A stretch of DNA of 64,000 bases from Pseudo-nitzschia pungens (taxonomy: Eukaryota > Bacillariophyta > Bacillariophyceae > Bacillariales > Bacillariaceae). Under the pieces are notes generated by a model. It was not told where the DNA came from, made no database searches, and worked only from the letters and a program-made list of their open reading frames with translations. Below, piece by piece: positions 1 to 64,000 of this stretch (positions within the stretch are counted from its first letter, which is position 1; the number at the start of each line of letters is the position of its first letter). A program made the translations under genes and the position numbers. The DNA lies in contig CM074764.1 in NCBI GenBank assembly GCA_037355855.1, positions 2,108,001 to 2,172,000 of the forward strand, given 5' to 3'.

Positions 1-187
1 TGTCTGGGGCAATTAGAACACCACCGCAACACTCAAATCTGACGAAGTAGGGGAATTCGCCAGGAAGGGATTCATCACCACCCACAATTTTGACACTGGG
101 TATGCTGGGACTAACAAAAGCTGGGAGAGTAGCAAGAGCAGCTATCGCCAGCACTGCTGAGATAGGCATGAAGATAAAATCGATCAT
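1..187 (-). CDS. Secreted trypsin-like serine protease (S1A), N-terminal part only
   Basis: Reading the minus strand from an ATG at 187 gives about 62 residues before the window edge. The first ~25 are a hydrophobic signal peptide rich in Ala, Leu and Ile. They are followed by IVGGDESLPGEFPYF, the N-terminal activation motif of chymotrypsin-fold S1A proteases, and then by CCGGVLIAP, the segment that precedes the catalytic His loop. The catalytic triad lies beyond the window and cannot be checked. From family knowledge the product would be a secreted or vacuolar endopeptidase made as a zymogen cleaved just before IVGG. Met7 is a possible alternative start, but the upstream ATG gives the better signal peptide. 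Confidence 0.85.
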   Translation of the reverse strand, partial: MIDFIFMPISAVLAIAALATLPAFVSPSIPSVKIVGGDESLPGEFPYFVRFECCGGVLIAPD

Positions 188-2372
188 TTTGATGATGATC
201 GTTGCGCTCCAATACTTGTGTTGTGACACCGCACCGTACGAAGATCGTTGGTAAATTATGAAGTCGATTGATGATTGTTTTGTCTATTCTGAGGAAAAAT
301 CAATCTCAAGAACGAGTTCAGATTTTATGAGAACTTTTGCATGATCTCGCAAGAGGATCTTCTTCGGTATCGCGTACTAACAGGGAATTCCAAGCAGCAT
401 TCCCAAATCCACGTAAAAATTAGTACAACATATAACCGATGAAAAATTACAACCTTTCTGAGTGGAATTCTGCGAAGAAGGAAAAAGGGCACGTGCATGT
501 GGACAGAAAGTTCTCACTACTTCAATGCAGTCATTTCAATAACGAGTATCGTAAGCAATCGAATTTCGATTCAGATTTGTTGATACTTCTTTTACAGTTA
601 CACACACTGGTATGTCCTACTCGTTTGTTACTGTGTTGATTGATTGATGTCATACTTTAGTGAGCATATTCGTTCCTATTCCACGTCTGGAAGAAAGTTC
701 TGATTTCGTTCGCGTCTCATATGACGCTTCATTTTATCACGCGCCAGAAAATGCAATTGGAAAGATATTTTTCCCCACGTCTCCGCAAGCTACTTAGAAA
801 AATTGTCAAAACCGCAAGCGGGACACAAAGATTGGTCATCATTTTACACGAGTGGCATATGTCGGCATTCGTTGATTTAGGCGCCCCAATGATACTTTTT
901 CCTTTTGATGTTACGGGAATTTGGAGGTTGTTGGGGTGCACCGGGGATTTTGTGATGCCCGCATCTCAAAGATTATTCCACGAGAAAGAGGACAGGTGGA
1001 AGTTATTTCTGGGGGAATTTTTTTCTTGCGGGAAGCTTCCCCGAGGGAGAGGAATTTTAGACAATTGAATGACGTTTTTGCATTATCATTATTATTTTCA
1101 TTCCGTATAGCTCGCCTTTTTTTTGGACATTTTCAATTGACCCCCGCCAACAGGATGTGCAGAGATTCGATGGTTCAGTGGTTTCGTGCGATACATATTT
1201 TTTGATTGCCCCGTTGATTGAGACGAGAGGCAATATCTAGCTAGTACTGGAACATTTCCAATCCAATTGTTGACAAAATTTTCCTTTTTGGATCGGGATA
1301 TCATTCCTTTGATGCGGGCTATATATTACCTAGTCGATCATAATATTGCCTCCGAAGGCTAATACATTTTCGTCATCTTTGTGATAGGCCTATCAGTAGT
1401 ACGTGGAATATTCCCAAGGAAAATTTTGCCTGAGCCCTTTTTCCTGCGGGAGGTTTTCTGGGGGAAGATTATTTCTCCTTCCCCCACTCCGCATGTCTAC
1501 CTATTATTTCAATTTGGTTTTTTGATGAGAATTTTCCAGGCGCCCGTCGAATTTTAAGTAAGGTTAACCTACCTTACCGGTAGAACCTGTCGGCGGGAAA
1601 GTTGTTGCGCAATCGCAACAACCTCCTTGTTCTATTGTACGAAGTACAGTACTATCGTATGCCATTGTTCAGTTTCACAATGACATTCTTGTTCTCTTTT
1701 TTCTTCCCTTGACGAGTAAGATGGTCAACACAGTAATGATTGATTCCGAGGCATGTCGAAGAAGACGCTTAGAAACTCTACAAGTTTCTACGGGTGAGTC
1801 ATTCCTAATGGTAGCACAAGAATCACCCCGGACCTGTCTGACCTTCCAAAAATAATACCGTAGTACTACTACTTCGTACTACCTACAGTAATCGTACGAG
1901 TACGTACGAGTACCATTTACCGGTATGTGTAATCTTACTGTACTTCTTAACGAGTAAGTTAACCTTACCTTACGAAGGAACTTACGAAGTAAAATCGTAA
2001 GCCTTAATTAACTTACTTGCAACGATTTTAAGATTTTACTTCTATGCTTTTTCTGCTATCGCTCGTCTTGCATCGTCTCAGCACTTCGTAATTCGAAGCA
2101 TTCGAAGTACGGTACGTTACGAGTAAGGTCTTACGTCGTAACCTTACTACCGTACTAGAAGTAAATAACAAGAGTACCGTAATACTCGTAGTAAGGTTGT
2201 TTGTAGGCTCTTTCACATCGTCCATCCCATCCGTGATCCCTGATCCATGGGTGATCGAAGTAGTAAGTTGGTACTACAAAATTCTCATCAGCTGTCCCCC
2301 GGTTCTACGGTAAATCCTTACGTCCCCGACTAAGTTACTAATTTTGTTAATTAAAAAGTAACTGTCGAGTTG
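188..2372. other. Intergenic, no supported gene
   Basis: This stretch lies upstream of the protease and up to the gypsy target duplication. Short open frames (for example near 721-1068) have no recognisable motif or start context. The part from about 1560 to 2300 is full of short TACG/GTAC and TTACG words with local inverted repeats around 1950-2030, as in simple-sequence-rich intergenic DNA. I see nothing I can call. Confidence 0.5.
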
Positions 2373-2377
2373 CTCGC

Positions 2378-2723
2378 TGTCATATCTCTGGAAACCAGAG
2401 GTCGACCGAATATAAAAATAAAGTGATTGATAATCTTGTAAAAAGAAATTATGATAAGAATTATGATTTTGGAAACTAAGATAAAAATGAATGTTCTCTC
2501 GTACAACGTCGTGTTGTTTATCTTGATAAAGAGCAAACAGACATAGAGAAGCTTTTGCAATATATATATTGCAATATATATATTGTCATATATATGAAAA
2601 GGTCATAAGAACCTGAGTCACGGTCATAGGTCATTTGGTCATAGGACTTGAATAGAAACAGGGTTTGTTTCTTAATACATAAATAGATTGTTTCTTGTTG
2701 TCGTAGTTTCGGGATATACGACA
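2378..2723 (-). repeat. 3' LTR of gypsy element 1
   Basis: This 346-bp repeat is downstream of the minus-strand polyprotein. It is bounded by TG...CA and contains a TATATATTGCAATATATATATTG-like AT palindrome near 2563-2585. By eye it matches 7827-8172 without differences. CTCGC lies immediately outside it at 2373-2377. Confidence 0.95.
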
Positions 2724-2740
2724 TTATCTTTCTTCTCGAG
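2724..2740 (-). other. Polypurine tract of gypsy element 1
   Basis: On the minus strand these bases read CTCGAGAAGAAAGATAA, directly abutting the 3' LTR. A purine run in this position is the plus-strand priming site of LTR retrotransposons. Confidence 0.7.
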
Positions 2741-2789
2741 ATAGATCTGGTTGAGGTTGGAAAAGATCTTGTTGAACTTGGAAAGAATC

Positions 2790-5700
2790 TCATGGGGAAT
2801 AATAAGGCTTGATACGTCTGAGATTAATCCGTTCAATGATATGCTCATTGCGAAGGAAAGATACAGTACCATTGGTGTGGATTTGAGTGATGGTAAATGG
2901 GCCAATTGCTCTGGAACCAAGCGCATCAGTCTTGTAGTTGAAGATCATGATCTGATCACCAATGTTGTAGTCATGGTGTTTACGACGCTTGTTTTCTCTG
3001 AGAGCATTCTGATCAATAACAGATTGGCGTTTGGATCTGAGGAGTTTGATATCAGTGATGATAGGAATTGGAAGGAACATATCACGATGGAAGGCAATAG
3101 CTCCAGGTGAAACACCAAATGTTTTATGCACAGTGCATCTGACAGCAAATTGAGCAGAGGCAAAAACATTGTCAATGAGGTCAATAGCTTGTTGCAAATC
3201 CTGAGGAGGATTAGCATGAAGTTCAGTGCGCATGGCAGATTTCATAGTATCATGCACACGTTCCAAAACAGCATTGGCTTGAGGATTCTTGACTGTGGTG
3301 GGAACAGGTTTGATGTCAAGATTAATGAGGTGAGATTGAAAATCAACATTGAGGTATTCAGAACCTTGATCAAAGATGCATCTGCTGGGTTTTGGATAGC
3401 GAGAAAGCCATGCATCGTTTAATGCATAGATGGACATTTTACCAGAGGGATTGGTTTGAGGAGCACGTTTGATTTCAAGAAGATTGGTGCACATATCCAT
3501 GATGGTGAAACCATTAAATTCAACATTACCAATATTTGGGATATTGACATTCCAGGGACCAATGGTGTCAATGGCAATGGTTTCCCAAGGGATGGAGAGT
3601 TCTTCGCGAGTTGCAAGATGGCCATAAGAAATGTGAGTGTTCTTGTGGCGTTGACAGGAATCACAGGTTTTACAGTATGCTGCAACAGCATCCTTAAGAC
3701 CCGGAGAATAAATAAGCATGGAGATGGTTCTGGTCAAACGTTCTGTGCCTGCATGACCAAGAACATGGTGATACCAATTGATGGTGTTTTGAACAAGGGA
3801 TTCGGGAAGAACAATCTTGGTTTGGTTGTTTTTGGTGTAGACCTTGAGTTCAGTGCCAGCGAAATCTTTGGTGGAATAATGCTTGGTGTTTTGAATGGTT
3901 GGATCTGCTGCTTGGGCTTTAGCAAGATCCTCAAAACGAAGGGGATATGCAGGAAGATCTGCAGGGTAATTGATAAAAAGATCAGCAATGGAAAGATCAG
4001 AAGTGTCAACCTTGGAGATTGGCTGAATGTTTGGATCTTTGGAATCTTTGGAATCTTGGGAAGGAGAAACAGAAGGCAAACCCTGCTCCTCCTCCAAGGG
4101 AAGGCGCGAGAGGGCATCAGCCAGGATGTTGTCTTTGCCTTGGATGTATTTGAAAACAGGACTGAAATCTTCAAGGAGCATGCGCCAGGTCATAATCCGG
4201 GAGGATTGGAGGTTTTGGCGTGTGAGATTTTCATGATCAGTGTACACAATGATGACTGCACCCCAAAGAATTGGCCGATATTCTTTGAAGACTTCCACAA
4301 TACAGAGCATTTCCTTGTCAATGGTGGGATATTTGAGTTGGGTGGAAGTGAGCTTGCGCGAGAAGCAAGCAACAATTTTGCCATTTTGAATAATGACAGC
4401 ACCAAGCTGATAATCGGAGGCATCAGTGTAGACATCATAAGGGAGATTGGGATCAGGATAGGTGAGAAGAATTTCCTCAGCAATCATGGTTTTGGCAGCT
4501 TTGAAGGCAGCCAAAAGTTCTGGAGTTTGTTGAAGTTTACCACGAGCCTTGCCAGATAAGGCAGTGAGAGGAGCCAAAATTTCAGCGCGCTTGCGCCAAT
4601 GAGCCCGATAGAAATTAATCATGCCAATAAAGGATCGAAGGTCAGTGATAGTTGCAGGGAAAGCAAGCTTCAGGATTGGTTCAATCTTATTAGGGTTTGG
4701 AAGGATGCCAGTGGTGGTGATGATGTGACCAAGCCATGGTGCTCGTTGTTGGAACCAATGGCATTTTGCAGGTTTAACAGAAAAGTTGTTGGCTTGTAGG
4801 ATGGACAAAACAGTGGAGACAGTTTTGCAATGAGAGTTGAAGTCAGGTGAGAAAATTCCAATGTCATCAATATAGACTTCGACATCATTGAGATTGACAA
4901 ACAGGGATTCCATACAGCCTTGTGCCCAACTTGGAGAGTTGAGGAATCCCATTGGAAGTCTGAGCAATCTAAATTTACCAAAGGGAGTAACAAGCACACA
5001 GAGCCAAGTAGAGGGCTCATCCAACTTGAAGGTATGGAATTGCATGCTGACGTCAATAAGGGTCACATATTTGAACCCACGCCGGCGATGGAAGATATCT
5101 TGGATCTTGGGCAAAGGATAGTGGAGCTTTTTGGTGACTTTGTTAAGCTCTCGAAAATCAGAAATGATTCTGCAGGAACCATCCGGTTTGGGGACAACAA
5201 ATGTGGGCATACCCCATTCAGTTGCATAGCATCTTTCAAGAATGCCAAGTTTTACCTGTCGAAGGAGTTCAGTTTTAACAGCGTCCTGTTGGTGGATAGG
5301 AATGCTGTAGGGCTGCTTGATATGATATGGTTTTGCACCCGGTTGGAGTTCAATGTGGAATTCCTTGTGGGGGAAAATTCCAAGTTCTTTATGAGAGAGA
5401 CCTTCAAACAGAGGATGGTGTTTGGAGAGAATCTGAAGCAACTGGGATTGTTGGTCAGCGGAAAGATGGGTTTGGTTGGAAACCAGTTCTTGCAAATCAG
5501 TTTTCTCATATTTGGTTGCACTATCAACGTAGGATTGAGAGGTTTGCGCGATGTAGGCTTCAGCAATGGAGTAGGGTTCATTGCTGATAATCTTCTGAAC
5601 CAAGGTTTGATTGGTGAAGTAGGATCTTGGGTGGAAGGGCATATCCTTATCAAACCAAGAAACAAGGGAGGCTTCAAAATCCATTTTGATGGCAAGCTTC

Positions 5701-7427
5701 TTCATAGTGGCACGTCCGATGATCAAATCATAATACATGTTGTTAACCACAAAGCAAGTCAAATGTTTGACGCGCCTGGAATAAGAGAGTTCTGGAAACA
5801 TAATGTCAGTAAGATAAACATATTCAGCGCATTTAAACTTGCCATTGGGAGTATCCAATCCAATTGGAGATTCAAGAACATGGATGGGAATGTTTGAGGG
5901 GATCTGCTTTTTGGAGATTAATTCAAATGTGGAGCCACTATCAAAGAGGGTCTTGAAATAAAATTTGCCGGAGATATCGTTGATGGATTTGCATGTAGTC
6001 AATGTAGTGGGAGCCAAATCAGTGCAAGGTTTGGAAATCAGTGGTTCAAATGGTTCAGGATTTGGATTTGGTGGTGGAGCCGGAGATAAAACAATGGAAG
6101 GATCATAAGGATCAGCTGAGACGTTGAACACTTCAGCAAGAGGTAAATCATCAGCAGTGGATGGTGTAATTGGAAAGCGTTGGAGGTCCTGATGATAATA
6201 GGCTTCATCAATTTCAGCGTTGACATGAAAGAGGTCAACCCAAATGTCTTCAGGTGGAGAAATAAAGGTGCAAACATGTCCATCACCAGGAGGTGGAGTA
6301 TTTGGAACAGTCACTGAAGAAGGGCGAGAGTTGTTTGAAGAGCCTGTTGCTGCGTTTGCATCAGCTGAAGACCGATTGTTGTTGTTGTTGTTGGAAGGAC
6401 CACGACGCTTGCCATTAGGATTGTCAATATTTTTGAAACATTGACCCCAAGTATGGTTGCTACCAGGATGAATAGGACATGGGTCTGTATCCTTGATTCT
6501 GTTGTTAGAGTTGGCGGCAGAATTCTGTGAGGAATTGTTGTTGTTGGAACGTCGAGCATTGTTGTTGTTATTGTTGTTGTTGCCAGAACGACGGTTGTTG
6601 TTGTTCCGATTTTTACCAGTCTGTCTGTTGGAGGACTTGTTGGAATTGGAATTGTTACTGTTGTTGTTGGTGTTTTTGTTGTTGTTTTTACGATTGGCTT
6701 TGGTACAGTAACGTTCCATTCTGGTAATAATCTCAGTAAGGGTGTCATCGTGTGGAGAATGGATGTCTTCATATGAGTCTCTCCAATCAGAAGGCATAGA
6801 GTCGTAGATAAGATCTTTGAAATCTTCTGGAGGGATGATTGCATCAGCAGCAGCAACTGGAGCGCCAGGCAACAAAGGAAGGATAACATTGTTGTGATAT
6901 GAAACCATTGAAACAAAGCTGGAGACGCTCATGGAAGTTGTCTTCTTAATCTGAAACAGGAATCGTTTGTGGTTACGGTATACGTCATCGTTGTTGGAGA
7001 ACTTGAACCGAATGAAGGCGCGAAGGTCTTGTTCAAAGTGAGGAACAGTATGGGTATGTCCAAGGATGTTGGTATTCCACCAGGTCTTATCAGAATAGTC
7101 CCTTAAAATATCTGGGAACTTGGAGTACAACCTGGGACCTGTAGTCCAACTGAGGGAAGAACGTGCTTCAGAGAATTCATGGATAGAGTGAAGTGTCTGT
7201 AAGAGGGTTGAAGTTGAAGTAATATAGGTGACTTTCACCTTAGTTGTTTCAGTTTCATTCTCATTGGTAATCACACGTTTATACTCAGCCTTTTCAAGTT
7301 CATCTAATTCGAAGTCGAACTTAAACGGAAGAGGTGTAACAGAAGACATGGTACTTGCTGGGTATTGCTGGATACTTGGTAGGTATATATGGAAGAGGTA
7401 TTGATGGATACCTAAAACAACTTGCAC
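2790..7427 (-). CDS. Ty3/gypsy Gag-Pol polyprotein
   Basis: This is a single 1545-residue frame with no stop. Residues about 1-230 are Gag-like. An Asn/Ser-rich linker (245-360) holds a zinc-knuckle-like CPIHPGSNHTWGQC at 317-330. The aspartic protease motif DSGS is at ~496. RT shows the FRELN motif (~758), the first Asp in LIDVSMQF (~792) and YIDD (852-855). RNase H starts at YTDAS (~1000). Integrase has an HHCC zinc finger (H1220 to C1258) and the DDE residues D1287 (AIDTIGPW), D1353 (FDQGSEY) and E1389 (NAVLERVH). All catalytic residues are present. Met27 (codon at 7349) is an alternative and perhaps better start. Fused gag and pol with no frameshift is a common arrangement in this superfamily. 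Confidence 0.95.
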   Translation of the reverse strand: MQVVLGIHQYLFHIYLPSIQQYPASTMSSVTPLPFKFDFELDELEKAEYKRVITNENETETTKVKVTYITSTSTLLQTLHSIHEFSEARSSLSWTTGPRLYSKFPDILRDYSDKTWWNTNILGHTHTVPHFEQDLRAFIRFKFSNNDDVYRNHKRFLFQIKKTTSMSVSSFVSMVSYHNNVILPLLPGAPVAAADAIIPPEDFKDLIYDSMPSDWRDSYEDIHSPHDDTLTEIITRMERYCTKANRKNNNKNTNNNSNNSNSNKSSNRQTGKNRNNNNRRSGNNNNNNNNARRSNNNNSSQNSAANSNNRIKDTDPCPIHPGSNHTWGQCFKNIDNPNGKRRGPSNNNNNNRSSADANAATGSSNNSRPSSVTVPNTPPPGDGHVCTFISPPEDIWVDLFHVNAEIDEAYYHQDLQRFPITPSTADDLPLAEVFNVSADPYDPSIVLSPAPPPNPNPEPFEPLISKPCTDLAPTTLTTCKSINDISGKFYFKTLFDSGSTFELISKKQIPSNIPIHVLESPIGLDTPNGKFKCAEYVYLTDIMFPELSYSRRVKHLTCFVVNNMYYDLIIGRATMKKLAIKMDFEASLVSWFDKDMPFHPRSYFTNQTLVQKIISNEPYSIAEAYIAQTSQSYVDSATKYEKTDLQELVSNQTHLSADQQSQLLQILSKHHPLFEGLSHKELGIFPHKEFHIELQPGAKPYHIKQPYSIPIHQQDAVKTELLRQVKLGILERCYATEWGMPTFVVPKPDGSCRIISDFRELNKVTKKLHYPLPKIQDIFHRRRGFKYVTLIDVSMQFHTFKLDEPSTWLCVLVTPFGKFRLLRLPMGFLNSPSWAQGCMESLFVNLNDVEVYIDDIGIFSPDFNSHCKTVSTVLSILQANNFSVKPAKCHWFQQRAPWLGHIITTTGILPNPNKIEPILKLAFPATITDLRSFIGMINFYRAHWRKRAEILAPLTALSGKARGKLQQTPELLAAFKAAKTMIAEEILLTYPDPNLPYDVYTDASDYQLGAVIIQNGKIVACFSRKLTSTQLKYPTIDKEMLCIVEVFKEYRPILWGAVIIVYTDHENLTRQNLQSSRIMTWRMLLEDFSPVFKYIQGKDNILADALSRLPLEEEQGLPSVSPSQDSKDSKDPNIQPISKVDTSDLSIADLFINYPADLPAYPLRFEDLAKAQAADPTIQNTKHYSTKDFAGTELKVYTKNNQTKIVLPESLVQNTINWYHHVLGHAGTERLTRTISMLIYSPGLKDAVAAYCKTCDSCQRHKNTHISYGHLATREELSIPWETIAIDTIGPWNVNIPNIGNVEFNGFTIMDMCTNLLEIKRAPQTNPSGKMSIYALNDAWLSRYPKPSRCIFDQGSEYLNVDFQSHLINLDIKPVPTTVKNPQANAVLERVHDTMKSAMRTELHANPPQDLQQAIDLIDNVFASAQFAVRCTVHKTFGVSPGAIAFHRDMFLPIPIITDIKLLRSKRQSVIDQNALRENKRRKHHDYNIGDQIMIFNYKTDALGSRAIGPFTITQIHTNGTVSFLRNEHIIERINLRRIKPYYSP

Positions 7428-7826
7428 TTAAGGGAAATAGGTGGCAAGTATCTTCGGAGAACCTTAAGTTTGCTTAAGTATAAAAAATAAACTTGAAAAT
7501 AAATGTTGAAGGTATGTAGGTAGGTATGACCAAAGGTATGAAGGTCCGAAGGTATGAGTGGCCGAAGGTATGAAGGGCCGAAGGTATGTAGGTAGGTGTT
7601 GAGTACCGTACCGGTTGAAGGTATGATGTTGGGTTAGCCTTAACCTTGGAAGGTATGGTATGGTATGGTACGTAGTGAAGTACTGTAGCCGTACTGATGA
7701 AAGGCTTTGAGTAGTATGATGGTAGGATACCACTGAAATAATATCCGGATTAAAGATGGGTTAAGGAATATAATCAATTCAAAGAATTGACAATGGTGGT
7801 GGTCGTGTAATCGACTGTAATTACAA
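7428..7826 (-). other. Untranslated leader of gypsy element 1
   Basis: This is the internal region between the 5' LTR and the Gag start. It contains a short degenerate tandem array of GGTATGAAGG/CCGAAGGTATG words (7510-7600). No tRNA-type primer site beginning TGG is adjacent to the LTR. Instead the palindrome GTAATTAC (7817-7824) sits 2 nt inside it. Confidence 0.6.
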
Positions 7827-8172
7827 TGTCATATCTCTGGAAACCAGAGGTCGACCGAATATAAAAATAAAGTGATTGATAATCTTGTAAAAAGAAATTA
7901 TGATAAGAATTATGATTTTGGAAACTAAGATAAAAATGAATGTTCTCTCGTACAACGTCGTGTTGTTTATCTTGATAAAGAGCAAACAGACATAGAGAAG
8001 CTTTTGCAATATATATATTGCAATATATATATTGTCATATATATGAAAAGGTCATAAGAACCTGAGTCACGGTCATAGGTCATTTGGTCATAGGACTTGA
8101 ATAGAAACAGGGTTTGTTTCTTAATACATAAATAGATTGTTTCTTGTTGTCGTAGTTTCGGGATATACGACA
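7827..8172 (-). repeat. 5' LTR of gypsy element 1
   Basis: This LTR is upstream of the minus-strand gag start and would carry the promoter. It shows the same 346 bases as 2378-2723. The target duplication CTCGC follows at 8173-8177. Confidence 0.95.
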
Positions 8173-8323
8173 CTCGCGCGCGGTGTGAAATCTCCTGTAA
8201 CCTGGGTAAGCCTTACTATTTCCTGTGTAATCACCCACCCTCTGCCATAACGGTAGAAAAACTATTGTGGTAGTAACTTACTGAATTTTTTTAAAAAAAT
8301 TCTAATTTCCCGGAATGGCCTAA

Positions 8324-8380
8324 ACCAAGCACCAAGAACCAAGCACCAAGAACCAAGCACCAAGCACCGAGCACCAAGCA
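8324..8380. repeat. ACCAAGC/ACCAAGAACC short tandem repeat
   Basis: Alternating ACCAAGC and ACCAAGAACC words form a ~57-bp purine/C-rich array upstream of the next gene. The rest of 8178-8802 is non-coding, or 5' leader of that gene. Confidence 0.8.
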
Positions 8381-8802
8381 AACGAAGCCCAGCCAACAAA
8401 CCATGGAAGGCCTCGGAGGACCCGTAAACCTGGAACGATATTCGACGGGTGGGATCGATCCCTCGCTCGAAGACTGTTGTCGCCGTGAGGTAAGGCACGA
8501 CTTGCGTCCGGACATCGACTGTGGATCTTTCTGTGTGTAACTATGGCGAAGCCGACCACTTTTCTCTTTCGTTGGAACCAAACGAAACGAAACCAAACCA
8601 AATCGAAACTATTGTTGTCATTCCACCAACACCAACACCAACACCACGCTTTGAATCGACTCGCACTTCGTCGCATTGGTTTCTTCGTTTTCCTTTTTGT
8701 TCCCAGGTAGTGAGCAATCGGAAGCACAATGCGCTCGCCACCACCCTCCGCCGACACGACGTGGCAGCTCTGGCGGAGCGGCGTCGTCGGCACCTGGTGA
8801 GA

Positions 8803-9960
8803 ATGCCCCGATCGAACGGAAACGGCCACGGCTACGACGAAGCCTGCCGTTGTTCCTGCGATCCCAACAGCGACGGGGGAGAGTACCGGGCCCTAATCGA
8901 GCTCAAGGAACGCAAACGCAAGGAAATCGAGGTCCTCGAACGGGAAAACGAACGACGGGAGCAATTGGCCCGGGAAGAGGCGGCGTACGAGCGAAAACAA
9001 GGGAACAGCGACAACGACAGTGACGACGACAGTGACGACAGTGACGACGAGTTTGACTATCTCCTCGACGAGCTCGACGACGAGTTCGGAGTCACCAAGG
9101 ACGAAACCGTCCGGCAGCTCGAGGAACAGCGGCGGGTCGAGCTGGAATACACCATGCTGATGCGCCAATTCGCCGGATACCACGGATACGGCGTCCACCG
9201 CCAGCTGCACCCGAACCGCGTCCTGAAACTCGCCGGTTTGGGACGGAACCCCTCCGAGTCCAAGTCCAAGCACGCCGCCCCGCCCCCACAGGCGGTGGTC
9301 CTGCACCTGGTCGATCCCGACTCGCTCTCGAGCGCCTCCCTCGACTATTACCTCGAGACCGAACTCGCTCCGAGGTCCGCCGGGACCATGTTTCTAAGGA
9401 GCGGGGGCCGGTCGGTCCTGCTGATGGACGAAGCGCTGGCCCGCAAGACGCTGCCGTCCTCCGTGGTGAATCCCGAGACCGACCTTCCGGCGCTGGTGGC
9501 GATTCGCGACGGGGCCGTCGTCGGCGCCCTCCCGAGGCTTTCGGGGCTGTGTTGCGGCAGAAACGACGGGGCCAGCGACAAAAGCAGCGAGATCGAGCCG
9601 TCTGCCGTCCGCCAGTGGCTGGACGTGGCGGGGGTGCTGCGGACGGATCCCCCCGTCGAAGAGGTTTGCCTGATCCGTCCCGAGGAGGAGGTCCACATGG
9701 AATTCATGCGGTCCAAGATGGGCGGAGGAAGAGAACAACCACTACGACAACACGAAGCAGCCGAAGAAGAGGACCACTACGACTGTGGCGTTGCGGGCTG
9801 CCGCAAGTCGTTCAAGCACGAGCACGTGGGCATCCAAACGAACCAGCAGAGCGGGCTGGTGGTCCGGGAAGAGCAAATACTGGGCGTGGGCGTGGGCGTG
9901 GGCGAAACCACAAGCGCTGCGGCAGAAAAAGCAGCCGCCAATGACGCCGAGGAGGAGTGA
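8803..9960 (+). CDS. Phosducin-like / TXNDC9-like thioredoxin-fold protein
   Basis: The 385-residue product starts at ATG 8803. The frame is open back to 8521, but that extension is low-complexity and leader-like. Residues 27-75 are a charged helical segment, followed by an Asp/Ser run (72-84). Residues 86-125 (LLDELDDEFGV, RQLEEQRR) resemble the helical head of the phosducin-like family. Residues 163-250 (QAVVLHLVDPD ... DLPALVAIRDGAVVGALPRLSG) follow the thioredoxin-like core of TXNDC9/PLP proteins, with no CxxC redox pair. From family knowledge such proteins are cofactors of the CCT chaperonin in tubulin and actin folding. The C-terminus has a CGVAGC-x8-HEH patch of unknown meaning and a Gly-Val repeat. 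Similarity is weak by eye, so the family call is tentative. Confidence 0.55.
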   Translation: MPRSNGNGHGYDEACRCSCDPNSDGGEYRALIELKERKRKEIEVLERENERREQLAREEAAYERKQGNSDNDSDDDSDDSDDEFDYLLDELDDEFGVTKDETVRQLEEQRRVELEYTMLMRQFAGYHGYGVHRQLHPNRVLKLAGLGRNPSESKSKHAAPPPQAVVLHLVDPDSLSSASLDYYLETELAPRSAGTMFLRSGGRSVLLMDEALARKTLPSSVVNPETDLPALVAIRDGAVVGALPRLSGLCCGRNDGASDKSSEIEPSAVRQWLDVAGVLRTDPPVEEVCLIRPEEEVHMEFMRSKMGGGREQPLRQHEAAEEEDHYDCGVAGCRKSFKHEHVGIQTNQQSGLVVREEQILGVGVGVGETTSAAAEKAAANDAEEE

Positions 9961-10708
9961 GAAGAAAAGGGTCCCGCGTGGCGAGGCGAGGCGAGGCGTT
10001 GTTAGATATGGTTGGATGCAATGCTCACGCAATGGAATGCAATGCAATGCAATGCAATCCGCGCGCACGTTGTTGGGGAGGAAACGGAACGGAACAAAAT
10101 TCAATGCAATGCATCGCATTGCACTGGTAAGGCATAGAGACCTCGTGGCTCTGGGGTTCGCTGAGCCAGGAAATAGAACACAGTTGTGTGGTATAAAATG
10201 ATATTAATAGTATCATACCGTATCCTCCAAATAATGAATAAACGAAGTATTCTAAAATAATGTTTGATAGAAGGAACGTATATTCAGTGCAACAAAATTG
10301 GCTTTTGTTTCTTCTAATAATAAGATCTACTCGTAGTTGCGAATGCTAGTTCCATATCGGCGCAGTTTCTGGAAATACTACGAGTAAGCTTAGGGAATAA
10401 TCGAAGTCCGCGACCATGCGCTGGTTCAAACTGCTCTTCAGTACGTGTCCGGTTTGAAACTGTCCAATTTACTCGTGCGTGTGTGTCCATGTCAACTCAA
10501 GGAAAAAACTTTCGACGGAATAATAGATTGAGTGATTCATTCCATGACTAGACGGGATGCTACAAATCCAAAATTAACTAGAAAGATCGAATCAACCAGG
10601 ACGGTCAATACATGTCGTCGTTGTGTCTATAATGTTTCGATTATCGATTAATTCCGTATTACACTACAAATTATCGAAAGAAAATCCACGAAAGACGAAG
10701 CTAGTTCC
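9961..10708. other. Intergenic with short tandem repeats
   Basis: This holds the 3' flanks of two converging genes. It contains GGCGA repeats (about 9978-9997) and an AATGC repeat (10034-10057), with AATGCAATGC again near 10102. No gene is seen. Confidence 0.6.
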
Positions 10709-11610
<902 letters not shown>

Positions 11611-12554
11611 TTTTCTTTCAGTTCTAAAAATGTCGTGGCTTGTTTGTAAGTAAGATGGGTTTTATATTCCGTCGTGACGGAAACGATAGAGTTGTATTTG
11701 TTGTCGTTTGAATTCCTGAGAAATACGTTTTATGACAACTTCGAGGGAAAGAGAACGAAGCGCAAAGCCGAACGAGGGAACTTCAGTTCTGAAAAAACCA
11801 AGAACAAAGCAGTCTTGTTGTCTCTGTCCGTTCACTCCGCGTTCAATCAAGTCGTACCATGTACCGGCACGGTGTCATCGGCACACAAACCGGGATGTCA
11901 CTATTGCTGCTCCTCAGGAGCAGTTGGGAGAGAAAAAAGAATGTCTTCGAAACCAATAGCGGGATTTGTTTGGTTCGTTCGTGCGAACTTGAACTCAGTA
12001 GATATTGTACCACTATGAACTGAAACCCGCGGGCGCCGAGCCGTTCTTCGAACGTCGGTCAGCTCGGGTCTTGTCCTGTCTTGTTCTGTGACTCCGGTTC
12101 TCTGTTGACTGATTGAGTGAATGAGTCATGCGTGTATGGTAGCGCTTGTGCGAATTCCTTCCTGAGTTCTGCTGTTCGCAATGACGACTCAAAACGCACT
12201 TGTGCGAAGAAGTCTTGTACTGTAACGCACGCAAAAAAGAAAAAAAAATAACAATAATACCGGTACTACTGTACTTCGTACTTAGGTATGGTACTACTAG
12301 TATGTATGACATTGGAGTACGCAATACATACGAGTAGTACCGTTCGTACAGTACTTCTGTAGTGCTAAAAAGATGTACCGACCATACGGTAAGTCTTAAA
12401 AGGTTACCGGTAAGCTTTGTACGAAACTCTGAAAGAAAGTGTTCACAAGTTACAAAAAGTACGGTAGAATACGGTAACTTACGTAGAGGCAGGTGCCATA
12501 CCCGGGTTTCTGTAACTGGTAAAATCATACACGAGAACCCTGGTCACTTGGTGT
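11611..12554. other. Polyubiquitin upstream region, no other gene
   Basis: This probably contains the polyubiquitin promoter and leader. Open frames at 11674-12018 (plus) and 12013-12528 (minus) show no motif and are not called. Around 12250-12360 it is rich in GTAC/TACT words. Confidence 0.5.
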
Positions 12555-13420
12555 TAGCACCCCATAGCACCCCATAGCACCTTGGAATAAGCCTGTTGCT
12601 AAGTTTGCTGCTAAGCCTGTTGTTAAGCGTGCTGCTTAGTAGCACACAGCCTAGCACCTTGTAGTCAGTTACTGCTGGAGGCTAGTACTAGTAGTAGTAA
12701 CAATACCTGGTGTAGCCCCATTACAGCAGTTCCCTACACAGCAGCAGGAGTCTTAGCATAGCATCTTGGATATCTTCACAAAGCCTTCTGCTGGGGTGCT
12801 CTTCCAGGTAACAATTTTTGCTTGTTGTTGTCTCCTCCACCTCTCCTTGCAGACATCCTCCCCACTCTCCACCTCTCCTTGCAGATATCCTCCCCACACA
12901 TCAGATATTATTCTTGCCCAGCATTTGTACTAATATAATCTCAGTGTTAAGAAATTTAAACATCATGCTAAAGTGAATAGCAAAAACATTAGCAACACAC
13001 AGAGTGCTGACAAATAGTGAGGCTAGAAGCCTTACCACTGTTAGGATCATGCTACTAGTACTAGTAGTACTAGTCCCTCAAGGTGTAAAGGTTCAGTTGA
13101 ATTGGTGTTGGATATGATGTTGTCTGCCTTATTCAGGGGTATTGAAAGTTGTATTGTAAATGCTGCAGCTTGTGATTTATTTGATTGTGTCTTGTTGCTG
13201 TGAAGACAATCAACATGGTGGAGGATGTTCTTACTACAAAGTATGATGCTGGGTCCCTGTGTAGGGATCTGTACCAGAGCTACATCATACTACCCCCTTA
13301 GCCTCCAGTAACTGTCTACAGGATGCTAAACAGCATGATACTAAGCAGCAGGCTTAGCAACAGCCTTAGTAAGCTACTGTAACAGGCTGCTATGGGGATG
13401 CTATCAGCTACTAGGGTGCT
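12555..13420. repeat. Palindromic non-coding element (degenerate MITE-like)
   Basis: The left arm (about 12555-12700: AGCACCCCATAGCACC, AAGCCTGTTGCTAAG, CAGTTACTGCTGGAGGCTAG) reappears in reverse complement in the right arm (about 13290-13410: CTAGCCTCCAGTAACTG-like, CTTAGCAACAG, GGGGATGCT). Arms of ~130 bp at perhaps 75-80% identity enclose ~600 bp without a gene. Ends and target duplication are too degraded to fix. Confidence 0.45.
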
Positions 13421-14230
13421 GGGTCCTTACGTAGGATTTGTACCATGTCCTGATACCAAATGGTAGCAACCCAAGCATAAGCTTACTGTAGCATGGTGCT
13501 ACAAGGTTAAGGATGCTGTAGCCACAAAGCTAAAAGGATACAGTAAGGTTAAGTTTACTATGCTACCAAATCAAATCAGGGTACGTACCGGTAATTACAG
13601 TCTATGTACTGTGACCTTATGTACTGGTGCCAGCACCGGTTCTGGTACAGTAGGGCTTCAATTAGTGGAGTTGTCAGTATTTACACTACCGTCACAATGG
13701 AGCTCTTACTTCGCTAGAAGAGAGAGGAGTGTGAGAGAGAGGGTAAGGTTAAAAAGTGACAATTTCTTTTCATGTAGACCTGGTAGGATTTTGTGCACTA
13801 GAAGTTACCCCTGGAACGTTCATGTTTATAGGCATTTTGTTTTTTTTGGCAATCATTATTTTTGGTTTTAGTAAGCTTGTTAGTAGATAGAAACCTTCTA
13901 TTTTTGGTAACAGAATTTCAATGTGAAGGAAGCAAAATGAATGACATAGAAACTAGAATCCACATGGATTTGAAGCAATTGGAAGCAAATGGAACAATTT
14001 GTGCACGCACAAAGTAATGCACATAGATCGCACGCATGTCATGCGCATAGATCTAGTGAGAGTTTCCTTATGTTCGGTCGCACAAAAATAATTGTCCAAA
14101 CTTGGAAAAAAAATAATCTACGAATAAGATTTTACCACCCTTTCCTAGTACTGGGGCTACATGCAATAGCATCCCGTAGCTATCTAACAGGAGCTGAGCT
14201 GAGTGCTAGATCTGTGTGCTAATAGTTAGC
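13421..14230. other. Non-coding, repeat-derived
   Basis: Words from the neighbouring palindromic element (TAGCATGGTGCT, GGTTAAGG) recur. The open frame at 13560-13871 has no motif. No gene is called. Confidence 0.45.
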
Positions 14231-14360
14231 AACAGGCTTAGCAACAGGCTTAGCAACAGGCTTAGCAACAGGCTTAGCAACAGGCTTAGCAACAGGCTTA
14301 GCAACAGGCTTAGCAACAGGCTTAGCAACAGGCTTAGCAACAGGCTTAGCAACAGGCTTA
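14231..14360. repeat. 12-bp minisatellite AACAGGCTTAGC x ~11
   Basis: About eleven uninterrupted copies of AACAGGCTTAGC are present. The same core occurs singly in the palindromic element at 13340-13360. A cousin, ACAGGCTTAGTAT, is repeated at 48355-48395. Confidence 0.95.
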
Positions 14361-15258
14361 TTCTATATGGTATGGGGTGCTAACTCCATAGATACCAGGG
14401 TCCTGGCGTGGGATTTGTACCAGTTGTACATACCCCGGGTATAGCACTCGCACTAGCACAGTGTAGCTGGATGCTACAGGGTTAGGGTTGCTAATGCTAC
14501 GAGATACTGGATATGCTAACCTACCATGCTACCATGCTACCATGCTACCATACTACCATACTATGCTGCCGCCAGGGTGAGGTCATTGGTGTACTATGAG
14601 TACTATGACTGGATACCTGACCCAGACAGTTTTCAAGTTAGCACATGAGCAAGCCAGCAAGCAAGCGAGCTAGCGCTAGCACATGATTGGATCTATTGAT
14701 TAAGCGCTAACGCTACTCCGTAGAATACAGTACTGAGCCTACGTGCTGTACACTGTACAAAATAGCAAAGCGCTGCCACGCTACAATTACAGGAGCTGAG
14801 CGCTTTGGCTCAGCTCCCCCCACTATTCACTCTTTCTTTTCCACTCTAAATGAACACCTATCATGCCCTCCCCTTACGATTGATTCCAATGTACCTCTAG
14901 GGAAGTACCTTGTAGTAACTAAGTGTATGCAATAGAGATTGAACAGTGTCATCTGTAGACTCACTATTTGCCAGGACCATACGTGCTATTATTCTTAGGG
15001 CTTTCCCCTATTTGCTGACGAGCAATATCAACGCAGAGCTGGGGTACGTAAAATGCACCATAATAATAATATAGTGTTACATTAAGGTTACTATTATTTG
15101 ATTCCCTCTCACTTTTTTTCAACTTTGTGCATACGACAATAAAGTATTTAACATACGATGAACAATACAATACTACTTCTACTAGTTTCTACTCGTGCGC
15201 TGCTATGTTCGTTGTAGTAAGCTTCTGACCTGTATTACAGACAAAGCTAAAACTCCAC
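14361..15258. other. Non-coding
   Basis: This contains short arrays such as (TACCATGC)n at 14522-14560. No coding or RNA signal was recognised. Confidence 0.4.
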
Positions 15259-15260
15259 TA

Positions 15261-15765
15261 CTACGGAATTCCTATCAGCTGATCCCCCCCCATTTTTAAT
15301 CTCCTTTACTCCCGAGTTTAGGGCATTTTGACCTTCGTCTGGTAGTAGATTTTTCTACACGGCTCTACAGAGCAGCTCCTAGGCAACTCCTTGAGAAATC
15401 TCTCCATTACTAATTCTACATGATATTGTTCAAAATTACATTTTGGCTCCTACTCAACCAATCTTGACTTGATAACACCAGATAAACCAACTCTAGGCAC
15501 AAGGGTTGGATGGACATAGGTGGTATGGCTTCAAGTCTATTGCAACTGCTTCCAATTCAATCACCATGGTCAGGAGGAGTTGTAGCCTAATTTGTACATG
15601 AATTTGTGTAGAAAATTAGTACCAGAAGTTCTTTCTGGGAAATGACCAAGTCGTGCAGTAGACTCCAGTAGAAAAATGTACTACTAGGTGAAGGTCAAAA
15701 TGCCCTAAACTCGTGAGTAAAGGAGATTAAAAATGGGGGGGGATCAGCTGATAGGAATTCCGTAG
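15261..15765. mobile_element. 505-bp MITE with ~98-bp TIRs and TA duplication
   Basis: The left arm (15261 on: CTACGGAATTCCTATCAGCT ...) is matched in reverse complement by the right arm ending at 15765, over ~98 bp with only a few differences. TA lies on both sides (15259-15260 and 15766-15767). There is no ORF. TA duplication fits non-autonomous Tc1/mariner- or PIF/Harbinger-type elements. Which of these is not decidable here. Confidence 0.8.
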
Positions 15766-15767
15766 TA

Positions 15768-16297
15768 ACCTTACCGGTAACCTTAGCCCCCTTTAAGGCC
15801 CAATCACCCTTCAAGTGCCATTCAAAGTTCCGTGTCCTCTCAGAGCTCGTGCGTCCGTCCGTCCATCAGCCGATCAAAAGATGCAGTCCGGTCTCGTGTC
15901 TCGTGCTACAACGAAACAATTTTAAGGTTACATCGTAAGATTACTGTACTGTACGGTAAGGTTACCTACCGTAATCTTACGCACTAAGCCTTTCTGTACT
16001 GTATTTGTTGGTGTTTTTGATTTTGTTCCCGCATGTGAACATCGTTGTCGTCGTCTCAGATAGGCTCTCGGCTCTCGGCTCTCGGCTCTCGGCTCTCGGC
16101 TCTCGCTTCTGCAGATCGAGATCATCAACAATCACGGCTTGCTTCAGCTCGAAGGCCTCCCAAACAGCGACACGAGTGGTGACAAGGAGACAGACAAGCG
16201 CGGATCGAATGGAATGAAATTGAATTGAGGAGGACGATACAATACACGCACACACAACACAGAGACTCAAACGGATACACAGAAAGGCAATCACGTA
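15768..16297. other. Upstream region of the cyclophilin-like gene
   Basis: This includes a perfect 7-bp tandem repeat GCTCTCG x6 at 16064-16105. ORFs antisense to the gene extend here but show no motif. It probably holds the promoter and leader. Confidence 0.5.
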
Positions 16298-16748
16298 ATG
16301 AATTCGTCGTCGGTAGTCGCCGCATCCACGTCCGCGGCCCGAAGACTCTGTCGTCTGTCGACGATTGTTTCCTCTCGAGTCGCGTCGACCAGAGAAATGA
16401 CATCGTCTTCTTTCTCGTTGTCCTCCGCGAACACTAGCAGCAATGACAGCAGCAGCAGCAGCAGCAGCCACACTCCCACCACTCTCGCCAAAGGATCTCC
16501 CGCATCCACAAGCATTCCTTTTTGCTGTCAACGCCGATTCATGGGCAGCGGTGGAGGATCCCGTGGTGCCCGCGGACACGGTTGGTGGGTGAACTACCGT
16601 GCCGGAAAGGGAGGCCGTCACCTACAGGGAACCTACAGCCACCTCGACCTCGAGAGCATGGCGGAGTGGAACGATGCCGTCTTTGGGATGGGGCGGCAGC
16701 TGGCCTACCTGGACATCAGGGTCGAGGCCCTGGCGGATGACAATGATG

Positions 16749-16791
<43 letters not shown>

Positions 16792-17410
16792 CTCGGTCCA
16801 CCGCTTGACGCTGGAACTCGCCACGGAGGTCCTGCCAAAGGCCACGGACAACGTGTTGAAGCTGATCAATAGCCACAATAACGACAACGACAACGACGGC
16901 GAGGGATATCGTTCCTCAACCCTCCACCGGATCGAAAAGGGAGTCGGCATCCTGGGAGGCCTTGTCGCTTCCAATCCCAACCACAACCCCCACCAGGTCG
17001 GGGCTCCCACCACCAAGCGCAAGATGGGACGCTGCCACCCCTCGCACCGCATGAAAACCAGTCCGACCGCCATGGACGTGTCGTCCGAAAAGTTGGTCCT
17101 CCACCACCTCCCCGGAGTGGTGACAATGCTCCAACCCCGGATCGGGGAGATTGACTCGCGGTTTCTGGTTCTGAGCCACAACGCGCCCCATTTGGACGGG
17201 GTGAGCCTCGCGGTGGGACGACTGGTGGACGACAACGAGTCCTCGAGTCTGGAAACGGTCCAGAAATGGGAATCCTCCCTCATCACCTCGCACGGGGTTC
17301 CGACCAACGTTGTGCTGCGCGTCGTGGACTGCGGGCTGCTGCCGGACGATACCAAAACCGAATCCGTCGTTGTCGGAGGCGGCGAGCCAAAGCAGCAGCA
17401 ACAGATGTAG
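16298..17410 (+). CDS. Divergent cyclophilin-type protein with N-terminal presequence
   Basis: The product is 370 residues. Residues 1-35 are rich in Arg, Ser and Ala with no acidic residue until about 33, like a mitochondrial or plastid-type presequence. A Ser run (51-57) follows. The cyclophilin fold spans about 134-347: AYLDIRV, a 14-Asn insert (152-165), HRLTLELATEVLPKATDNVLKLI, GYRSSTLHRIEKGVGILGG, SRFLVL and HLDGVSLAVGRLV, all aligning by eye with canonical cyclophilin strands. R211 matches the catalytic Arg, but the usual Phe and Gln of FHRxIPxFMxQGGD are replaced in GVGILGG, so peptidyl-prolyl isomerase activity is doubtful. The Asn insert is encoded by (AAC)n at about 16749-16792. 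The gene ends in a TAG stop followed by a TCGA repeat. The fold call is fairly firm; location and activity are inferences. Confidence 0.72.
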
Positions 17411-17416
17411 CTTGGT

Positions 17417-17446
17417 TCGATCGATCGATCGATCGATCGATCGATC
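17417..17446. repeat. (TCGA)n microsatellite
   Basis: About 7.5 copies of TCGA lie immediately after the cyclophilin-like stop codon. Confidence 0.95.
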
Positions 17447-17949
17447 CTTCGGTGAAACGAATGAATCATCCCAATTCAATCAAAGAAATATTGATAATAA
17501 CATATAACAAAGATAAATAATAAGCACAAGAAAACCACTGATCAGTCGAAGCGCTGCTGCCATGATCCTTGTTCTCCTGGTGCAATTAAGCAGAGAATAT
17601 TGTGACAAAAGTCTGCTCCCAGCACTAACATCGGGCCAGTCCAAACATATACTATCCACGTAACTATCTAGAAGCCTCTTTCGGCAAGGGCAAGGGCAAG
17701 ACCATACTCCGAGCAAATGCCAACTTCTTGATGGAGTAGGTCCCTGTTACTCTCCGATTCACTGCGCCATGGCTAAATTCTTTACACGGGGATGAATCAA
17801 TGTTTTTCATGAGATAGTGGGAGAAGTTCCCACCAGTATCAGAGAAACAGTATGGCACCAGACAGGAATCCTTGTGAAAATCACCAAGACTACCTAGTAG
17901 ATCTGCAAGGTCAAGAAGAAAGAGGAGGCAAAGGAGGCCATGCCTACTA
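17447..17949. other. Left flank of the giant transposon, unrecognised
   Basis: The minus strand is open for about 95 codons from the transposon edge down to a stop at 17664, and the plus strand has a short frame from 17852. Neither resembles a known family. No gypsy-like coding is seen here, although the right flank of the presumed giant element is gypsy-derived. Confidence 0.35.
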
Positions 17950-17973
17950 CGTCCGAAAACTGGTTCGCGACCC
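17950..17973 (+). repeat. TIR, A end of the giant element
   Basis: This begins CGTCCGAAAACTGGTTCGCG and continues into ACCC. It is followed by the A-specific CCTCCCAAGAATTTATTTGG segment, then by the copia insertion inside the inverted GGTCGCGA motif. Confidence 0.9.
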
Positions 17974-18002
17974 CTCCCAAGAATTTATTTGGGGGGCTCG
18001 CG

Positions 18003-18257
18003 TGTTGAATTCAGTAGGGGTTCTACGAAAACCTTAAAGAGATCAAATAAACTCTGTTGGTTAGATACAAGAAATTAAACTATGGGTATGTTGGCTGATT
18101 GATTGGTGAGTGGTAACTTGGCTATCCGATATCAGTTTTACCACCACATAATATTTATGTGGTCGGGAATCGGTCTGTCATGCATCGCCCAGCTCTTCAC
18201 CCTCTCATACCATGTATGTGTATGACCTCATCCTTTGGAATAAGGCATATCCCAACA
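18003..18257 (-). repeat. 3' LTR of copia element
   Basis: 255 bp, TG...CA. The TSD TCGCG lies just outside at 17998-18002. Confidence 0.95.
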
Positions 18258-18314
18258 CACTCCTGCTACTCGTTGGTGTGTTTTCTAAACACATCCCCGA
18301 ATAGATAATATTTG

Positions 18315-18926
18315 TTATGCCTTTCTTTCCTCATATTGTCTCTTATAGGCTACGAATTCATTCTCGCTAACACCCATAATGGTGTTCCGGAATTTGCGGA
18401 AAAGAGATCCTTGGAGGGGCTTCGTGAAATAGTCTGCCAGCATGTCCCCAGTCGGGCAATACTGTATGGATATCTCTCCATTCTTCACTCGGTCTGTGAT
18501 GAGGAAGTACCGAATGTTAATGTGTCTAATGCGCTTGGTGCTGGATGACTTGCCATTCATCTCCAATTTCATTGCGCTTGTGTTGTCTTGATTTAGGATG
18601 TTGTCTTTACCAAGGTAGTTGGTGACAGTCTTGTCGTCTCCACGATCGACTTGTGCGGCGTACCCCTGCCATTCTAAATAGTAGTGACACCACAAGTTGT
18701 AGGGCAGCGTGTCATCCACCCCCACCAGCTCGGCCTCTGTCGAGCTCTTCGTGTTCAGTTTCTGCTTTGTTGATACTGCCAGCACTGCCCCTTGTCCGAA
18801 CGTCAGGACACCACCAGTATGGCTCTTCATGTCTGTGTGTACTGCAAATGATGCATCCACATACCAGTACGCGTTGCCGGTGTTGTCCCACCCCAGGACC
18901 AGGGGCAGGAAGATGGTTTCCTTCAC
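18315..18926 (-). pseudogene. Copia RNase H and C-terminus
   Basis: This 203-codon frame shows RNase H landmarks: YVDASFAVHTDMKSHTGG, the STEAELVGVDD segment and QDNTSAMKLEMNG, then the copia C-terminal RHINIRYFLITDRV and MLADYFTKPLQG. It is one frame off from the RT segment. The shift lies near 18976, where FLCTRV is followed in the other frame by PDEDDWKKLKRVLGYV. Confidence 0.9.
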
Positions 18927-19081
18927 ATAACCCAGAACACGCTTGAGTTTCTTCCAGTCATCTTCGTCTGGGTCGGCACACGAGTGCAGAGGAAGGCAAT
19001 AGCTGTCTGTATATCTGGTCGTGCTCGCTTGCTTGCAAACAGCAGTTGTGCCACATGTTTATGGAACGTGTCAGCGTCTCG

Positions 19082-19414
19082 TCATTGCAGTTTTATTCCA
19101 TCTGGATTGGCCTTGAATAGATGGTCTGAGGCTGGCGTTGGGATCACTCTCTGTTCTTTAAGCTCCTTCGGCAGCTCACTGATGATTCCTTCTAGGTAGT
19201 CGAACATGCTGAACTTTACCTTTTCCGGGTCACTATAGTCAATCGTCATCCCCACATAGTCGTGTATTCGGCCACGCGTCACTGTCAGAGGCGCCTCGAT
19301 ACCGAACACGCTGTTCAAATCGTCCAGTATCTTGCTGACAACTTTCGGGTCCTTGTGAGAGATCTTTAGATCATCGACATGCCAGACAATTGTACACTGG
19401 TGTCCATCGATCAT
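19082..19414 (-). pseudogene. Copia RT palm segment
   Basis: This contains the RT active site VWHVDDLKISHKD and a following thumb region. It is separated from the upstream RT by a TGA at 19481 and from the downstream part by a TGA at 19082. Both keep the same frame, so single-base nonsense changes explain the breaks. Confidence 0.9.
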
Positions 19415-19480
19415 CTTGTTTGCTGTGCACGAGTCATATGGGTTGAGTTCAAAACCCCACTGAGTGAGTTGTCCAGATAA

Positions 19481-21250
19481 TCACTCCCAAAACAGTAGCG
19501 CGGCTCTGAGTGTCCCATATATAGCTTTGTCCGCCTGAGTGTACAGGACCTTGTGCCCTTTTCGGTCGAGCATGTATTTCCGGTACGTGGTTGGATCGAT
19601 CCTGGCGAGCAGCTCTGCCATTGGGCCATCAAACCGAATGTGGACAATCTCCCCTTCTGGCATTGGTGTTTGCAGGAAGGCCCCGGGTATATCAGCCGTG
19701 GCAACGTCACGTCCTTCAATTGCGTCGATGAGGCAGGTGAGCATGAGCCCATGCAGGGAGATGGTCGGTGAGTAGGTATCCTCCCGGGAAATGAAATCGC
19801 GTTGTGTGCGGCCATCAGCGCAGCCCCTTGCCTTGATTTTTCCACAGCGCTTCCGCTTTAGGAACATGAGGTAAGGAAGCGCCCGTTTGATCTCGTCGCG
19901 AGTGAGGTCCTTGATATCCACTGGATGTACCACTTGTCGTTCGTGTAACTGCTTCAGCTCGGTGAGGACTGCTTCGACCCCTGCTGTTCCGAATAGCTTC
20001 AAACCGGCCTTGATGCCGTACTGCTTGGTAACCAGAGATGCGTCGATGTTGTTATAAGATGCAATGGCGTTCGAGATGAATACATACTGGGCGTGAACCC
20101 TTTCCAAGCGTTTCATGGCTCGCTTGAATCCCCCCGAGAAAATATCGGAGTGCACCGTTGTGTGTGCTCTGTGATGTACGTTGGATTCGAATCCATCTGC
20201 TGTCCCAAACTTGTTGTGTCCTCTAGTCACCCTTGGTCTTAGTCTCATTGTCGAACGCTCCTCCGTGCTGCTTGTGATACTGTGGTGGTCGGTATCTCCG
20301 CTTGTATCTTCAAGTGATTCTGTATCGCCGTTCACGCTTGGTGTGTTCTCGTCCACCGCGTCCGTTTCGTCGTCGCCGGTCGGCATGTTGTCAGTCATGT
20401 CACATGCATTGGGACTCGCCACGCTGTCATTGTTGCATACTGAGCGAACGGGACTGCGCCCGCCGGTTGCGTCTGCCGCTCCAACGGACGAAGTTTCGTG
20501 GTTAGACGCATCGTCCCCTTGATCGTAACTCGCATTATCCGCATAACTTTCCCCATCACTCACTTCGTTGGGGACACTAGCGATACTAACATCACCATGG
20601 TGCTGCTCGTCTCGATCGTGGTCTGATGTGCTCTCGGTGTCGCTCCCAGGCGGGTCCTCCCTATGGTTGTTGGCCATGTCCAGGCGTATGTCGGTAAGTT
20701 CGGCGTCATCGATGGATCCGCTAATGTCGGTGTCCACAGTGGAATCGTCCTCTGGCTGGAAGGAATGGTCTGATGCGCCGTCGTCAGACCCGACTGACTC
20801 CGTTTCTAGGTCTAGGATGGTAGTGTCACCGTTCTTGTTGCCGAACACCACCCCTATTGGTGCGTTCTGCTCGCGTGCAATTTGGTCAACCCTCGCCACA
20901 ATGATGTCAGTCATGTGTGCTGCTGTCGCTGTCTGCCGCCGGATTCGGCGCCCTGTTTTGAGATCAAATAGGTACATAGCCCCACCGCGGTCACCAGTTG
21001 GTCGGAGGTATATGGCGTCACGAGCATGTGGCTCCATGGTGTTGTTGCTTGAGTCCTCGTGCCCCAGCACATAGTCGCCAAATTGAAATTTGCAGTGCTT
21101 CCCGGCGTCCAGGCGCACGCCGGTCATTAGCTGTCTGGGTGATATAGTCGATGACACCCCAACAGAATTGCACCAGTTATTTAACCAGAATATTGCGGCA
21201 GCGACCATATCAATGGTCATTCGGCGAGGAAGTCGCCGAAATGGCACCAA
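19481..21250 (-). pseudogene. Copia integrase C-terminus, linker and RT N-terminal half
   Basis: This is a 589-codon frame. It opens with the integrase C-terminal region (AAIFWLNNWCNSVG), followed by a long acidic Asp/Ser-rich linker (~residues 120-330), then RT: FLKRKRCGKIKARGCADGR, DTYSPTISLHGLMLTCLIDA and the catalytic-Asp strand VATADIPGAFLQTPMPEGE. It continues in frame after TGA 19481. Confidence 0.9.
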
Positions 21251-21283
21251 TGCGAATAGGCATCTGATCCGCTCTTTGCAGGT

Positions 21284-21922
21284 TCAGTTGTCGCGCTCAA
21301 CGTATGGTTCATGTTGGTTCCTAGCTACCCCTTCGAATCGAATGTGTGGGGTCCTCGCTAAAAGCCCCTTGGCTAAACAGTTGAATTCGTTGTCCCCGGA
21401 GATACATGTAACCACGAATCCCCGCCCCGAGTACAGTCCGACTATTGCATTCAGTGTGCGCTCAATGGTGGATTGGGATGCGTCTTCGATTGCTGAAACA
21501 GTCCGGAAATATAGGTGTCGCGATACACTTTGGAAGAACTTGATTCCATTTACAGTGAAGATATTGATGCTGATGGTCACGTTGCGGTACCGGTGAAGGA
21601 TGGCAAATGGCACTGGATCAATGTCTTCACGAACATGTGCCGGCTGTCGCCGTACTGATTTGCCTTTTATGATGTTGGTGTTTGACCCGAATATGTCGTC
21701 TGCGATCAGGATGTCGCGTCGGGTAACCGGGCAGTTCAGGAGGATGTTGTTATTGATGAGTTTGAGGAACTCTTTCTTGCTCGGAAAGCCAAGGGTATCT
21801 TGGCGCTTCCGGGCCTTTGTGGCGCGTCGGACATCCAGATCTGAGTATAATTCCTTCTGCCCTTCCACGGAGGTGATTGCTAACACTGTGCCGTGTGTTG
21901 TTCTTAGGTCACAGTAGTACAA
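21284..21922 (-). pseudogene. Copia pre-integrase and integrase core, one catalytic Asp replaced
   Basis: This shows the GAG-pre-integrase stretch (LNCPVTRRDILIADDIFGSN) and the integrase core. The first DDE Asp appears as Asn in ISINIFTVNG, where the family has D before I-x-x-VNG. The second Asp is present (ISGDNEF) and the Glu is present (EPYVER). The D-to-N change is GAT to AAT after a C, another CpG transition by inference. The segment ends at TGA 21284. Confidence 0.85.
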
Positions 21923-21959
21923 TCCGCTGTCGGCTCTGCGGAATTGGTGGGTGCTCCCG

Positions 21960-23744
21960 TCATGCTTGTGGACGAAAAAACGACTGCGTAATGCTTGTGT
22001 CCAGGGTTATCCGATACATGTTGGATACCAGGCTCAGGGATAAGATATTTGCCATTCCTCCTTCCTGGTACCACACTGTTCCGAATCCAGGAAGCTCCCC
22101 AATTTTGTCAACGAGTACAACGCCTGCGTTGCAGTGTATCCGTATCTTCTTGCCATCAGGGTGCACTTGGATGTTCTTGAGGAGTTTAGGGTTGCTCACA
22201 CAATTGCATGTTGCTTGGCTGTCCAGCAGGAGCCAGTATGGGTCAATAAGCCCGGAGGCATATTGGGAGAACATGTGTTCTGTTTGGAGGTGGTCCCCGC
22301 CGCTTTCTCCACTCCTGGGATTTGCACTCCTGTAATTTGTGGAGATGTCTCCACTCCTGGGGTTTCCGGTGGTTTCTTCCATCCGTGCCACACTCCTGGA
22401 GTTTTCAGACTCCACGCCGGAAAAGGTTTGTACGAAACAGAGCTCCTCCTCGGTATCCGAGTCGTCATCCAGGACTGCCATGAGAACTTGGGCTGCATCA
22501 GAGATGTTACACTCCCTGTTGGGCTCGGGCTCTTCATTCTCATCGTCTGAGCTGTAATCTGCTTCGGTGGTACTGGTGGTTTCGACTCCGTTGGTCACGA
22601 GAGCTGCGCCATCCGACGTTTCATCGTTCTTCTTGTTATTTCGACCAGTATTGGCGCTGTTACCTTGGGCGCCAGATGGTCGAGTTGATTTGTATTGATT
22701 TAACAGTTCCAACGCCTTCGGCTGTGATGTTGGGTACACGTCATTTCCGAGACTGTAGTTGTCTTTGAGTACCCCAGAGAGGTTCCGGTGCAACTTGTTG
22801 TTGCTTCCATTTACAATAACAACTGAGAGCAGCATCTCTTCCATGACTCGGTGCACGTTGGATTGTTCATCTGCACTCATTGTTGTATAGTCTTCATAAG
22901 TCTTCCCTTGGAACGAGTTTTCTAGGGCTAGCTTGATCATGGCTTTTGACTGGATGCAGATACCGGCCGAGGTGAGTACATCAAGGCGTGCCTTGGTTTC
23001 TTCAGCGTATGTTGCTGCATCTTTGGTTCCATCCTGTCGGCAGGAGAAAAACTTGTATATTTTGTTTATGGTGTCGACCATTGGGTGCACCTTGGTTGCA
23101 CTGTCCCGGTAACAGTATTCTCTGAGTATGACAAGCAGTTTCAGGGTGTCTTGGTTGAGTTCCGCGTCTTCCCATTGCTCATTTGTTTTGAGTTGTTGTC
23201 TTACCCCAGGGCTCAGCTGTCCCTCGATGGTCGAGAACAAACTTGATAGGTCCTCACAGTAGTCTTCGAACTTCTTTGCTGATCGTTCTCCTTTCTTTAT
23301 CCACAGCTCTTCTAGGAGCCGCTTCTTGTCTTGATCGACCAGGGTTGTTCCATCAGTGCCTGTGGTGCTGTATTGTTCGGGCTTCGGCATGGCTGGTTGG
23401 AAATCCTCCTCGGTTAGTTTCTTCATGTTGATGAGTGTCGTCTTAACCTTTGGATTGTTCTTTCCGGCCACAATCTTCAGTCCCTCAAATAACTTATCGT
23501 ATTGTCCTGATTTAGATCCATCGATCACAGTTCCTTTCAGCTCGTCTTGGTCAAGGCCTGTGAACTTGCGGTCAGGCTTGCGATCAGTTCCTTTACGATC
23601 AGTTGATCCGGTTCCTGTGGTGTTGTTGCTGTTGCCGGGCCGATTCCGATTCCGAGACCTGCTGCCACTTGATTGGTTGTTGGTGGAGAGCGTGCCCGTT
23701 GTGTCGGGGCTCTTTGGTGTGTTTGGTGTATTGAGTTGGTCCAT
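21960..23744 (-). CDS. Copia Gag and aspartic protease
   Basis: The 594-codon frame starts MDQLNTPNTPKSPDTTG, and a Gag domain of diatom copia type follows. The protease motif is WLLLDSQATCNCVSN near residue 500. The frame hands over to the integrase frame in a run of six T (minus strand) at 21975-21980, where the other frame reads FFVHKHDGSTHQF. A slippage mutation and a programmed frameshift are both possible there. No CCHC knuckle was recognised. Confidence 0.88.
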   Translation of the reverse strand: MDQLNTPNTPKSPDTTGTLSTNNQSSGSRSRNRNRPGNSNNTTGTGSTDRKGTDRKPDRKFTGLDQDELKGTVIDGSKSGQYDKLFEGLKIVAGKNNPKVKTTLINMKKLTEEDFQPAMPKPEQYSTTGTDGTTLVDQDKKRLLEELWIKKGERSAKKFEDYCEDLSSLFSTIEGQLSPGVRQQLKTNEQWEDAELNQDTLKLLVILREYCYRDSATKVHPMVDTINKIYKFFSCRQDGTKDAATYAEETKARLDVLTSAGICIQSKAMIKLALENSFQGKTYEDYTTMSADEQSNVHRVMEEMLLSVVIVNGSNNKLHRNLSGVLKDNYSLGNDVYPTSQPKALELLNQYKSTRPSGAQGNSANTGRNNKKNDETSDGAALVTNGVETTSTTEADYSSDDENEEPEPNRECNISDAAQVLMAVLDDDSDTEEELCFVQTFSGVESENSRSVARMEETTGNPRSGDISTNYRSANPRSGESGGDHLQTEHMFSQYASGLIDPYWLLLDSQATCNCVSNPKLLKNIQVHPDGKKIRIHCNAGVVLVDKIGELPGFGTVWYQEGGMANILSLSLVSNMYRITLDTSITQSFFRPQA

Positions 23745-23880
23745 GCTGGAGGATTGAAATCGACTGCTACAGCGCCTTTCTATTTGCTCGGAGGATGTGT
23801 ATCTACTCGAGGTGCTGATGAGGAAACACTATGGTGGTTTCGTTTCGGTTTTCCGAACACCGGTAGTTAAATTTCTTGTA

Positions 23881-24135
23881 TGTTGAATTCAGTAGGGGTT
23901 CTACGAAAACCTTAAAGAGATCAAATAAACTCTGTTGGTTAGATACAAGAAATTAAACTATGGGTATGTTGGCTGATTGATTGGTGAGTGGTAACTTGGC
24001 TATCCGATATCAGTTTTACCACCACATAATATTTATGTGGTCGGGAATCGGTCTGTCATGCATCGCCCAGCTCTTCACCCTCTCATACCATGTACGTGTA
24101 TGACCTCATCCTTTGGAATAAGGCATATCCCAACA
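23881..24135 (-). repeat. 5' LTR of copia element
   Basis: 255 bp. The only difference I see from 18003-18257 is CATGTACGTG versus CATGTATGTG. The TSD TCGCG follows at 24136-24140. Confidence 0.95.
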
Positions 24136-24662
24136 TCGCGATTTATTCCTGGCTCATTTTGACGTAGCTCGATTCCTACCGTAGCTCTCTCCCGATTCGC
24201 AACCCCAATCGCGACCCAGTTACTACCTCAATTCCAAGAAAAAGAGAAAAAATTCAAACAAGACCCAATTTTTTTTTAAGACTCAAATATTTTCTTCAGT
24301 CACTTAATCAAATTATTCAACATTTTCAAAAAAATATTTGTTGTCTCAAAATAATCCCCCCCTTCCCCCAATTTTTTTTCAATCTGACTCATTATTACCG
24401 ACCCTACCATCATTATATATTATGAGACTGTTGCAGAAATTCACTCCCAAAAATTGATTTCTCATCCCGACACAAAGTATTTCCCATCGCACCCCTCAAG
24501 AAATTCATCACAATAATCACAATTATTACCCGAAGCCCAGGAATCGCGACCCCCATGAAAAAAAATTTCGAAACACTACGATGCAAAATATAAGTCTTTC
24601 TTTTGATAAATATTGATACTACTCTAATAATTGTTAATTCTCTGTTCAATTTTCTCACACAC
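24136..24662. other. A-end subterminal region of the giant element
   Basis: This AT-rich non-coding DNA matches the A-end regions of the smaller members, for example 27360-27560 (CTCAATTCCAAGAAAAAGAG, TTAAGACTCAAATATTTTC) and the reverse complement at 44900-45120. A further TCGCGACC lies near 24206. No ORF. Confidence 0.8.
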
Positions 24663-24870
24663 TCACACACAATGATCGTCGTTGCTCTTCGTTCCGATCG
24701 CCCTCGTCGTCCTCCCTGAATTCGTCGTTGCTTCTTGCTTCGATTGTCTTCGTTGTCGCCCTTGAAGTCGTCGTTGCTCTTCGCTTCGATTGTCTTCGTC
24801 GTCGTCCTTGAAGTCGTCGTTGCTCTTCGCTTTGATCGTCTTCCTCACACACTCACACACAAATTTTGGT
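24663..24870. repeat. ~45-bp minisatellite (reverse orientation copy)
   Basis: Degenerate tandem copies of a CGTCGTTGCTCTTCGCTTCG / GATTGTCTTCGTCG unit occur here. The same unit in the opposite orientation flanks the Cys-rich gene (50220-50990 and 53150-53820) and occurs at 44480-44590 in a small family member. CACACACTCACACACA borders it on both sides. Confidence 0.85.
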
Positions 24871-24885
24871 TCGATCGAACGATTT

Positions 24886-25652
24886 TTAAAGACTGGCCAA
24901 CGCGATATCGTTACTGCCAGTAAAGTCCTCCTCATCTTCATTTACATCTAGCAAAGCTTGTAGCTCCGGACTAATGTATTCAGTAACTTCTTCCTCCTGC
25001 ACCCAGTCCTCATCGAACGCACTGTTGTTGTTGTCATTGTTTACACTCTCGCGACGGAGCCTCTCTCTCAATCTTTCCTCACACTCTCTACCTGTTCTCG
25101 GATCTTTCCTCAGCACCACAATCTCCCTGCACAAGTTATTGAACAGTGCTAGACCTTCCTTTGACCACGATTGCAGCTCTCCACTGTATTGGTCACAAAA
25201 TTTCTTTTTCTTCCTCCTTCTCACAATCCTGCCACCGCCGTTCCCTTTTTTGCTCAACATGATTCACCCAAACATCATACTCATTATGAATCATCATCAA
25301 TGCAAATGCTTCATCGGTTTCTGTGAATATTTCACTCATCAAACATGTCGTCTTTTTGTGTTTGTAGTCCCTCTCTATTGGAGAGATGCTTGATAGAATC
25401 CGAGTCACAAAGTAATAAAAATCCTCATTTTCACTGTTGTTGTCATACCTTCTGTACTCTGGGTTAAGTCCCAGCTTCTTTCTACTACTAGTTCCACTAC
25501 TACTAGTACCCTCCCGCATCACAATCTCCACTTTACCCGGGAACGAATCGGGCACAATGCCTTCGCGATTGAGTGTGTCCTCTAGTAGGATTACACAGCA
25601 GTAAAAAGTGTTAGAGTAGCAGGGGATATACCATTAATCACCACCAAGCAGT
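24886..25652 (-). pseudogene. Broken transposon-borne ORF, unknown function
   Basis: Two overlapping minus frames join through a run of six T (plus strand 25246-25251): an upstream part with NPEYRRYDNNSENEDFYYFV and TETDEAFALMMIHNEYD, and a downstream part with RRRKKKKFCDQYSGELQSWS and a charged tail ending DIALASL. The frame is open upstream into LLEDTLNREGIVPDSFPG and WYIPCYSN, so the original N-terminus is lost or lies before the duplicated segment. I do not recognise the family. It looks like the C-terminal ~250 residues of a larger protein encoded by the giant transposon. Confidence 0.5.
25412..25652. repeat. Direct duplication, copy 1 (241 bp)
   Basis: This starts GTAATAAAAATCCTCATTTT and ends at CACCACCAAGCAGT. 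It is nearly the same as 25733-25970, with a few substitutions and a 3-bp indel near 25590. Copy 1 is continuous with the broken ORF. Confidence 0.95.
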
Positions 25653-25732
25653 TTTGCCACCAAGAACCCTGAATTTCATAGAAAGTACGGAATGGGAAGG
25701 GGAGGTCGTGGTCCAGAAACATTTGTGTTCTG
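25652..25732 (+). pseudogene. 81-bp captured fragment of the Cys-rich gene
   Basis: These 81 bp match 52538-52618 at over 90% by eye. The reading includes FATKNPEF and KYGMGRGGRG. The fragment lies exactly between the two copies of the direct duplication and is in the same strand as its source gene. Confidence 0.9.
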
Positions 25733-25970
25733 GTAATAAAAATCCTCATTTTCACTGTTGTTGTCATACCTTCTGTACTCTGGGTTAAGTCCCAGCTTCT
25801 TTCTACTACTAGTTCCACTACTACTAGTACGCTCCCGCATCACAATCTCCACTTTACCCGGAAAGGAATCGGGCACAATGCCTTCGCGATCGAGTGTGTC
25901 CTCTAGTAGTACACAGCAGTAGAAAGTGTTAGAGTAGCAGGGGATATACCATCAATCACCACCAAGCAGT
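25733..25970. repeat. Direct duplication, copy 2 (238 bp)
   Basis: Second copy of 25412-25652. On the minus strand it reads ATTGATGG where copy 1 reads ATTAATGG. Confidence 0.95.
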
Positions 25971-26039
25971 AATAGTAACCAATTTATTAACCCCAACAAT
26001 TGTGTATCCGTGCATTTTTAACACTCTAAGACAAGAAAA

Positions 26040-26750
26040 TATTGGTCAGTATGAGCCCCGTTCAGGAAAAAAGCATATTTTGGGGTGGATTTTGGTCAAC
26101 TGAGGATTTTTTTTACAAAGCAAGTGTCACATCCAAAATATAAGTGGCGCCCAGTTTATTCCTTTTTTAGTATTCTAATAGATGGATATACTGACCATTA
26201 TTCGGTGTGGAATACAAAAAATCTAGTACAATCTGACCCATCCACAGGAAATATGCACATTCTGCTGTGGTGTAAATTCGGGTACAGAGAATTTTTCTGA
26301 GAAATCAGAACTTACATCCAAAATATAACATGTAGTCAGTTTTTTCCCTTTTTAGTATTCTAATAGATGCATATACTGACCATTATTCAGTGCCTAAAAT
26401 AAAAAATCTAGGACAATTTGACCCATCCACAGGAAATATGCACATTCTGTGGTGAAAATTCAGGTACTGAGAATGTTTCTGAGAAATCAGAACTTACATC
26501 CAGAATATAATTGGTAGCAAGTTTATTCCCTTTTTAGTATTCTAATAGATGCATATACTGACCATTATTCAGTGCCTAAAATAAAAAATCTAGGACAATT
26601 TGACCCATCCACAGGGAATATGCACATTCTGTGGTGAAAATTCGGGTACTGAGAATGTTTCTGAGAAATCAGAACTTACATCCAGAATATAATTGGTAGC
26701 AAGTTTATTCCTTTTTAGTATTCTAACAGATGCATATACTGACCATTATT
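26040..26750. repeat. ~182-bp satellite, about four units
   Basis: The marker ATCCAAAATATAA / ATCCAGAATATAA recurs at 26131, 26316, 26498 and 26680 (spacings 185, 182, 182). Units are AT-rich with TTTTTAGTATTCTAATAGAT and ACCCATCCACAGG. The sequence is unrelated by eye to the 181-bp satellite of the small members, but the period is nearly the same. Confidence 0.9.
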
Positions 26751-26754
26751 TAGA

Positions 26755-26830
26755 CCATTCAAAAAGAAGTATTCAAAAATCACCAATAATTCAGGATTTA
26801 CTAGATAAAATTACCAAATCACATTATACT
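26755..26830. repeat. Single fragment of the 181-bp satellite
   Basis: CAAAAAGAAGTATTCAAAAA TCACCAATAATT (split here only for length) and TTTACTAG...ACCAAATCACAT match one monomer of the satellites at 28985-31010. This links the giant member to the small members. Confidence 0.85.
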
Positions 26831-27305
26831 ATGTTTTATAATATTCCATTACACGCCCGGCGTCTTACTTTTCTTGGGTGTACCAAATTTCGCGGAAGCG
26901 GAATCCTACTTTTGTTGTGCCCCTGCTGGCGGCTTTTTCCCTGGCTTCGGTGGTCCTGGTGGAGGATGCTTCTTCATATGAGGTGGAAGGTTGGACGTTT
27001 AGTTTTGCATCCTCTTCCCTTTTTTTCCTTTTCTTCTTTTTCTCTCTGTCTTGTTCAGTCTCCTGTTCCATGTTTTGAACACTATTACCGAGGCTTGCTA
27101 ATTTCTTCTTCTCATCCTCCCTTCTTTTATGGTTGACTGTCTCGTGGGCGATTTCGAAACAATTTTTTTTTTCTTCACAGACCGGATCTTTCCCTTTCTT
27201 CTTGAAGCGCTCACACTGCTGCCTGCCCATCACAGCATTCACCGAGCGTCGGAACAATCCTTTTTCTTCCGTCGTCATACCCTTAGTCGCCTCCTGAACG
27301 ATCTT

Positions 27306-27329
27306 TGTCCGAAAACTGGTTCGCGACCC
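27306..27329 (+). repeat. TIR, A end of member 1
   Basis: 24 bp, with C-to-T at the first base (a CpG position). Followed by a TCGCGACC (27321-27328) ... GGTCGCGA (27352-27359) inverted pair. Confidence 0.92.
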
Positions 27330-27844
27330 CTCCCAAGAATTTATTTGGGGGGGTCGCGATTTATTCCTGGCTCATTTCGACGTAGCTCCATTTGTAGCCC
27401 TCTCGCGATTCGCAACCCCAATCGCGACCGCATAACTACCTCAATTCCAAGAAAAAGAGAAAAAATTCAAACAAGACCCAATTTTTTTTTAAGACTCAAA
27501 TATTTTCTTCAGTCACTTAATCAAATTAATCAACCCCATTCTAATTTTCTCGTGCTTTTTTCAAAAAAATTAATTCTTTTTTTTGAACACAACACAAATT
27601 ATTTCCGGCACACCCCTCAAGAAATTCCAGCATACATTCAAAAAATTCTTCACAAAAATTATGGACTACTCCAGAAATCGCGACCCCTCTCCTCACACGA
27701 ATTGCGACCCTCACCTAAGAAATTCTGTATTACTGTGATGCAAAACCAGTCAATCTTTCAAAAAAATTTTAGAATTTATAGTAACAATTTTATTCTCAAT
27801 TCATTTTTTCTTGTTCCCACCACCACACAAATTTACTTCCTATA
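27330..27844. other. A-end subterminal region of member 1
   Basis: AT-rich with long A and T runs and scattered TCGCGACC-like words (27352, 27428, 27678). The open frame in it is compositional. Matches 24136-24640 and the reverse complements of 44640-45160 and 62640-62747. Confidence 0.8.
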
Positions 27845-28250
27845 TCATATTTGAGTTGTGATCCCATCATATTTCAGTTGCGATCGGATCATATTTCAGT
27901 TCCAATCCCATCATATTTCCTCAGTTGCGATCGCATCATATTTGAGTTGCGATCGCATCATCATATTTCCTCAGTTGCGATCGCATCATATTTGAGTTGC
28001 GATTGCATTATATGTCAGTTGCGATCGCATCATCATATTTCCTCAGTTGCGATCGCATCATATTTCAGTTGGGATCGCATCATATTGTTTGAGTTGCGAT
28101 CGCATCATATTTGAGTTGCGATCACATCGCATCATATTTCATCAGTTGCAATCGCATCATTTTGTCAGTTGCGATCCCATCATTTTTGAGTTGCGATATG
28201 TGTCAGTTGCCCCGTCGCATCATTTTTCAGTTGCCCCGTCGCATTAAAGT
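27845..28250. repeat. GCGATCGCATCATATTTCAGTT array
   Basis: About 15 degenerate ~22-30-bp units are built on the palindrome GCGATCGC followed by ATCATATTTSAGTT. Reverse-complement arrays are at 44260-44390, 44600-44640 and 62270-62640. Confidence 0.9.
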
Positions 28251-28900
28251 TGATTCTTCCCTATCAGTACCAAGCAGGCAACTCAATGCAGAATTAGAAT
28301 AATTGAAATCCATCATCAATACCCCAGATCTTGATGTGCTTCACTCACCGTTGCATTATATTTCATTTGCTGTTGCATCCTATTTCATCAGCAGTTGCGG
28401 TCGCCTCCCTATCAGGAGCAAGCAGGCAAGTCAATGATGCACAGTTAGACGAATCCAAATCCATGATTAATACCTCCTCCAACCTTGATGTGGTTCACTT
28501 ACCATTTCCATCTCATCATATTTCAGTTGCCGTCTTTCTTGTTCCGTTCCAACCCAAAATTATGTGAAGTAAGATTTACGACACATGCATTTTCTGTCAT
28601 GCATGTGTTTGCCGAGAATTGATTTCTTCTACATGATAGCAGTAGAGTTACTACTAGTAGTATGTACCGTACTGAAGTAATAGTAGAAACCAGTAGAAAG
28701 CTGATGATGGTGATATCGTGCGCCACCTAAACCACAGAGAGCCTGCCCCGCTGCGCCATAATTTTGGACTACCTCTTATGTACTACTACCTACGCACTGC
28801 AGTAGTATGTAGCAGCAGTGTATAACTGTACTACTACTACAAGCAGCAAGAATAGTACTACCTCAGTGAATATACCATCAAATCAAATATCTGAATGAAT
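28251..28900. other. Unique-looking spacer in member 1
   Basis: Two related ~170-bp segments (around 28265-28380 and 28395-28540) share CAAGCAGGCAA and CTTGATGTGSTTCACT, suggesting an old duplication. The palindromic ATGCATTTTCTGTCATGCAT word (28583-28602) and TAGTAGTA runs follow. No gene. Confidence 0.6.
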
Positions 28901-31015
28901 CTGGCCAATCTTTGTGTGATTCCAGTGTGAATATTCCTCATCCTATGCATGGGCAAGAGTATTCAAAAAGAAGTATTCAAAAATCACCAATAATTTGGAT
29001 GTCACCACTGAATAATTACTATTTGGCCCAGTACTGTGGAATTTACTAGAAAAAAGTACCAAATCACATATCTGAATGAATCTGGCCAATCTTTGTGTGA
29101 TTCCAGTGTGAATATTTCTCATCCTGTGCATGGGCAAGAGTATTCAAAAAGAAGTATTCAAAAATCACCAATAATTTGGATGTCACCATTGAATAATTAA
29201 TATTTGGCCCAGTACTGTGGAATTTACTAGAAACTACTGTAAAATCACATATCTGAATGAATCTGGTCAATAGTTGTGTGATTCCAGTGTGAATATTTCT
29301 CATACTGTGCATGGGCAAGAGTATGCAAAAAGAAGTATTCAAAAATCACCAATAATTTGGGTGTCACCACTGAATAATTAATATTTGTTTAACTACTGGA
29401 AAATTTACTAGAAAAAAGTAGCAAATCACATATCTGAATGAATCTGGTCAATCTTTGTGTGATTCCAGTGTGAATATTCCTCATCCTGTGCATGGGCAAG
29501 AGTATGCAAAAAGAAGTATTCAAAAATCACCAATAATTTGGGTGTCACCACTGAATAATTAATATTTGTTTAACTACTGGAAAATTTACTAGAAAAAAGT
29601 AGCAAATCACATATCTGAATGAATCTGGTCAATCTTTGTGTGATTCCAGTGTGAATATTTCTCATACTGTGCATGGGCAAGAGTATGCAAAAAGAAGTAT
29701 TCAAAAATCACCAATAATTTGGGTGTCACCACTGAATAATTAGTATTTGCTTAACTACTGCGGAATTCACTAGAAAAAAGTACCAAATCAAATATCTGAA
29801 TGAATCTGTCCAATAGTTGTATGATTCCAGTGTGAATATTCCTCATACTGTGCATGGGCAAGAGTATGCAAAAAGAAGTATTCAAAAATCACCAATAATT
29901 TGGGTGTCACCACTGAATAATTACTATTTGGTTAACTACTGGAAAATTTACTAGAAAAAAGTAGCAAATCACATATCTGAATGAATCTGGTCAATCTTTG
30001 TGTGATTCCAGTGTGAATATTCCTCATACTGTGCATGGGCAAGAGTATGCAAAAAGAAGTATTCAAAAATCACCAATAATTTGGGTGTCACCACTGAATA
30101 ATTAGTATTTGGTTAACTACTGGAAAATTTACTAGAAAAAAGTAGCAAATCACATATCTGAATGAATCTGGTCAATCTTTGTGTGATTCCAGTGTGAATA
30201 TTTCTCATACTGTGCATGGGCAAGAGTATGCAAAAAGAAGTATTCAAAAATCACCAATAATTTGGGTGTCACCACTGAATAATTAGTATTTGCTTAACTA
30301 CTGCGGAATTCACTAGAAAAAAGTACCAAATCAAATATCTGAATGAATCTGTCCAATAGTTGTATGATTCCAGTGTGAATATTCCTCATACTGTGCATGG
30401 GCAAGAGTATGCAAAAAGAAGTATTCAAAAATCACCAATAATTTGGGTGTCACCACTGAATAATTACTATTTGGTTAACTACTGGAAAATTTACTAGAAA
30501 AAAGTAGCAAATCACATATCTGAATGAATCTGGTCAATCTTTGTGTGATTCCAGTGTGAATATTCCTCATACTGTGCATGGGCAAGAGTATGCAAAAAGA
30601 AGTATTCAAAAATCACCAATAATTTGGGTGTCACCACTGAATAATTAGTATTTGGTTAACTACTGGAAAATTTACTAGAAAAAAGTAGCAAATCACATAT
30701 CTGAATGAATCTGGTCAATCTTTGTGTGATTCCAGTGTGAATATTCCTCATCCTGTGCATGGGCAAGAGTATGCAAAAAGAAGTATTCAAAAATCACCAA
30801 TGGTATGGGTGTCACCACTGAATAATTAATATTTGTTCCACTACTGCGGAATTCACTAGAAAAAAGTACCAAATCAAATATCTGAATGAATCTGTCCAAT
30901 AGTTGTATGATTCCGGTGTGAATATTCCTCATCCTATGCATGAGCAAGAGAATTCAAAAAGAAGTATTCAAAAATCACCAATAGTATGGATGTCACCATT
31001 GAATAACTGAATAGC
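28900..31015. repeat. 181-bp satellite, 12 units, with a 3-monomer higher-order repeat
   Basis: CACCAATAATTTGG starts at 28985, 29167, 29347, 29528, 29709, 29890, 30071, 30252, 30433, 30614, 30795 and 30976 (the last two units carry variants). Spacing is 181 in nearly every case. Monomers at 29709-30251 and 30252-30794 are the same three variants in the same order, a 543-bp higher-order unit. Confidence 0.97.
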
Positions 31016-31790
31016 TCACTTATTCTGACATGTGCTTCGCAGCAAAAATATTGCTATCGCATCGTGATGTAGCAAAATACATTTCCACCATGGTACTCGA
31101 ACCAACGACACCACATTAGTTACATCCAGTGGTACCACTATTACTGTCTACTACTGCTTTAATGATGTTCTCTCTATCTTATAATGCTACTACCATTTCG
31201 GGGAAGGCTCATCCTGTATAATATGTACCAACAGTAAGTTACCGTACCTCTACCTCCACCACTTCCCGCCAAAAGATTTCTACCAGTACCCTACGTACAG
31301 TATACACAGTACTGGAAACCTACACATCCCCTGCCTATACATACATACGTACTACTAGGTATGTATGCAGACATGTCATTTTTTCTTTTACTAAGACTGT
31401 AGACTTAGTACTGTAATCTACGTACATTGCTGTCATTTTTTCCAGTCAGCCTGTACAAACAGTACTGTTTCCTACGTACATTATGTGCATCATCGCAGTG
31501 AATTTTGTTCCGCCCCACATCTCCCTCGTGGAGGATGTGTCATAATTTTCATTTTCATTTTCGTTTCATTTCATGCATCGGAATATTCTGGCCGGTCCAG
31601 TTTAACCTAGCCATCAGGCACCGGGACCATCTCTTTTGAAAAAGACACACATGCTGTGGGGAGCTTGAGAACGGCCGCTCTTGCTTTCTGCTCTGTTGTC
31701 TGATTCATATCACGGAGGTCGGGTGTGTTGAAGTCCTGGAACTACCTGGCTTACCCAGATATACGACGTACTGATATTGAAAACAACGAA
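31016..31790. other. Conserved internal block of member 1
   Basis: This non-coding segment is also present in reverse complement at 41230-42000 and 60000-60770, and (its right two thirds) in direct orientation in the giant member at 49010-49520. Landmarks are CCAAAAGATTT, CCGCCCCACATCTCCCTCG and CTGGCTTACCCAGA. Confidence 0.8.
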
Positions 31791-32440
31791 GACGAAAATC
31801 ACAACCGATCGGTGCGGAGAGTGACGACGAGGACGACGAAGGTACGATCGCTCCAGAGAGGGCCGACGGGGGTACAATCGCTCCAGAGAGGGGCGAGGGG
31901 GGTACGATCGCTTCAACGGGGATGACGAGGGTACTAACAGTTTGTCGTTGTTTTTTATTTTATTTCGTCTTCGCTTCGGACGGGGACGACGAGGGTACGA
32001 TCGCTACGATCGCTTCTGACAGGGACGACGAGGGTACGATCGCTACGATCGCTTCTGACAGGGACGACGAGGGTACGTACGATCGCTCCAGATAGGGCCG
32101 ACGGCGGTACAATCGCTTCTAACAGGAGTTTGTTGTTGTTTTTTCTTGTTTTTTCGTTGTTGGTTGTTGCAGAAAAGAGCGACTGATCGATCGCAATACC
32201 GCTACGATTTTCGGTTGTTGTAAAACGGAGCGACGGATCGATCTATTTTCGGTTGTTGCAAAGGGGGAACGACCGATACGATTGTTGAAGAGGGGAACGA
32301 CCGATACGATTGCTGAAGAGGGGAACGACCGATACGATCGCTCAAGAGGGGAACGACCGATACTATTGTTGAAGAGGGGAACGACCGATACGATTGCTGA
32401 AGAGGGGAACGACGAGGAAAGACGGCGATAGTTCTTTAAC
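31791..32440. repeat. GACGACGAGGGTACGATCGC and 28-bp CGTTCCCCTCTTCAGCAATC-type arrays
   Basis: Several short arrays occur in series: GGTACGATCGCT... units (31840-32120), TTTCGGTTGTTG units (32150-32260) and a 28-bp unit (32265-32420) that on the other strand reads TCGTTCCCCTCTTCARCAAT. The 28-bp array is also at 40894-41065 and 59350-59515. Confidence 0.85.
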
Positions 32441-32451
32441 AATATTCTCAT

Positions 32452-33400
32452 GTATTATCAACGCGTTTGTATTATCGACGCGTTGCTGCTTGCTGCTGCT
32501 TGCTGTCCCCCCTTCTTATTATCGACGCGTTGGTTGCTGCTTGTTGTCCCCCCTGTATTATCGACGCGTTGCTGTTTGTATTATCGACGCGTTGCTGTTT
32601 GTATTATCGACGCGTTGCTGTTTGTATTATCGACGCGTTGCTGTTGCTTGCTGTCCCCCCCTGTATTGTCGACGCGTTGCTGCTGCTTGCTGTCCCCCCT
32701 GTATTATCGACGCGTTTGTATTATCGACGCGTTGGTTGCTGCTTGCTGTCCCCCCTGTATTATTGACGCGTTGCTGCTGCTTGCTGTCCCCCCTGTATTT
32801 TCGACGCGTTCGATGCTGCTTGCTGTCCCCCCTGTATTGTCGACGCGTTCGTTGCTGCTTGCTGTCCCCCCTGTATTGTCGACGCGTTGGTTGCTGCTTG
32901 CTGCTTGCTGTCCCCCCTGTAATATCGACGCGTTGGTTGCTGCTTGCTGTCCCCCCCGTATTACCGACGCGTTGCTGCTTGCTGTCCCCCCTGTAATATC
33001 GACGTGTTGGTTGCTGCTTGCTGTCCCCCCTGTATTATCGACGCGTTGCTGCTTGCTGTCCCCCCTTTTGTTATCGACGCCTTGCTGCTGCAGCTCGCTG
33101 TCCACCCTGTGTTAGATTTTTTTTCTACATAAATCCCTGTACAATTTGTACTGGAAAATCGATTTTTTGGATTGGCTCATTCACTCAGCACCTCTATCTG
33201 CTTGCTGTCCCCCATGTATTACCGACACGTCGCTGCTTGCTGCTGCTTGCTGTCCCCCCTGCTGTATTATCGACGCGTTGCTGCTGCTTGCTGTCCTCCC
33301 CTGTATTATCGACGCGTTTGTATTATCGACGCGTTGCTGTTGCTTGCTGTCCCCCCTGTATTATCGACTCGTTGGTTGCTGCATGCTGTCACTTTTGTGT
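32452..33400. repeat. ACGCGTCGATAATACAG minisatellite of member 1
   Basis: Variable-length units combine (minus-strand reading) AACGCGTCGATAATACAG, GGGGGGACAGC and AAGCAGCAGC modules. At 33110-33210 a non-repeat spacer containing GTACAAATTGTAC interrupts it. Long frames on both strands here are low-complexity artefacts. Confidence 0.95.
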
Positions 33401-33691
33401 GATTGATGATTGAAGTACATCTGATTAAAAATTATTTGTTATGTTGAGTCAAATGTGTCAAATGTGTAAAATGGAATGAAAGGGTGACGAGGGACTGAAT
33501 ATCAGGGTCTAGATCAGAACATTTTCCTGAAAACGATGCGGGGATCGAGAAAAAGGAGAAATAAGGTTGAGAATAATGGAAAAAAGGTTGTGAAATTAAA
33601 AATTGGGGTCACATTTTTCTGAGACAAGTCGCGATTGGGTCGCGATCCGGTCGCGATTGGTCGCGATGGGTCGCGAACCAGTTTTCGGACG
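33401..33691. repeat. B end of member 1 with TCGCGACC array
   Basis: The terminal region, shared with 38872-39150, 57190-57488 and 62748-63040, ends in about five GGTCGCGA motifs spaced 10-11 bp followed by the TIR 33668-33691. The transposase N-terminal module normally next to it is deleted here. Confidence 0.9.
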
Positions 33692-35774
33692 TTTTCCATT
33701 TGTTTCTCTGTCAAATCTTTTATTTCAGAGGGGGACACAGTCTTGATATCTTCACATTCGAAATTCCCATTCGTTGCCGTCGAAGCATCACCGAAGTTCC
33801 TATCGAAATAATCTTCCACAGTTTGTGTGTAATATGGTCCAGTCTTTTTACATTCGTTCTCCTTAAACCAATTGCCAGCATTGATTAATTGATCACCGAT
33901 TCTTTCTCTATATAGGTCGAAAGCGGGATCAACCAGAAATGTGAGTTTTGGTCCTTTCTTTCTCTGATAGTCCCAATCAGACTCAAAATTTGATTTAGCA
34001 CTTGTTCTCGGAATGATGTCGTCGTAGGAACCCAAAAAGTTAATAAAGCCGGGACTGTTGCTTTGTTTATCCATATCCCCATAGGTGCTGCAAAACTGAA
34101 GTTCTTTTACGTTTTTTGCAACCGTTTTTACCTTTCCTCTACCGCCTTTGTCGTTCATCTTCTTGGCACTATCTGGCTTTGTAGTTTGTTTGCGGCCGAG
34201 CCTGCGTTCAATCCGTACCTGTTTATTGTTATAGTCGGGTTTTTTTTTTTGTTTGGGTTTGTGGCTTCGTTCGATTTAGGAACGTCGTCCTCCACAGCCC
34301 TGTCATTGGCTTCGGCATCGTTCGTCGAATGATTTCGGTTGACTGAATTATTTTGGTATTCGTCTTCATCATTGCTGGTGGGATCGTCGACTTCACCAGT
34401 CCCGGCAACATCATCACCGTTTTTGTTTTGGTTTTCGTTTTTGTCGTCGTTTTTGCTCGAATCGTCGTCCTCGCTCGAATCGTCGGCACCACGAGCCTCG
34501 AAAGAATTGTTGGTTTTTCGGTCGTCGTTGCCCTTGGCCCCGACGGGAGGATTATCTTTCTTTTCCTTTCGGTCCTTGTCTTCGTCCTCGCTCGAATCGT
34601 CATCATTATCTTTCGTTTCGTTTCGGTCCTTGTCTTCGTCCTGGCTCGAGTCTTCGTCCTCGCTCGAATCGTCGTCATTATCTTTCTTTTCGTTTCGGTC
34701 CTTGTCTTCGTCCTGGCTTGAATCGTCGGCACCACTAGGACCGTCGTTTTCCCACGTTTCGTTCGCTTTAGGACCGTCGTCTTCCCCACCCCCATCGTCT
34801 TCTTTGGCATCGTTTGTCGAATTATTTCGGTTGACGGAATTATGTTGGTTTTCGTCTTTCTTTTCGTTTCGGTCCTTGTCTTCGTCCTCGCTCAAATCGT
34901 CGTCATTATCTTTCTTTTCGTTTCGGTCCTTGTCTTCGTCCTCACTCAAATCGTCGTCATTATCTTTCTTGTCGTTTCTGTACTTGTCTTCGCCCTCGCT
35001 CGAATCGTCAGCACCGCGAGCCCCAAAAGAATTGTTGGTCTTTCGGTTGTTTGCCCGGGCCGGAGGATGGCGAAGAACATCCTGCAAAGTGATATTTGTT
35101 ATCTCACTTACCCAGTCTTGGTCATTGTCAGGATCATCGGCTCCCTTAGCCCCGACGGCAGGATTAGTTTTATTTTTTGCGTTCTCTTCAGTATCCGCAG
35201 GATCGTCGATTTCCCTAGCCCCGACGACAGGATTAATTTTATTTTGTTCATCGTCTTCGCCTTCGTTATCCTCGGGATCGTCGGTTCCCTTAGCCCCGAC
35301 GGCAGTAGGATTTGTTTTGGTTGTTCCGTCGTTTCTTTCCCATGGGAAGTCAGGCATTCACGGATGGGTGTCACGCTCCGATTCCCGGTCGTTGTCTTCA
35401 TCCTCACTGTCTTCATTCTCACTTTGCGATTCACTGTCTTCGTTCTCACTTTCCGATTCTCTATCAGAAGATTCTTCAGGGTCGGTGGAATCTTGCTCAA
35501 GTTCCTCCTCATTCTCTTGTTGGGGTTGTTCAGTGTCAGTGGAATCTTGCTCAAGTTCCTCCTCATTCTCCGATGCTGAGGGAGGTACATATTGGTCACG
35601 AGCAGGTACTGCTTCAGCACCATCATCACTGCTAGATGGATCCTCCCGATAGTTGCGTTCGGGGGGTGAACGGGGTGATCTTCTCGGAGCATTTGTTGTT
35701 CGTCGCCGTATGGACCGAGGTGGATTTCCAGACCAACGAGATGGTGAATTTCTATTCCTCTTGTTCCTTGCCAT

Positions 35775-36139
35775 GATGTTTCACAGTGAACCGATGCTCC
35801 TGTATGAAAATGGAAATTATGTTTGTTCATCTTGAAGGCTCCAAAGCATGAATTCATTAGGCAATTGCTTGATTGTAACAATTGATCTCAAAAGGTTTAA
35901 AATGTAAACACGATGTGATCCTTTTTTTTCACCGTGGAACAAAACAACTTTGAACTGAATGTTTTGGAAACTGAAAAAAAACCATTGTCCATAGGCACTA
36001 CTAACAGTCAAGGGTCGGTCATGCGTCATGCGCAAGGTTTTGTTTAGGGGGTAATAATAATAATAGGAGTAACGTATTGGTTTGCAAAGAAATCAATGTT
36101 ACTCCCACCACTTTCTGTTGGCATCGTGTTAAAATGTAC
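35775..36139. other. Upstream region of the acidic-repeat gene
   Basis: No gene. Presumed promoter region, ending in TGTAC (36135-36139), the target duplication of gypsy element 2. Confidence 0.5.
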
Positions 36140-36462
36140 TGTTACGGTCTAGAGTAGAAATTTCGGAGTAGTATGTAAATTGTGAATGTTTAGATACTTT
36201 ACAAGATATTGTTAAGCGAATTGAGAATGGAAACATATAAAATTTCGAGGTCGCGAGCATAGCCACACTTTGGCATGCTCTGCCATAAATGTTGATTCAT
36301 TGTCGGTTCCCACGATTAGGCATATATCCTAATCTGGGACTCGACCATAATAGTTCGAACACATATCGAAATGTATTCATGACTGAATATATAATATTCG
36401 ATTCCCATATGGGATTCGGTTAATTATTCAATCGTGACTGCTAGCTACGCTAGCCCGTCACA
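36140..36462 (-). repeat. 3' LTR of gypsy element 2
   Basis: 323 bp. GAGATATTGTTAAGCG in the other LTR reads CAAGATATTGTTAAGCG here, one of the few differences. Confidence 0.95.
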
Positions 36463-36492
36463 TAGTGCCCCATGATTAAGCAAATCCCATAC

Positions 36493-38871
36493 TTAAGTTG
36501 ACCAATGGATTGCCGAACTGTCAGCAGCGTCCGTTGGGGCTTCTTTGTAGGGTGTTAGCTTGCGTATGTTAACTGTTTCGATGACCGTTGGCGTCTTCTG
36601 AATTTTAACCGTTCCATTGTCATGGACTTGGGCAATAGTAAATGGTCCTGTCTTGCGTGGTTGCAGTTTGTCCGGATCTGGTTCTTGAATCCATACCTTC
36701 TCGTTGGGTTGAAAGGTATGTTCCTTGCGTTTGGCATTATCTCTGAGCAGGGCCTTGTTAATACCTTGCTGTCGAAGCTGTTGTAGGGCTACCAGATTTG
36801 ATGTTAATGGTAGGTCAACCAGCATGTCCCGGTTATATACTAGGGAACCGGGGGATGCCTGTAGAGCAGCATTGACAGCACACCTAGAGGCATGCATGCA
36901 GGTTGAGAGGGCATTGTCCATAAGTTGACTGGCTCTGGTGTTGACTTGAGGAGGATTAACATGGACTAGGACTCTGAGAATATCAGCGACTGTATGATGG
37001 ACGCGCTCGCATATGGCATTTGACTGAGGGTTCTTCACTGTTGTTGGGACTGATTGGATTCCATACTGCTTGAGGGTAGTCTGGAACTCAGCCCCTAGGA
37101 ATTCCCCACCATTGTCATGAACACATCTGATGGGTCTTGGGTATCGAGAGAGCCAGCAGTTCTTGAATTGGTCTGATACATGCTGGGAGGACTTGTCTCT
37201 GATTCGGATGATTTCCAGGAGGTTTGTGACTGGGTCAATACAAGTAAGGGCCTTGAAGTTATAGTTCTTGCCCTGAGCTGTGATCTTCCAAGGGCGGATG
37301 AGATCGACGTGTACTTCATAGAATGGGGATAATGGCGCTTCTTTTGGTGGTAGTTTGCCATATTGGGAGTTCTGGTTCTTATATTTGATGCAGTGGTCCG
37401 GGCATATGTAAGACTTGCATAACCCGGTTAGATTATCAGCATAGAACCGGGCTGATATAGTCTGTTGTAATCTGGTGGATCCACAATGACCCAACAGAAG
37501 ATGATACCATTTGATGGTATCATTGATAAGGGATGCTGGTATGTAGATTCTCCAGCATTCAGGATTGGTTTGATTCGCGTAACAAAGTATCTTGTTGCCT
37601 TCTAATTCTTGGTAGAAGAAGGCTTTCGATTGAGTCTTGAACTTGATGGTTGGATCCTTTTGTTGATGAAGATAGATGTTGGAGTAGTTCACCGGGCATT
37701 CTACTTCTTGACTGTTAGGTAGATTGATCAGACACTCATTATTCAGCAGACAAGTTTGAAGTTCCTGGTCTGCGTCATTGCATAAGTGCTGGAACAAGTT
37801 GGGGAACTCTGATAAAAACAGTTCTTCATCGTGCTTGGGGACTTCAAGTTTCAAAAAATTAATAAGAGTGCCCTTACCAAGGGCTTCTTTCTTCCCCACA
37901 GTAGGTGGATCCATCCGGGGGAGCCTGGAGAAGGCGTCCGCAAGAACGTTCTTCTTGCCTTCAACATAGGTGAGGTTGACACCGAATTCTTCCAGGAATA
38001 GTCTCCATCGAAGGACTCGTTGGACTGAAAGGGTCCGGAAGGTAAGGTTCTTATGATCCGTGTATATGTTGATGACTCCACCGAGGAGCATCTTCCGGTA
38101 CTCTTTGCAACAGAGTACTATGGCTAGGAGTTCTTTCTCCATGGTTGTATAATTCTTTTGGGCATCAGATAGTTTCTTGGACCAATAGGCTATAGGTTTG
38201 CCATCCTGTATGACGGCAGCGCCAAGCTGTAGGTCTGAGGCATCAGTGTACAGTTCAAAGGGCTTGTTAAGGTCTGGATAGGTGTGCAGCGCATCTGCTG
38301 CCACCATTGCTTTCATTTCTTGAAAGGCTTTATCTTGAGCAGGTCCCCAAGTGAAAGCTGAAGGAGCCTTCCTTTGCTTGCCTTTGATGGCAGCTGCTTG
38401 AGGAGTCTTTTGCTTGGGGGTTCCGGTGATATCGAAGAGAGGAGCTAGAACATGAGACCTGCGAGGCCACATATCCCTGTAGTATCCTACTGCGCCGAGG
38501 AAGGACTTGACTTGAGTGATAGTCCTTGGTCGGTCCATATGTAAGATGGCTTCAATCTTCTTGCGCCATGGTTTAACTGCTGTGGGAGTCATCCAATAGC
38601 CTAGGAAGTCAGTTTCTTGTACAGCCCAGTCACACTTGAGTGGGTTGCATTTAAGTCCATTTTGGTTGAGCCGGTCTAAGATTTTGTCAATGGTCTTCAT
38701 GTGTAGATCGAAGGAGCCATTGGTCCAGATGCCAATATCATCAATATAAACAGTGCAGTCAGTGTCTTGTAGGATATCTTCCATTAGTTGCTGGGCAACA
38801 TCTGGAGAGACTTTGACACCCATTGTTAGTCTTTGATATTCATAGCAACCATATGGAGTTACGATGGTGCA
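36493..38871 (-). pseudogene. Gypsy 2 Pol, C-terminal part (RT palm to integrase)
   Basis: Downstream of the nested transposon the frame resumes with TIVTPYGCYEYQRLTMGVKV, then VYIDDIGIW (RT active site), YTDASDLQLGAAVIQDG (RNase H), and an integrase with WYHLLLGH and CPDHC zinc-finger residues and DDE residues in VHVDLI, VHDNGGEF and NAICERVH. No stop occurs in this part. The frame ends at 36493. The first ~38 codons of the open frame (38872-38928 side) belong to the inserted TIR. Confidence 0.93.
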
Positions 38872-39150
38872 CGTCCGAAAACTGGTTCGCGACCCATCGC
38901 GACCAATCGCGACCGGATCGCGACCCAATCGGGACTTGTCTAAAAAAAACGCGACCCCAATTTTTTATTTCACAACCTTTTTTCTATTATTCTCAACCTT
39001 ATTCCTTTTTTTTCTCGATCCCCGCATCGTTTTCTGGAAAATGTTCTGATCTATACCCTGATATTCAGTCCCTCGTCACCTTTTCATTCCATTTTACAGA
39101 TTTGACACATTCGACTCCATATAACAAATAATTTTTAATCAGATTTACTT
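38872..39150. repeat. B end of member 2
   Basis: TIR at 38872-38895. TCGCGACC occurs at 38887, 38897, 38907 and 38918, then the degenerate TCGGGACT at 38929. The rest matches other B ends (CATTATTCTCAACC-like, CACATTTGACACA-like words). Confidence 0.92.
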
Positions 39151-39260
39151 CATCACACAAAAGTTACGTCACGGACCATTTTAATTTTCCTCCTTCGCAT
39201 CGCGTCACAACAACAAATATTTTATTATCAAACACATGTTTGTATTTCACGCACACCACC

Positions 39261-39698
39261 ATGCCGAAAGCTTCCTCCGACCCAAGGCACTTTGCCAATG
39301 ATCCCAGAATACCCAAGACATTCCATTGTTGCAACTGCATTGCCTCCGGAAGAAGAAGAAAATCAAAATCCTTCAAGGGATACAAACAAGAATCAAGCTA
39401 CAATTTCACCTATCGATATGTATCTCAAGGGCTCTCAAAGCACCTTTATTTCAATAGTGATTGCCGGACCTATTATCGTGATAACAATCTTATGGATTTC
39501 ATTTCTTCCGTGAAAGAAGAAGTCACCCTTCCTTCGGTTCAACACACACCACTATCACAGCAAGCAGCAGCAACGCATCGGCAGCAACGCGTCGATAATC
39601 AGCAGCAACGCATCGATAATACAGGGGGGGACACCAAGCAGCAGCAACGCGTCGATAATACGGTACAGGGGGGACACCAAGCAGCAGCAACGATTTGA
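39261..39698 (+). pseudogene. Transposase N-terminal module joined to minisatellite
   Basis: MPKASSDPRHF at 39261 is followed by the C2HC-finger-like CCNCIASGR ... LSKHLYFNSDC and EEVTLPSVQHTPLS, matching the start of the transposase at 57072 (minus). After the shared CACCA-CTATCACAG the sequence passes straight into the CAAGCAGCAGC minisatellite, so the frame ends in SKQQQRVDNT-type repeats. This is a deletion derivative of the transposase gene. Whether the zinc-finger peptide is expressed, and could act as a repressor, is unknown. Confidence 0.85.
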
Positions 39699-40855
39699 AT
39701 GAGCCAATCAAAAAATTCGATTTTCCAGTACAAATTGTACAGGGATATATGTAGAAAAAAAATTAGTACAGGGGGGACAGCAAGCATCGATACACGTTGA
39801 TAATACAGGGGGGGGGACAGCAAACAGCAGCAACGCGTCGATAATACAGGGGGGGACAGCAAGCAGCAACGCGTCGATAATACAGGGGGGGACAGCAAGC
39901 AGCAACGCGTCGGTAATACGGGGGGGGGACAGCAAGCAGCAGGAGCAACGCGTCGATAATACAGGGGGGACAGCAAGCAGCAACGCGTCGATAATACAGG
40001 GGGGGACAGCAAGAAGCAGGAGCAACGCGTCGATAATACAGGGGGGACAGCAAGCAGCAACGCGTCGATAATACAGGGGGGGACAGCAAGCAGGAGCAAC
40101 GCGTCAATAATACAAACGTGTCGATAATACAGGGGGGGGCAGCAAGCAGCAGCAAGCAACAGCGCGTCGATAATACAGGGGGGGGACAGCAAGCAGGAGC
40201 AACGCGTCGATAATACAGGGGGGGGACAGCAAGCAGCAAGCAGCAATCAGCAGCAACGCGTCGACAATACAGGGGGGGACAGCAAGCAGCAGCAAGCAAC
40301 AGCGCGTCGATAATACAGGGGGGACAGCGAGCAGCAGCAACGCGTCGATAATACAGGGGGGGACAACGCGTCGATAATACAGGGGGGGACAGCAAGCAGC
40401 AACGCGTCGATAATTCAAACGCGTCGATAATACAGGGGGGACAGCAAGCAGCAGCAACGCGTTGATAATACAGGGGGGGGACAGCAAGCAGCAGCAACGC
40501 GTCGCGTCGATAATACAGGGGGGACAGCAAGCAGCAGCAACGCGTCTCATCGATAATACAGGGGGGGGGACAGCAAGCAGCAGCAACGCGTCGCGTCAAT
40601 AATACAGGGGGGACAGCAAGCAGCAGCAACGCGTCGATAATACAGGGGGGAGCAAGCAGCAGCAACGCGGCGATAATACAGGGGGGGACAGCAAGCAGCA
40701 GCAACAACGCGTTGATAATACAGAGGGGACAGCAAGCAGCAGCAACAACGCGTCGATAATACAGTGGGGACAGCAAGCAGCAACCAACGCATCGATAATA
40801 CACCAGGGGGGACAGCAAGCAGCAACGCGTCGATAATACAGGGGGGATAATACAC
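39545..40855. repeat. ACGCGTCGATAATACAG minisatellite of member 2
   Basis: The largest copy in the window (~1.3 kb, more than 30 units of about 30-50 bp). The GTACAAATTGTAC spacer lies at about 39705-39770. Confidence 0.95.
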
Positions 40856-41230
40856 GAGAATATTGTTAAAGAACTATTGCCGTCTTTCCTTGTCGTTCCC
40901 CTCTTCAGCAATCGTATCGGTCGTTCCCCTCTTCAGCAATCGTATCGGTCGTTCCCCTCTTCAACAATCGTATCGGTCGTTCCCCTCTTCAACAATTGTA
41001 TCGGTCGTTCCCCTCTTCAGCAATCGTATCGGTCGTTCCCCTCTTCAGCAATCGTATCGGTTGTTTTTCTCTGGAAAGGCGAAAGTAAAGACAACAAGAA
41101 ACTCCTGTTAGAAGCGATCGTAGCGATCGTACCCCCGTCGTCCCTCTCTGGAGCGATCGTACCTTCGTCGTCGTCGTCGTCGTCGTCCGTCTCCGCACCA
41201 ATCGGTTGTGGTTTTCGTCTTCGTTGTTTT
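40856..41230. repeat. 28-bp array and flanking GATCG repeats
   Basis: Six copies of a 28-bp unit TCGTTCCCCTCTTCAGCAAT+CGTATCGG at 40894-41065, then GCGATCGTAGCGATCGTACC. Confidence 0.9.
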
Positions 41231-42009
41231 CAATATCAGTACGTCGTATATCTGGGTAAGCCAGGTAGTTCCAGGACTTCAACACACCCGACCTCCGTGA
41301 TATGAATGAGACAACAGTGCAGAAAGCAAGAGCGGCCGTTCTCAAGCTCCCCACAGCATGTGTGTCTTTTTCAAAAGAGATGGTCCCGGTGCCTGATGGC
41401 TAGGTTAAACTGGACCGGCCAGAATATTCCGATGCAAGAATTGAAACGAAAATGAAAATTATGACACATCCTCCATGAGGGAGATGTGGGGCGGAAAATC
41501 GATCTGCCACTGTGATGTAGTGCTTTAGTGCTTTATTACGTGCTTTACGGTACTGTGTGTACAGGCTGAGTGGAAAAAATGACAGCAATGTACGTACCGG
41601 TACTTTACAGTACTAAGTGTACAGGCTGAGAAAAAAAATGACAGGTCTGTGCATACCCGTTCCTAGTAGGTACCGACAGTACAAACAGGCTGGGGATGTG
41701 TAGGTTTCCAGTACGGTGTAAATGGTACATATAAACTGTACGTACGGTACTGGTACAAATCTTTTGGCGCGAAGTGGTGGAGGTACGGTAACTTAGTGTT
41801 GGTACATATTATACAGGATGAGCCTTCCCCGAGATGGTGGTAGCATTAAAAGATGGAGAGAACACCAGTTTAGCAGTAGTAGACAGTAATAGTGGCACTA
41901 CTGGATTGTATGCAGTTGGTATTGTTGGTTCGAGTCCCATCACGGGAATGTCTTTTGCTACATCACGATGCAATAGAAATATTTTTGCTGCGAAGCATTT
42001 GTCACCAGG
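41231..42009. other. Conserved internal block of member 2
   Basis: Reverse-complement counterpart of 31016-31790. No gene. Confidence 0.8.
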
Positions 42010-43615
42010 TGATCTATTCAGTTATTCAATGGTGACATCCATACCATTGGTGATTTTTGAATACTTCTTTTTGCATACTCTTGCCCATGCATAGGATGAG
42101 AAATATTCACACTGGAATCACACAAATATTGACTAGATTCATTCACATATTTGATTTTACAGCAGTTTCTACTAAATGCTGCGGTACTGGGCCAAATATT
42201 AATTATTCAGTGGTGACATCCAAATTATTGGTGATTTTTGAATACTTCTTTTTGCATACTCTTGCCCATGCATAGGATGAGAAATATTCACACTGGAATC
42301 ACACAAATATTGGCCAGATTCATTCTGATATGTGATTTGGTACTTTTTTCTAGTAAATTCTCCAGTAGTTGGCCAAATATTAATTATTCTGTGGTGACAC
42401 CCAAATTATTGGTGATTTTTGAATACTTCTTTTTGAATAGTCTTGCCCATGCATAGGATGAGAAATATTCACACTGGAATCACACAAATATTGGCCAGAT
42501 TCATTCTGATATGTGATTTGGTACTTTTTTCTAGCAAATTCCGCAGTAGTGGGCCAAATATTAATTATTCAGTGGTGACACCCAAATTATAGGTGATTTT
42601 TGAATACTTCTTTTTGAATAGTCTTGCCCATGCACAGGATGAGAAATATTCACACTGGAATCACACAACTATTGGCCGCATTCATTCCGATATGTGATTT
42701 GGTACTTTTTTCTAGTAAATTCCGCAGTAGTGGAACAAATATTAATTATTCAGTGGTGACACCCAAATTATTGGTGATTTTTGAATACTTCTTTTTGCAT
42801 ACTCTTGCCCATGCATAGGATGAGAAATATTCACACTGGAATCACACAAATATTGGCCAGATTCATTCTGATATGTGATTTGGTACTTTTTTCTAGCAAA
42901 TTCCACAGTAGTTGACCAAATATTAATTATTCAGTGGTGACACCCAAATTATAGGTGATTTTTGAATACTTCTTTTTGAATAGTCTTGCCCATGCACAGG
43001 ATGAGAAATATTCACACTGGAATCACACAAAGATTGGCCGCATTCATTCCGATATGTGATTTGGTACTTTTTTCTAGTAAATTCCGCAGTAGTGGAACAA
43101 ATATTAATTATTCAGTGGTGACACCCAAATTATTGGTGATTTTTGAATACTTCTTTTTGCATACTCTTGCCCATGCACAGTATGAGGAATATTCACACTG
43201 GAATCACACAAATATTGGCCAGATTCATTCAGATATGTGATTTGCTACTTTTTTCTAGTGAATTCCGCAGTAGTTGACCAAATATTAATTATTCAGTGGT
43301 GACACCCATACCATTGGTGATTTTTGAATACTTCTTTTTGCATACTCTTGCCCATGGATAGGATGAGAAATATTCACACTGGAATCACACAAAGATTGGC
43401 CAGATTCATTCAGATATGTGATTTTACAGTATTTTCTAGTAAATTCTGCAGTACTGGGCCAAATATTAATTATTCAATGGTGACATCCAAATTATTGGTG
43501 ATTTTTGAATACTTCTTTTTGAATAGTCTTGCCCATGCATAGGATGAGAAATATTCACACTGGAATCACACAAAGAATGGCCAGATTCATTCAGATATTT
43601 GATTTGATGGTATAT
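42010..43615. repeat. 181-bp satellite, nine units, inverted
   Basis: GTGATTTTTGAATACTTC begins at 42050, 42231, 42412, 42593, 42774, 42955, 43136, 43317 and 43498, with exact 181-bp spacing. Confidence 0.97.
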
Positions 43616-44640
43616 TCACTGAGGTAGTACTATTCTTGCTGCTTGTAGTAGTAGTACAGTTATACACTGCTGCTACATACTACTGCAGTGCATAGGTAGT
43701 AGTACATAAGAGGTAGTCCAAAATTATGGCGCAGCGGGGCTGGCTCTCTGTGGTTTAGGTGGCGCGCGATATCACCATCATCAGCTTGTTTCTACTGGTT
43801 TCTACTATTACTTCAGTACGGTACATACTACTAGTAGTAACTCTACTGCTATCATGTAGAAGAAATCAATTCTCGGCAAACACATGCATGACAGAAAATG
43901 CATGTGTCGTAAATCTTACTTCACATAATTTTGGGTCGGAACGGAACAAGAAAGACGGCAACTGAAATATAATGAGATGGAAATGGTAAGTGAACCACAT
44001 CAAGGTTGGAGGAGGTATTAATAATGGATTTTGATTCGTCTAACTGTGCATCATTGACTTGCCTGCTTGCTCCTGATAGGGAGGCGACCGCAACTGCTGA
44101 TGAAATAGGATGCAACGGCAAATATATAATGCAACGGTGAGTGAAGCACATCAAGATCTGGGGTATTGATAATGGATTTCAATTGTTCTAATTCTGCATT
44201 GAGTTGCCTGCTTGCTACTGATAGGGAAGAATCAACTTTAATTCGACGGGGCAACTGAAAAATGATGCGAAACATGATGCGACGGGGCAACTGACACATA
44301 TTGCGATCGCAAGACAAATATGATGGGATCGCAACTGACAAAATGATGCGATTGCAACTGATGAAATATGATGTGATGTGAGGAGACCTTTACTGGCAGT
44401 ACAGATACCGGTATGGATGAAATTATCATTATGACCATTATTTAAAAATCGTTTGAACCAAAATTTGTGTGGTGTGCATGAGGACGAAGACGATCGAACC
44501 GAAGAGCAACGACGATTTCAAGGACAACGAAGACGATCGAAGCCAAGAGCAACGACGATTTCAAGGACGACAACGAAGACAATCGAAGCGAAGAGCAATG
44601 ATGAAATATGATGGGATCGCAACTGAAATATGATGGGGTT
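43616..44640. other. Spacer, GCGATCGC array and ~45-bp minisatellite of member 2
   Basis: Counterpart of 27845-28900 with the array shortened (44260-44390 and 44600-44640) and three units of GAAGAGCAACGACGATTTCA-type minisatellite inserted at 44480-44590. Confidence 0.75.
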
Positions 44641-45182
44641 GTTTGTGTGGTGGTGGGAACGAGAAAAAAACGAATTGAGAATAAAATTGTTACTATAAAT
44701 TCTAAAATTTTTTTGAAAGATTGACTGGTTTTGCATCACAGTAATTCAAAATTTCTTATGGGAGGGTTGCAATTCGTGTGAGGAGAGGGGTCGCGATTTC
44801 TGGAGTAGTCCATAATTTTTGTGAAGAATTTTTTGAATGTATGCTGGAATTTCTTGAGGGGTGTGCCGGAAATAATTTGTGTCGTGTTCAAAAAAAAGAA
44901 TTAATTTTTTTGAAAAAAGCACGAGAAAATTAGAATGGGGTTGATTAATTTGATTAAGTGACTGAAGAAAATATTTGAGTCTTAAAAAAAAAATTGGGTC
45001 TTGTTTGAATTTTTTGTTTGAATTTTTTCTCTTTTTCTCGTAATTGAGGTAGTTATGCGGTCGCGATTGGGGTTGCGAATAGGGAGAGGGCTACGAATGG
45101 AGCTACGTCAAAATGAGCCAGGAATAAATCGCGACCCCCCCAAATAAATTCTTGGGAGGGGTCGCGAACCAGTTTTCGGACG
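44641..45182. repeat. A end of member 2
   Basis: AT-rich A-end sequence with the GGTCGCGA/TCGCGACC inverted pair (45128-45167) and TIR 45159-45182. Confidence 0.9.
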
Positions 45183-47833
45183 CAGAGCTTCTTGCTTGCG
45201 TCATCCAGTTCAAAGCAGTAGTATTGCATGGACAAGTCGATCTTGGTAAAGTGGGTATACTTGCCACGCTTGTTCATGATATCTTGTATCCTTGGTATGG
45301 GATAAGGTCTTCTTTCAAGGAGTTCGTTGAGTTCCCTGAAGTCTGATACCCATCGTACCCTGTTATCTTTCTTTGGTACTATGAAGGTTGGAAATGCCCA
45401 TTCAGCTGGTCCAGAGCATCTTTTGAGTACTCCATCATCACAAAGATTTTGGAGCTCCCTTTTGAATAGGTCTTCTCGTTTGTATGCTACTGGATAAGGC
45501 TTTTTGTGTATGGGCTTGGATCCGGGCTTCAGTCTTAGAGAGATTTTCTTGTGAGGGTACTTGCCAAGTTCACCATTAAAGACATTCGGATACTTGCTTA
45601 GTATTGCCTGGAATTGTTGCTGCTCTGCTTTGGACATGTGGGACTGTTGTTGTGCGACTGTAGTTGGATCTGTTTCTTGGTAGGCTCTGTCGAGAATAAC
45701 CTTGGACTTGTATGGATTGGCAAAGGAGAGATCATCAGCAAAGAGTTCGGCGTCTTCTAGTTCTTCCATGAGCAAGGTGTAGTCGGACTCATGGTATAGG
45801 GACGTGTCCTTCATAGGAATGGTTCTATCCATCCACTGAATTGCTCCTTGTTTGAATAGGAGGTTGATCTGTGCTAGGTGGAGGAAGTCCCTGCCTAGTA
45901 TCAGATCGTATTTGCAGTTCGGGGAATGGAAGAGCCTTGCCTCGTGTAGGTCGATGGTATAGTTGCCAAACTCTTGTAGCTTGAGGTTCTTCATGATGAT
46001 ATATTCTGTAGTGTCAAAGCTTCCATTTGCTGTCGTGGTTAGTACTTGATGCTTGCTTCTTATTGGCATGGTGCCAAATGGTAGGGCTCGTTTGTTGATT
46101 AGCGTTCCGGAGGATCCACTATCGAGTAGTGCGAGTAGTGGTCTTGATTTTGTAGGGATGCCTTGTATGTACTGTACGTTGGTTAGAAGAATAGGAGCCA
46201 CGTTGCTCTTATTCGGAATAGGAGCCACGTTGCTCTTATTCGATGCCTGTTCTGCTGTATTTCCAGCAGGCGACAGCAGCTTTAAATAATTTTGCTCCAG
46301 CGCACCTCCTTTGGTGGATTCTTTGGAGTTTTGGGTATTGCAATAGAGATTTTTTGCTGTACCGGTAGACCAATTTCTTGCTAGGGGCAAGGTTGGTCCA
46401 TTTATTGCTGCTGGCTTATTCGGATCGATATTAATCGATGATGCGTCTGTACCCTTGGATCGATTTGGTTGTTTTCGATTCGTATCCATGTTCGTATTGC
46501 TCTTTGCGGAGAATCGAACTGTTTTTGTTGTTGTTGCTGCGATTGCAGGCTTTGCTAAGCTTTCAACAGGACTCCATCCTGTAGGTTCCTTCCCCTCTTT
46601 ATCTGGGAGATCTCCTCCATGCGTCATCCCAGACAGCAGGGCTGTACTGGCATCCAGTTCCTGGGGAGCTGGAGGCAAGGTGATTGCTGGTTTTGGTGAA
46701 GCCCGGGGCTTCTTTGAACGGGGGCCTTTGGAGATTCAGGGAAGCCACACAAGCTCCCCATCGATGCTCCGTTCGGTTCGTCCACCATGGTTGGCATGGT
46801 ATTCTTCGATTGCCGCGTCGCGCGCTGCATTCATGTGGGCCTGGAAGGTTTCATTGCTTCCTGGTATCATGAGAGCATGAGTGTGAGTGTGGAAGGACTC
46901 AGTTTGTTGATTGTTTCCAGGCCCCTTGTTGTAGTTCTTGGAAAACCGGTTCTTCGGGCATTCAGACCAATCATGATTATGGCCTGGGATCCGACAAGGG
47001 TTGGATTTCTTTTTGGCGTTGTTTCCCTTGTGGTTGTTCGAGTTGCGTTTGCGCGAGTTGTTATTGCTGTTGGAATTGTTCGAGCGCTTTTGGTGTTGTT
47101 TGTTGTTGTTCTTGTTGCTCTTCTTGTTGGCTTGGCGCTCGTGACAGCTCATATGATCCACTATGTGTTGTACTGTGGTGTCTTCTTGAATTCCACTGTG
47201 GATGATTCCATAGCTTTCGATCCATGCAGATGGGAAGGAGTGTAGAAGAATAGTAAGTTTTTCCACTCTGGATAGAGGCGCGCTGCTACCATCCAGTTTC
47301 TGGGTGTATTTCATGAGGATGAGGATCCTGTCGGCATGGTCCTTGCATGTGACTGATGGGGTCTTTCTACACTCGGAGCTGCGAAGATACGTATGCATGA
47401 TGTCTCTAGCGTCCCTGGCGTTGCAGTAGAGCTTGGTGAAGTCAAGGAACGCTTGATCGTATCCTCCAATCTCTTCTTGTGAGTATTGGTATTCCTCTGG
47501 GTCCAATGGATCCTTTATCATGTCATTCCACTTGCTCTGTGCATCAGTGGTGAGGCATCGACTGAAGTGGGTGAGGTAAATGTCTATAGGAAGTCTCAGG
47601 AGCTTGGCGGCGTTTCAGAAGGACTCTTCCACAAAGAGTAGCTCTTCTAGTCCTCCGGTCTCTGTAAACAGGGGGACTTTCATGCTGTCCGTCCGATCCT
47701 CGTCGACGTTGTACAGAGTGAAAAGTTTAGGCTTGGTTCGGTCGAAAGAGCTCTTGTAGGCGATGGGGGGATCTCTGTAGATACCTGCCATGGTTGCGTC
47801 GATCGGTTGCGTCGATCGGTTTGTTGGAGACAA
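45183..47833 (-). pseudogene. Gypsy 2 Gag, protease and RT fingers
   Basis: One minus-strand frame runs from the start region (likely MAGIYRDPPIAY near 47791) to the nested transposon, interrupted only by TGA at 47615 and 46736. Gag includes a basic Asn/Lys linker with the knuckle-like CRIPGHNHDWSEC. Protease has LLALLDSGSSGTL. RT fingers show VSDFRELNELLERRPYPIPR and the first catalytic Asp in TKIDLSMQYY. Reading through both TGA codons keeps homology on each side, so they are point mutations. Confidence 0.92.
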
Positions 47834-47923
47834 AAGGTGCCTCTGTTATTGAGGCTGTTAGTGTTTTTGAATTCAGTACTGAGTTCTACTGTTTCTACTG
47901 TAAAGCACAAACAGTAATTACTG

Positions 47924-48246
47924 TGTTACGGTCTAGAGTAGAAATTTCGGAGTAGTATGTAAATTGTGAATGTTTAGATACTTTACGAGATATTGTTAAG
48001 CGAATTGAGAATGGAAACATATAAAATTTCGAGGTCGCGAGCATAGCCACACTTTGGCATGCTCTGCCATAAATGTTGATTCATTGTCGGTTCCCACGAT
48101 TAGGCATATATCCTAATCTGGGACTCGACCATAATAGTTCGAACACATATCGAAATGTATTCATGACTGAATATATAATATTCGATTCCCATATGGGATT
48201 CGGTTAATTATTCAATCGTGACTGCTAGCTACGCTAGCCCGTCACA
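47924..48246 (-). repeat. 5' LTR of gypsy element 2
   Basis: 323 bp. GTAATTAC (47914-47921) lies 2 nt inside it, as in gypsy element 1. TSD TGTAC at 48247-48251. Confidence 0.95.
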
Positions 48247-48251
48247 TGTAC

Positions 48252-48546
48252 TGTAGTAGCACCATCCAATAATGGGAATGGGCACTACTAGTAGTATATA
48301 GGCTTCGCATACAGGCTTATTATATGTCATAAGGGGTGCTAATCTCCATACAGGCTTAGTATACAGGCTTAGTATACAGGCTTAGCATACAGCAGGATTG
48401 GCATGCACCCATGGGCACTAGTAGCATACAGGCTTAACACACTATTATTTAGCTTTTACTAACATCAAAGAGGCTTGTAGCACCGGCGCTATTATTTTGC
48501 TACTAGTAGTAATATTAGGCAATATTATTTTGCTACTAATACTAAG
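48252..48546. repeat. ACAGGCTTAGTAT-type degenerate repeats
   Basis: At least three direct copies of TATACAGGCTTAG near 48355-48395 plus scattered relatives. Non-coding. Confidence 0.6.
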
Positions 48547-48916
48547 CGCACTATTATGATGCTAGCAAATAATATTACAGCCTAGTGCTAGCAACATACA
48601 GTGGGCAGTATTATGATGCTAGCAAATAATGTTACAGCCTACTCCTAGCAACATACAGTGGGCAGCATTATGATGCTAGCAAATAATGTTACAGCCTACT
48701 CCTAGCAACATACAGTGGGCACCAATATGTTGCTAGCAAATAATATTACAGCCTACTGCTAGCAACATACAGTTCGGCACTATTATGATGCTAGCAAATA
48801 ATATTACAGCCTGATGCTAGTAAATAATGTTACAGCCTAGTGCCAGCAGCATTAGTGCCTACTGTATGTTGCTAGCACTAGGCTGTAATATTATTTGGTA
48901 CCATCATAATAGTGCG
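48547..48916. mobile_element. 370-bp MITE-like element with internal 57-bp tandem repeats
   Basis: The left arm CGCACTATTATGATG...ACAGTGGGCA (48547-48607) is mirrored by the right arm ...CATCATAATAGTGCG (48855-48916). Between and including the left arm, GATGCTAGCAAATAAT recurs at 48558, 48615, 48672, 48729 (variant) and 48787, so the arm itself has been tandemly amplified at 57 bp. No clear target duplication. Confidence 0.65.
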
Positions 48917-49009
48917 TGATTACACACGACGGATGATATCAACATACAACAGTGGGCAATATTATGATGCTAAGGTTAATACCATACATACCAACCCTGG
49001 ACAACCAAC

Positions 49010-49520
49010 AACCACTTCGCGCCAAAAGATTTGTACCAGTACCGTACGTACAGTGTACACAGTACTGGAAACCTACACATCCCCTGCGTACAAGCCTCTA
49101 CACACCAGTCGTTTTTTGTTGTACTGATCAGCATGTAGAGTTCCTACTGGAAGTTACGTACACTGATGTCATTTTTTCACGCAGTCTGTACACCCGGTAC
49201 CGTAGCCTACTGTAAAGTATGTCATCATCGCGGTGTTTATCGCGGTGTTTATTTTCCGCCCCACATCTCCCTCGTACAGGATGTGTCATAATTTTCGATT
49301 TCGTTTCAGTGTTGGAATTTTCTGGCCGGACCAGTTTAAAGTGGGATCAAGGCGCCTGGTACCATCTTGGAGAGACAAATGGCAAAGAAAGTATAGAACT
49401 GGCCATTCTTGAAATCCTTGCTGTTATCTTTTGCTATCAAGATAGGGTGGGCTGCAGACCTTGGGTCATCTGGCTTACCCAGACATCTACAAGTACAACG
49501 CGCGAACGAACTTGCAGAGG
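49010..49520 (+). other. Conserved block shared by giant and small members
   Basis: Colinear with 31260-31790 (CCAAAAGATTTGTACCAGTA, CCGCCCCACATCTCCCTCGT, CTGGCTTACCCAGA). It precedes the Cys-rich gene, so it may hold that gene's promoter or leader. CTTACCCAG resembles a splice acceptor. A 101-codon frame here has no motif. Confidence 0.6.
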
Positions 49521-50990
49521 ATGACGACGATCGGAACAACGACACTAAAAGGTACTACTGTAATTGAATACCGATCGTGACAGGGAGGGACGATGACGAC
49601 GAGCGAATCGTCGACAACCAATACGACGACAACCAAGACGACGACGACCGGTACGACGACGACCGGGACATGATAATGACGACTAACCGCCTTTTGTTTA
49701 TTTTGTACATTCACACAGGAACGACGACAACGATCGGGACAACGAAGACCGACGACACTAAAAGGTACTGTAATTGAATACCGATCGAGACAGCGAAGAA
49801 CGACGATAACAAGTGGGACGACGATGACGACGATGACGATGACGACTAACCGCCTGTTGTTTATTTTGTACACTCACACAGGAGGGTTCGGAGAGAAGAG
49901 GAACAACGACAACGATCGCAACAAAGACGACGACACTAAAAGGTACCGTAATTGAATACCGTTCGGAACAGAGAGAGACGACGATGCCAACCGGGCCGAC
50001 GATGACGACTAACCGCCTGTTGTTTATTTTGTACATTCACAAAACAAATAGGGACGACGATGATCCCAACAGAGGTGACCGACAACCAGAACGATCGGAA
50101 AAGGTATGCATAGTTCCCTAAAAATATTCTCGTATTTTCTGCTTTTAAGATGTAGGTGTATCGTGCATGTTTGATTTAGACTCATTACTAGTACTAACAT
50201 TTTTCGCATCTAACCACTGCTTGACAACGAACACGATCGAAACGCAGAGCAACGATCGGAGCGAAGAGCAACGACGATTTCAACGACGACGACAAAGACG
50301 ATCGAAGCGAAGAGCGCAGACGATTTCTGGGACGACGACGAATACAATCGAAGCGAAAAGCGCCGACGATTTCAGGGACGACGACGAAGACGAAAGTGAT
50401 CGGTGCGAAGAGCAACGACGATTTCAAGGACAATGACAAAACGATCGAAACAAACACTTTAAAATCGACCAATTCCGATCGCAGCTAGAAGAGACGACGA
50501 AGCCAGGAGAGACGACGAATTCCGATCGAAGATAGGAGAGACGACGATTTACGATCGACCAATTCTGATCGGAGCCAGGAGAGACGACGACTTAAAATCG
50601 AACACTTTAAAATCGACCAATTCCGATTGAAGCTAGAAGAGACGACGAAGCTAGAATAGACGAAGTCAGGAGAGACGACGAAGCTAGAATAGACGAAGCC
50701 AGGAGAGACGACGAATTGCGATCGAAGATAGGAGAGACGACGAATTGCGATCAACTATGTATTGCAATCGAAGGTTCAACGACGACGACAAAGACGATCG
50801 AAGCGAAGAGCGCAGACGATTTCTGGGACGACGACGAATACAATCGAAGCGAAGAGCGCCGACGATTTCACGGACGACGACAAAGACGAAAGTGATCGGT
50901 GCGAAGAGCAACGACAATTTCAAGGACAACGACAAAACGATCGAAACGAATAGCGACGACAATTTAAAGGACGACGAAGAGGCGCGAAAA
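49521..50990 (+). repeat. CGACGA-rich and ~45-bp minisatellite upstream of the Cys-rich gene
   Basis: 49521-50130 holds three ~150-bp units (AAAAGGTACTGTAATTGAATACCG ... CGCCTTTTGTTTATTTTGTAC, quoted in parts). 50220-50990 holds GAAGCGAAGAGC / GACGATTTCAAGGACGACGA units interleaved with AGGAGAGACGACGAATTCCG. The gene start at 50993 follows directly. Confidence 0.85.
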
Positions 50991-50992
50991 GA

Positions 50993-53126
50993 ATGACACG
51001 ATCCACATCTTCCAAGAAGAACAAAAAAATTGGGACTGACATTGTTGAAAACAAGCAGATCAGGCAGGAGAGGTTCAGGAGAAAGGACGAGCAGAAGAGC
51101 AAGGACAATACGTGCTGGTGCAATTTGGGTTGCATAGCGACGTTGACGCAGGCAAGTACAAGGGGGAAGAAGGGCACTAGAAACTGTCGACGCACCTCTG
51201 ATGGAATTGTTTGCACAAGGTGTAACAAATTTTCATGCAGGAAATGCCTTAGGTCTATTTTTAGACTCATAGAAAAAAAGACTAGTGATAGCATCGATCT
51301 GCCAGATGAAATCCATCAGATGAAAAATGCATTGATTAACAACCAGAGTCAGGTTTCAGTCTGTCACGGCTGCATTTTTGATAAGCAAAAGCAGGAGGTT
51401 ATGAGGTCCCACCGTTATTTCATCGAAGTCGAAAGCAGACAAGTGCAGCTTAGGTATGATGGTTACATCGTTTTACCAGAGTACAATGTGATGATCGACA
51501 CTCCCCTTATCTCGGAAAATGTAATCGATTGCCATGGATTTGGGAAGGAGCCAAACCTTGCTGGAGTGAAACATTTTGTTGTGGGGTACAATCTTGCTAG
51601 AGAAGCTGCAGCAATGGATGTTACACCCTACAAACTTACCAGTTCCGACGCGGTGCAAAGAAAGGTAAACGTGATCGATGTCGAGTGTCCCGACATTGCC
51701 AATCCGAATAAAAAGAGAACATACCGGGTGCAACTGATTGTGGTGCACGGTACTCCATGTACAAAAGCCATTGCCAATAATACGGGGTATACAGTGCAAT
51801 CTCTCAGAGACTCCAGGGTGTTTTCGGTTCAGGATCGTGGGGAAGAATGTGATGTTACCATCATCGTTGGCAATTTTTCTCAATCACCTGAATTGGGACA
51901 CAAACAAAACCTGCTACTGGCTCGGTTCTATCATGGAAGTGATGCCCTTCAAATGAACCAAAAGCATGTTGGATCCTTGTTTCAGGAACTGCAGAAAATG
52001 ACAAAGAATAACCACATAGAAAGGAGTCGCACCGGGGGTAGCAGCGGAGTCTACAAAGGACCAACTCGAGCCCTCTTCCAGATGCTTGAAAACCTGAGTG
52101 TTACACCTAGGAAGGGAAATGCAACCTTCGTTGTTCCAGACGGGCACAAAATACGTGTGTTTTACATCAACAGAAGAGGACGTCCAATTCATTGGGCATA
52201 TTCCAACCCTCAGTATGGAGGACAGATCGGGCCGATCTCCAAGGATTTGTTTTCGCGATACAAATTCTTTCGGCCGTTCACAGAGTCGAAGATAGTCAGT
52301 GCATTACTTCTGAGAGAGCTGAGCAACATTGTTGTTGAAGGGGTGGAAGGGGTGCTGAATGTGGTGCCTCTTGCTGTTGCGCGAGAGTTGAGAAACCACA
52401 AGAAAGCCATGACCCGTGCCGGTTCGAATGACATTGGTGAAATTTTGTATCAGTTTTGTTCCCTTAATTCAACAACGCTTGTGCAAATTTGGTAGAGATG
52501 AAGAAGGTACCGTTTTCAGTCTGGAAAATAAGATTGGTTTTGCCACCAAGAATCCTGAATTTTATGGAAAGTACGGAATGGGAAGGGGAGGTCGTGGTGC
52601 ACAAACATTTGTGTTCTGCTTGCTTGATTGGGGCAAGCACAGAAGAGCAAGACGTGCGGCCGAAGTTAATTTGCAGGCAGCGCAAGTAGAGCTCACGCAA
52701 AGACAGGCTGAGTGGCAAGCAGCGTTGGACCGTTGGATAGAAATCGATGAGAATCAAAATGCCACTCAGGATGAGAGGCATGAGGCAGAGGCGGAAGAAA
52801 TGGCAACCCAAGCAGCTCGTGATGAAGCCGTGGCAGCCAGAGACGCTGCCCAAGTTGCCTTCGATGATGCAGTTGCTGCTCTTACACAGGCTGAAGCCGC
52901 AGAGAATGCCGATGCCGGTTCGGGCTCAGATTCTGATGCGGAGGCAGGTTCGGGTTCAGATTCTGATGAGGAATGGGTTGTGAATGCGTGTTTGGACTCA
53001 GATTCTGATGATGATTTGTCTGACCAGGATTTCTATGAGCAGGATGCTGACGATGATTTGGTAAAGGATTTGCGTGCGGGATGGGATTCGGATTGGGAGT
53101 CAGATTCGGGATGGGGATTTCGATGA
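50993..53126 (+). CDS. Cys-rich protein of the giant transposon, unknown function (one frame break)
   Basis: ATG at 50993 opens a 500-codon frame. Residues 41-85 and 124-127 form a Cys cluster (CWCNLGC, C65, CTRC, CRKC, CHGC) that looks like a RING/PHD-type zinc domain. The middle region (~135-490) has no motif I recognise. The frame stops at 52495, but the overlapping frame (from about 52420) carries on with a plausible continuation: KIGFATKNPEFYGKYGMGRG, an Ala/Glu-rich coiled coil (residues ~570-660) and a Ser/Asp acidic tail ending at 53126. Either a 1-nt shift near 52440-52490 or a short intron joins them, giving ~710 residues. An 81-bp piece of this gene is duplicated at 25652. It lies convergent to the transposase-like gene and is flanked by the same minisatellite on both sides. 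Confidence 0.65.
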
Positions 53127-53149
53127 GCGATTGAAATACCCAATTTGGA

Positions 53150-53820
53150 TTTGGATTAGCTTCCCGAAGGCGATCGAAGCGAGGAGCGACGAAGACGAAG
53201 ACAATACAAGTCCAAAGCAACGACGATTTTAAGGAGGACGACGAAGACAATCGAAGCAAAGAGCAACGACGATTACAGGGAGAATGACGATTTTAGGGAG
53301 GACGACGAAGAGGAAGGCTATCGGAGCGAAGAGCGACGACGATTTCAATGACGACGAAGAGCAACGACGATGTTAAGGACAACGAATACGATCGAAGCAA
53401 ACAGCAACGACTGATTTCAGGGAGGACGACGAAGATGATCGAAGCGAAGAGCAACCATGACTTCAAGGACACCGACGAATACGATCGAAGCGAACAGCAA
53501 CGACGATTTCAGGGAGAACGACGATTTCAGGGAGAACGACGGTTTCAGAGAGGACGACGAAGAGGAAGGCGATCGGAGCGAAGAGCAACGACGATTTCAA
53601 TGACGATGAAGACAATCGAAGCGAAGAGCAACGACGATTTCAAGGACAAAGAGGAAGGCTATCGGAGCGAAGAGCCACAACGATTTTAGGGAGGACGACG
53701 AAGAGAAAGGCTATCGAAGCGAAAGAGCAACGACAATTTCAATGACGACGAAGACAATCGAATCGAAGAGCGACGACGATTTTAATGACGACGAAGACAA
53801 TTGATTTCAATCACGACGGA
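53150..53820 (+). repeat. ~45-bp minisatellite between the two convergent genes
   Basis: Units of GAAGACAATCGAAGCGAAGA + GCAACGACGATTTCAAGGA with variants (CAGGGAGAACGACG). Same strand sense as 50220-50990. It occupies the whole interval between the Cys-rich and transposase-like genes. Confidence 0.9.
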
Positions 53821-53876
53821 AGCAAATGATACAAAGATTTTTTATTAGTTTAGTTACCTGCCTAGTGTAGAATGGT

Positions 53877-56800
53877 TCATTCAGCAATGCCGGTGTTGTC
53901 TGATTCCTCTCGTTGTACAGGACAAGCGGAGTAGAGGCTCTCGTAGGTAGTATATGTCATAGAATTATTCCTCTTTTCAAAGAATTCGAGCCATTGCAAT
54001 CGATTGTGAACAACCAACCACCGACCATTGTTTACTGGTTCCGCATTCTCGTCCAGTTCAGGAACAACTGCCAGTTCCGAAAGAATAGTGTCAGTGTTAA
54101 ATAAATATAAAGTATTGTCGAGATAGCCACTTTTTACAAAGCGAGATGATGTAGACCTTGGATCCTCTTCAAACTTTCTGACAACCGCGTAGATGCCATC
54201 TGAATCAACATCGTATCCATTCACAGCCGATGTGGGTTGTTTCAAATCTTTCACATGCAGAAAACACAGCATTTGACAGGGGATTTCAGTGTTGTCATCG
54301 ACTGCAAACATTGCCCAGTCAAACCATACACTGTTCACTTGGCCTGAATCAGACCTGTATGAGGGGTGACATCGGAACAGGTAGTTGACGCGATTCACAG
54401 AATCCCATCTGTTGTGTTTGGTGAACCCAAATATGCTGGATGTGTCATTCAGCAAAGGAAGGACAGAGTTGCAAACAAAATCTAGTACAATTGATGAATG
54501 AAATGGTTTGTTGTAGTTCCGTTCTCTGATCCATCGCATCGAACTTTTGGTTCCATCCTGAAAAATGGTGAAACGGGCACCATACTGGGATGGCCTGCGG
54601 GATATGACTTTAGGATCACCACCCACTTTCTTCAACTTGTAATGAGAGGTTGCGAGTCGAAGGAGAGATGCTTCTTCTTTCCGACGGGTTGTCTGATGGA
54701 CTAAGGTTGCGGCATTTTGTTGAGTATTTTTGGACGGTGCTTTTATTTCTGTCTTGTGGTGACTTTCACTGTATGCAGAATCGAAACCTAATGTTGGACC
54801 CCACAGACTGATGTACTTCGGAATGTGAAAGTAGAGGTGATTTTTGATCAGTTTTGTTCCCATTCCCTTCCGAAGGCAGGTGCCATTGATAGAGTTGAGG
54901 AAATGAATGATGGTTTTGGGAAGATTTTTGATGGACTTTGTGGTTGGACGGCCGTGTTTGAGAAATTCTTCCATAGAGATGATTTGTTCGATGACATCAA
55001 TGTGCTTCTTCACAAATGAGGTGTCCCTCAAAACGTCAACGCCGGATTCAGAAACCAATGTTAGAAGAATCAAAATCAGCATACCACTGTAATTGTGCCC
55101 CTCTTTTTTGGTGACAGACAGAAGATTGGAGCTGAATTTAGTTCTGGGAAAGTCACGATCCGACTGCCTTGAGAGAAGGGCTCCATATTTTTGAGAGACA
55201 TGCCCGATTGTATTTACTGTGGAAACACCGGTCATTAGATGATCTGCATACGGGCATGGTATTGAACCCTTCATCAGTTGCTCCAGGGATTCTACCTCTC
55301 GTTTGGCACACCCCAGCTGGTGCATGTGGAGGCATTCACCAGGGGAGGCTAAGTGGATGTTGTTTACATTGGTACCAAAGTTGAGACTGTGGAATGCATT
55401 TCTGATTTGGTGGTGAGAAATATTGTTGAAATATTCCTTGGTGGTAGTGTCATCTGAGTCTAGAAATGTATGAAAATCTGATGGGACCCAAAGAGAGGCT
55501 GTTTGTTGTGCTGATGGAATATTTATGTCCTTGGTGGAACAGTTACAGTGTCGGCAAAGCTTTTGTACACCACCCGACCGGGATCCATATTTGCCACATA
55601 ATTTATCATGCAGTTCTGTGTCACCGATGACATAGGCTATTGCAAATTTCATTTTGACTTGCCACAATTGGCCGGCGTAAGGGAGAAAATCCCATTGGAT
55701 GCCTTCATGGGTGGACTCACATGCTTCTTTGAAAGATCGGAGAGCCACTTCTAGGGCATTATGGAGGTTTTGGATTGATTCTTTCGAGGATGGTTTTCTT
55801 GAATGGTGGATGCTCTCCAAATCTGAGTCGGGATGAAAATAGATTGTTGTCCATGCTTCCGGCCTTTTCCTTGTTTTGATGTTGAATATGCCTAGGGTCA
55901 TGTTCAGTGGAGTCAGTGATAGTCTTCCGTGCGCATCCAAGCTAATTCCATCCATGTAAAAAATGATGGGAACAAGGATTTCAGAATTTTCTTCTATGCA
56001 GAGGGATCTCCAGGAATCCGACCACCATGATCCATGGTGCAACTCAGGTGATGGGACAGGAATCAGTTCGAACCGGGAAATGCTCTGGTGACAAGGGGGT
56101 ATTGCTGTTGGGGAATGACAAATTTTCTTCCAACATTAAATCTGGGTTCAACAGAAGGGAATACAAAGCATCCAGAAAAGGACGGACATATATTTGAGCA
56201 GGTTTGTTGTCGGGAAGCCAATTCACAATTTTGGGCTCAAATTTTGGTTCCGACGCTATGCCAAGATTTTTTTTAATTTCTTGAAAAATGGCGTCACGTT
56301 TTCTTGTTGGTGTAACCTTGAAATCGAAACCGGGAAGATTGTTGCTGTCTTTCGCCCAATTGAAAATGGTTTGATAAGTGGAAAGAGGTAGCTTGTGCTG
56401 TGATATAATGTTGAGGAGGTTGATTTCGGCAATAAGTTCCGGACAGGGTGGGAACAGAGTGCGATTCCGGAATGTTTCCTCTCTTTCGTTTATGGAAATG
56501 GTGGTGCTTTTCATGATTTTGGAATCAGATATTTCGGTGTCAGAACTGGCATCAAAATGGTCCGAGGCATCAACATCAGAATCGATAGCATTCATTTGTT
56601 CCTCGTTTTCAGCCATATGCGATTCGATTGCCTGTCTGTCCATGGGTGGGATGAGTACATTGGCGATTACTTGAGGATTGAGTGAGGTATGGATAGAAGT
56701 TGTTGCGGCGGTGTCATTTGGGGCAAGGGAGGGGGGGATTTGTGGTCCATTCTGTGTCATTGTCAGTCCATACTGTGATGGTGTGTGTCAGACCAAAGGG

Positions 56801-57072
56801 AGGGTGACTTCTTCTTTCGCAGAAGAAATAAAATCCATAAGTTTGTTCACATGATAATAAGTTTGGCAATCATTGTTGGACTTCAAGTGAAATGAAAGTC
56901 CTCTACAGACATATCCGTAGGTGTGAAAGTGACTCGATTCTTGTTTGTATCCCTTGAAGGATTGCTGTGATTTTCTTTTTCTTGCAGAGGCAATGCAGTT
57001 GTGACAAAAAAATGTCTTGGGTATTCTGGGCTCATTGGCAAAGTGCCTTGGGTCGGAGGAAGCTTTCGGCAT
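53877..57072 (-). pseudogene. Zinc-finger transposase-like protein (CACTA/Plavaka-like), two breaks
   Basis: Minus strand from ATG 57072. Residues 1-95 (MPKASSDPRHF, CHNCIASAR, GLSFHLKSNNDC) form a C2HC-type finger. TGA at 56788 is an Arg (CGA) codon in the copy at 63139. About 240 residues of acidic linker and helical region follow (56760-56044), then a 1-nt frame change near 56043, then a 721-residue core. In the core: IIFYMDGISLDAHGR (candidate catalytic Asp), GDTELHDKLCGKYGSR, KLCRHCNC, and ECLHMHQLGCAKREVESL. These features recall CACTA/Plavaka-type transposases, with an Asp strand, a Cys pair and an H-x-x-x-G segment. Intact length ~1060 residues. It sits next to the B end, as expected for the element's own transposase. 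The family call rests on pattern recognition only. Confidence 0.7.
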
Positions 57073-57189
57073 GGTGAAAATAAAATAAATTGAAATAATT
57101 GTTTGTTGTGATGCGAAGGGAGGATTCTTAGCTGGGGTACCGGTATGTTAGGTGACACCACTGAAAAAAAAGTTTTACAATGGTGCGCG

Positions 57190-57488
57190 ATGTAACTGTT
57201 GTGTGATTGAAGATGATCTGATTAAAAATTATTTGTTATATTGAGTCAAATGTGTCAAATGTGTAGAATGGAATGAAAAGGGGACGAGGGACTGAATATC
57301 AGGGTCTAGATCAGAACATTTTCCAGAAACCGATGCGGGGATGGAGAAAAAAAAGAAATAAGGTTGAGAATAATGGAAAAAAGGTTGTGAAATAAAAAAT
57401 TGGGGTCGTGTTTTTTTTAGACAAGTCGCGATCGGGTCGCGATCCGGTCGCGATTGGTCGCGATGGGTCGCGAACCAGTTTTCGGACG
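57190..57488. repeat. B end of the giant element
   Basis: GGTCGCGA motifs at 57435, 57446, 57456 and 57466, with AGTCGCGA at 57424, spaced 10-11 bp, then TIR 57465-57488. The whole 300 bp matches the other B ends closely. The transposase start codon is ~400 bp inside the end, so this region probably also carries its promoter. Confidence 0.92.
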
Positions 57489-57756
57489 AAGGAAACAGAA
57501 GAGCATCCACAAGAGCAATATCCGGGAGAATCAGAAAAGGATCCCCCATGTCTATAAGGAAGGAGACTATGTCACCTTGGAAAGGAAGGGCATTATTCCA
57601 AAACTATCCTTCCCACGACAAGGACCTTACAAGGTGCTCAAGGCCCATGATATTGGAACTGTAACTATTGAAACTGCTCCCTTTGTAACCGACCGGGTTA
57701 ATATTAGGAGAGTCCATCCCTATTATTGCAGGGATAGCACTAAACTGGAGAAGTAA
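57489..57756 (+). pseudogene. Ty3/gypsy Pol C-terminal fragment
   Basis: Plus-strand frame RKQKSIHKSNIRENQKR, VYKEGDYVTLERKG, GPYKVLKAHDIGTVTIETAP and NIRRVHPYY, typical of the integrase C-terminal (SH3-like) end of gypsy Pol. It starts exactly at the giant element's B end, so the transposon, or a recombinant of it, lies in an older gypsy copy of which no other part is seen in the window. Confidence 0.85.
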
Positions 57757-58418
57757 CTAAATGTAACAGTACCATGGAGGAGTATGCCGTGCACCAGAAT
57801 ACAGTCACGAGTACACACAGGACTGGATTAAGGATAAGGATAAAAGAAAACAATCGGTGAGCCGATAGAATCGCCGATTGCCAGAGAGCTCTTAGAATTG
57901 TAGCAGGTAGACTAACTGATAGAGCTCACAATTTGCATATCACTACTACTTTCTAATCACTAGTAGACCCGGGGTATGGCACTAATACTACTACTAGAGT
58001 AGTAGTAATACTATTACTAGTAGTAGTCCTATTGTTAGTACTAATACCTAGTACTGAGTTGGCCCATCATGTTGTGGTTTCTCTACTATGGAAGTGTAGA
58101 CAGTTGTCTTAGCATGTTTTTTTTTGTTGAAATAGTGAGCAAACAGTGGATTACAGGGGATTTTGTGAAGCTTTCAGAGAGGCGACTGACAGAATTTTCC
58201 TTACGGTAGACATGAGTCCTGTCTTTAAAATAAATAATGAGTCCCGTCTTTAAAATAATGCAATGAAGGTTGCGCACCTCGTGTTAAAATACGGAGAAAA
58301 AAACTACTGTTTATACAATGTTAGGAGGGTCTGGAGTGCAACCGATACTGTACTCAAAGAGGCCAAAAAACGTTCCCATACAGGATTAAATTAGACGTAC
58401 TTTTAGCCGCACCGCAGG
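57757..58418. other. Non-coding junction between gypsy fragment and member 3
   Basis: Contains TACTACTAG runs (57940-58050) and two ATGAGTCCYGTCTTTAAAAT copies (58210-58255). It may include part of the gypsy fragment's 3' LTR, but no second LTR is available for comparison. Confidence 0.4.
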
Positions 58419-59325
58419 GGGGACAGCAAGCAACAGCAACGCGTCGATAATACAAACGCGTCGATAATACAGGGGAGGACAGCAAGCAGCAGCAACGCGT
58501 CGATAATACAGCAGGGGGGACAGCAAGCAGCAGCAAGCAGCGACGTGTCGGTAATACATGGGGGACAGCAAGCAGATAGAGGTGCTGAGTGAATGAGCCA
58601 ATCCAAAAAATCGATTTTCCAGTACAAATTGTACAGGGATTTATGTAGAAAAAAAATCTAACACAGGGTGGACAGCGAGCTGCAGCAGCAAGGCGTCGAT
58701 AACACAAGGGGGGACAGCAAGCAGCAACGCGTCGATAATACAGGGGGGACAGCAAGCAGCAACCAACGCGTCGATATTACAGGGGGGACAGCAAGCAGCA
58801 ACACGTCGGTAATACGGGGGGGACAGCAAGCAGCAACCAACGCGTCGATATTACAGGGGGGACAGCAAGCAGCAAGCAGCAACCAACGCGTCGACAATAC
58901 AGGGGGGACAGCAAGCAGCAACCAACGCGTCGACAATACAGGGGGGACAGCAAGCAGCATCGAACGCGTCGAAAATACAGGGGGGACAGCAAGCAGCAGC
59001 AACGCGTCAATAATACAGGGGGGACAGCAAGCAGCAACCAACGCGTCGATAATACAAACGCGTCGATAATACAGGGGGGACAGCAAGCAGCAGCAACGCG
59101 TCGACAATACAGGGGGGGACAGCAAGCAACAGCAACGCGTCGATAATACAAACAGCAACGCGTCGATAATACAAACAGCAACGCGTCGATAATACAAACA
59201 GCAACGCGTCGATAATACAGGGGGGACAACAAGCAGCAACCAACGCGTCGATAATAAGAAGGGGGGACAGCAAGCAGCAGCAAGCAGCAACGCGTCGATA
59301 ATACAAACGCGTTGATAATACATGA
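58419..59325. repeat. ACGCGTCGATAATACAG minisatellite of member 3
   Basis: Reverse complement of 32452-33395, nearly base for base. GTACAAATTGTAC spacer at 58590-58670. Confidence 0.95.
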
Positions 59326-60770
59326 GAATATTGTTAAAGAACTATCGCCGTCTTTCCTCGTCGTTCCCCTCTTCAGCAATCGTATCGGTCGTTCCCCTCT
59401 TCAACAATAGTATCGGTCGTTCCCCTCTTGAGCGATCGTATCGGTCGTTCCCCTCTTCAGCAATCGTATCGGTCGTTCCCCTCTTCAACAATCGTATCGG
59501 TCGTTCCCCCTTTGCAACAACCGAAAATAGATCGATCCGTCCCTCCGTTTTACAACAACCGAAAATCGTAGCGGTATTGCGATCGATCAGTCGCTCTTTT
59601 CTGCAACAACCAACAACGAAAAAACAAGAAAAAACAACAACAAACTCCTGTTAGAAGCGATTGTACCGCCGTCGGCCCTATCTGGAGCGATCGTACGTAC
59701 CCTCGTCGTCCCTGTCAGAAGCGATCGTAGCGATCGTACCCTCGTCGTCCCTGTCAGAAGCGATCGTAGCGATCGTACCCTCGTCGTCCCCGTCCGAAGC
59801 GAAGACGAAATAAAATAAAAAACAACGACAAACTGTTAGTACCCTCGTCATCCCCGTTGAAGCGATCGTACCCCCCTCGCCCCTCTCTGGAGCGATTGTA
59901 CCCCCGTCGGCCCTCTCTGGAGCGATTGTACCTTCGTCGTCCTCGTCGTCACTCTCCGCACCGATCGGTTGTGATTTTCGTCTTCGTTGTTTTCAATATC
60001 AGTACGTCGTATATCTGGGTAAGCCAGGTAGTTCCAGGACTTCAACACACCCGACCTCCGTGATATGAATCAGACAACAGAGCAGAAAGCAAGAGCGGCC
60101 GTTCTCAAGCTCCCCACAGCATGTGTGTCTTTTTCAAAAGAGATGGTCCCGGTGCCTGATGGCTAGGTTAAACTGGACCGGCCAGAATATTCCGATGCAT
60201 GAAATGAAACGAAAATGAAAATGAAAATTATGACACATCCTCCACGAGGGAGATGTGGGGCGGAACAAAATTCACTGCGATGATGCACATAATGTACGTA
60301 GGAAACAGTACTGTTTGTACAGGCTGACTGGAAAAAATGACAGCAATGTACGTAGATTACAGTACTAAGTCTACAGTCTTAGTAAAAGAAAAAATGACAT
60401 GTCTGCATACATACCTAGTAGTACGTATGTATGTATAGGCAGGGGATGTGTAGGTTTCCAGTACTGTGTATACTGTACGTAGGGTACTGGTAGAAATCTT
60501 TTGGCGGGAAGTGGTGGAGGTAGAGGTACGGTAACTTACTGTTGGTACATATTATACAGGATGAGCCTTCCCCGAAATGGTAGTAGCATTATAAGATAGA
60601 GAGAACATCATTAAAGCAGTAGTAGACAGTAATAGTGGTACCACTGGATGTAACTAATGTGGTGTCGTTGGTTCGAGTACCATGGTGGAAATGTATTTTG
60701 CTACATCACGATGCGATAGCAATATTTTTGCTGCGAAGCACATGTCAGAATAAGTGAGCTATTCAGTTAT
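59326..60770. other. 28-bp array, GATCG arrays and conserved block of member 3
   Basis: Counterpart of 31016-32440 in reverse. No gene. The region at 60000-60060 reads CTGGGTAAGCCAGGTAGTTC as in the other copies. Confidence 0.8.
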
Positions 60771-61635
60771 TCAATGGTGACATCCATACTATTGGTGATT
60801 TTTGAATACTTCTTTTTGAATTCTCTTGCTCATGCATAGGATGAGGAATATTCACACCGGAATCATACAACTATTGGACAGATTCATTCAGATATTTGAT
60901 TTGGTACTTTTTTCTAGTGAATTCCGCAGTAGTGGAACAAATATTAATTATTCAGTGGTGACACCCATACCATTGGTGATTTTTGAATACTTCTTTTTGA
61001 ATACTCTTGCCCATGCATAGGATGAGGAATATTCACACTGGAATCACACAAAGATTGACCAGATTCATTCAGATATGTGATTTGCTACTTTTTTCTAGTA
61101 AATTTTCCAGTAGTTAACCAAATACTAATTATTCAGTGGTGACACCCAAATTATTGGTGATTTTTGAATACTTCTTTTTGCATACTCTTGCCCATGCACA
61201 GTATGAGGAATATTCACACTGGAATCACACAAAGATTGACCAGATTCATTCAGATATGTGATTTGCTACTTTTTTCTAGTAAATTTTCCAGTAGTTAAAC
61301 AAATATTAATTATTCAGTGGTGACACCCAAATTATTGGTGATTTTTGAATACTTCTTTTTGAATACTCTTGCCCATGCACAGGATGAGAAATATTCACAC
61401 TGGAATCACACAAACATTGGCCAGATTCATTCAGATATGTGATTTGGTACTTTTTTCTAGTAAATTCCACAGTACTGGGCCAAATAGTAATTATTCAGTG
61501 GTGACATCCAAATTATTGGTGATTTTTGAATACTTCTTTTTGAATACTCTTGCCCATGCATAGGATGAGGAATATTCACACTGGAATCACACAAAGATTG
61601 GCCAGATTCATTCAGATATTTGATTTGATGGTATA
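60771..61635. repeat. 181-bp satellite, five units, inverted
   Basis: GTGATTTTTGAATACTTC begins at 60795, 60976, 61157, 61338 and 61519, all 181 apart. Confidence 0.97.
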
Positions 61636-62640
61636 TTCACTGAGGTAGTACTATTCTTGCTGCTTGTAGTAGTAGTACAGTTATACACTGCTGCTACATA
61701 CTACTGCAGTGCGTAGGTAGTAGTACATAAGAGGTAGTCCAAAATTATGGCGCAGCGGGGCTGGCTCTCTGTGGTTTAGGTGGCGCACGATATCACCATC
61801 ATCAGCTTTCTACTGGTTTCTACTATTACTTCAGTACGGTACATACTACTAGTAGTAACTCTACTGCTATCATGTAGAAGAAATCAATTCTCGGCAAACA
61901 CATGCATGACAGAAAATGCATGTGTCGTAAATCTTACTTCACATAATTTTGGGTTGGAACGGAACAAGAAAGACGGCAACTGAAATATGATGAGATGGAA
62001 ATGGTAAGTGAACCACATCAAGGTTGGAGGAGGTATTAATCATGGATTTGGATTCGTCTAACTGTGCATCATTGACTTGCCTGCTTGCTCCTGATAGGGA
62101 GGCGACCGCAACTGCTGATGAAATAGGATGCAACAGCAAATGAAATATAATGCAACGGTGAGTGAAGCACATCAAGATCTGGGGTATTGATAATGGATTT
62201 CAATTATTCTAATTCTGCATTGAGTTGCCTGCTTGGTACTGATAGGGAAGAATCAACTTTAATGCGACGGGGCAACTGAAAAATGATGCGACGGGGCAAC
62301 TGACACATATCGCAACTCAAAAATGATGGGATCGCAACTGACAAAATGATGCGATTGCAACTGATGAAATATGATGCGATGTGATCGCAACTCAAATATG
62401 ATGCGATCGCAACTCAAACAATATGATGCGATCCCAACTGAAATATGATGCGATCGCAACTGAGGAAATATGATGATGCGATCGCAACTGACATATAATG
62501 CGATCGCAACTCAAATATGATGCAATCGCAACTGAGGAAATATGATGATGCGATATGATGCGATCGCAACTGAGGAAATATGATGGGATTGGAACTGAAA
62601 TATGATCCGATCGCAACTGAAATATGATGGGATCACAACT
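61636..62640. repeat. Spacer and GCGATCGC array of member 3
   Basis: Reverse-complement counterpart of 27845-28885. The array spans about 62270-62640. Confidence 0.85.
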
Positions 62641-63138
62641 CAAATATGATATAGGAAGTAAATTTGTGTGGTGGTGGGAACAAGAAAAAATGAATTGAGA
62701 ATAAAATTGTTACTATAAATTCTAAAATTTTTTTGAAAGATTGACTGCGTCCGAAAACTGTTTCGCGACCCATCGCGACCAATCGCGACCCGATCGCGAC
62801 CGGATCGCGACTTGTCTAAAAAAAACACGACCCCAATTTTTTATTTCACAACCTTTTTTCCATTATTCTCAACCACATTTCTCCCTTTTCTCAACTCCCC
62901 CAACGTGTCGACGGAAATGTTCTGTTCTAGACCCTGACATTCAGTCCCTCTTCACACTTTCATTCCATTTTACACATTTGACACACTTGACTCAACACAA
63001 CAAATAATTTTTAATCCAATTTACTTCAATCAAACCAAAGGGTTACGTCGTGCACCTTTGTGAACTTTTTTTTTCAGTGGTGTCACATCACATACCGGTA
63101 CCCCAGCTAAGAATCGCATCACAAAAACACACACCACC

Positions 63139-63681
63139 ATGCCGAAAGCTTCGTCGGACCCAAGGCACTTTGCCAATGAGCCCAGAATACCCAAGACATT
63201 CCATTGTCGCAACTGCATTGCCTCCGGAAGAAGTAGAAAATCAAAATCCTTCAAGGGATACAAACAAGAATCGAGCCACTTTCACACCTACCGATATGTC
63301 TGTAGAGGACTTTCATTTCACTTGAAGTCCAACATTGATTGCCGAACTTATTATGTTAAGAACGATCTTATGGATTTTATTTCTTCTGCGAAAGCAGAAG
63401 TCACCCTCCCTTCAGTTCGACACCCCCACCATCACAGCAAGCAGCAGCAACGCGTCGACAATACAGGGAGAGCAGGGGACAGCAAGCAGCAACCATGCGT
63501 CGATAATACAGGGGGGACAGCAAGCAGCAAGCAGCAGGAACGCGTCGATAATACAGGGGGGGACAGCAAGCAGCAACGCGTCGATAATACACCAGGGGAG
63601 ACAGCAAGCAGCAGCAAGCAGCGACGTGTCGACGTGTCGATAATACAGGGGGGACAGCAAGCAGATAGAGGTGCTGAGTGA
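63139..63681 (+). pseudogene. Transposase N-terminal module of member 4 joined to minisatellite
   Basis: MPKASSDPRHF at 63139, finger residues CRNCIASGR ... LSFHLKSNIDC, then EVTLPSVRHP, where CGA (Arg) stands at the position of TGA 56788 in the giant copy. CACCATCACAG is the last shared word, and the minisatellite follows. The frame stays open to 63681 through repeat-encoded SKQQQRVDNTG-like peptide. Confidence 0.85.
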
Positions 63682-64000
63682 ATGAGCCAATCAAAAAAAT
63701 CGATTTTCCAGTACAAATTGTACAGGGATTTATGTAGAAAAAAAATCTAACACAGCAGCAACAAGGCGTCAATACAAACAGTCAATACAAACAGCAACAC
63801 GTCAATAATACAGGGGGGACAGCAAGCAGCAGCAACGCGTCGATAATACAGGGGGGGGGACAGCAAGCAGCAGCAAGCAGCAATGCGTCAATAATACAGG
63901 GGGGGACAGCAAGCAGCAACGCGTCGATAATACAAACAGCAACGCGTCGATAATACAAACGCGTCGATAATACAGGGGGGACAGCAAGCAGCAAGCAGCA
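63428..64000. repeat. ACGCGTCGATAATACAG minisatellite of member 4
   Basis: Same modules as the other three copies. GTACAAATTGTAC spacer at about 63690-63755. Continues past the window. Confidence 0.95.

Follow-up and report, generated by a model that had tools for sequence, protein, structure and literature searches.

A probable decayed copy from a family of giant four-gene DNA transposons whose transposase is of Plavaka type, in a diatom-like genome

The Plavaka transposons of fungi (PlavakaA and PlavakaB, CMCT clade) share the transposase pattern D-D-[C(2)C]-[H(3)H]-E and are recognised by C(2)C and H(3-4)H motifs between the second D and the last E; as described in sections of PMC12730594, their termini read TGT..ACA (A) or CATCA..TGATG (B), their target site duplications (TSDs) measure 2 or 3 bp, with 2 bp in PlavakaA, and an additional TET/JBP gene occurs in some PlavakaB elements. 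In the same sections, EnSpm is described by CAC..GTG termini with 3-bp TSDs. The EnSpm/CACTA giants of Chondrus crispus reach 16-20 kb with 4-5 ORFs (sections of PMC6431247, citing Kojima et al. 2013). Those of Ectocarpus, assigned to KDZ, EnSpm and Sola-1, exceed 10 kb, carry accessory genes mostly of unknown function, contain nested insertions and live in a stramenopile host (sections of PMC12477816). Giant multi-gene EnSpm elements are thus already known from red and brown algae, and the family reported here is, by these descriptions, a variant on them. It resembles the Chondrus giants in size, gene number, algal host and clade relationship, a likeness drawn by description only, and differs in termini and TSD length from the EnSpm pattern of PMC12730594. 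Its likeness to the Ectocarpus giants, also by description only, covers the features listed above; cargo exchange is not mentioned in those sections of PMC12477816. Among the papers listed on diatom or stramenopile Plavaka, Pseudo-nitzschia multiseries transposases, modular cargo, or a BAH domain with a transposase, none names such an element in its title or abstract opening.

The window, the whole stretch of 64,000 nucleotides analysed, very probably holds a decayed copy of a family of giant cut-and-paste DNA transposons whose transposase is of the Plavaka type (CMCT clade), in a diatom-like genome. The matching ends of the original prediction, A (17950) and B (57488), carry the same inverted repeat: 22 bp, GTCCGAAAACTGGTTCGCGACC, are found exactly at 17951-17972 (+) and 57466-57487 (-), and a flanking C or G extends them to a 23-bp terminal inverted repeat (TIR) at 17950-17972 (+) and 57466-57488 (-). 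TCGCGA repeats lie subterminal to the B end at 57426-57473. Three later arrivals interrupt the element. An LTR element at 18003-24135 (- strand, 6133 bp), called copia on an earlier reader's label only, has LTRs (18003-18257 and 23881-24135) with 1 difference in 255 positions, a 5-bp TSD, TCGCG, and long ORFs on the - strand; it is no part of the transposon. Member 1, a 6.4-kb relative at 27307-33690 (+, 6384 bp), has its own TIR pair, in which the outermost C is changed to T, a TT duplication and a 181-bp tandem array. Gypsy 2, at 36140-48247 (-, 12,108 bp), has LTRs with 1 difference in 324 and reverse transcriptase, RNase H and integrase domains, and itself carries member 2 (38873-45181). 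Subtraction of these insertions and their TSDs leaves 14,900 bp, in agreement with the 14.9 kb of the original prediction, in blocks colinear with two uninterrupted copies elsewhere in the genome. The first fragment (17950-18002, +) is cut by the copia-type insertion; the second (24136-27306, +) is piecewise 86-93% identical to the uninterrupted copy C1:5372473.

The remaining blocks hold four gene remnants; the original prediction had counted at least four. Accessory gene gA keeps only exon 2 (24889-25633, -; 86-89% in tblastn to exon 2 of an intact copy), with a frame broken near 25250. The g760 remnant, split by member 1, consists of a carboxyl-terminal part (27048-27302, -; 76% to residues 631-713 in tblastn) and a main part (33694-35780, -; 62-78%). 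Cargo gene g723 (50993-53048, +; matches of 85% and 74%) is frame-shifted near 52,430-52,490. The Plavaka-like transposase remnant (53880-57171, -), aligned by tblastn to a 1101-codon frame, is 96% identical over residues 377-1101 and 87% over residues 2-379, with a frameshift near 56,050. The original prediction took this copy for a large autonomous member. A family of about 15-kb, four-gene, TIR-bounded transposons does exist, but the window copy is broken: frameshifts in the transposase and g723, the loss of gA exon 1 and the split in g760 deprive it of autonomy. Judged from its sequence, it is dead and hybrid.

The TIR occurs 449 times in the genome at up to 2 mismatches and the reversed-pattern control 0 times, which excludes chance. 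Among the 100 of these 449 places that were listed, at least two of the 36 inward-facing pairs less than 30 kb apart span 15.5-15.7 kb. The search proposed with the original prediction, for other A and B ends enclosing the same four genes, yielded two uninterrupted copies of 15,450 and 15,703 bp, 99.8% alike and with unrelated flanks, each with a matching 2-bp TSD and all four genes open. Intact copies of about 15.5 kb have 23-bp TIRs, 2-bp TSDs and, close to each end, TCGCGA repeats (in the 15,450-bp copy the first 300 bp hold 3, the last 300 bp 4 and the remainder 4). From A to B their genes are gA (-, two exons in our reading), g760 (-), g723 (+) and a 1069-residue transposase (-). Of the 43 transposase loci scored, 26 show this order and orientation, against a mean of 0.35 and a maximum of 3 in 500 shuffles; at the other 17 the full set is missing within 35 kb. 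TSDs of 2 bp match in 13 of 16 TIR pairs and mismatch in 3. These sequences indicate a four-gene giant transposon family that is recently mobile. Heavy nesting and mismatched A and B flanks could suggest that the four genes are separate mobile elements stacked by chance between unrelated ends. This is very improbable, considering the colinear window blocks, the order and strand kept at 26 loci and, above all, the uninterrupted copies with all four genes between TIRs and matching TSDs, by which such stacking is already refuted for the family.

The two window ends share one TIR, but their flanks and TSDs point to different partners, a possibility that the original prediction had raised against itself. 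The TSD is TA at the A end and AA at the B end; a gypsy copy adjoins the B end on its right and the A-side flank is unrelated to it. All ten insertion-free gypsy copies read ...CAATCCAA(G/A)CAA ahead of the B-side flank, and just 24-26 of 60 ungapped positions agree between them and the A-side flank. The 1-kb left flank gives no gypsy-wide match, and besides itself only six short repeats or self-matches. Since the TSDs mismatch and the flanks are unrelated, the A and B ends are, on this evidence, products of two different original insertion events. A single clean insertion, with a TSD mutated later and, as its left flank, divergent sequence of the gypsy that adjoins the B end, would require one base change from TA to AA; a single reading frame can span both flanks and local alignment passes the junction by 16 bases in 3 of 10 gypsy copies. 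It is nonetheless improbable against ten of ten copies that continue differently and a left flank devoid of gypsy-wide similarity. Two insertion events may have been joined when two copies recombined, or when a deletion ran outward from one end, leaving mismatched duplications. The junction expected across the B-end insertion in the reciprocal recombination product (TIR joined to the gypsy flank) gave no match with 3 mismatches allowed, which leaves a one-sided deletion as an equally good fit.

The family transposase scores 25.0 bits against the Pfam Plavaka profile, just below the cut-off of 26.3, and 17 of 20 members match it at E <= 5. The assignment is reached through relatives 38-45% identical to it, four of the five scanned exceeding the cut-off (26.8-42.7) and P0001 falling below (24.5); Pfam gives no match for the one sister-family transposase that was scanned. 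Catalytic residues picked by eye follow the pattern D-D-[C(2)C]-[H(3)H]-E, and D489, C511, C514, H750, H754 and E774 are each present in 63-64 of 64 sequences. Among the 120 relatives listed, the names that bear an organism are Cylindrotheca fusiformis and Psemu1, which we take to be the code for Pseudo-nitzschia multiseries; on these names a fungal host, an early suspicion raised by the Plavaka match, was rejected. A structural model predicted with high confidence matches the folds of RAG1, ProtoRAG and Transib; a PDB sequence search with the transposase profile returned nothing at E <= 1. The transposase is, by profile and motifs, a Plavaka relative (CMCT clade) with a predicted RAG1-type fold. 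Its catalytic core is alike to that of RAG1, ProtoRAG and Transib in the predicted model at about 10% identity, but RAG1 and Transib have 5-bp TSDs against 2 bp here, and the protein described here adds a possible BAH-like carboxyl-terminal domain and has no RAG2-like partner by Pfam. Because its termini are CGTCCG..CGGACG, the family has a Plavaka-type transposase but stands outside the two published terminal types; with its 2-bp TSDs, these termini also place it outside EnSpm/CACTA. It further differs from fungal Plavaka in its diatom-like host and in three extra genes without a TET/JBP Pfam match.

The three extra genes, expected to be of unknown family, indeed match no Pfam family above cut-off, and for gA and g723 no relative beyond this genome reached E <= 0.001 among the 7993 candidates sharing most words scored for each. 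Polinton/Maverick elements have polymerase B, an integrase and 6-bp TSDs. A Polinton- or virus-derived origin, evoked by a large, multi-gene, TIR-bounded element, is hardly conceivable here, with 2-bp TSDs, four proteins lacking Pfam matches to polymerase B, integrase or capsid, and a transposase without viral fold match at E <= 0.001.

Gene gA has dN/dS values for its two exons of 0.52 and 0.93 (C1:6315k copy), 0.66 and 0.30 (C1:3117k) and 0.52 and 1.7 (C1:5965k), and is thus under little constraint. For g760, a 760-residue open frame in the intact copy, dN/dS is 0.33-0.55. For g723, whose predicted structure has very low confidence (pTM), dN/dS is 0.13-0.29 when lineages with dS of about 0.37 or higher are compared, and up to 0.6 between close copies. 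An HxD-like LHYD motif seen by eye in g723 prompted the idea of a hidden TET/JBP-like dioxygenase, which was rejected: it has no support and no TET/JBP Pfam match. The cargo genes could also be host-gene debris taken up by Pack-type capture and functionless for the element. The repeat-rich interior, the lack of Pfam matches and the persistence of relatives of about 6 kb with the same ends and no cargo genes favour such debris; it is rather unlikely given the low dN/dS of g723 between lineages, its open frame in 26 of 28 near-full-length matches and the long ORFs that two diverged forms of g760 still have.

In a comparison of two copies, synonymous divergence is 0.06-0.12 for the chassis genes and 1.3-1.7 for the cargo genes, and the chassis (ends, transposase and gA) resembles another family in this genome, one with two genes. 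The element thus looks modular, with g760 and g723 as cargo of another history, and copies seem to trade their middle genes as cassettes. Gene conversion of the ends and transposase, which would make the chassis seem younger than it is and leave the age of the cargo unchanged, predicts the same pattern of low and high dS and is a serious minority possibility; however, in 6 of 7 syntenic loci where g723 is at 72-83%, g760 is at 93-96%, so exchange or conversion acts inside the cargo too. En/Spm is a two-gene system of TnpA and TnpD, and the chassis likewise has two genes, one of them encoding a protein other than the transposase, and motifs repeated close to each end; the weakly constrained gA is likened to TnpA by role alone.

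We privilege a scheme in which the RAG1-like DDE transposase would cut at the TIRs and reinsert the unit, with gA as a probable TnpA-like end-binding helper. The same transposase would mobilise the 6-kb relatives sharing its ends, and recombination among resident copies may exchange the cargo lying between the chassis parts. The copia-type element, member 1 and gypsy 2 would have inserted later into the window copy. More tentatively, the family may evolve as phages do, with a fixed chassis (ends, RAG1-like transposase with a BAH-like chromatin-reading tail, end-binding helper) and a swapped central cargo that includes a cysteine-rich orphan under purifying selection, possibly countering host silencing.

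Ectopic recombination is thought to limit giant transposons (sections of PMC12477816 and PMC6431247). In one genome, the family described here brings together many co-resident copies of 15 kb whose genes are open, at least one copy with ends recording a rearrangement between two insertions, and a measurable exchange or conversion of internal genes. Harm versus modular innovation from recombination in giant transposons becomes testable within one genome. The predicted RAG1-like fold would connect Plavaka transposases structurally with the RAG/Transib lineage. Through its possible BAH-like tail, such an element might read chromatin.

The matching A and B ends predicted at 17950 and 57488 for the window copy of the large transposon both carry an exact GTCCGAAAACTGGTTCGCGACC, at 17951 on the forward strand and at 57487 on the reverse strand. 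In 16 pairs of terminal inverted repeats (TIRs) examined, the flanking base is C at the left in 15 and G at the right in all 16, and this near-constancy led us to take the repeat as 23 bp and the next 2 bp as target duplication (TSD). The dinucleotides match in 13/16 pairs, including member 1, a nested ~6.4-kb relative whose outermost C is changed to T; the mismatched pairs are those of C2:7931403, C1:3618778 (C numbers denote contigs of this genome) and the window element. A chance match of 0.065 per pair gives a binomial P of 2e-13, an optimistic value, since the same data served to choose the C/G boundary. Over the 66.9 Mb searched, the TIR pattern is found with at most 2 mismatches at 225 + 224 places, and read backwards at none. 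Adjacent, inward-facing repeats up to 30 kb apart make 36 pairs among 100 of these 449 places: one below 3 kb, 27 of 3-7.5 kb, one of 9.2 kb, two of 15.5-15.7 kb and five of 20-28 kb.

The two pairs of 15.5-15.7 kb lie within the 12-18 kb anticipated for other large members and delimit uninterrupted copies, C1:5372473-5387922 (15,450 bp, TSD TT/TT) and C2:8647239-8662941 (15,703 bp, TSD AA/AA). They are 99.8% identical in both aligned stretches and the alignment ends at the element ends. Both encode gA, as ORFs of 296 and 251 codons that we read as putative exons of a single gene separated by a GTACGT..ACTAG intron, g760 (a 760-codon ORF), g723 (723 aa from the first Met) and the Plavaka-like transposase (1069 aa from the first Met). 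A third copy on C6 matches all four genes at 99-100%, with g723 and g760 covered only in part. Internal-deletion derivatives retain element bases 1-3132 and 12390-15450 (C2:2740767) or 1-1024 and 15309-15450 (C4:5429074, 1187 bp). The ~6 kb relatives that were read share the ends and some internal blocks with the large element, and do not have the four genes as a set.

The association of the four genes, central to the original prediction, recurs beyond the uninterrupted copies. Among 43 scored transposase matches, out of 249 first-look candidates, 26 lie within 35 kb of all three other genes in constant order and orientation, a count drawing on 51/66 g723, 49/116 g760 and 60/141 gA matches; transposases placed at random give a mean of 0.35 and a maximum of 3 such loci in 500 shuffles. 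By eye, 29 of the 43 span residue ≤6 to ≥1066 without a stop; 26/28 near-full-length g723 matches are likewise free of stops.

The window copy is interrupted by a copia-type element (18003-24135, TSD TCGCG), member 1 (27307-33690) and gypsy 2 (36140-48247), which itself holds the relative member 2 (38873-45181). Their subtraction leaves 14,900 bp, as predicted. The copia-type and gypsy 2 insertions are recent, since their LTR pairs differ at 1/255 and 1/324 sites. The remaining blocks, 71-98% identical to an intact copy per 300-bp stretch, keep its order except for ~1.1 kb that is absent, gA exon 1 falling within this gap. The gA remnant has a 241-bp duplication (96%, 25412-25970), between whose two copies lies an 82-bp stretch similar to g723 (52537-52618, 94%); this resembles the filler DNA left by repair.

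The B end sits inside a gypsy element whose uninterrupted sequence reads ...CAATCCAA(G/A)CAA-GGAAACA (hyphen at the junction) in 10/10 copies compared, so the B-end duplication is AA. The A-end flank, ...GGCCATGCCTACTA, shares 24-26/60 ungapped positions with these copies; local alignment extended 16 bases beyond the junction in 3/10. Besides itself, the 1-kb A-end flank matches only five short repeat stretches (72-87%) and, over 34 bases, another part of its own sequence. The two ends, unlike in their surroundings, therefore trace back to separate insertions. Recombination between two direct copies, deleting the intervening DNA and leaving one colinear hybrid element, is the most economical reading; outward deletion from one end is equally possible as origin of the mismatched ends. 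The second gypsy-TIR junction, expected at the opposite side of the B-end insertion, was not found with up to 3 mismatches.

Elsewhere in the window, a reversed relative of member 1 (58415-62747) is directly followed by another B end, at 62749, which continues past the right edge of the window (64000). Arrays of 181-bp units, ~88-97% alike, lie inside small members (28879-31006, 42022-43606, 60767-61627). Arrays of this period also adjoin intronless gA relatives of 495-496 codons at two other loci (L056, 4754-6238, reverse strand; L057, 4011-5498, forward strand), which may be a further non-autonomous family. At 2378-8172, a gypsy element has identical 346-bp LTRs and pol domains in an open frame of 1545 codons, marking a very recent insertion. 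Left of the A end, a 393-codon forward open frame with asparagine-rich runs (16229-17410) is possibly a host gene.

The RAG1-like transposase would cut and paste the element at its 23-bp TIRs; this is suggested by its motifs and predicted fold, by the TSDs and by near-identical copies in separate places. TnpA of En/Spm binds transposon ends, and gA could by analogy be an end-binding helper: it consistently accompanies the transposase, and TCGCGA repeats occur near either end (first 300 bp, 3; last 300 bp, 4; remainder, 4). This putative role is weakened by gA dN/dS values of 0.30-0.93, once 1.7, which do not establish constraint. The transposase gives 0.18-0.28 and g760 0.33-0.55. Between diverged lineages g723 is under purifying selection (0.13-0.29), a signal less clear between close copies (up to 0.6). 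An anti-silencing role for g760 and g723 is a guess.

In size and gene number the element has direct precedents: enlarged EnSpm families of a red alga (16-20 kb, 4-5 ORFs; PMC6431247) and, in a brown alga, giant EnSpm/KDZ/Sola-1 elements that carry accessory genes (PMC12477816). No Plavaka-type transposase combined with these termini in a diatom-like host, no chassis of two genes and no exchangeable cargo turned up in the literature searched, mostly titles and abstract starts.

This genome has a second transposase family (C4:5566200 and relatives), which shares 55-57% identity with the first. At 19/19 of its loci a gA relative lies 1.3-2.0 kb downstream; one of them (C11) is only 69% like the others. 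Neither g760 nor g723 matches at L058, the one such locus read; g723- and g760-like matches lie within 15 kb at 5/19. This pattern points to a two-gene ancestor, a chassis of ends, transposase and gA, with g760 and g723 inserted as cargo between the two genes. By coordinates alone, C3:5643086-5654731, C8:3375199-3387633 and C9:2650481-2665583 present g723, g760, second-family transposase and gA relative at similar spacing, either cargo beside another chassis or a multiplied nested composite.

Between C1:5372473 and C1:6315k, dS is 0.087 for the transposase and 0.057-0.12 for gA, against 1.65 for g723 and 1.27 for g760 (over 216 codons); nucleotide identity starts at ~87-97%, the alignment fails near element base 3600, and identity recovers to 91-97% near base 11,400. 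Relative to C1:3117k, dS is 0.066 for g760 and 0.368 for g723. Across the 26 syntenic loci, identities correlate between g760 and g723 (Spearman 0.82) and between gA and transposase (0.60, P 0.001), and not significantly between transposase and g723 (0.29, P 0.14). The genes within one element therefore differ in history, through either cassette exchange or gene conversion of the chassis.
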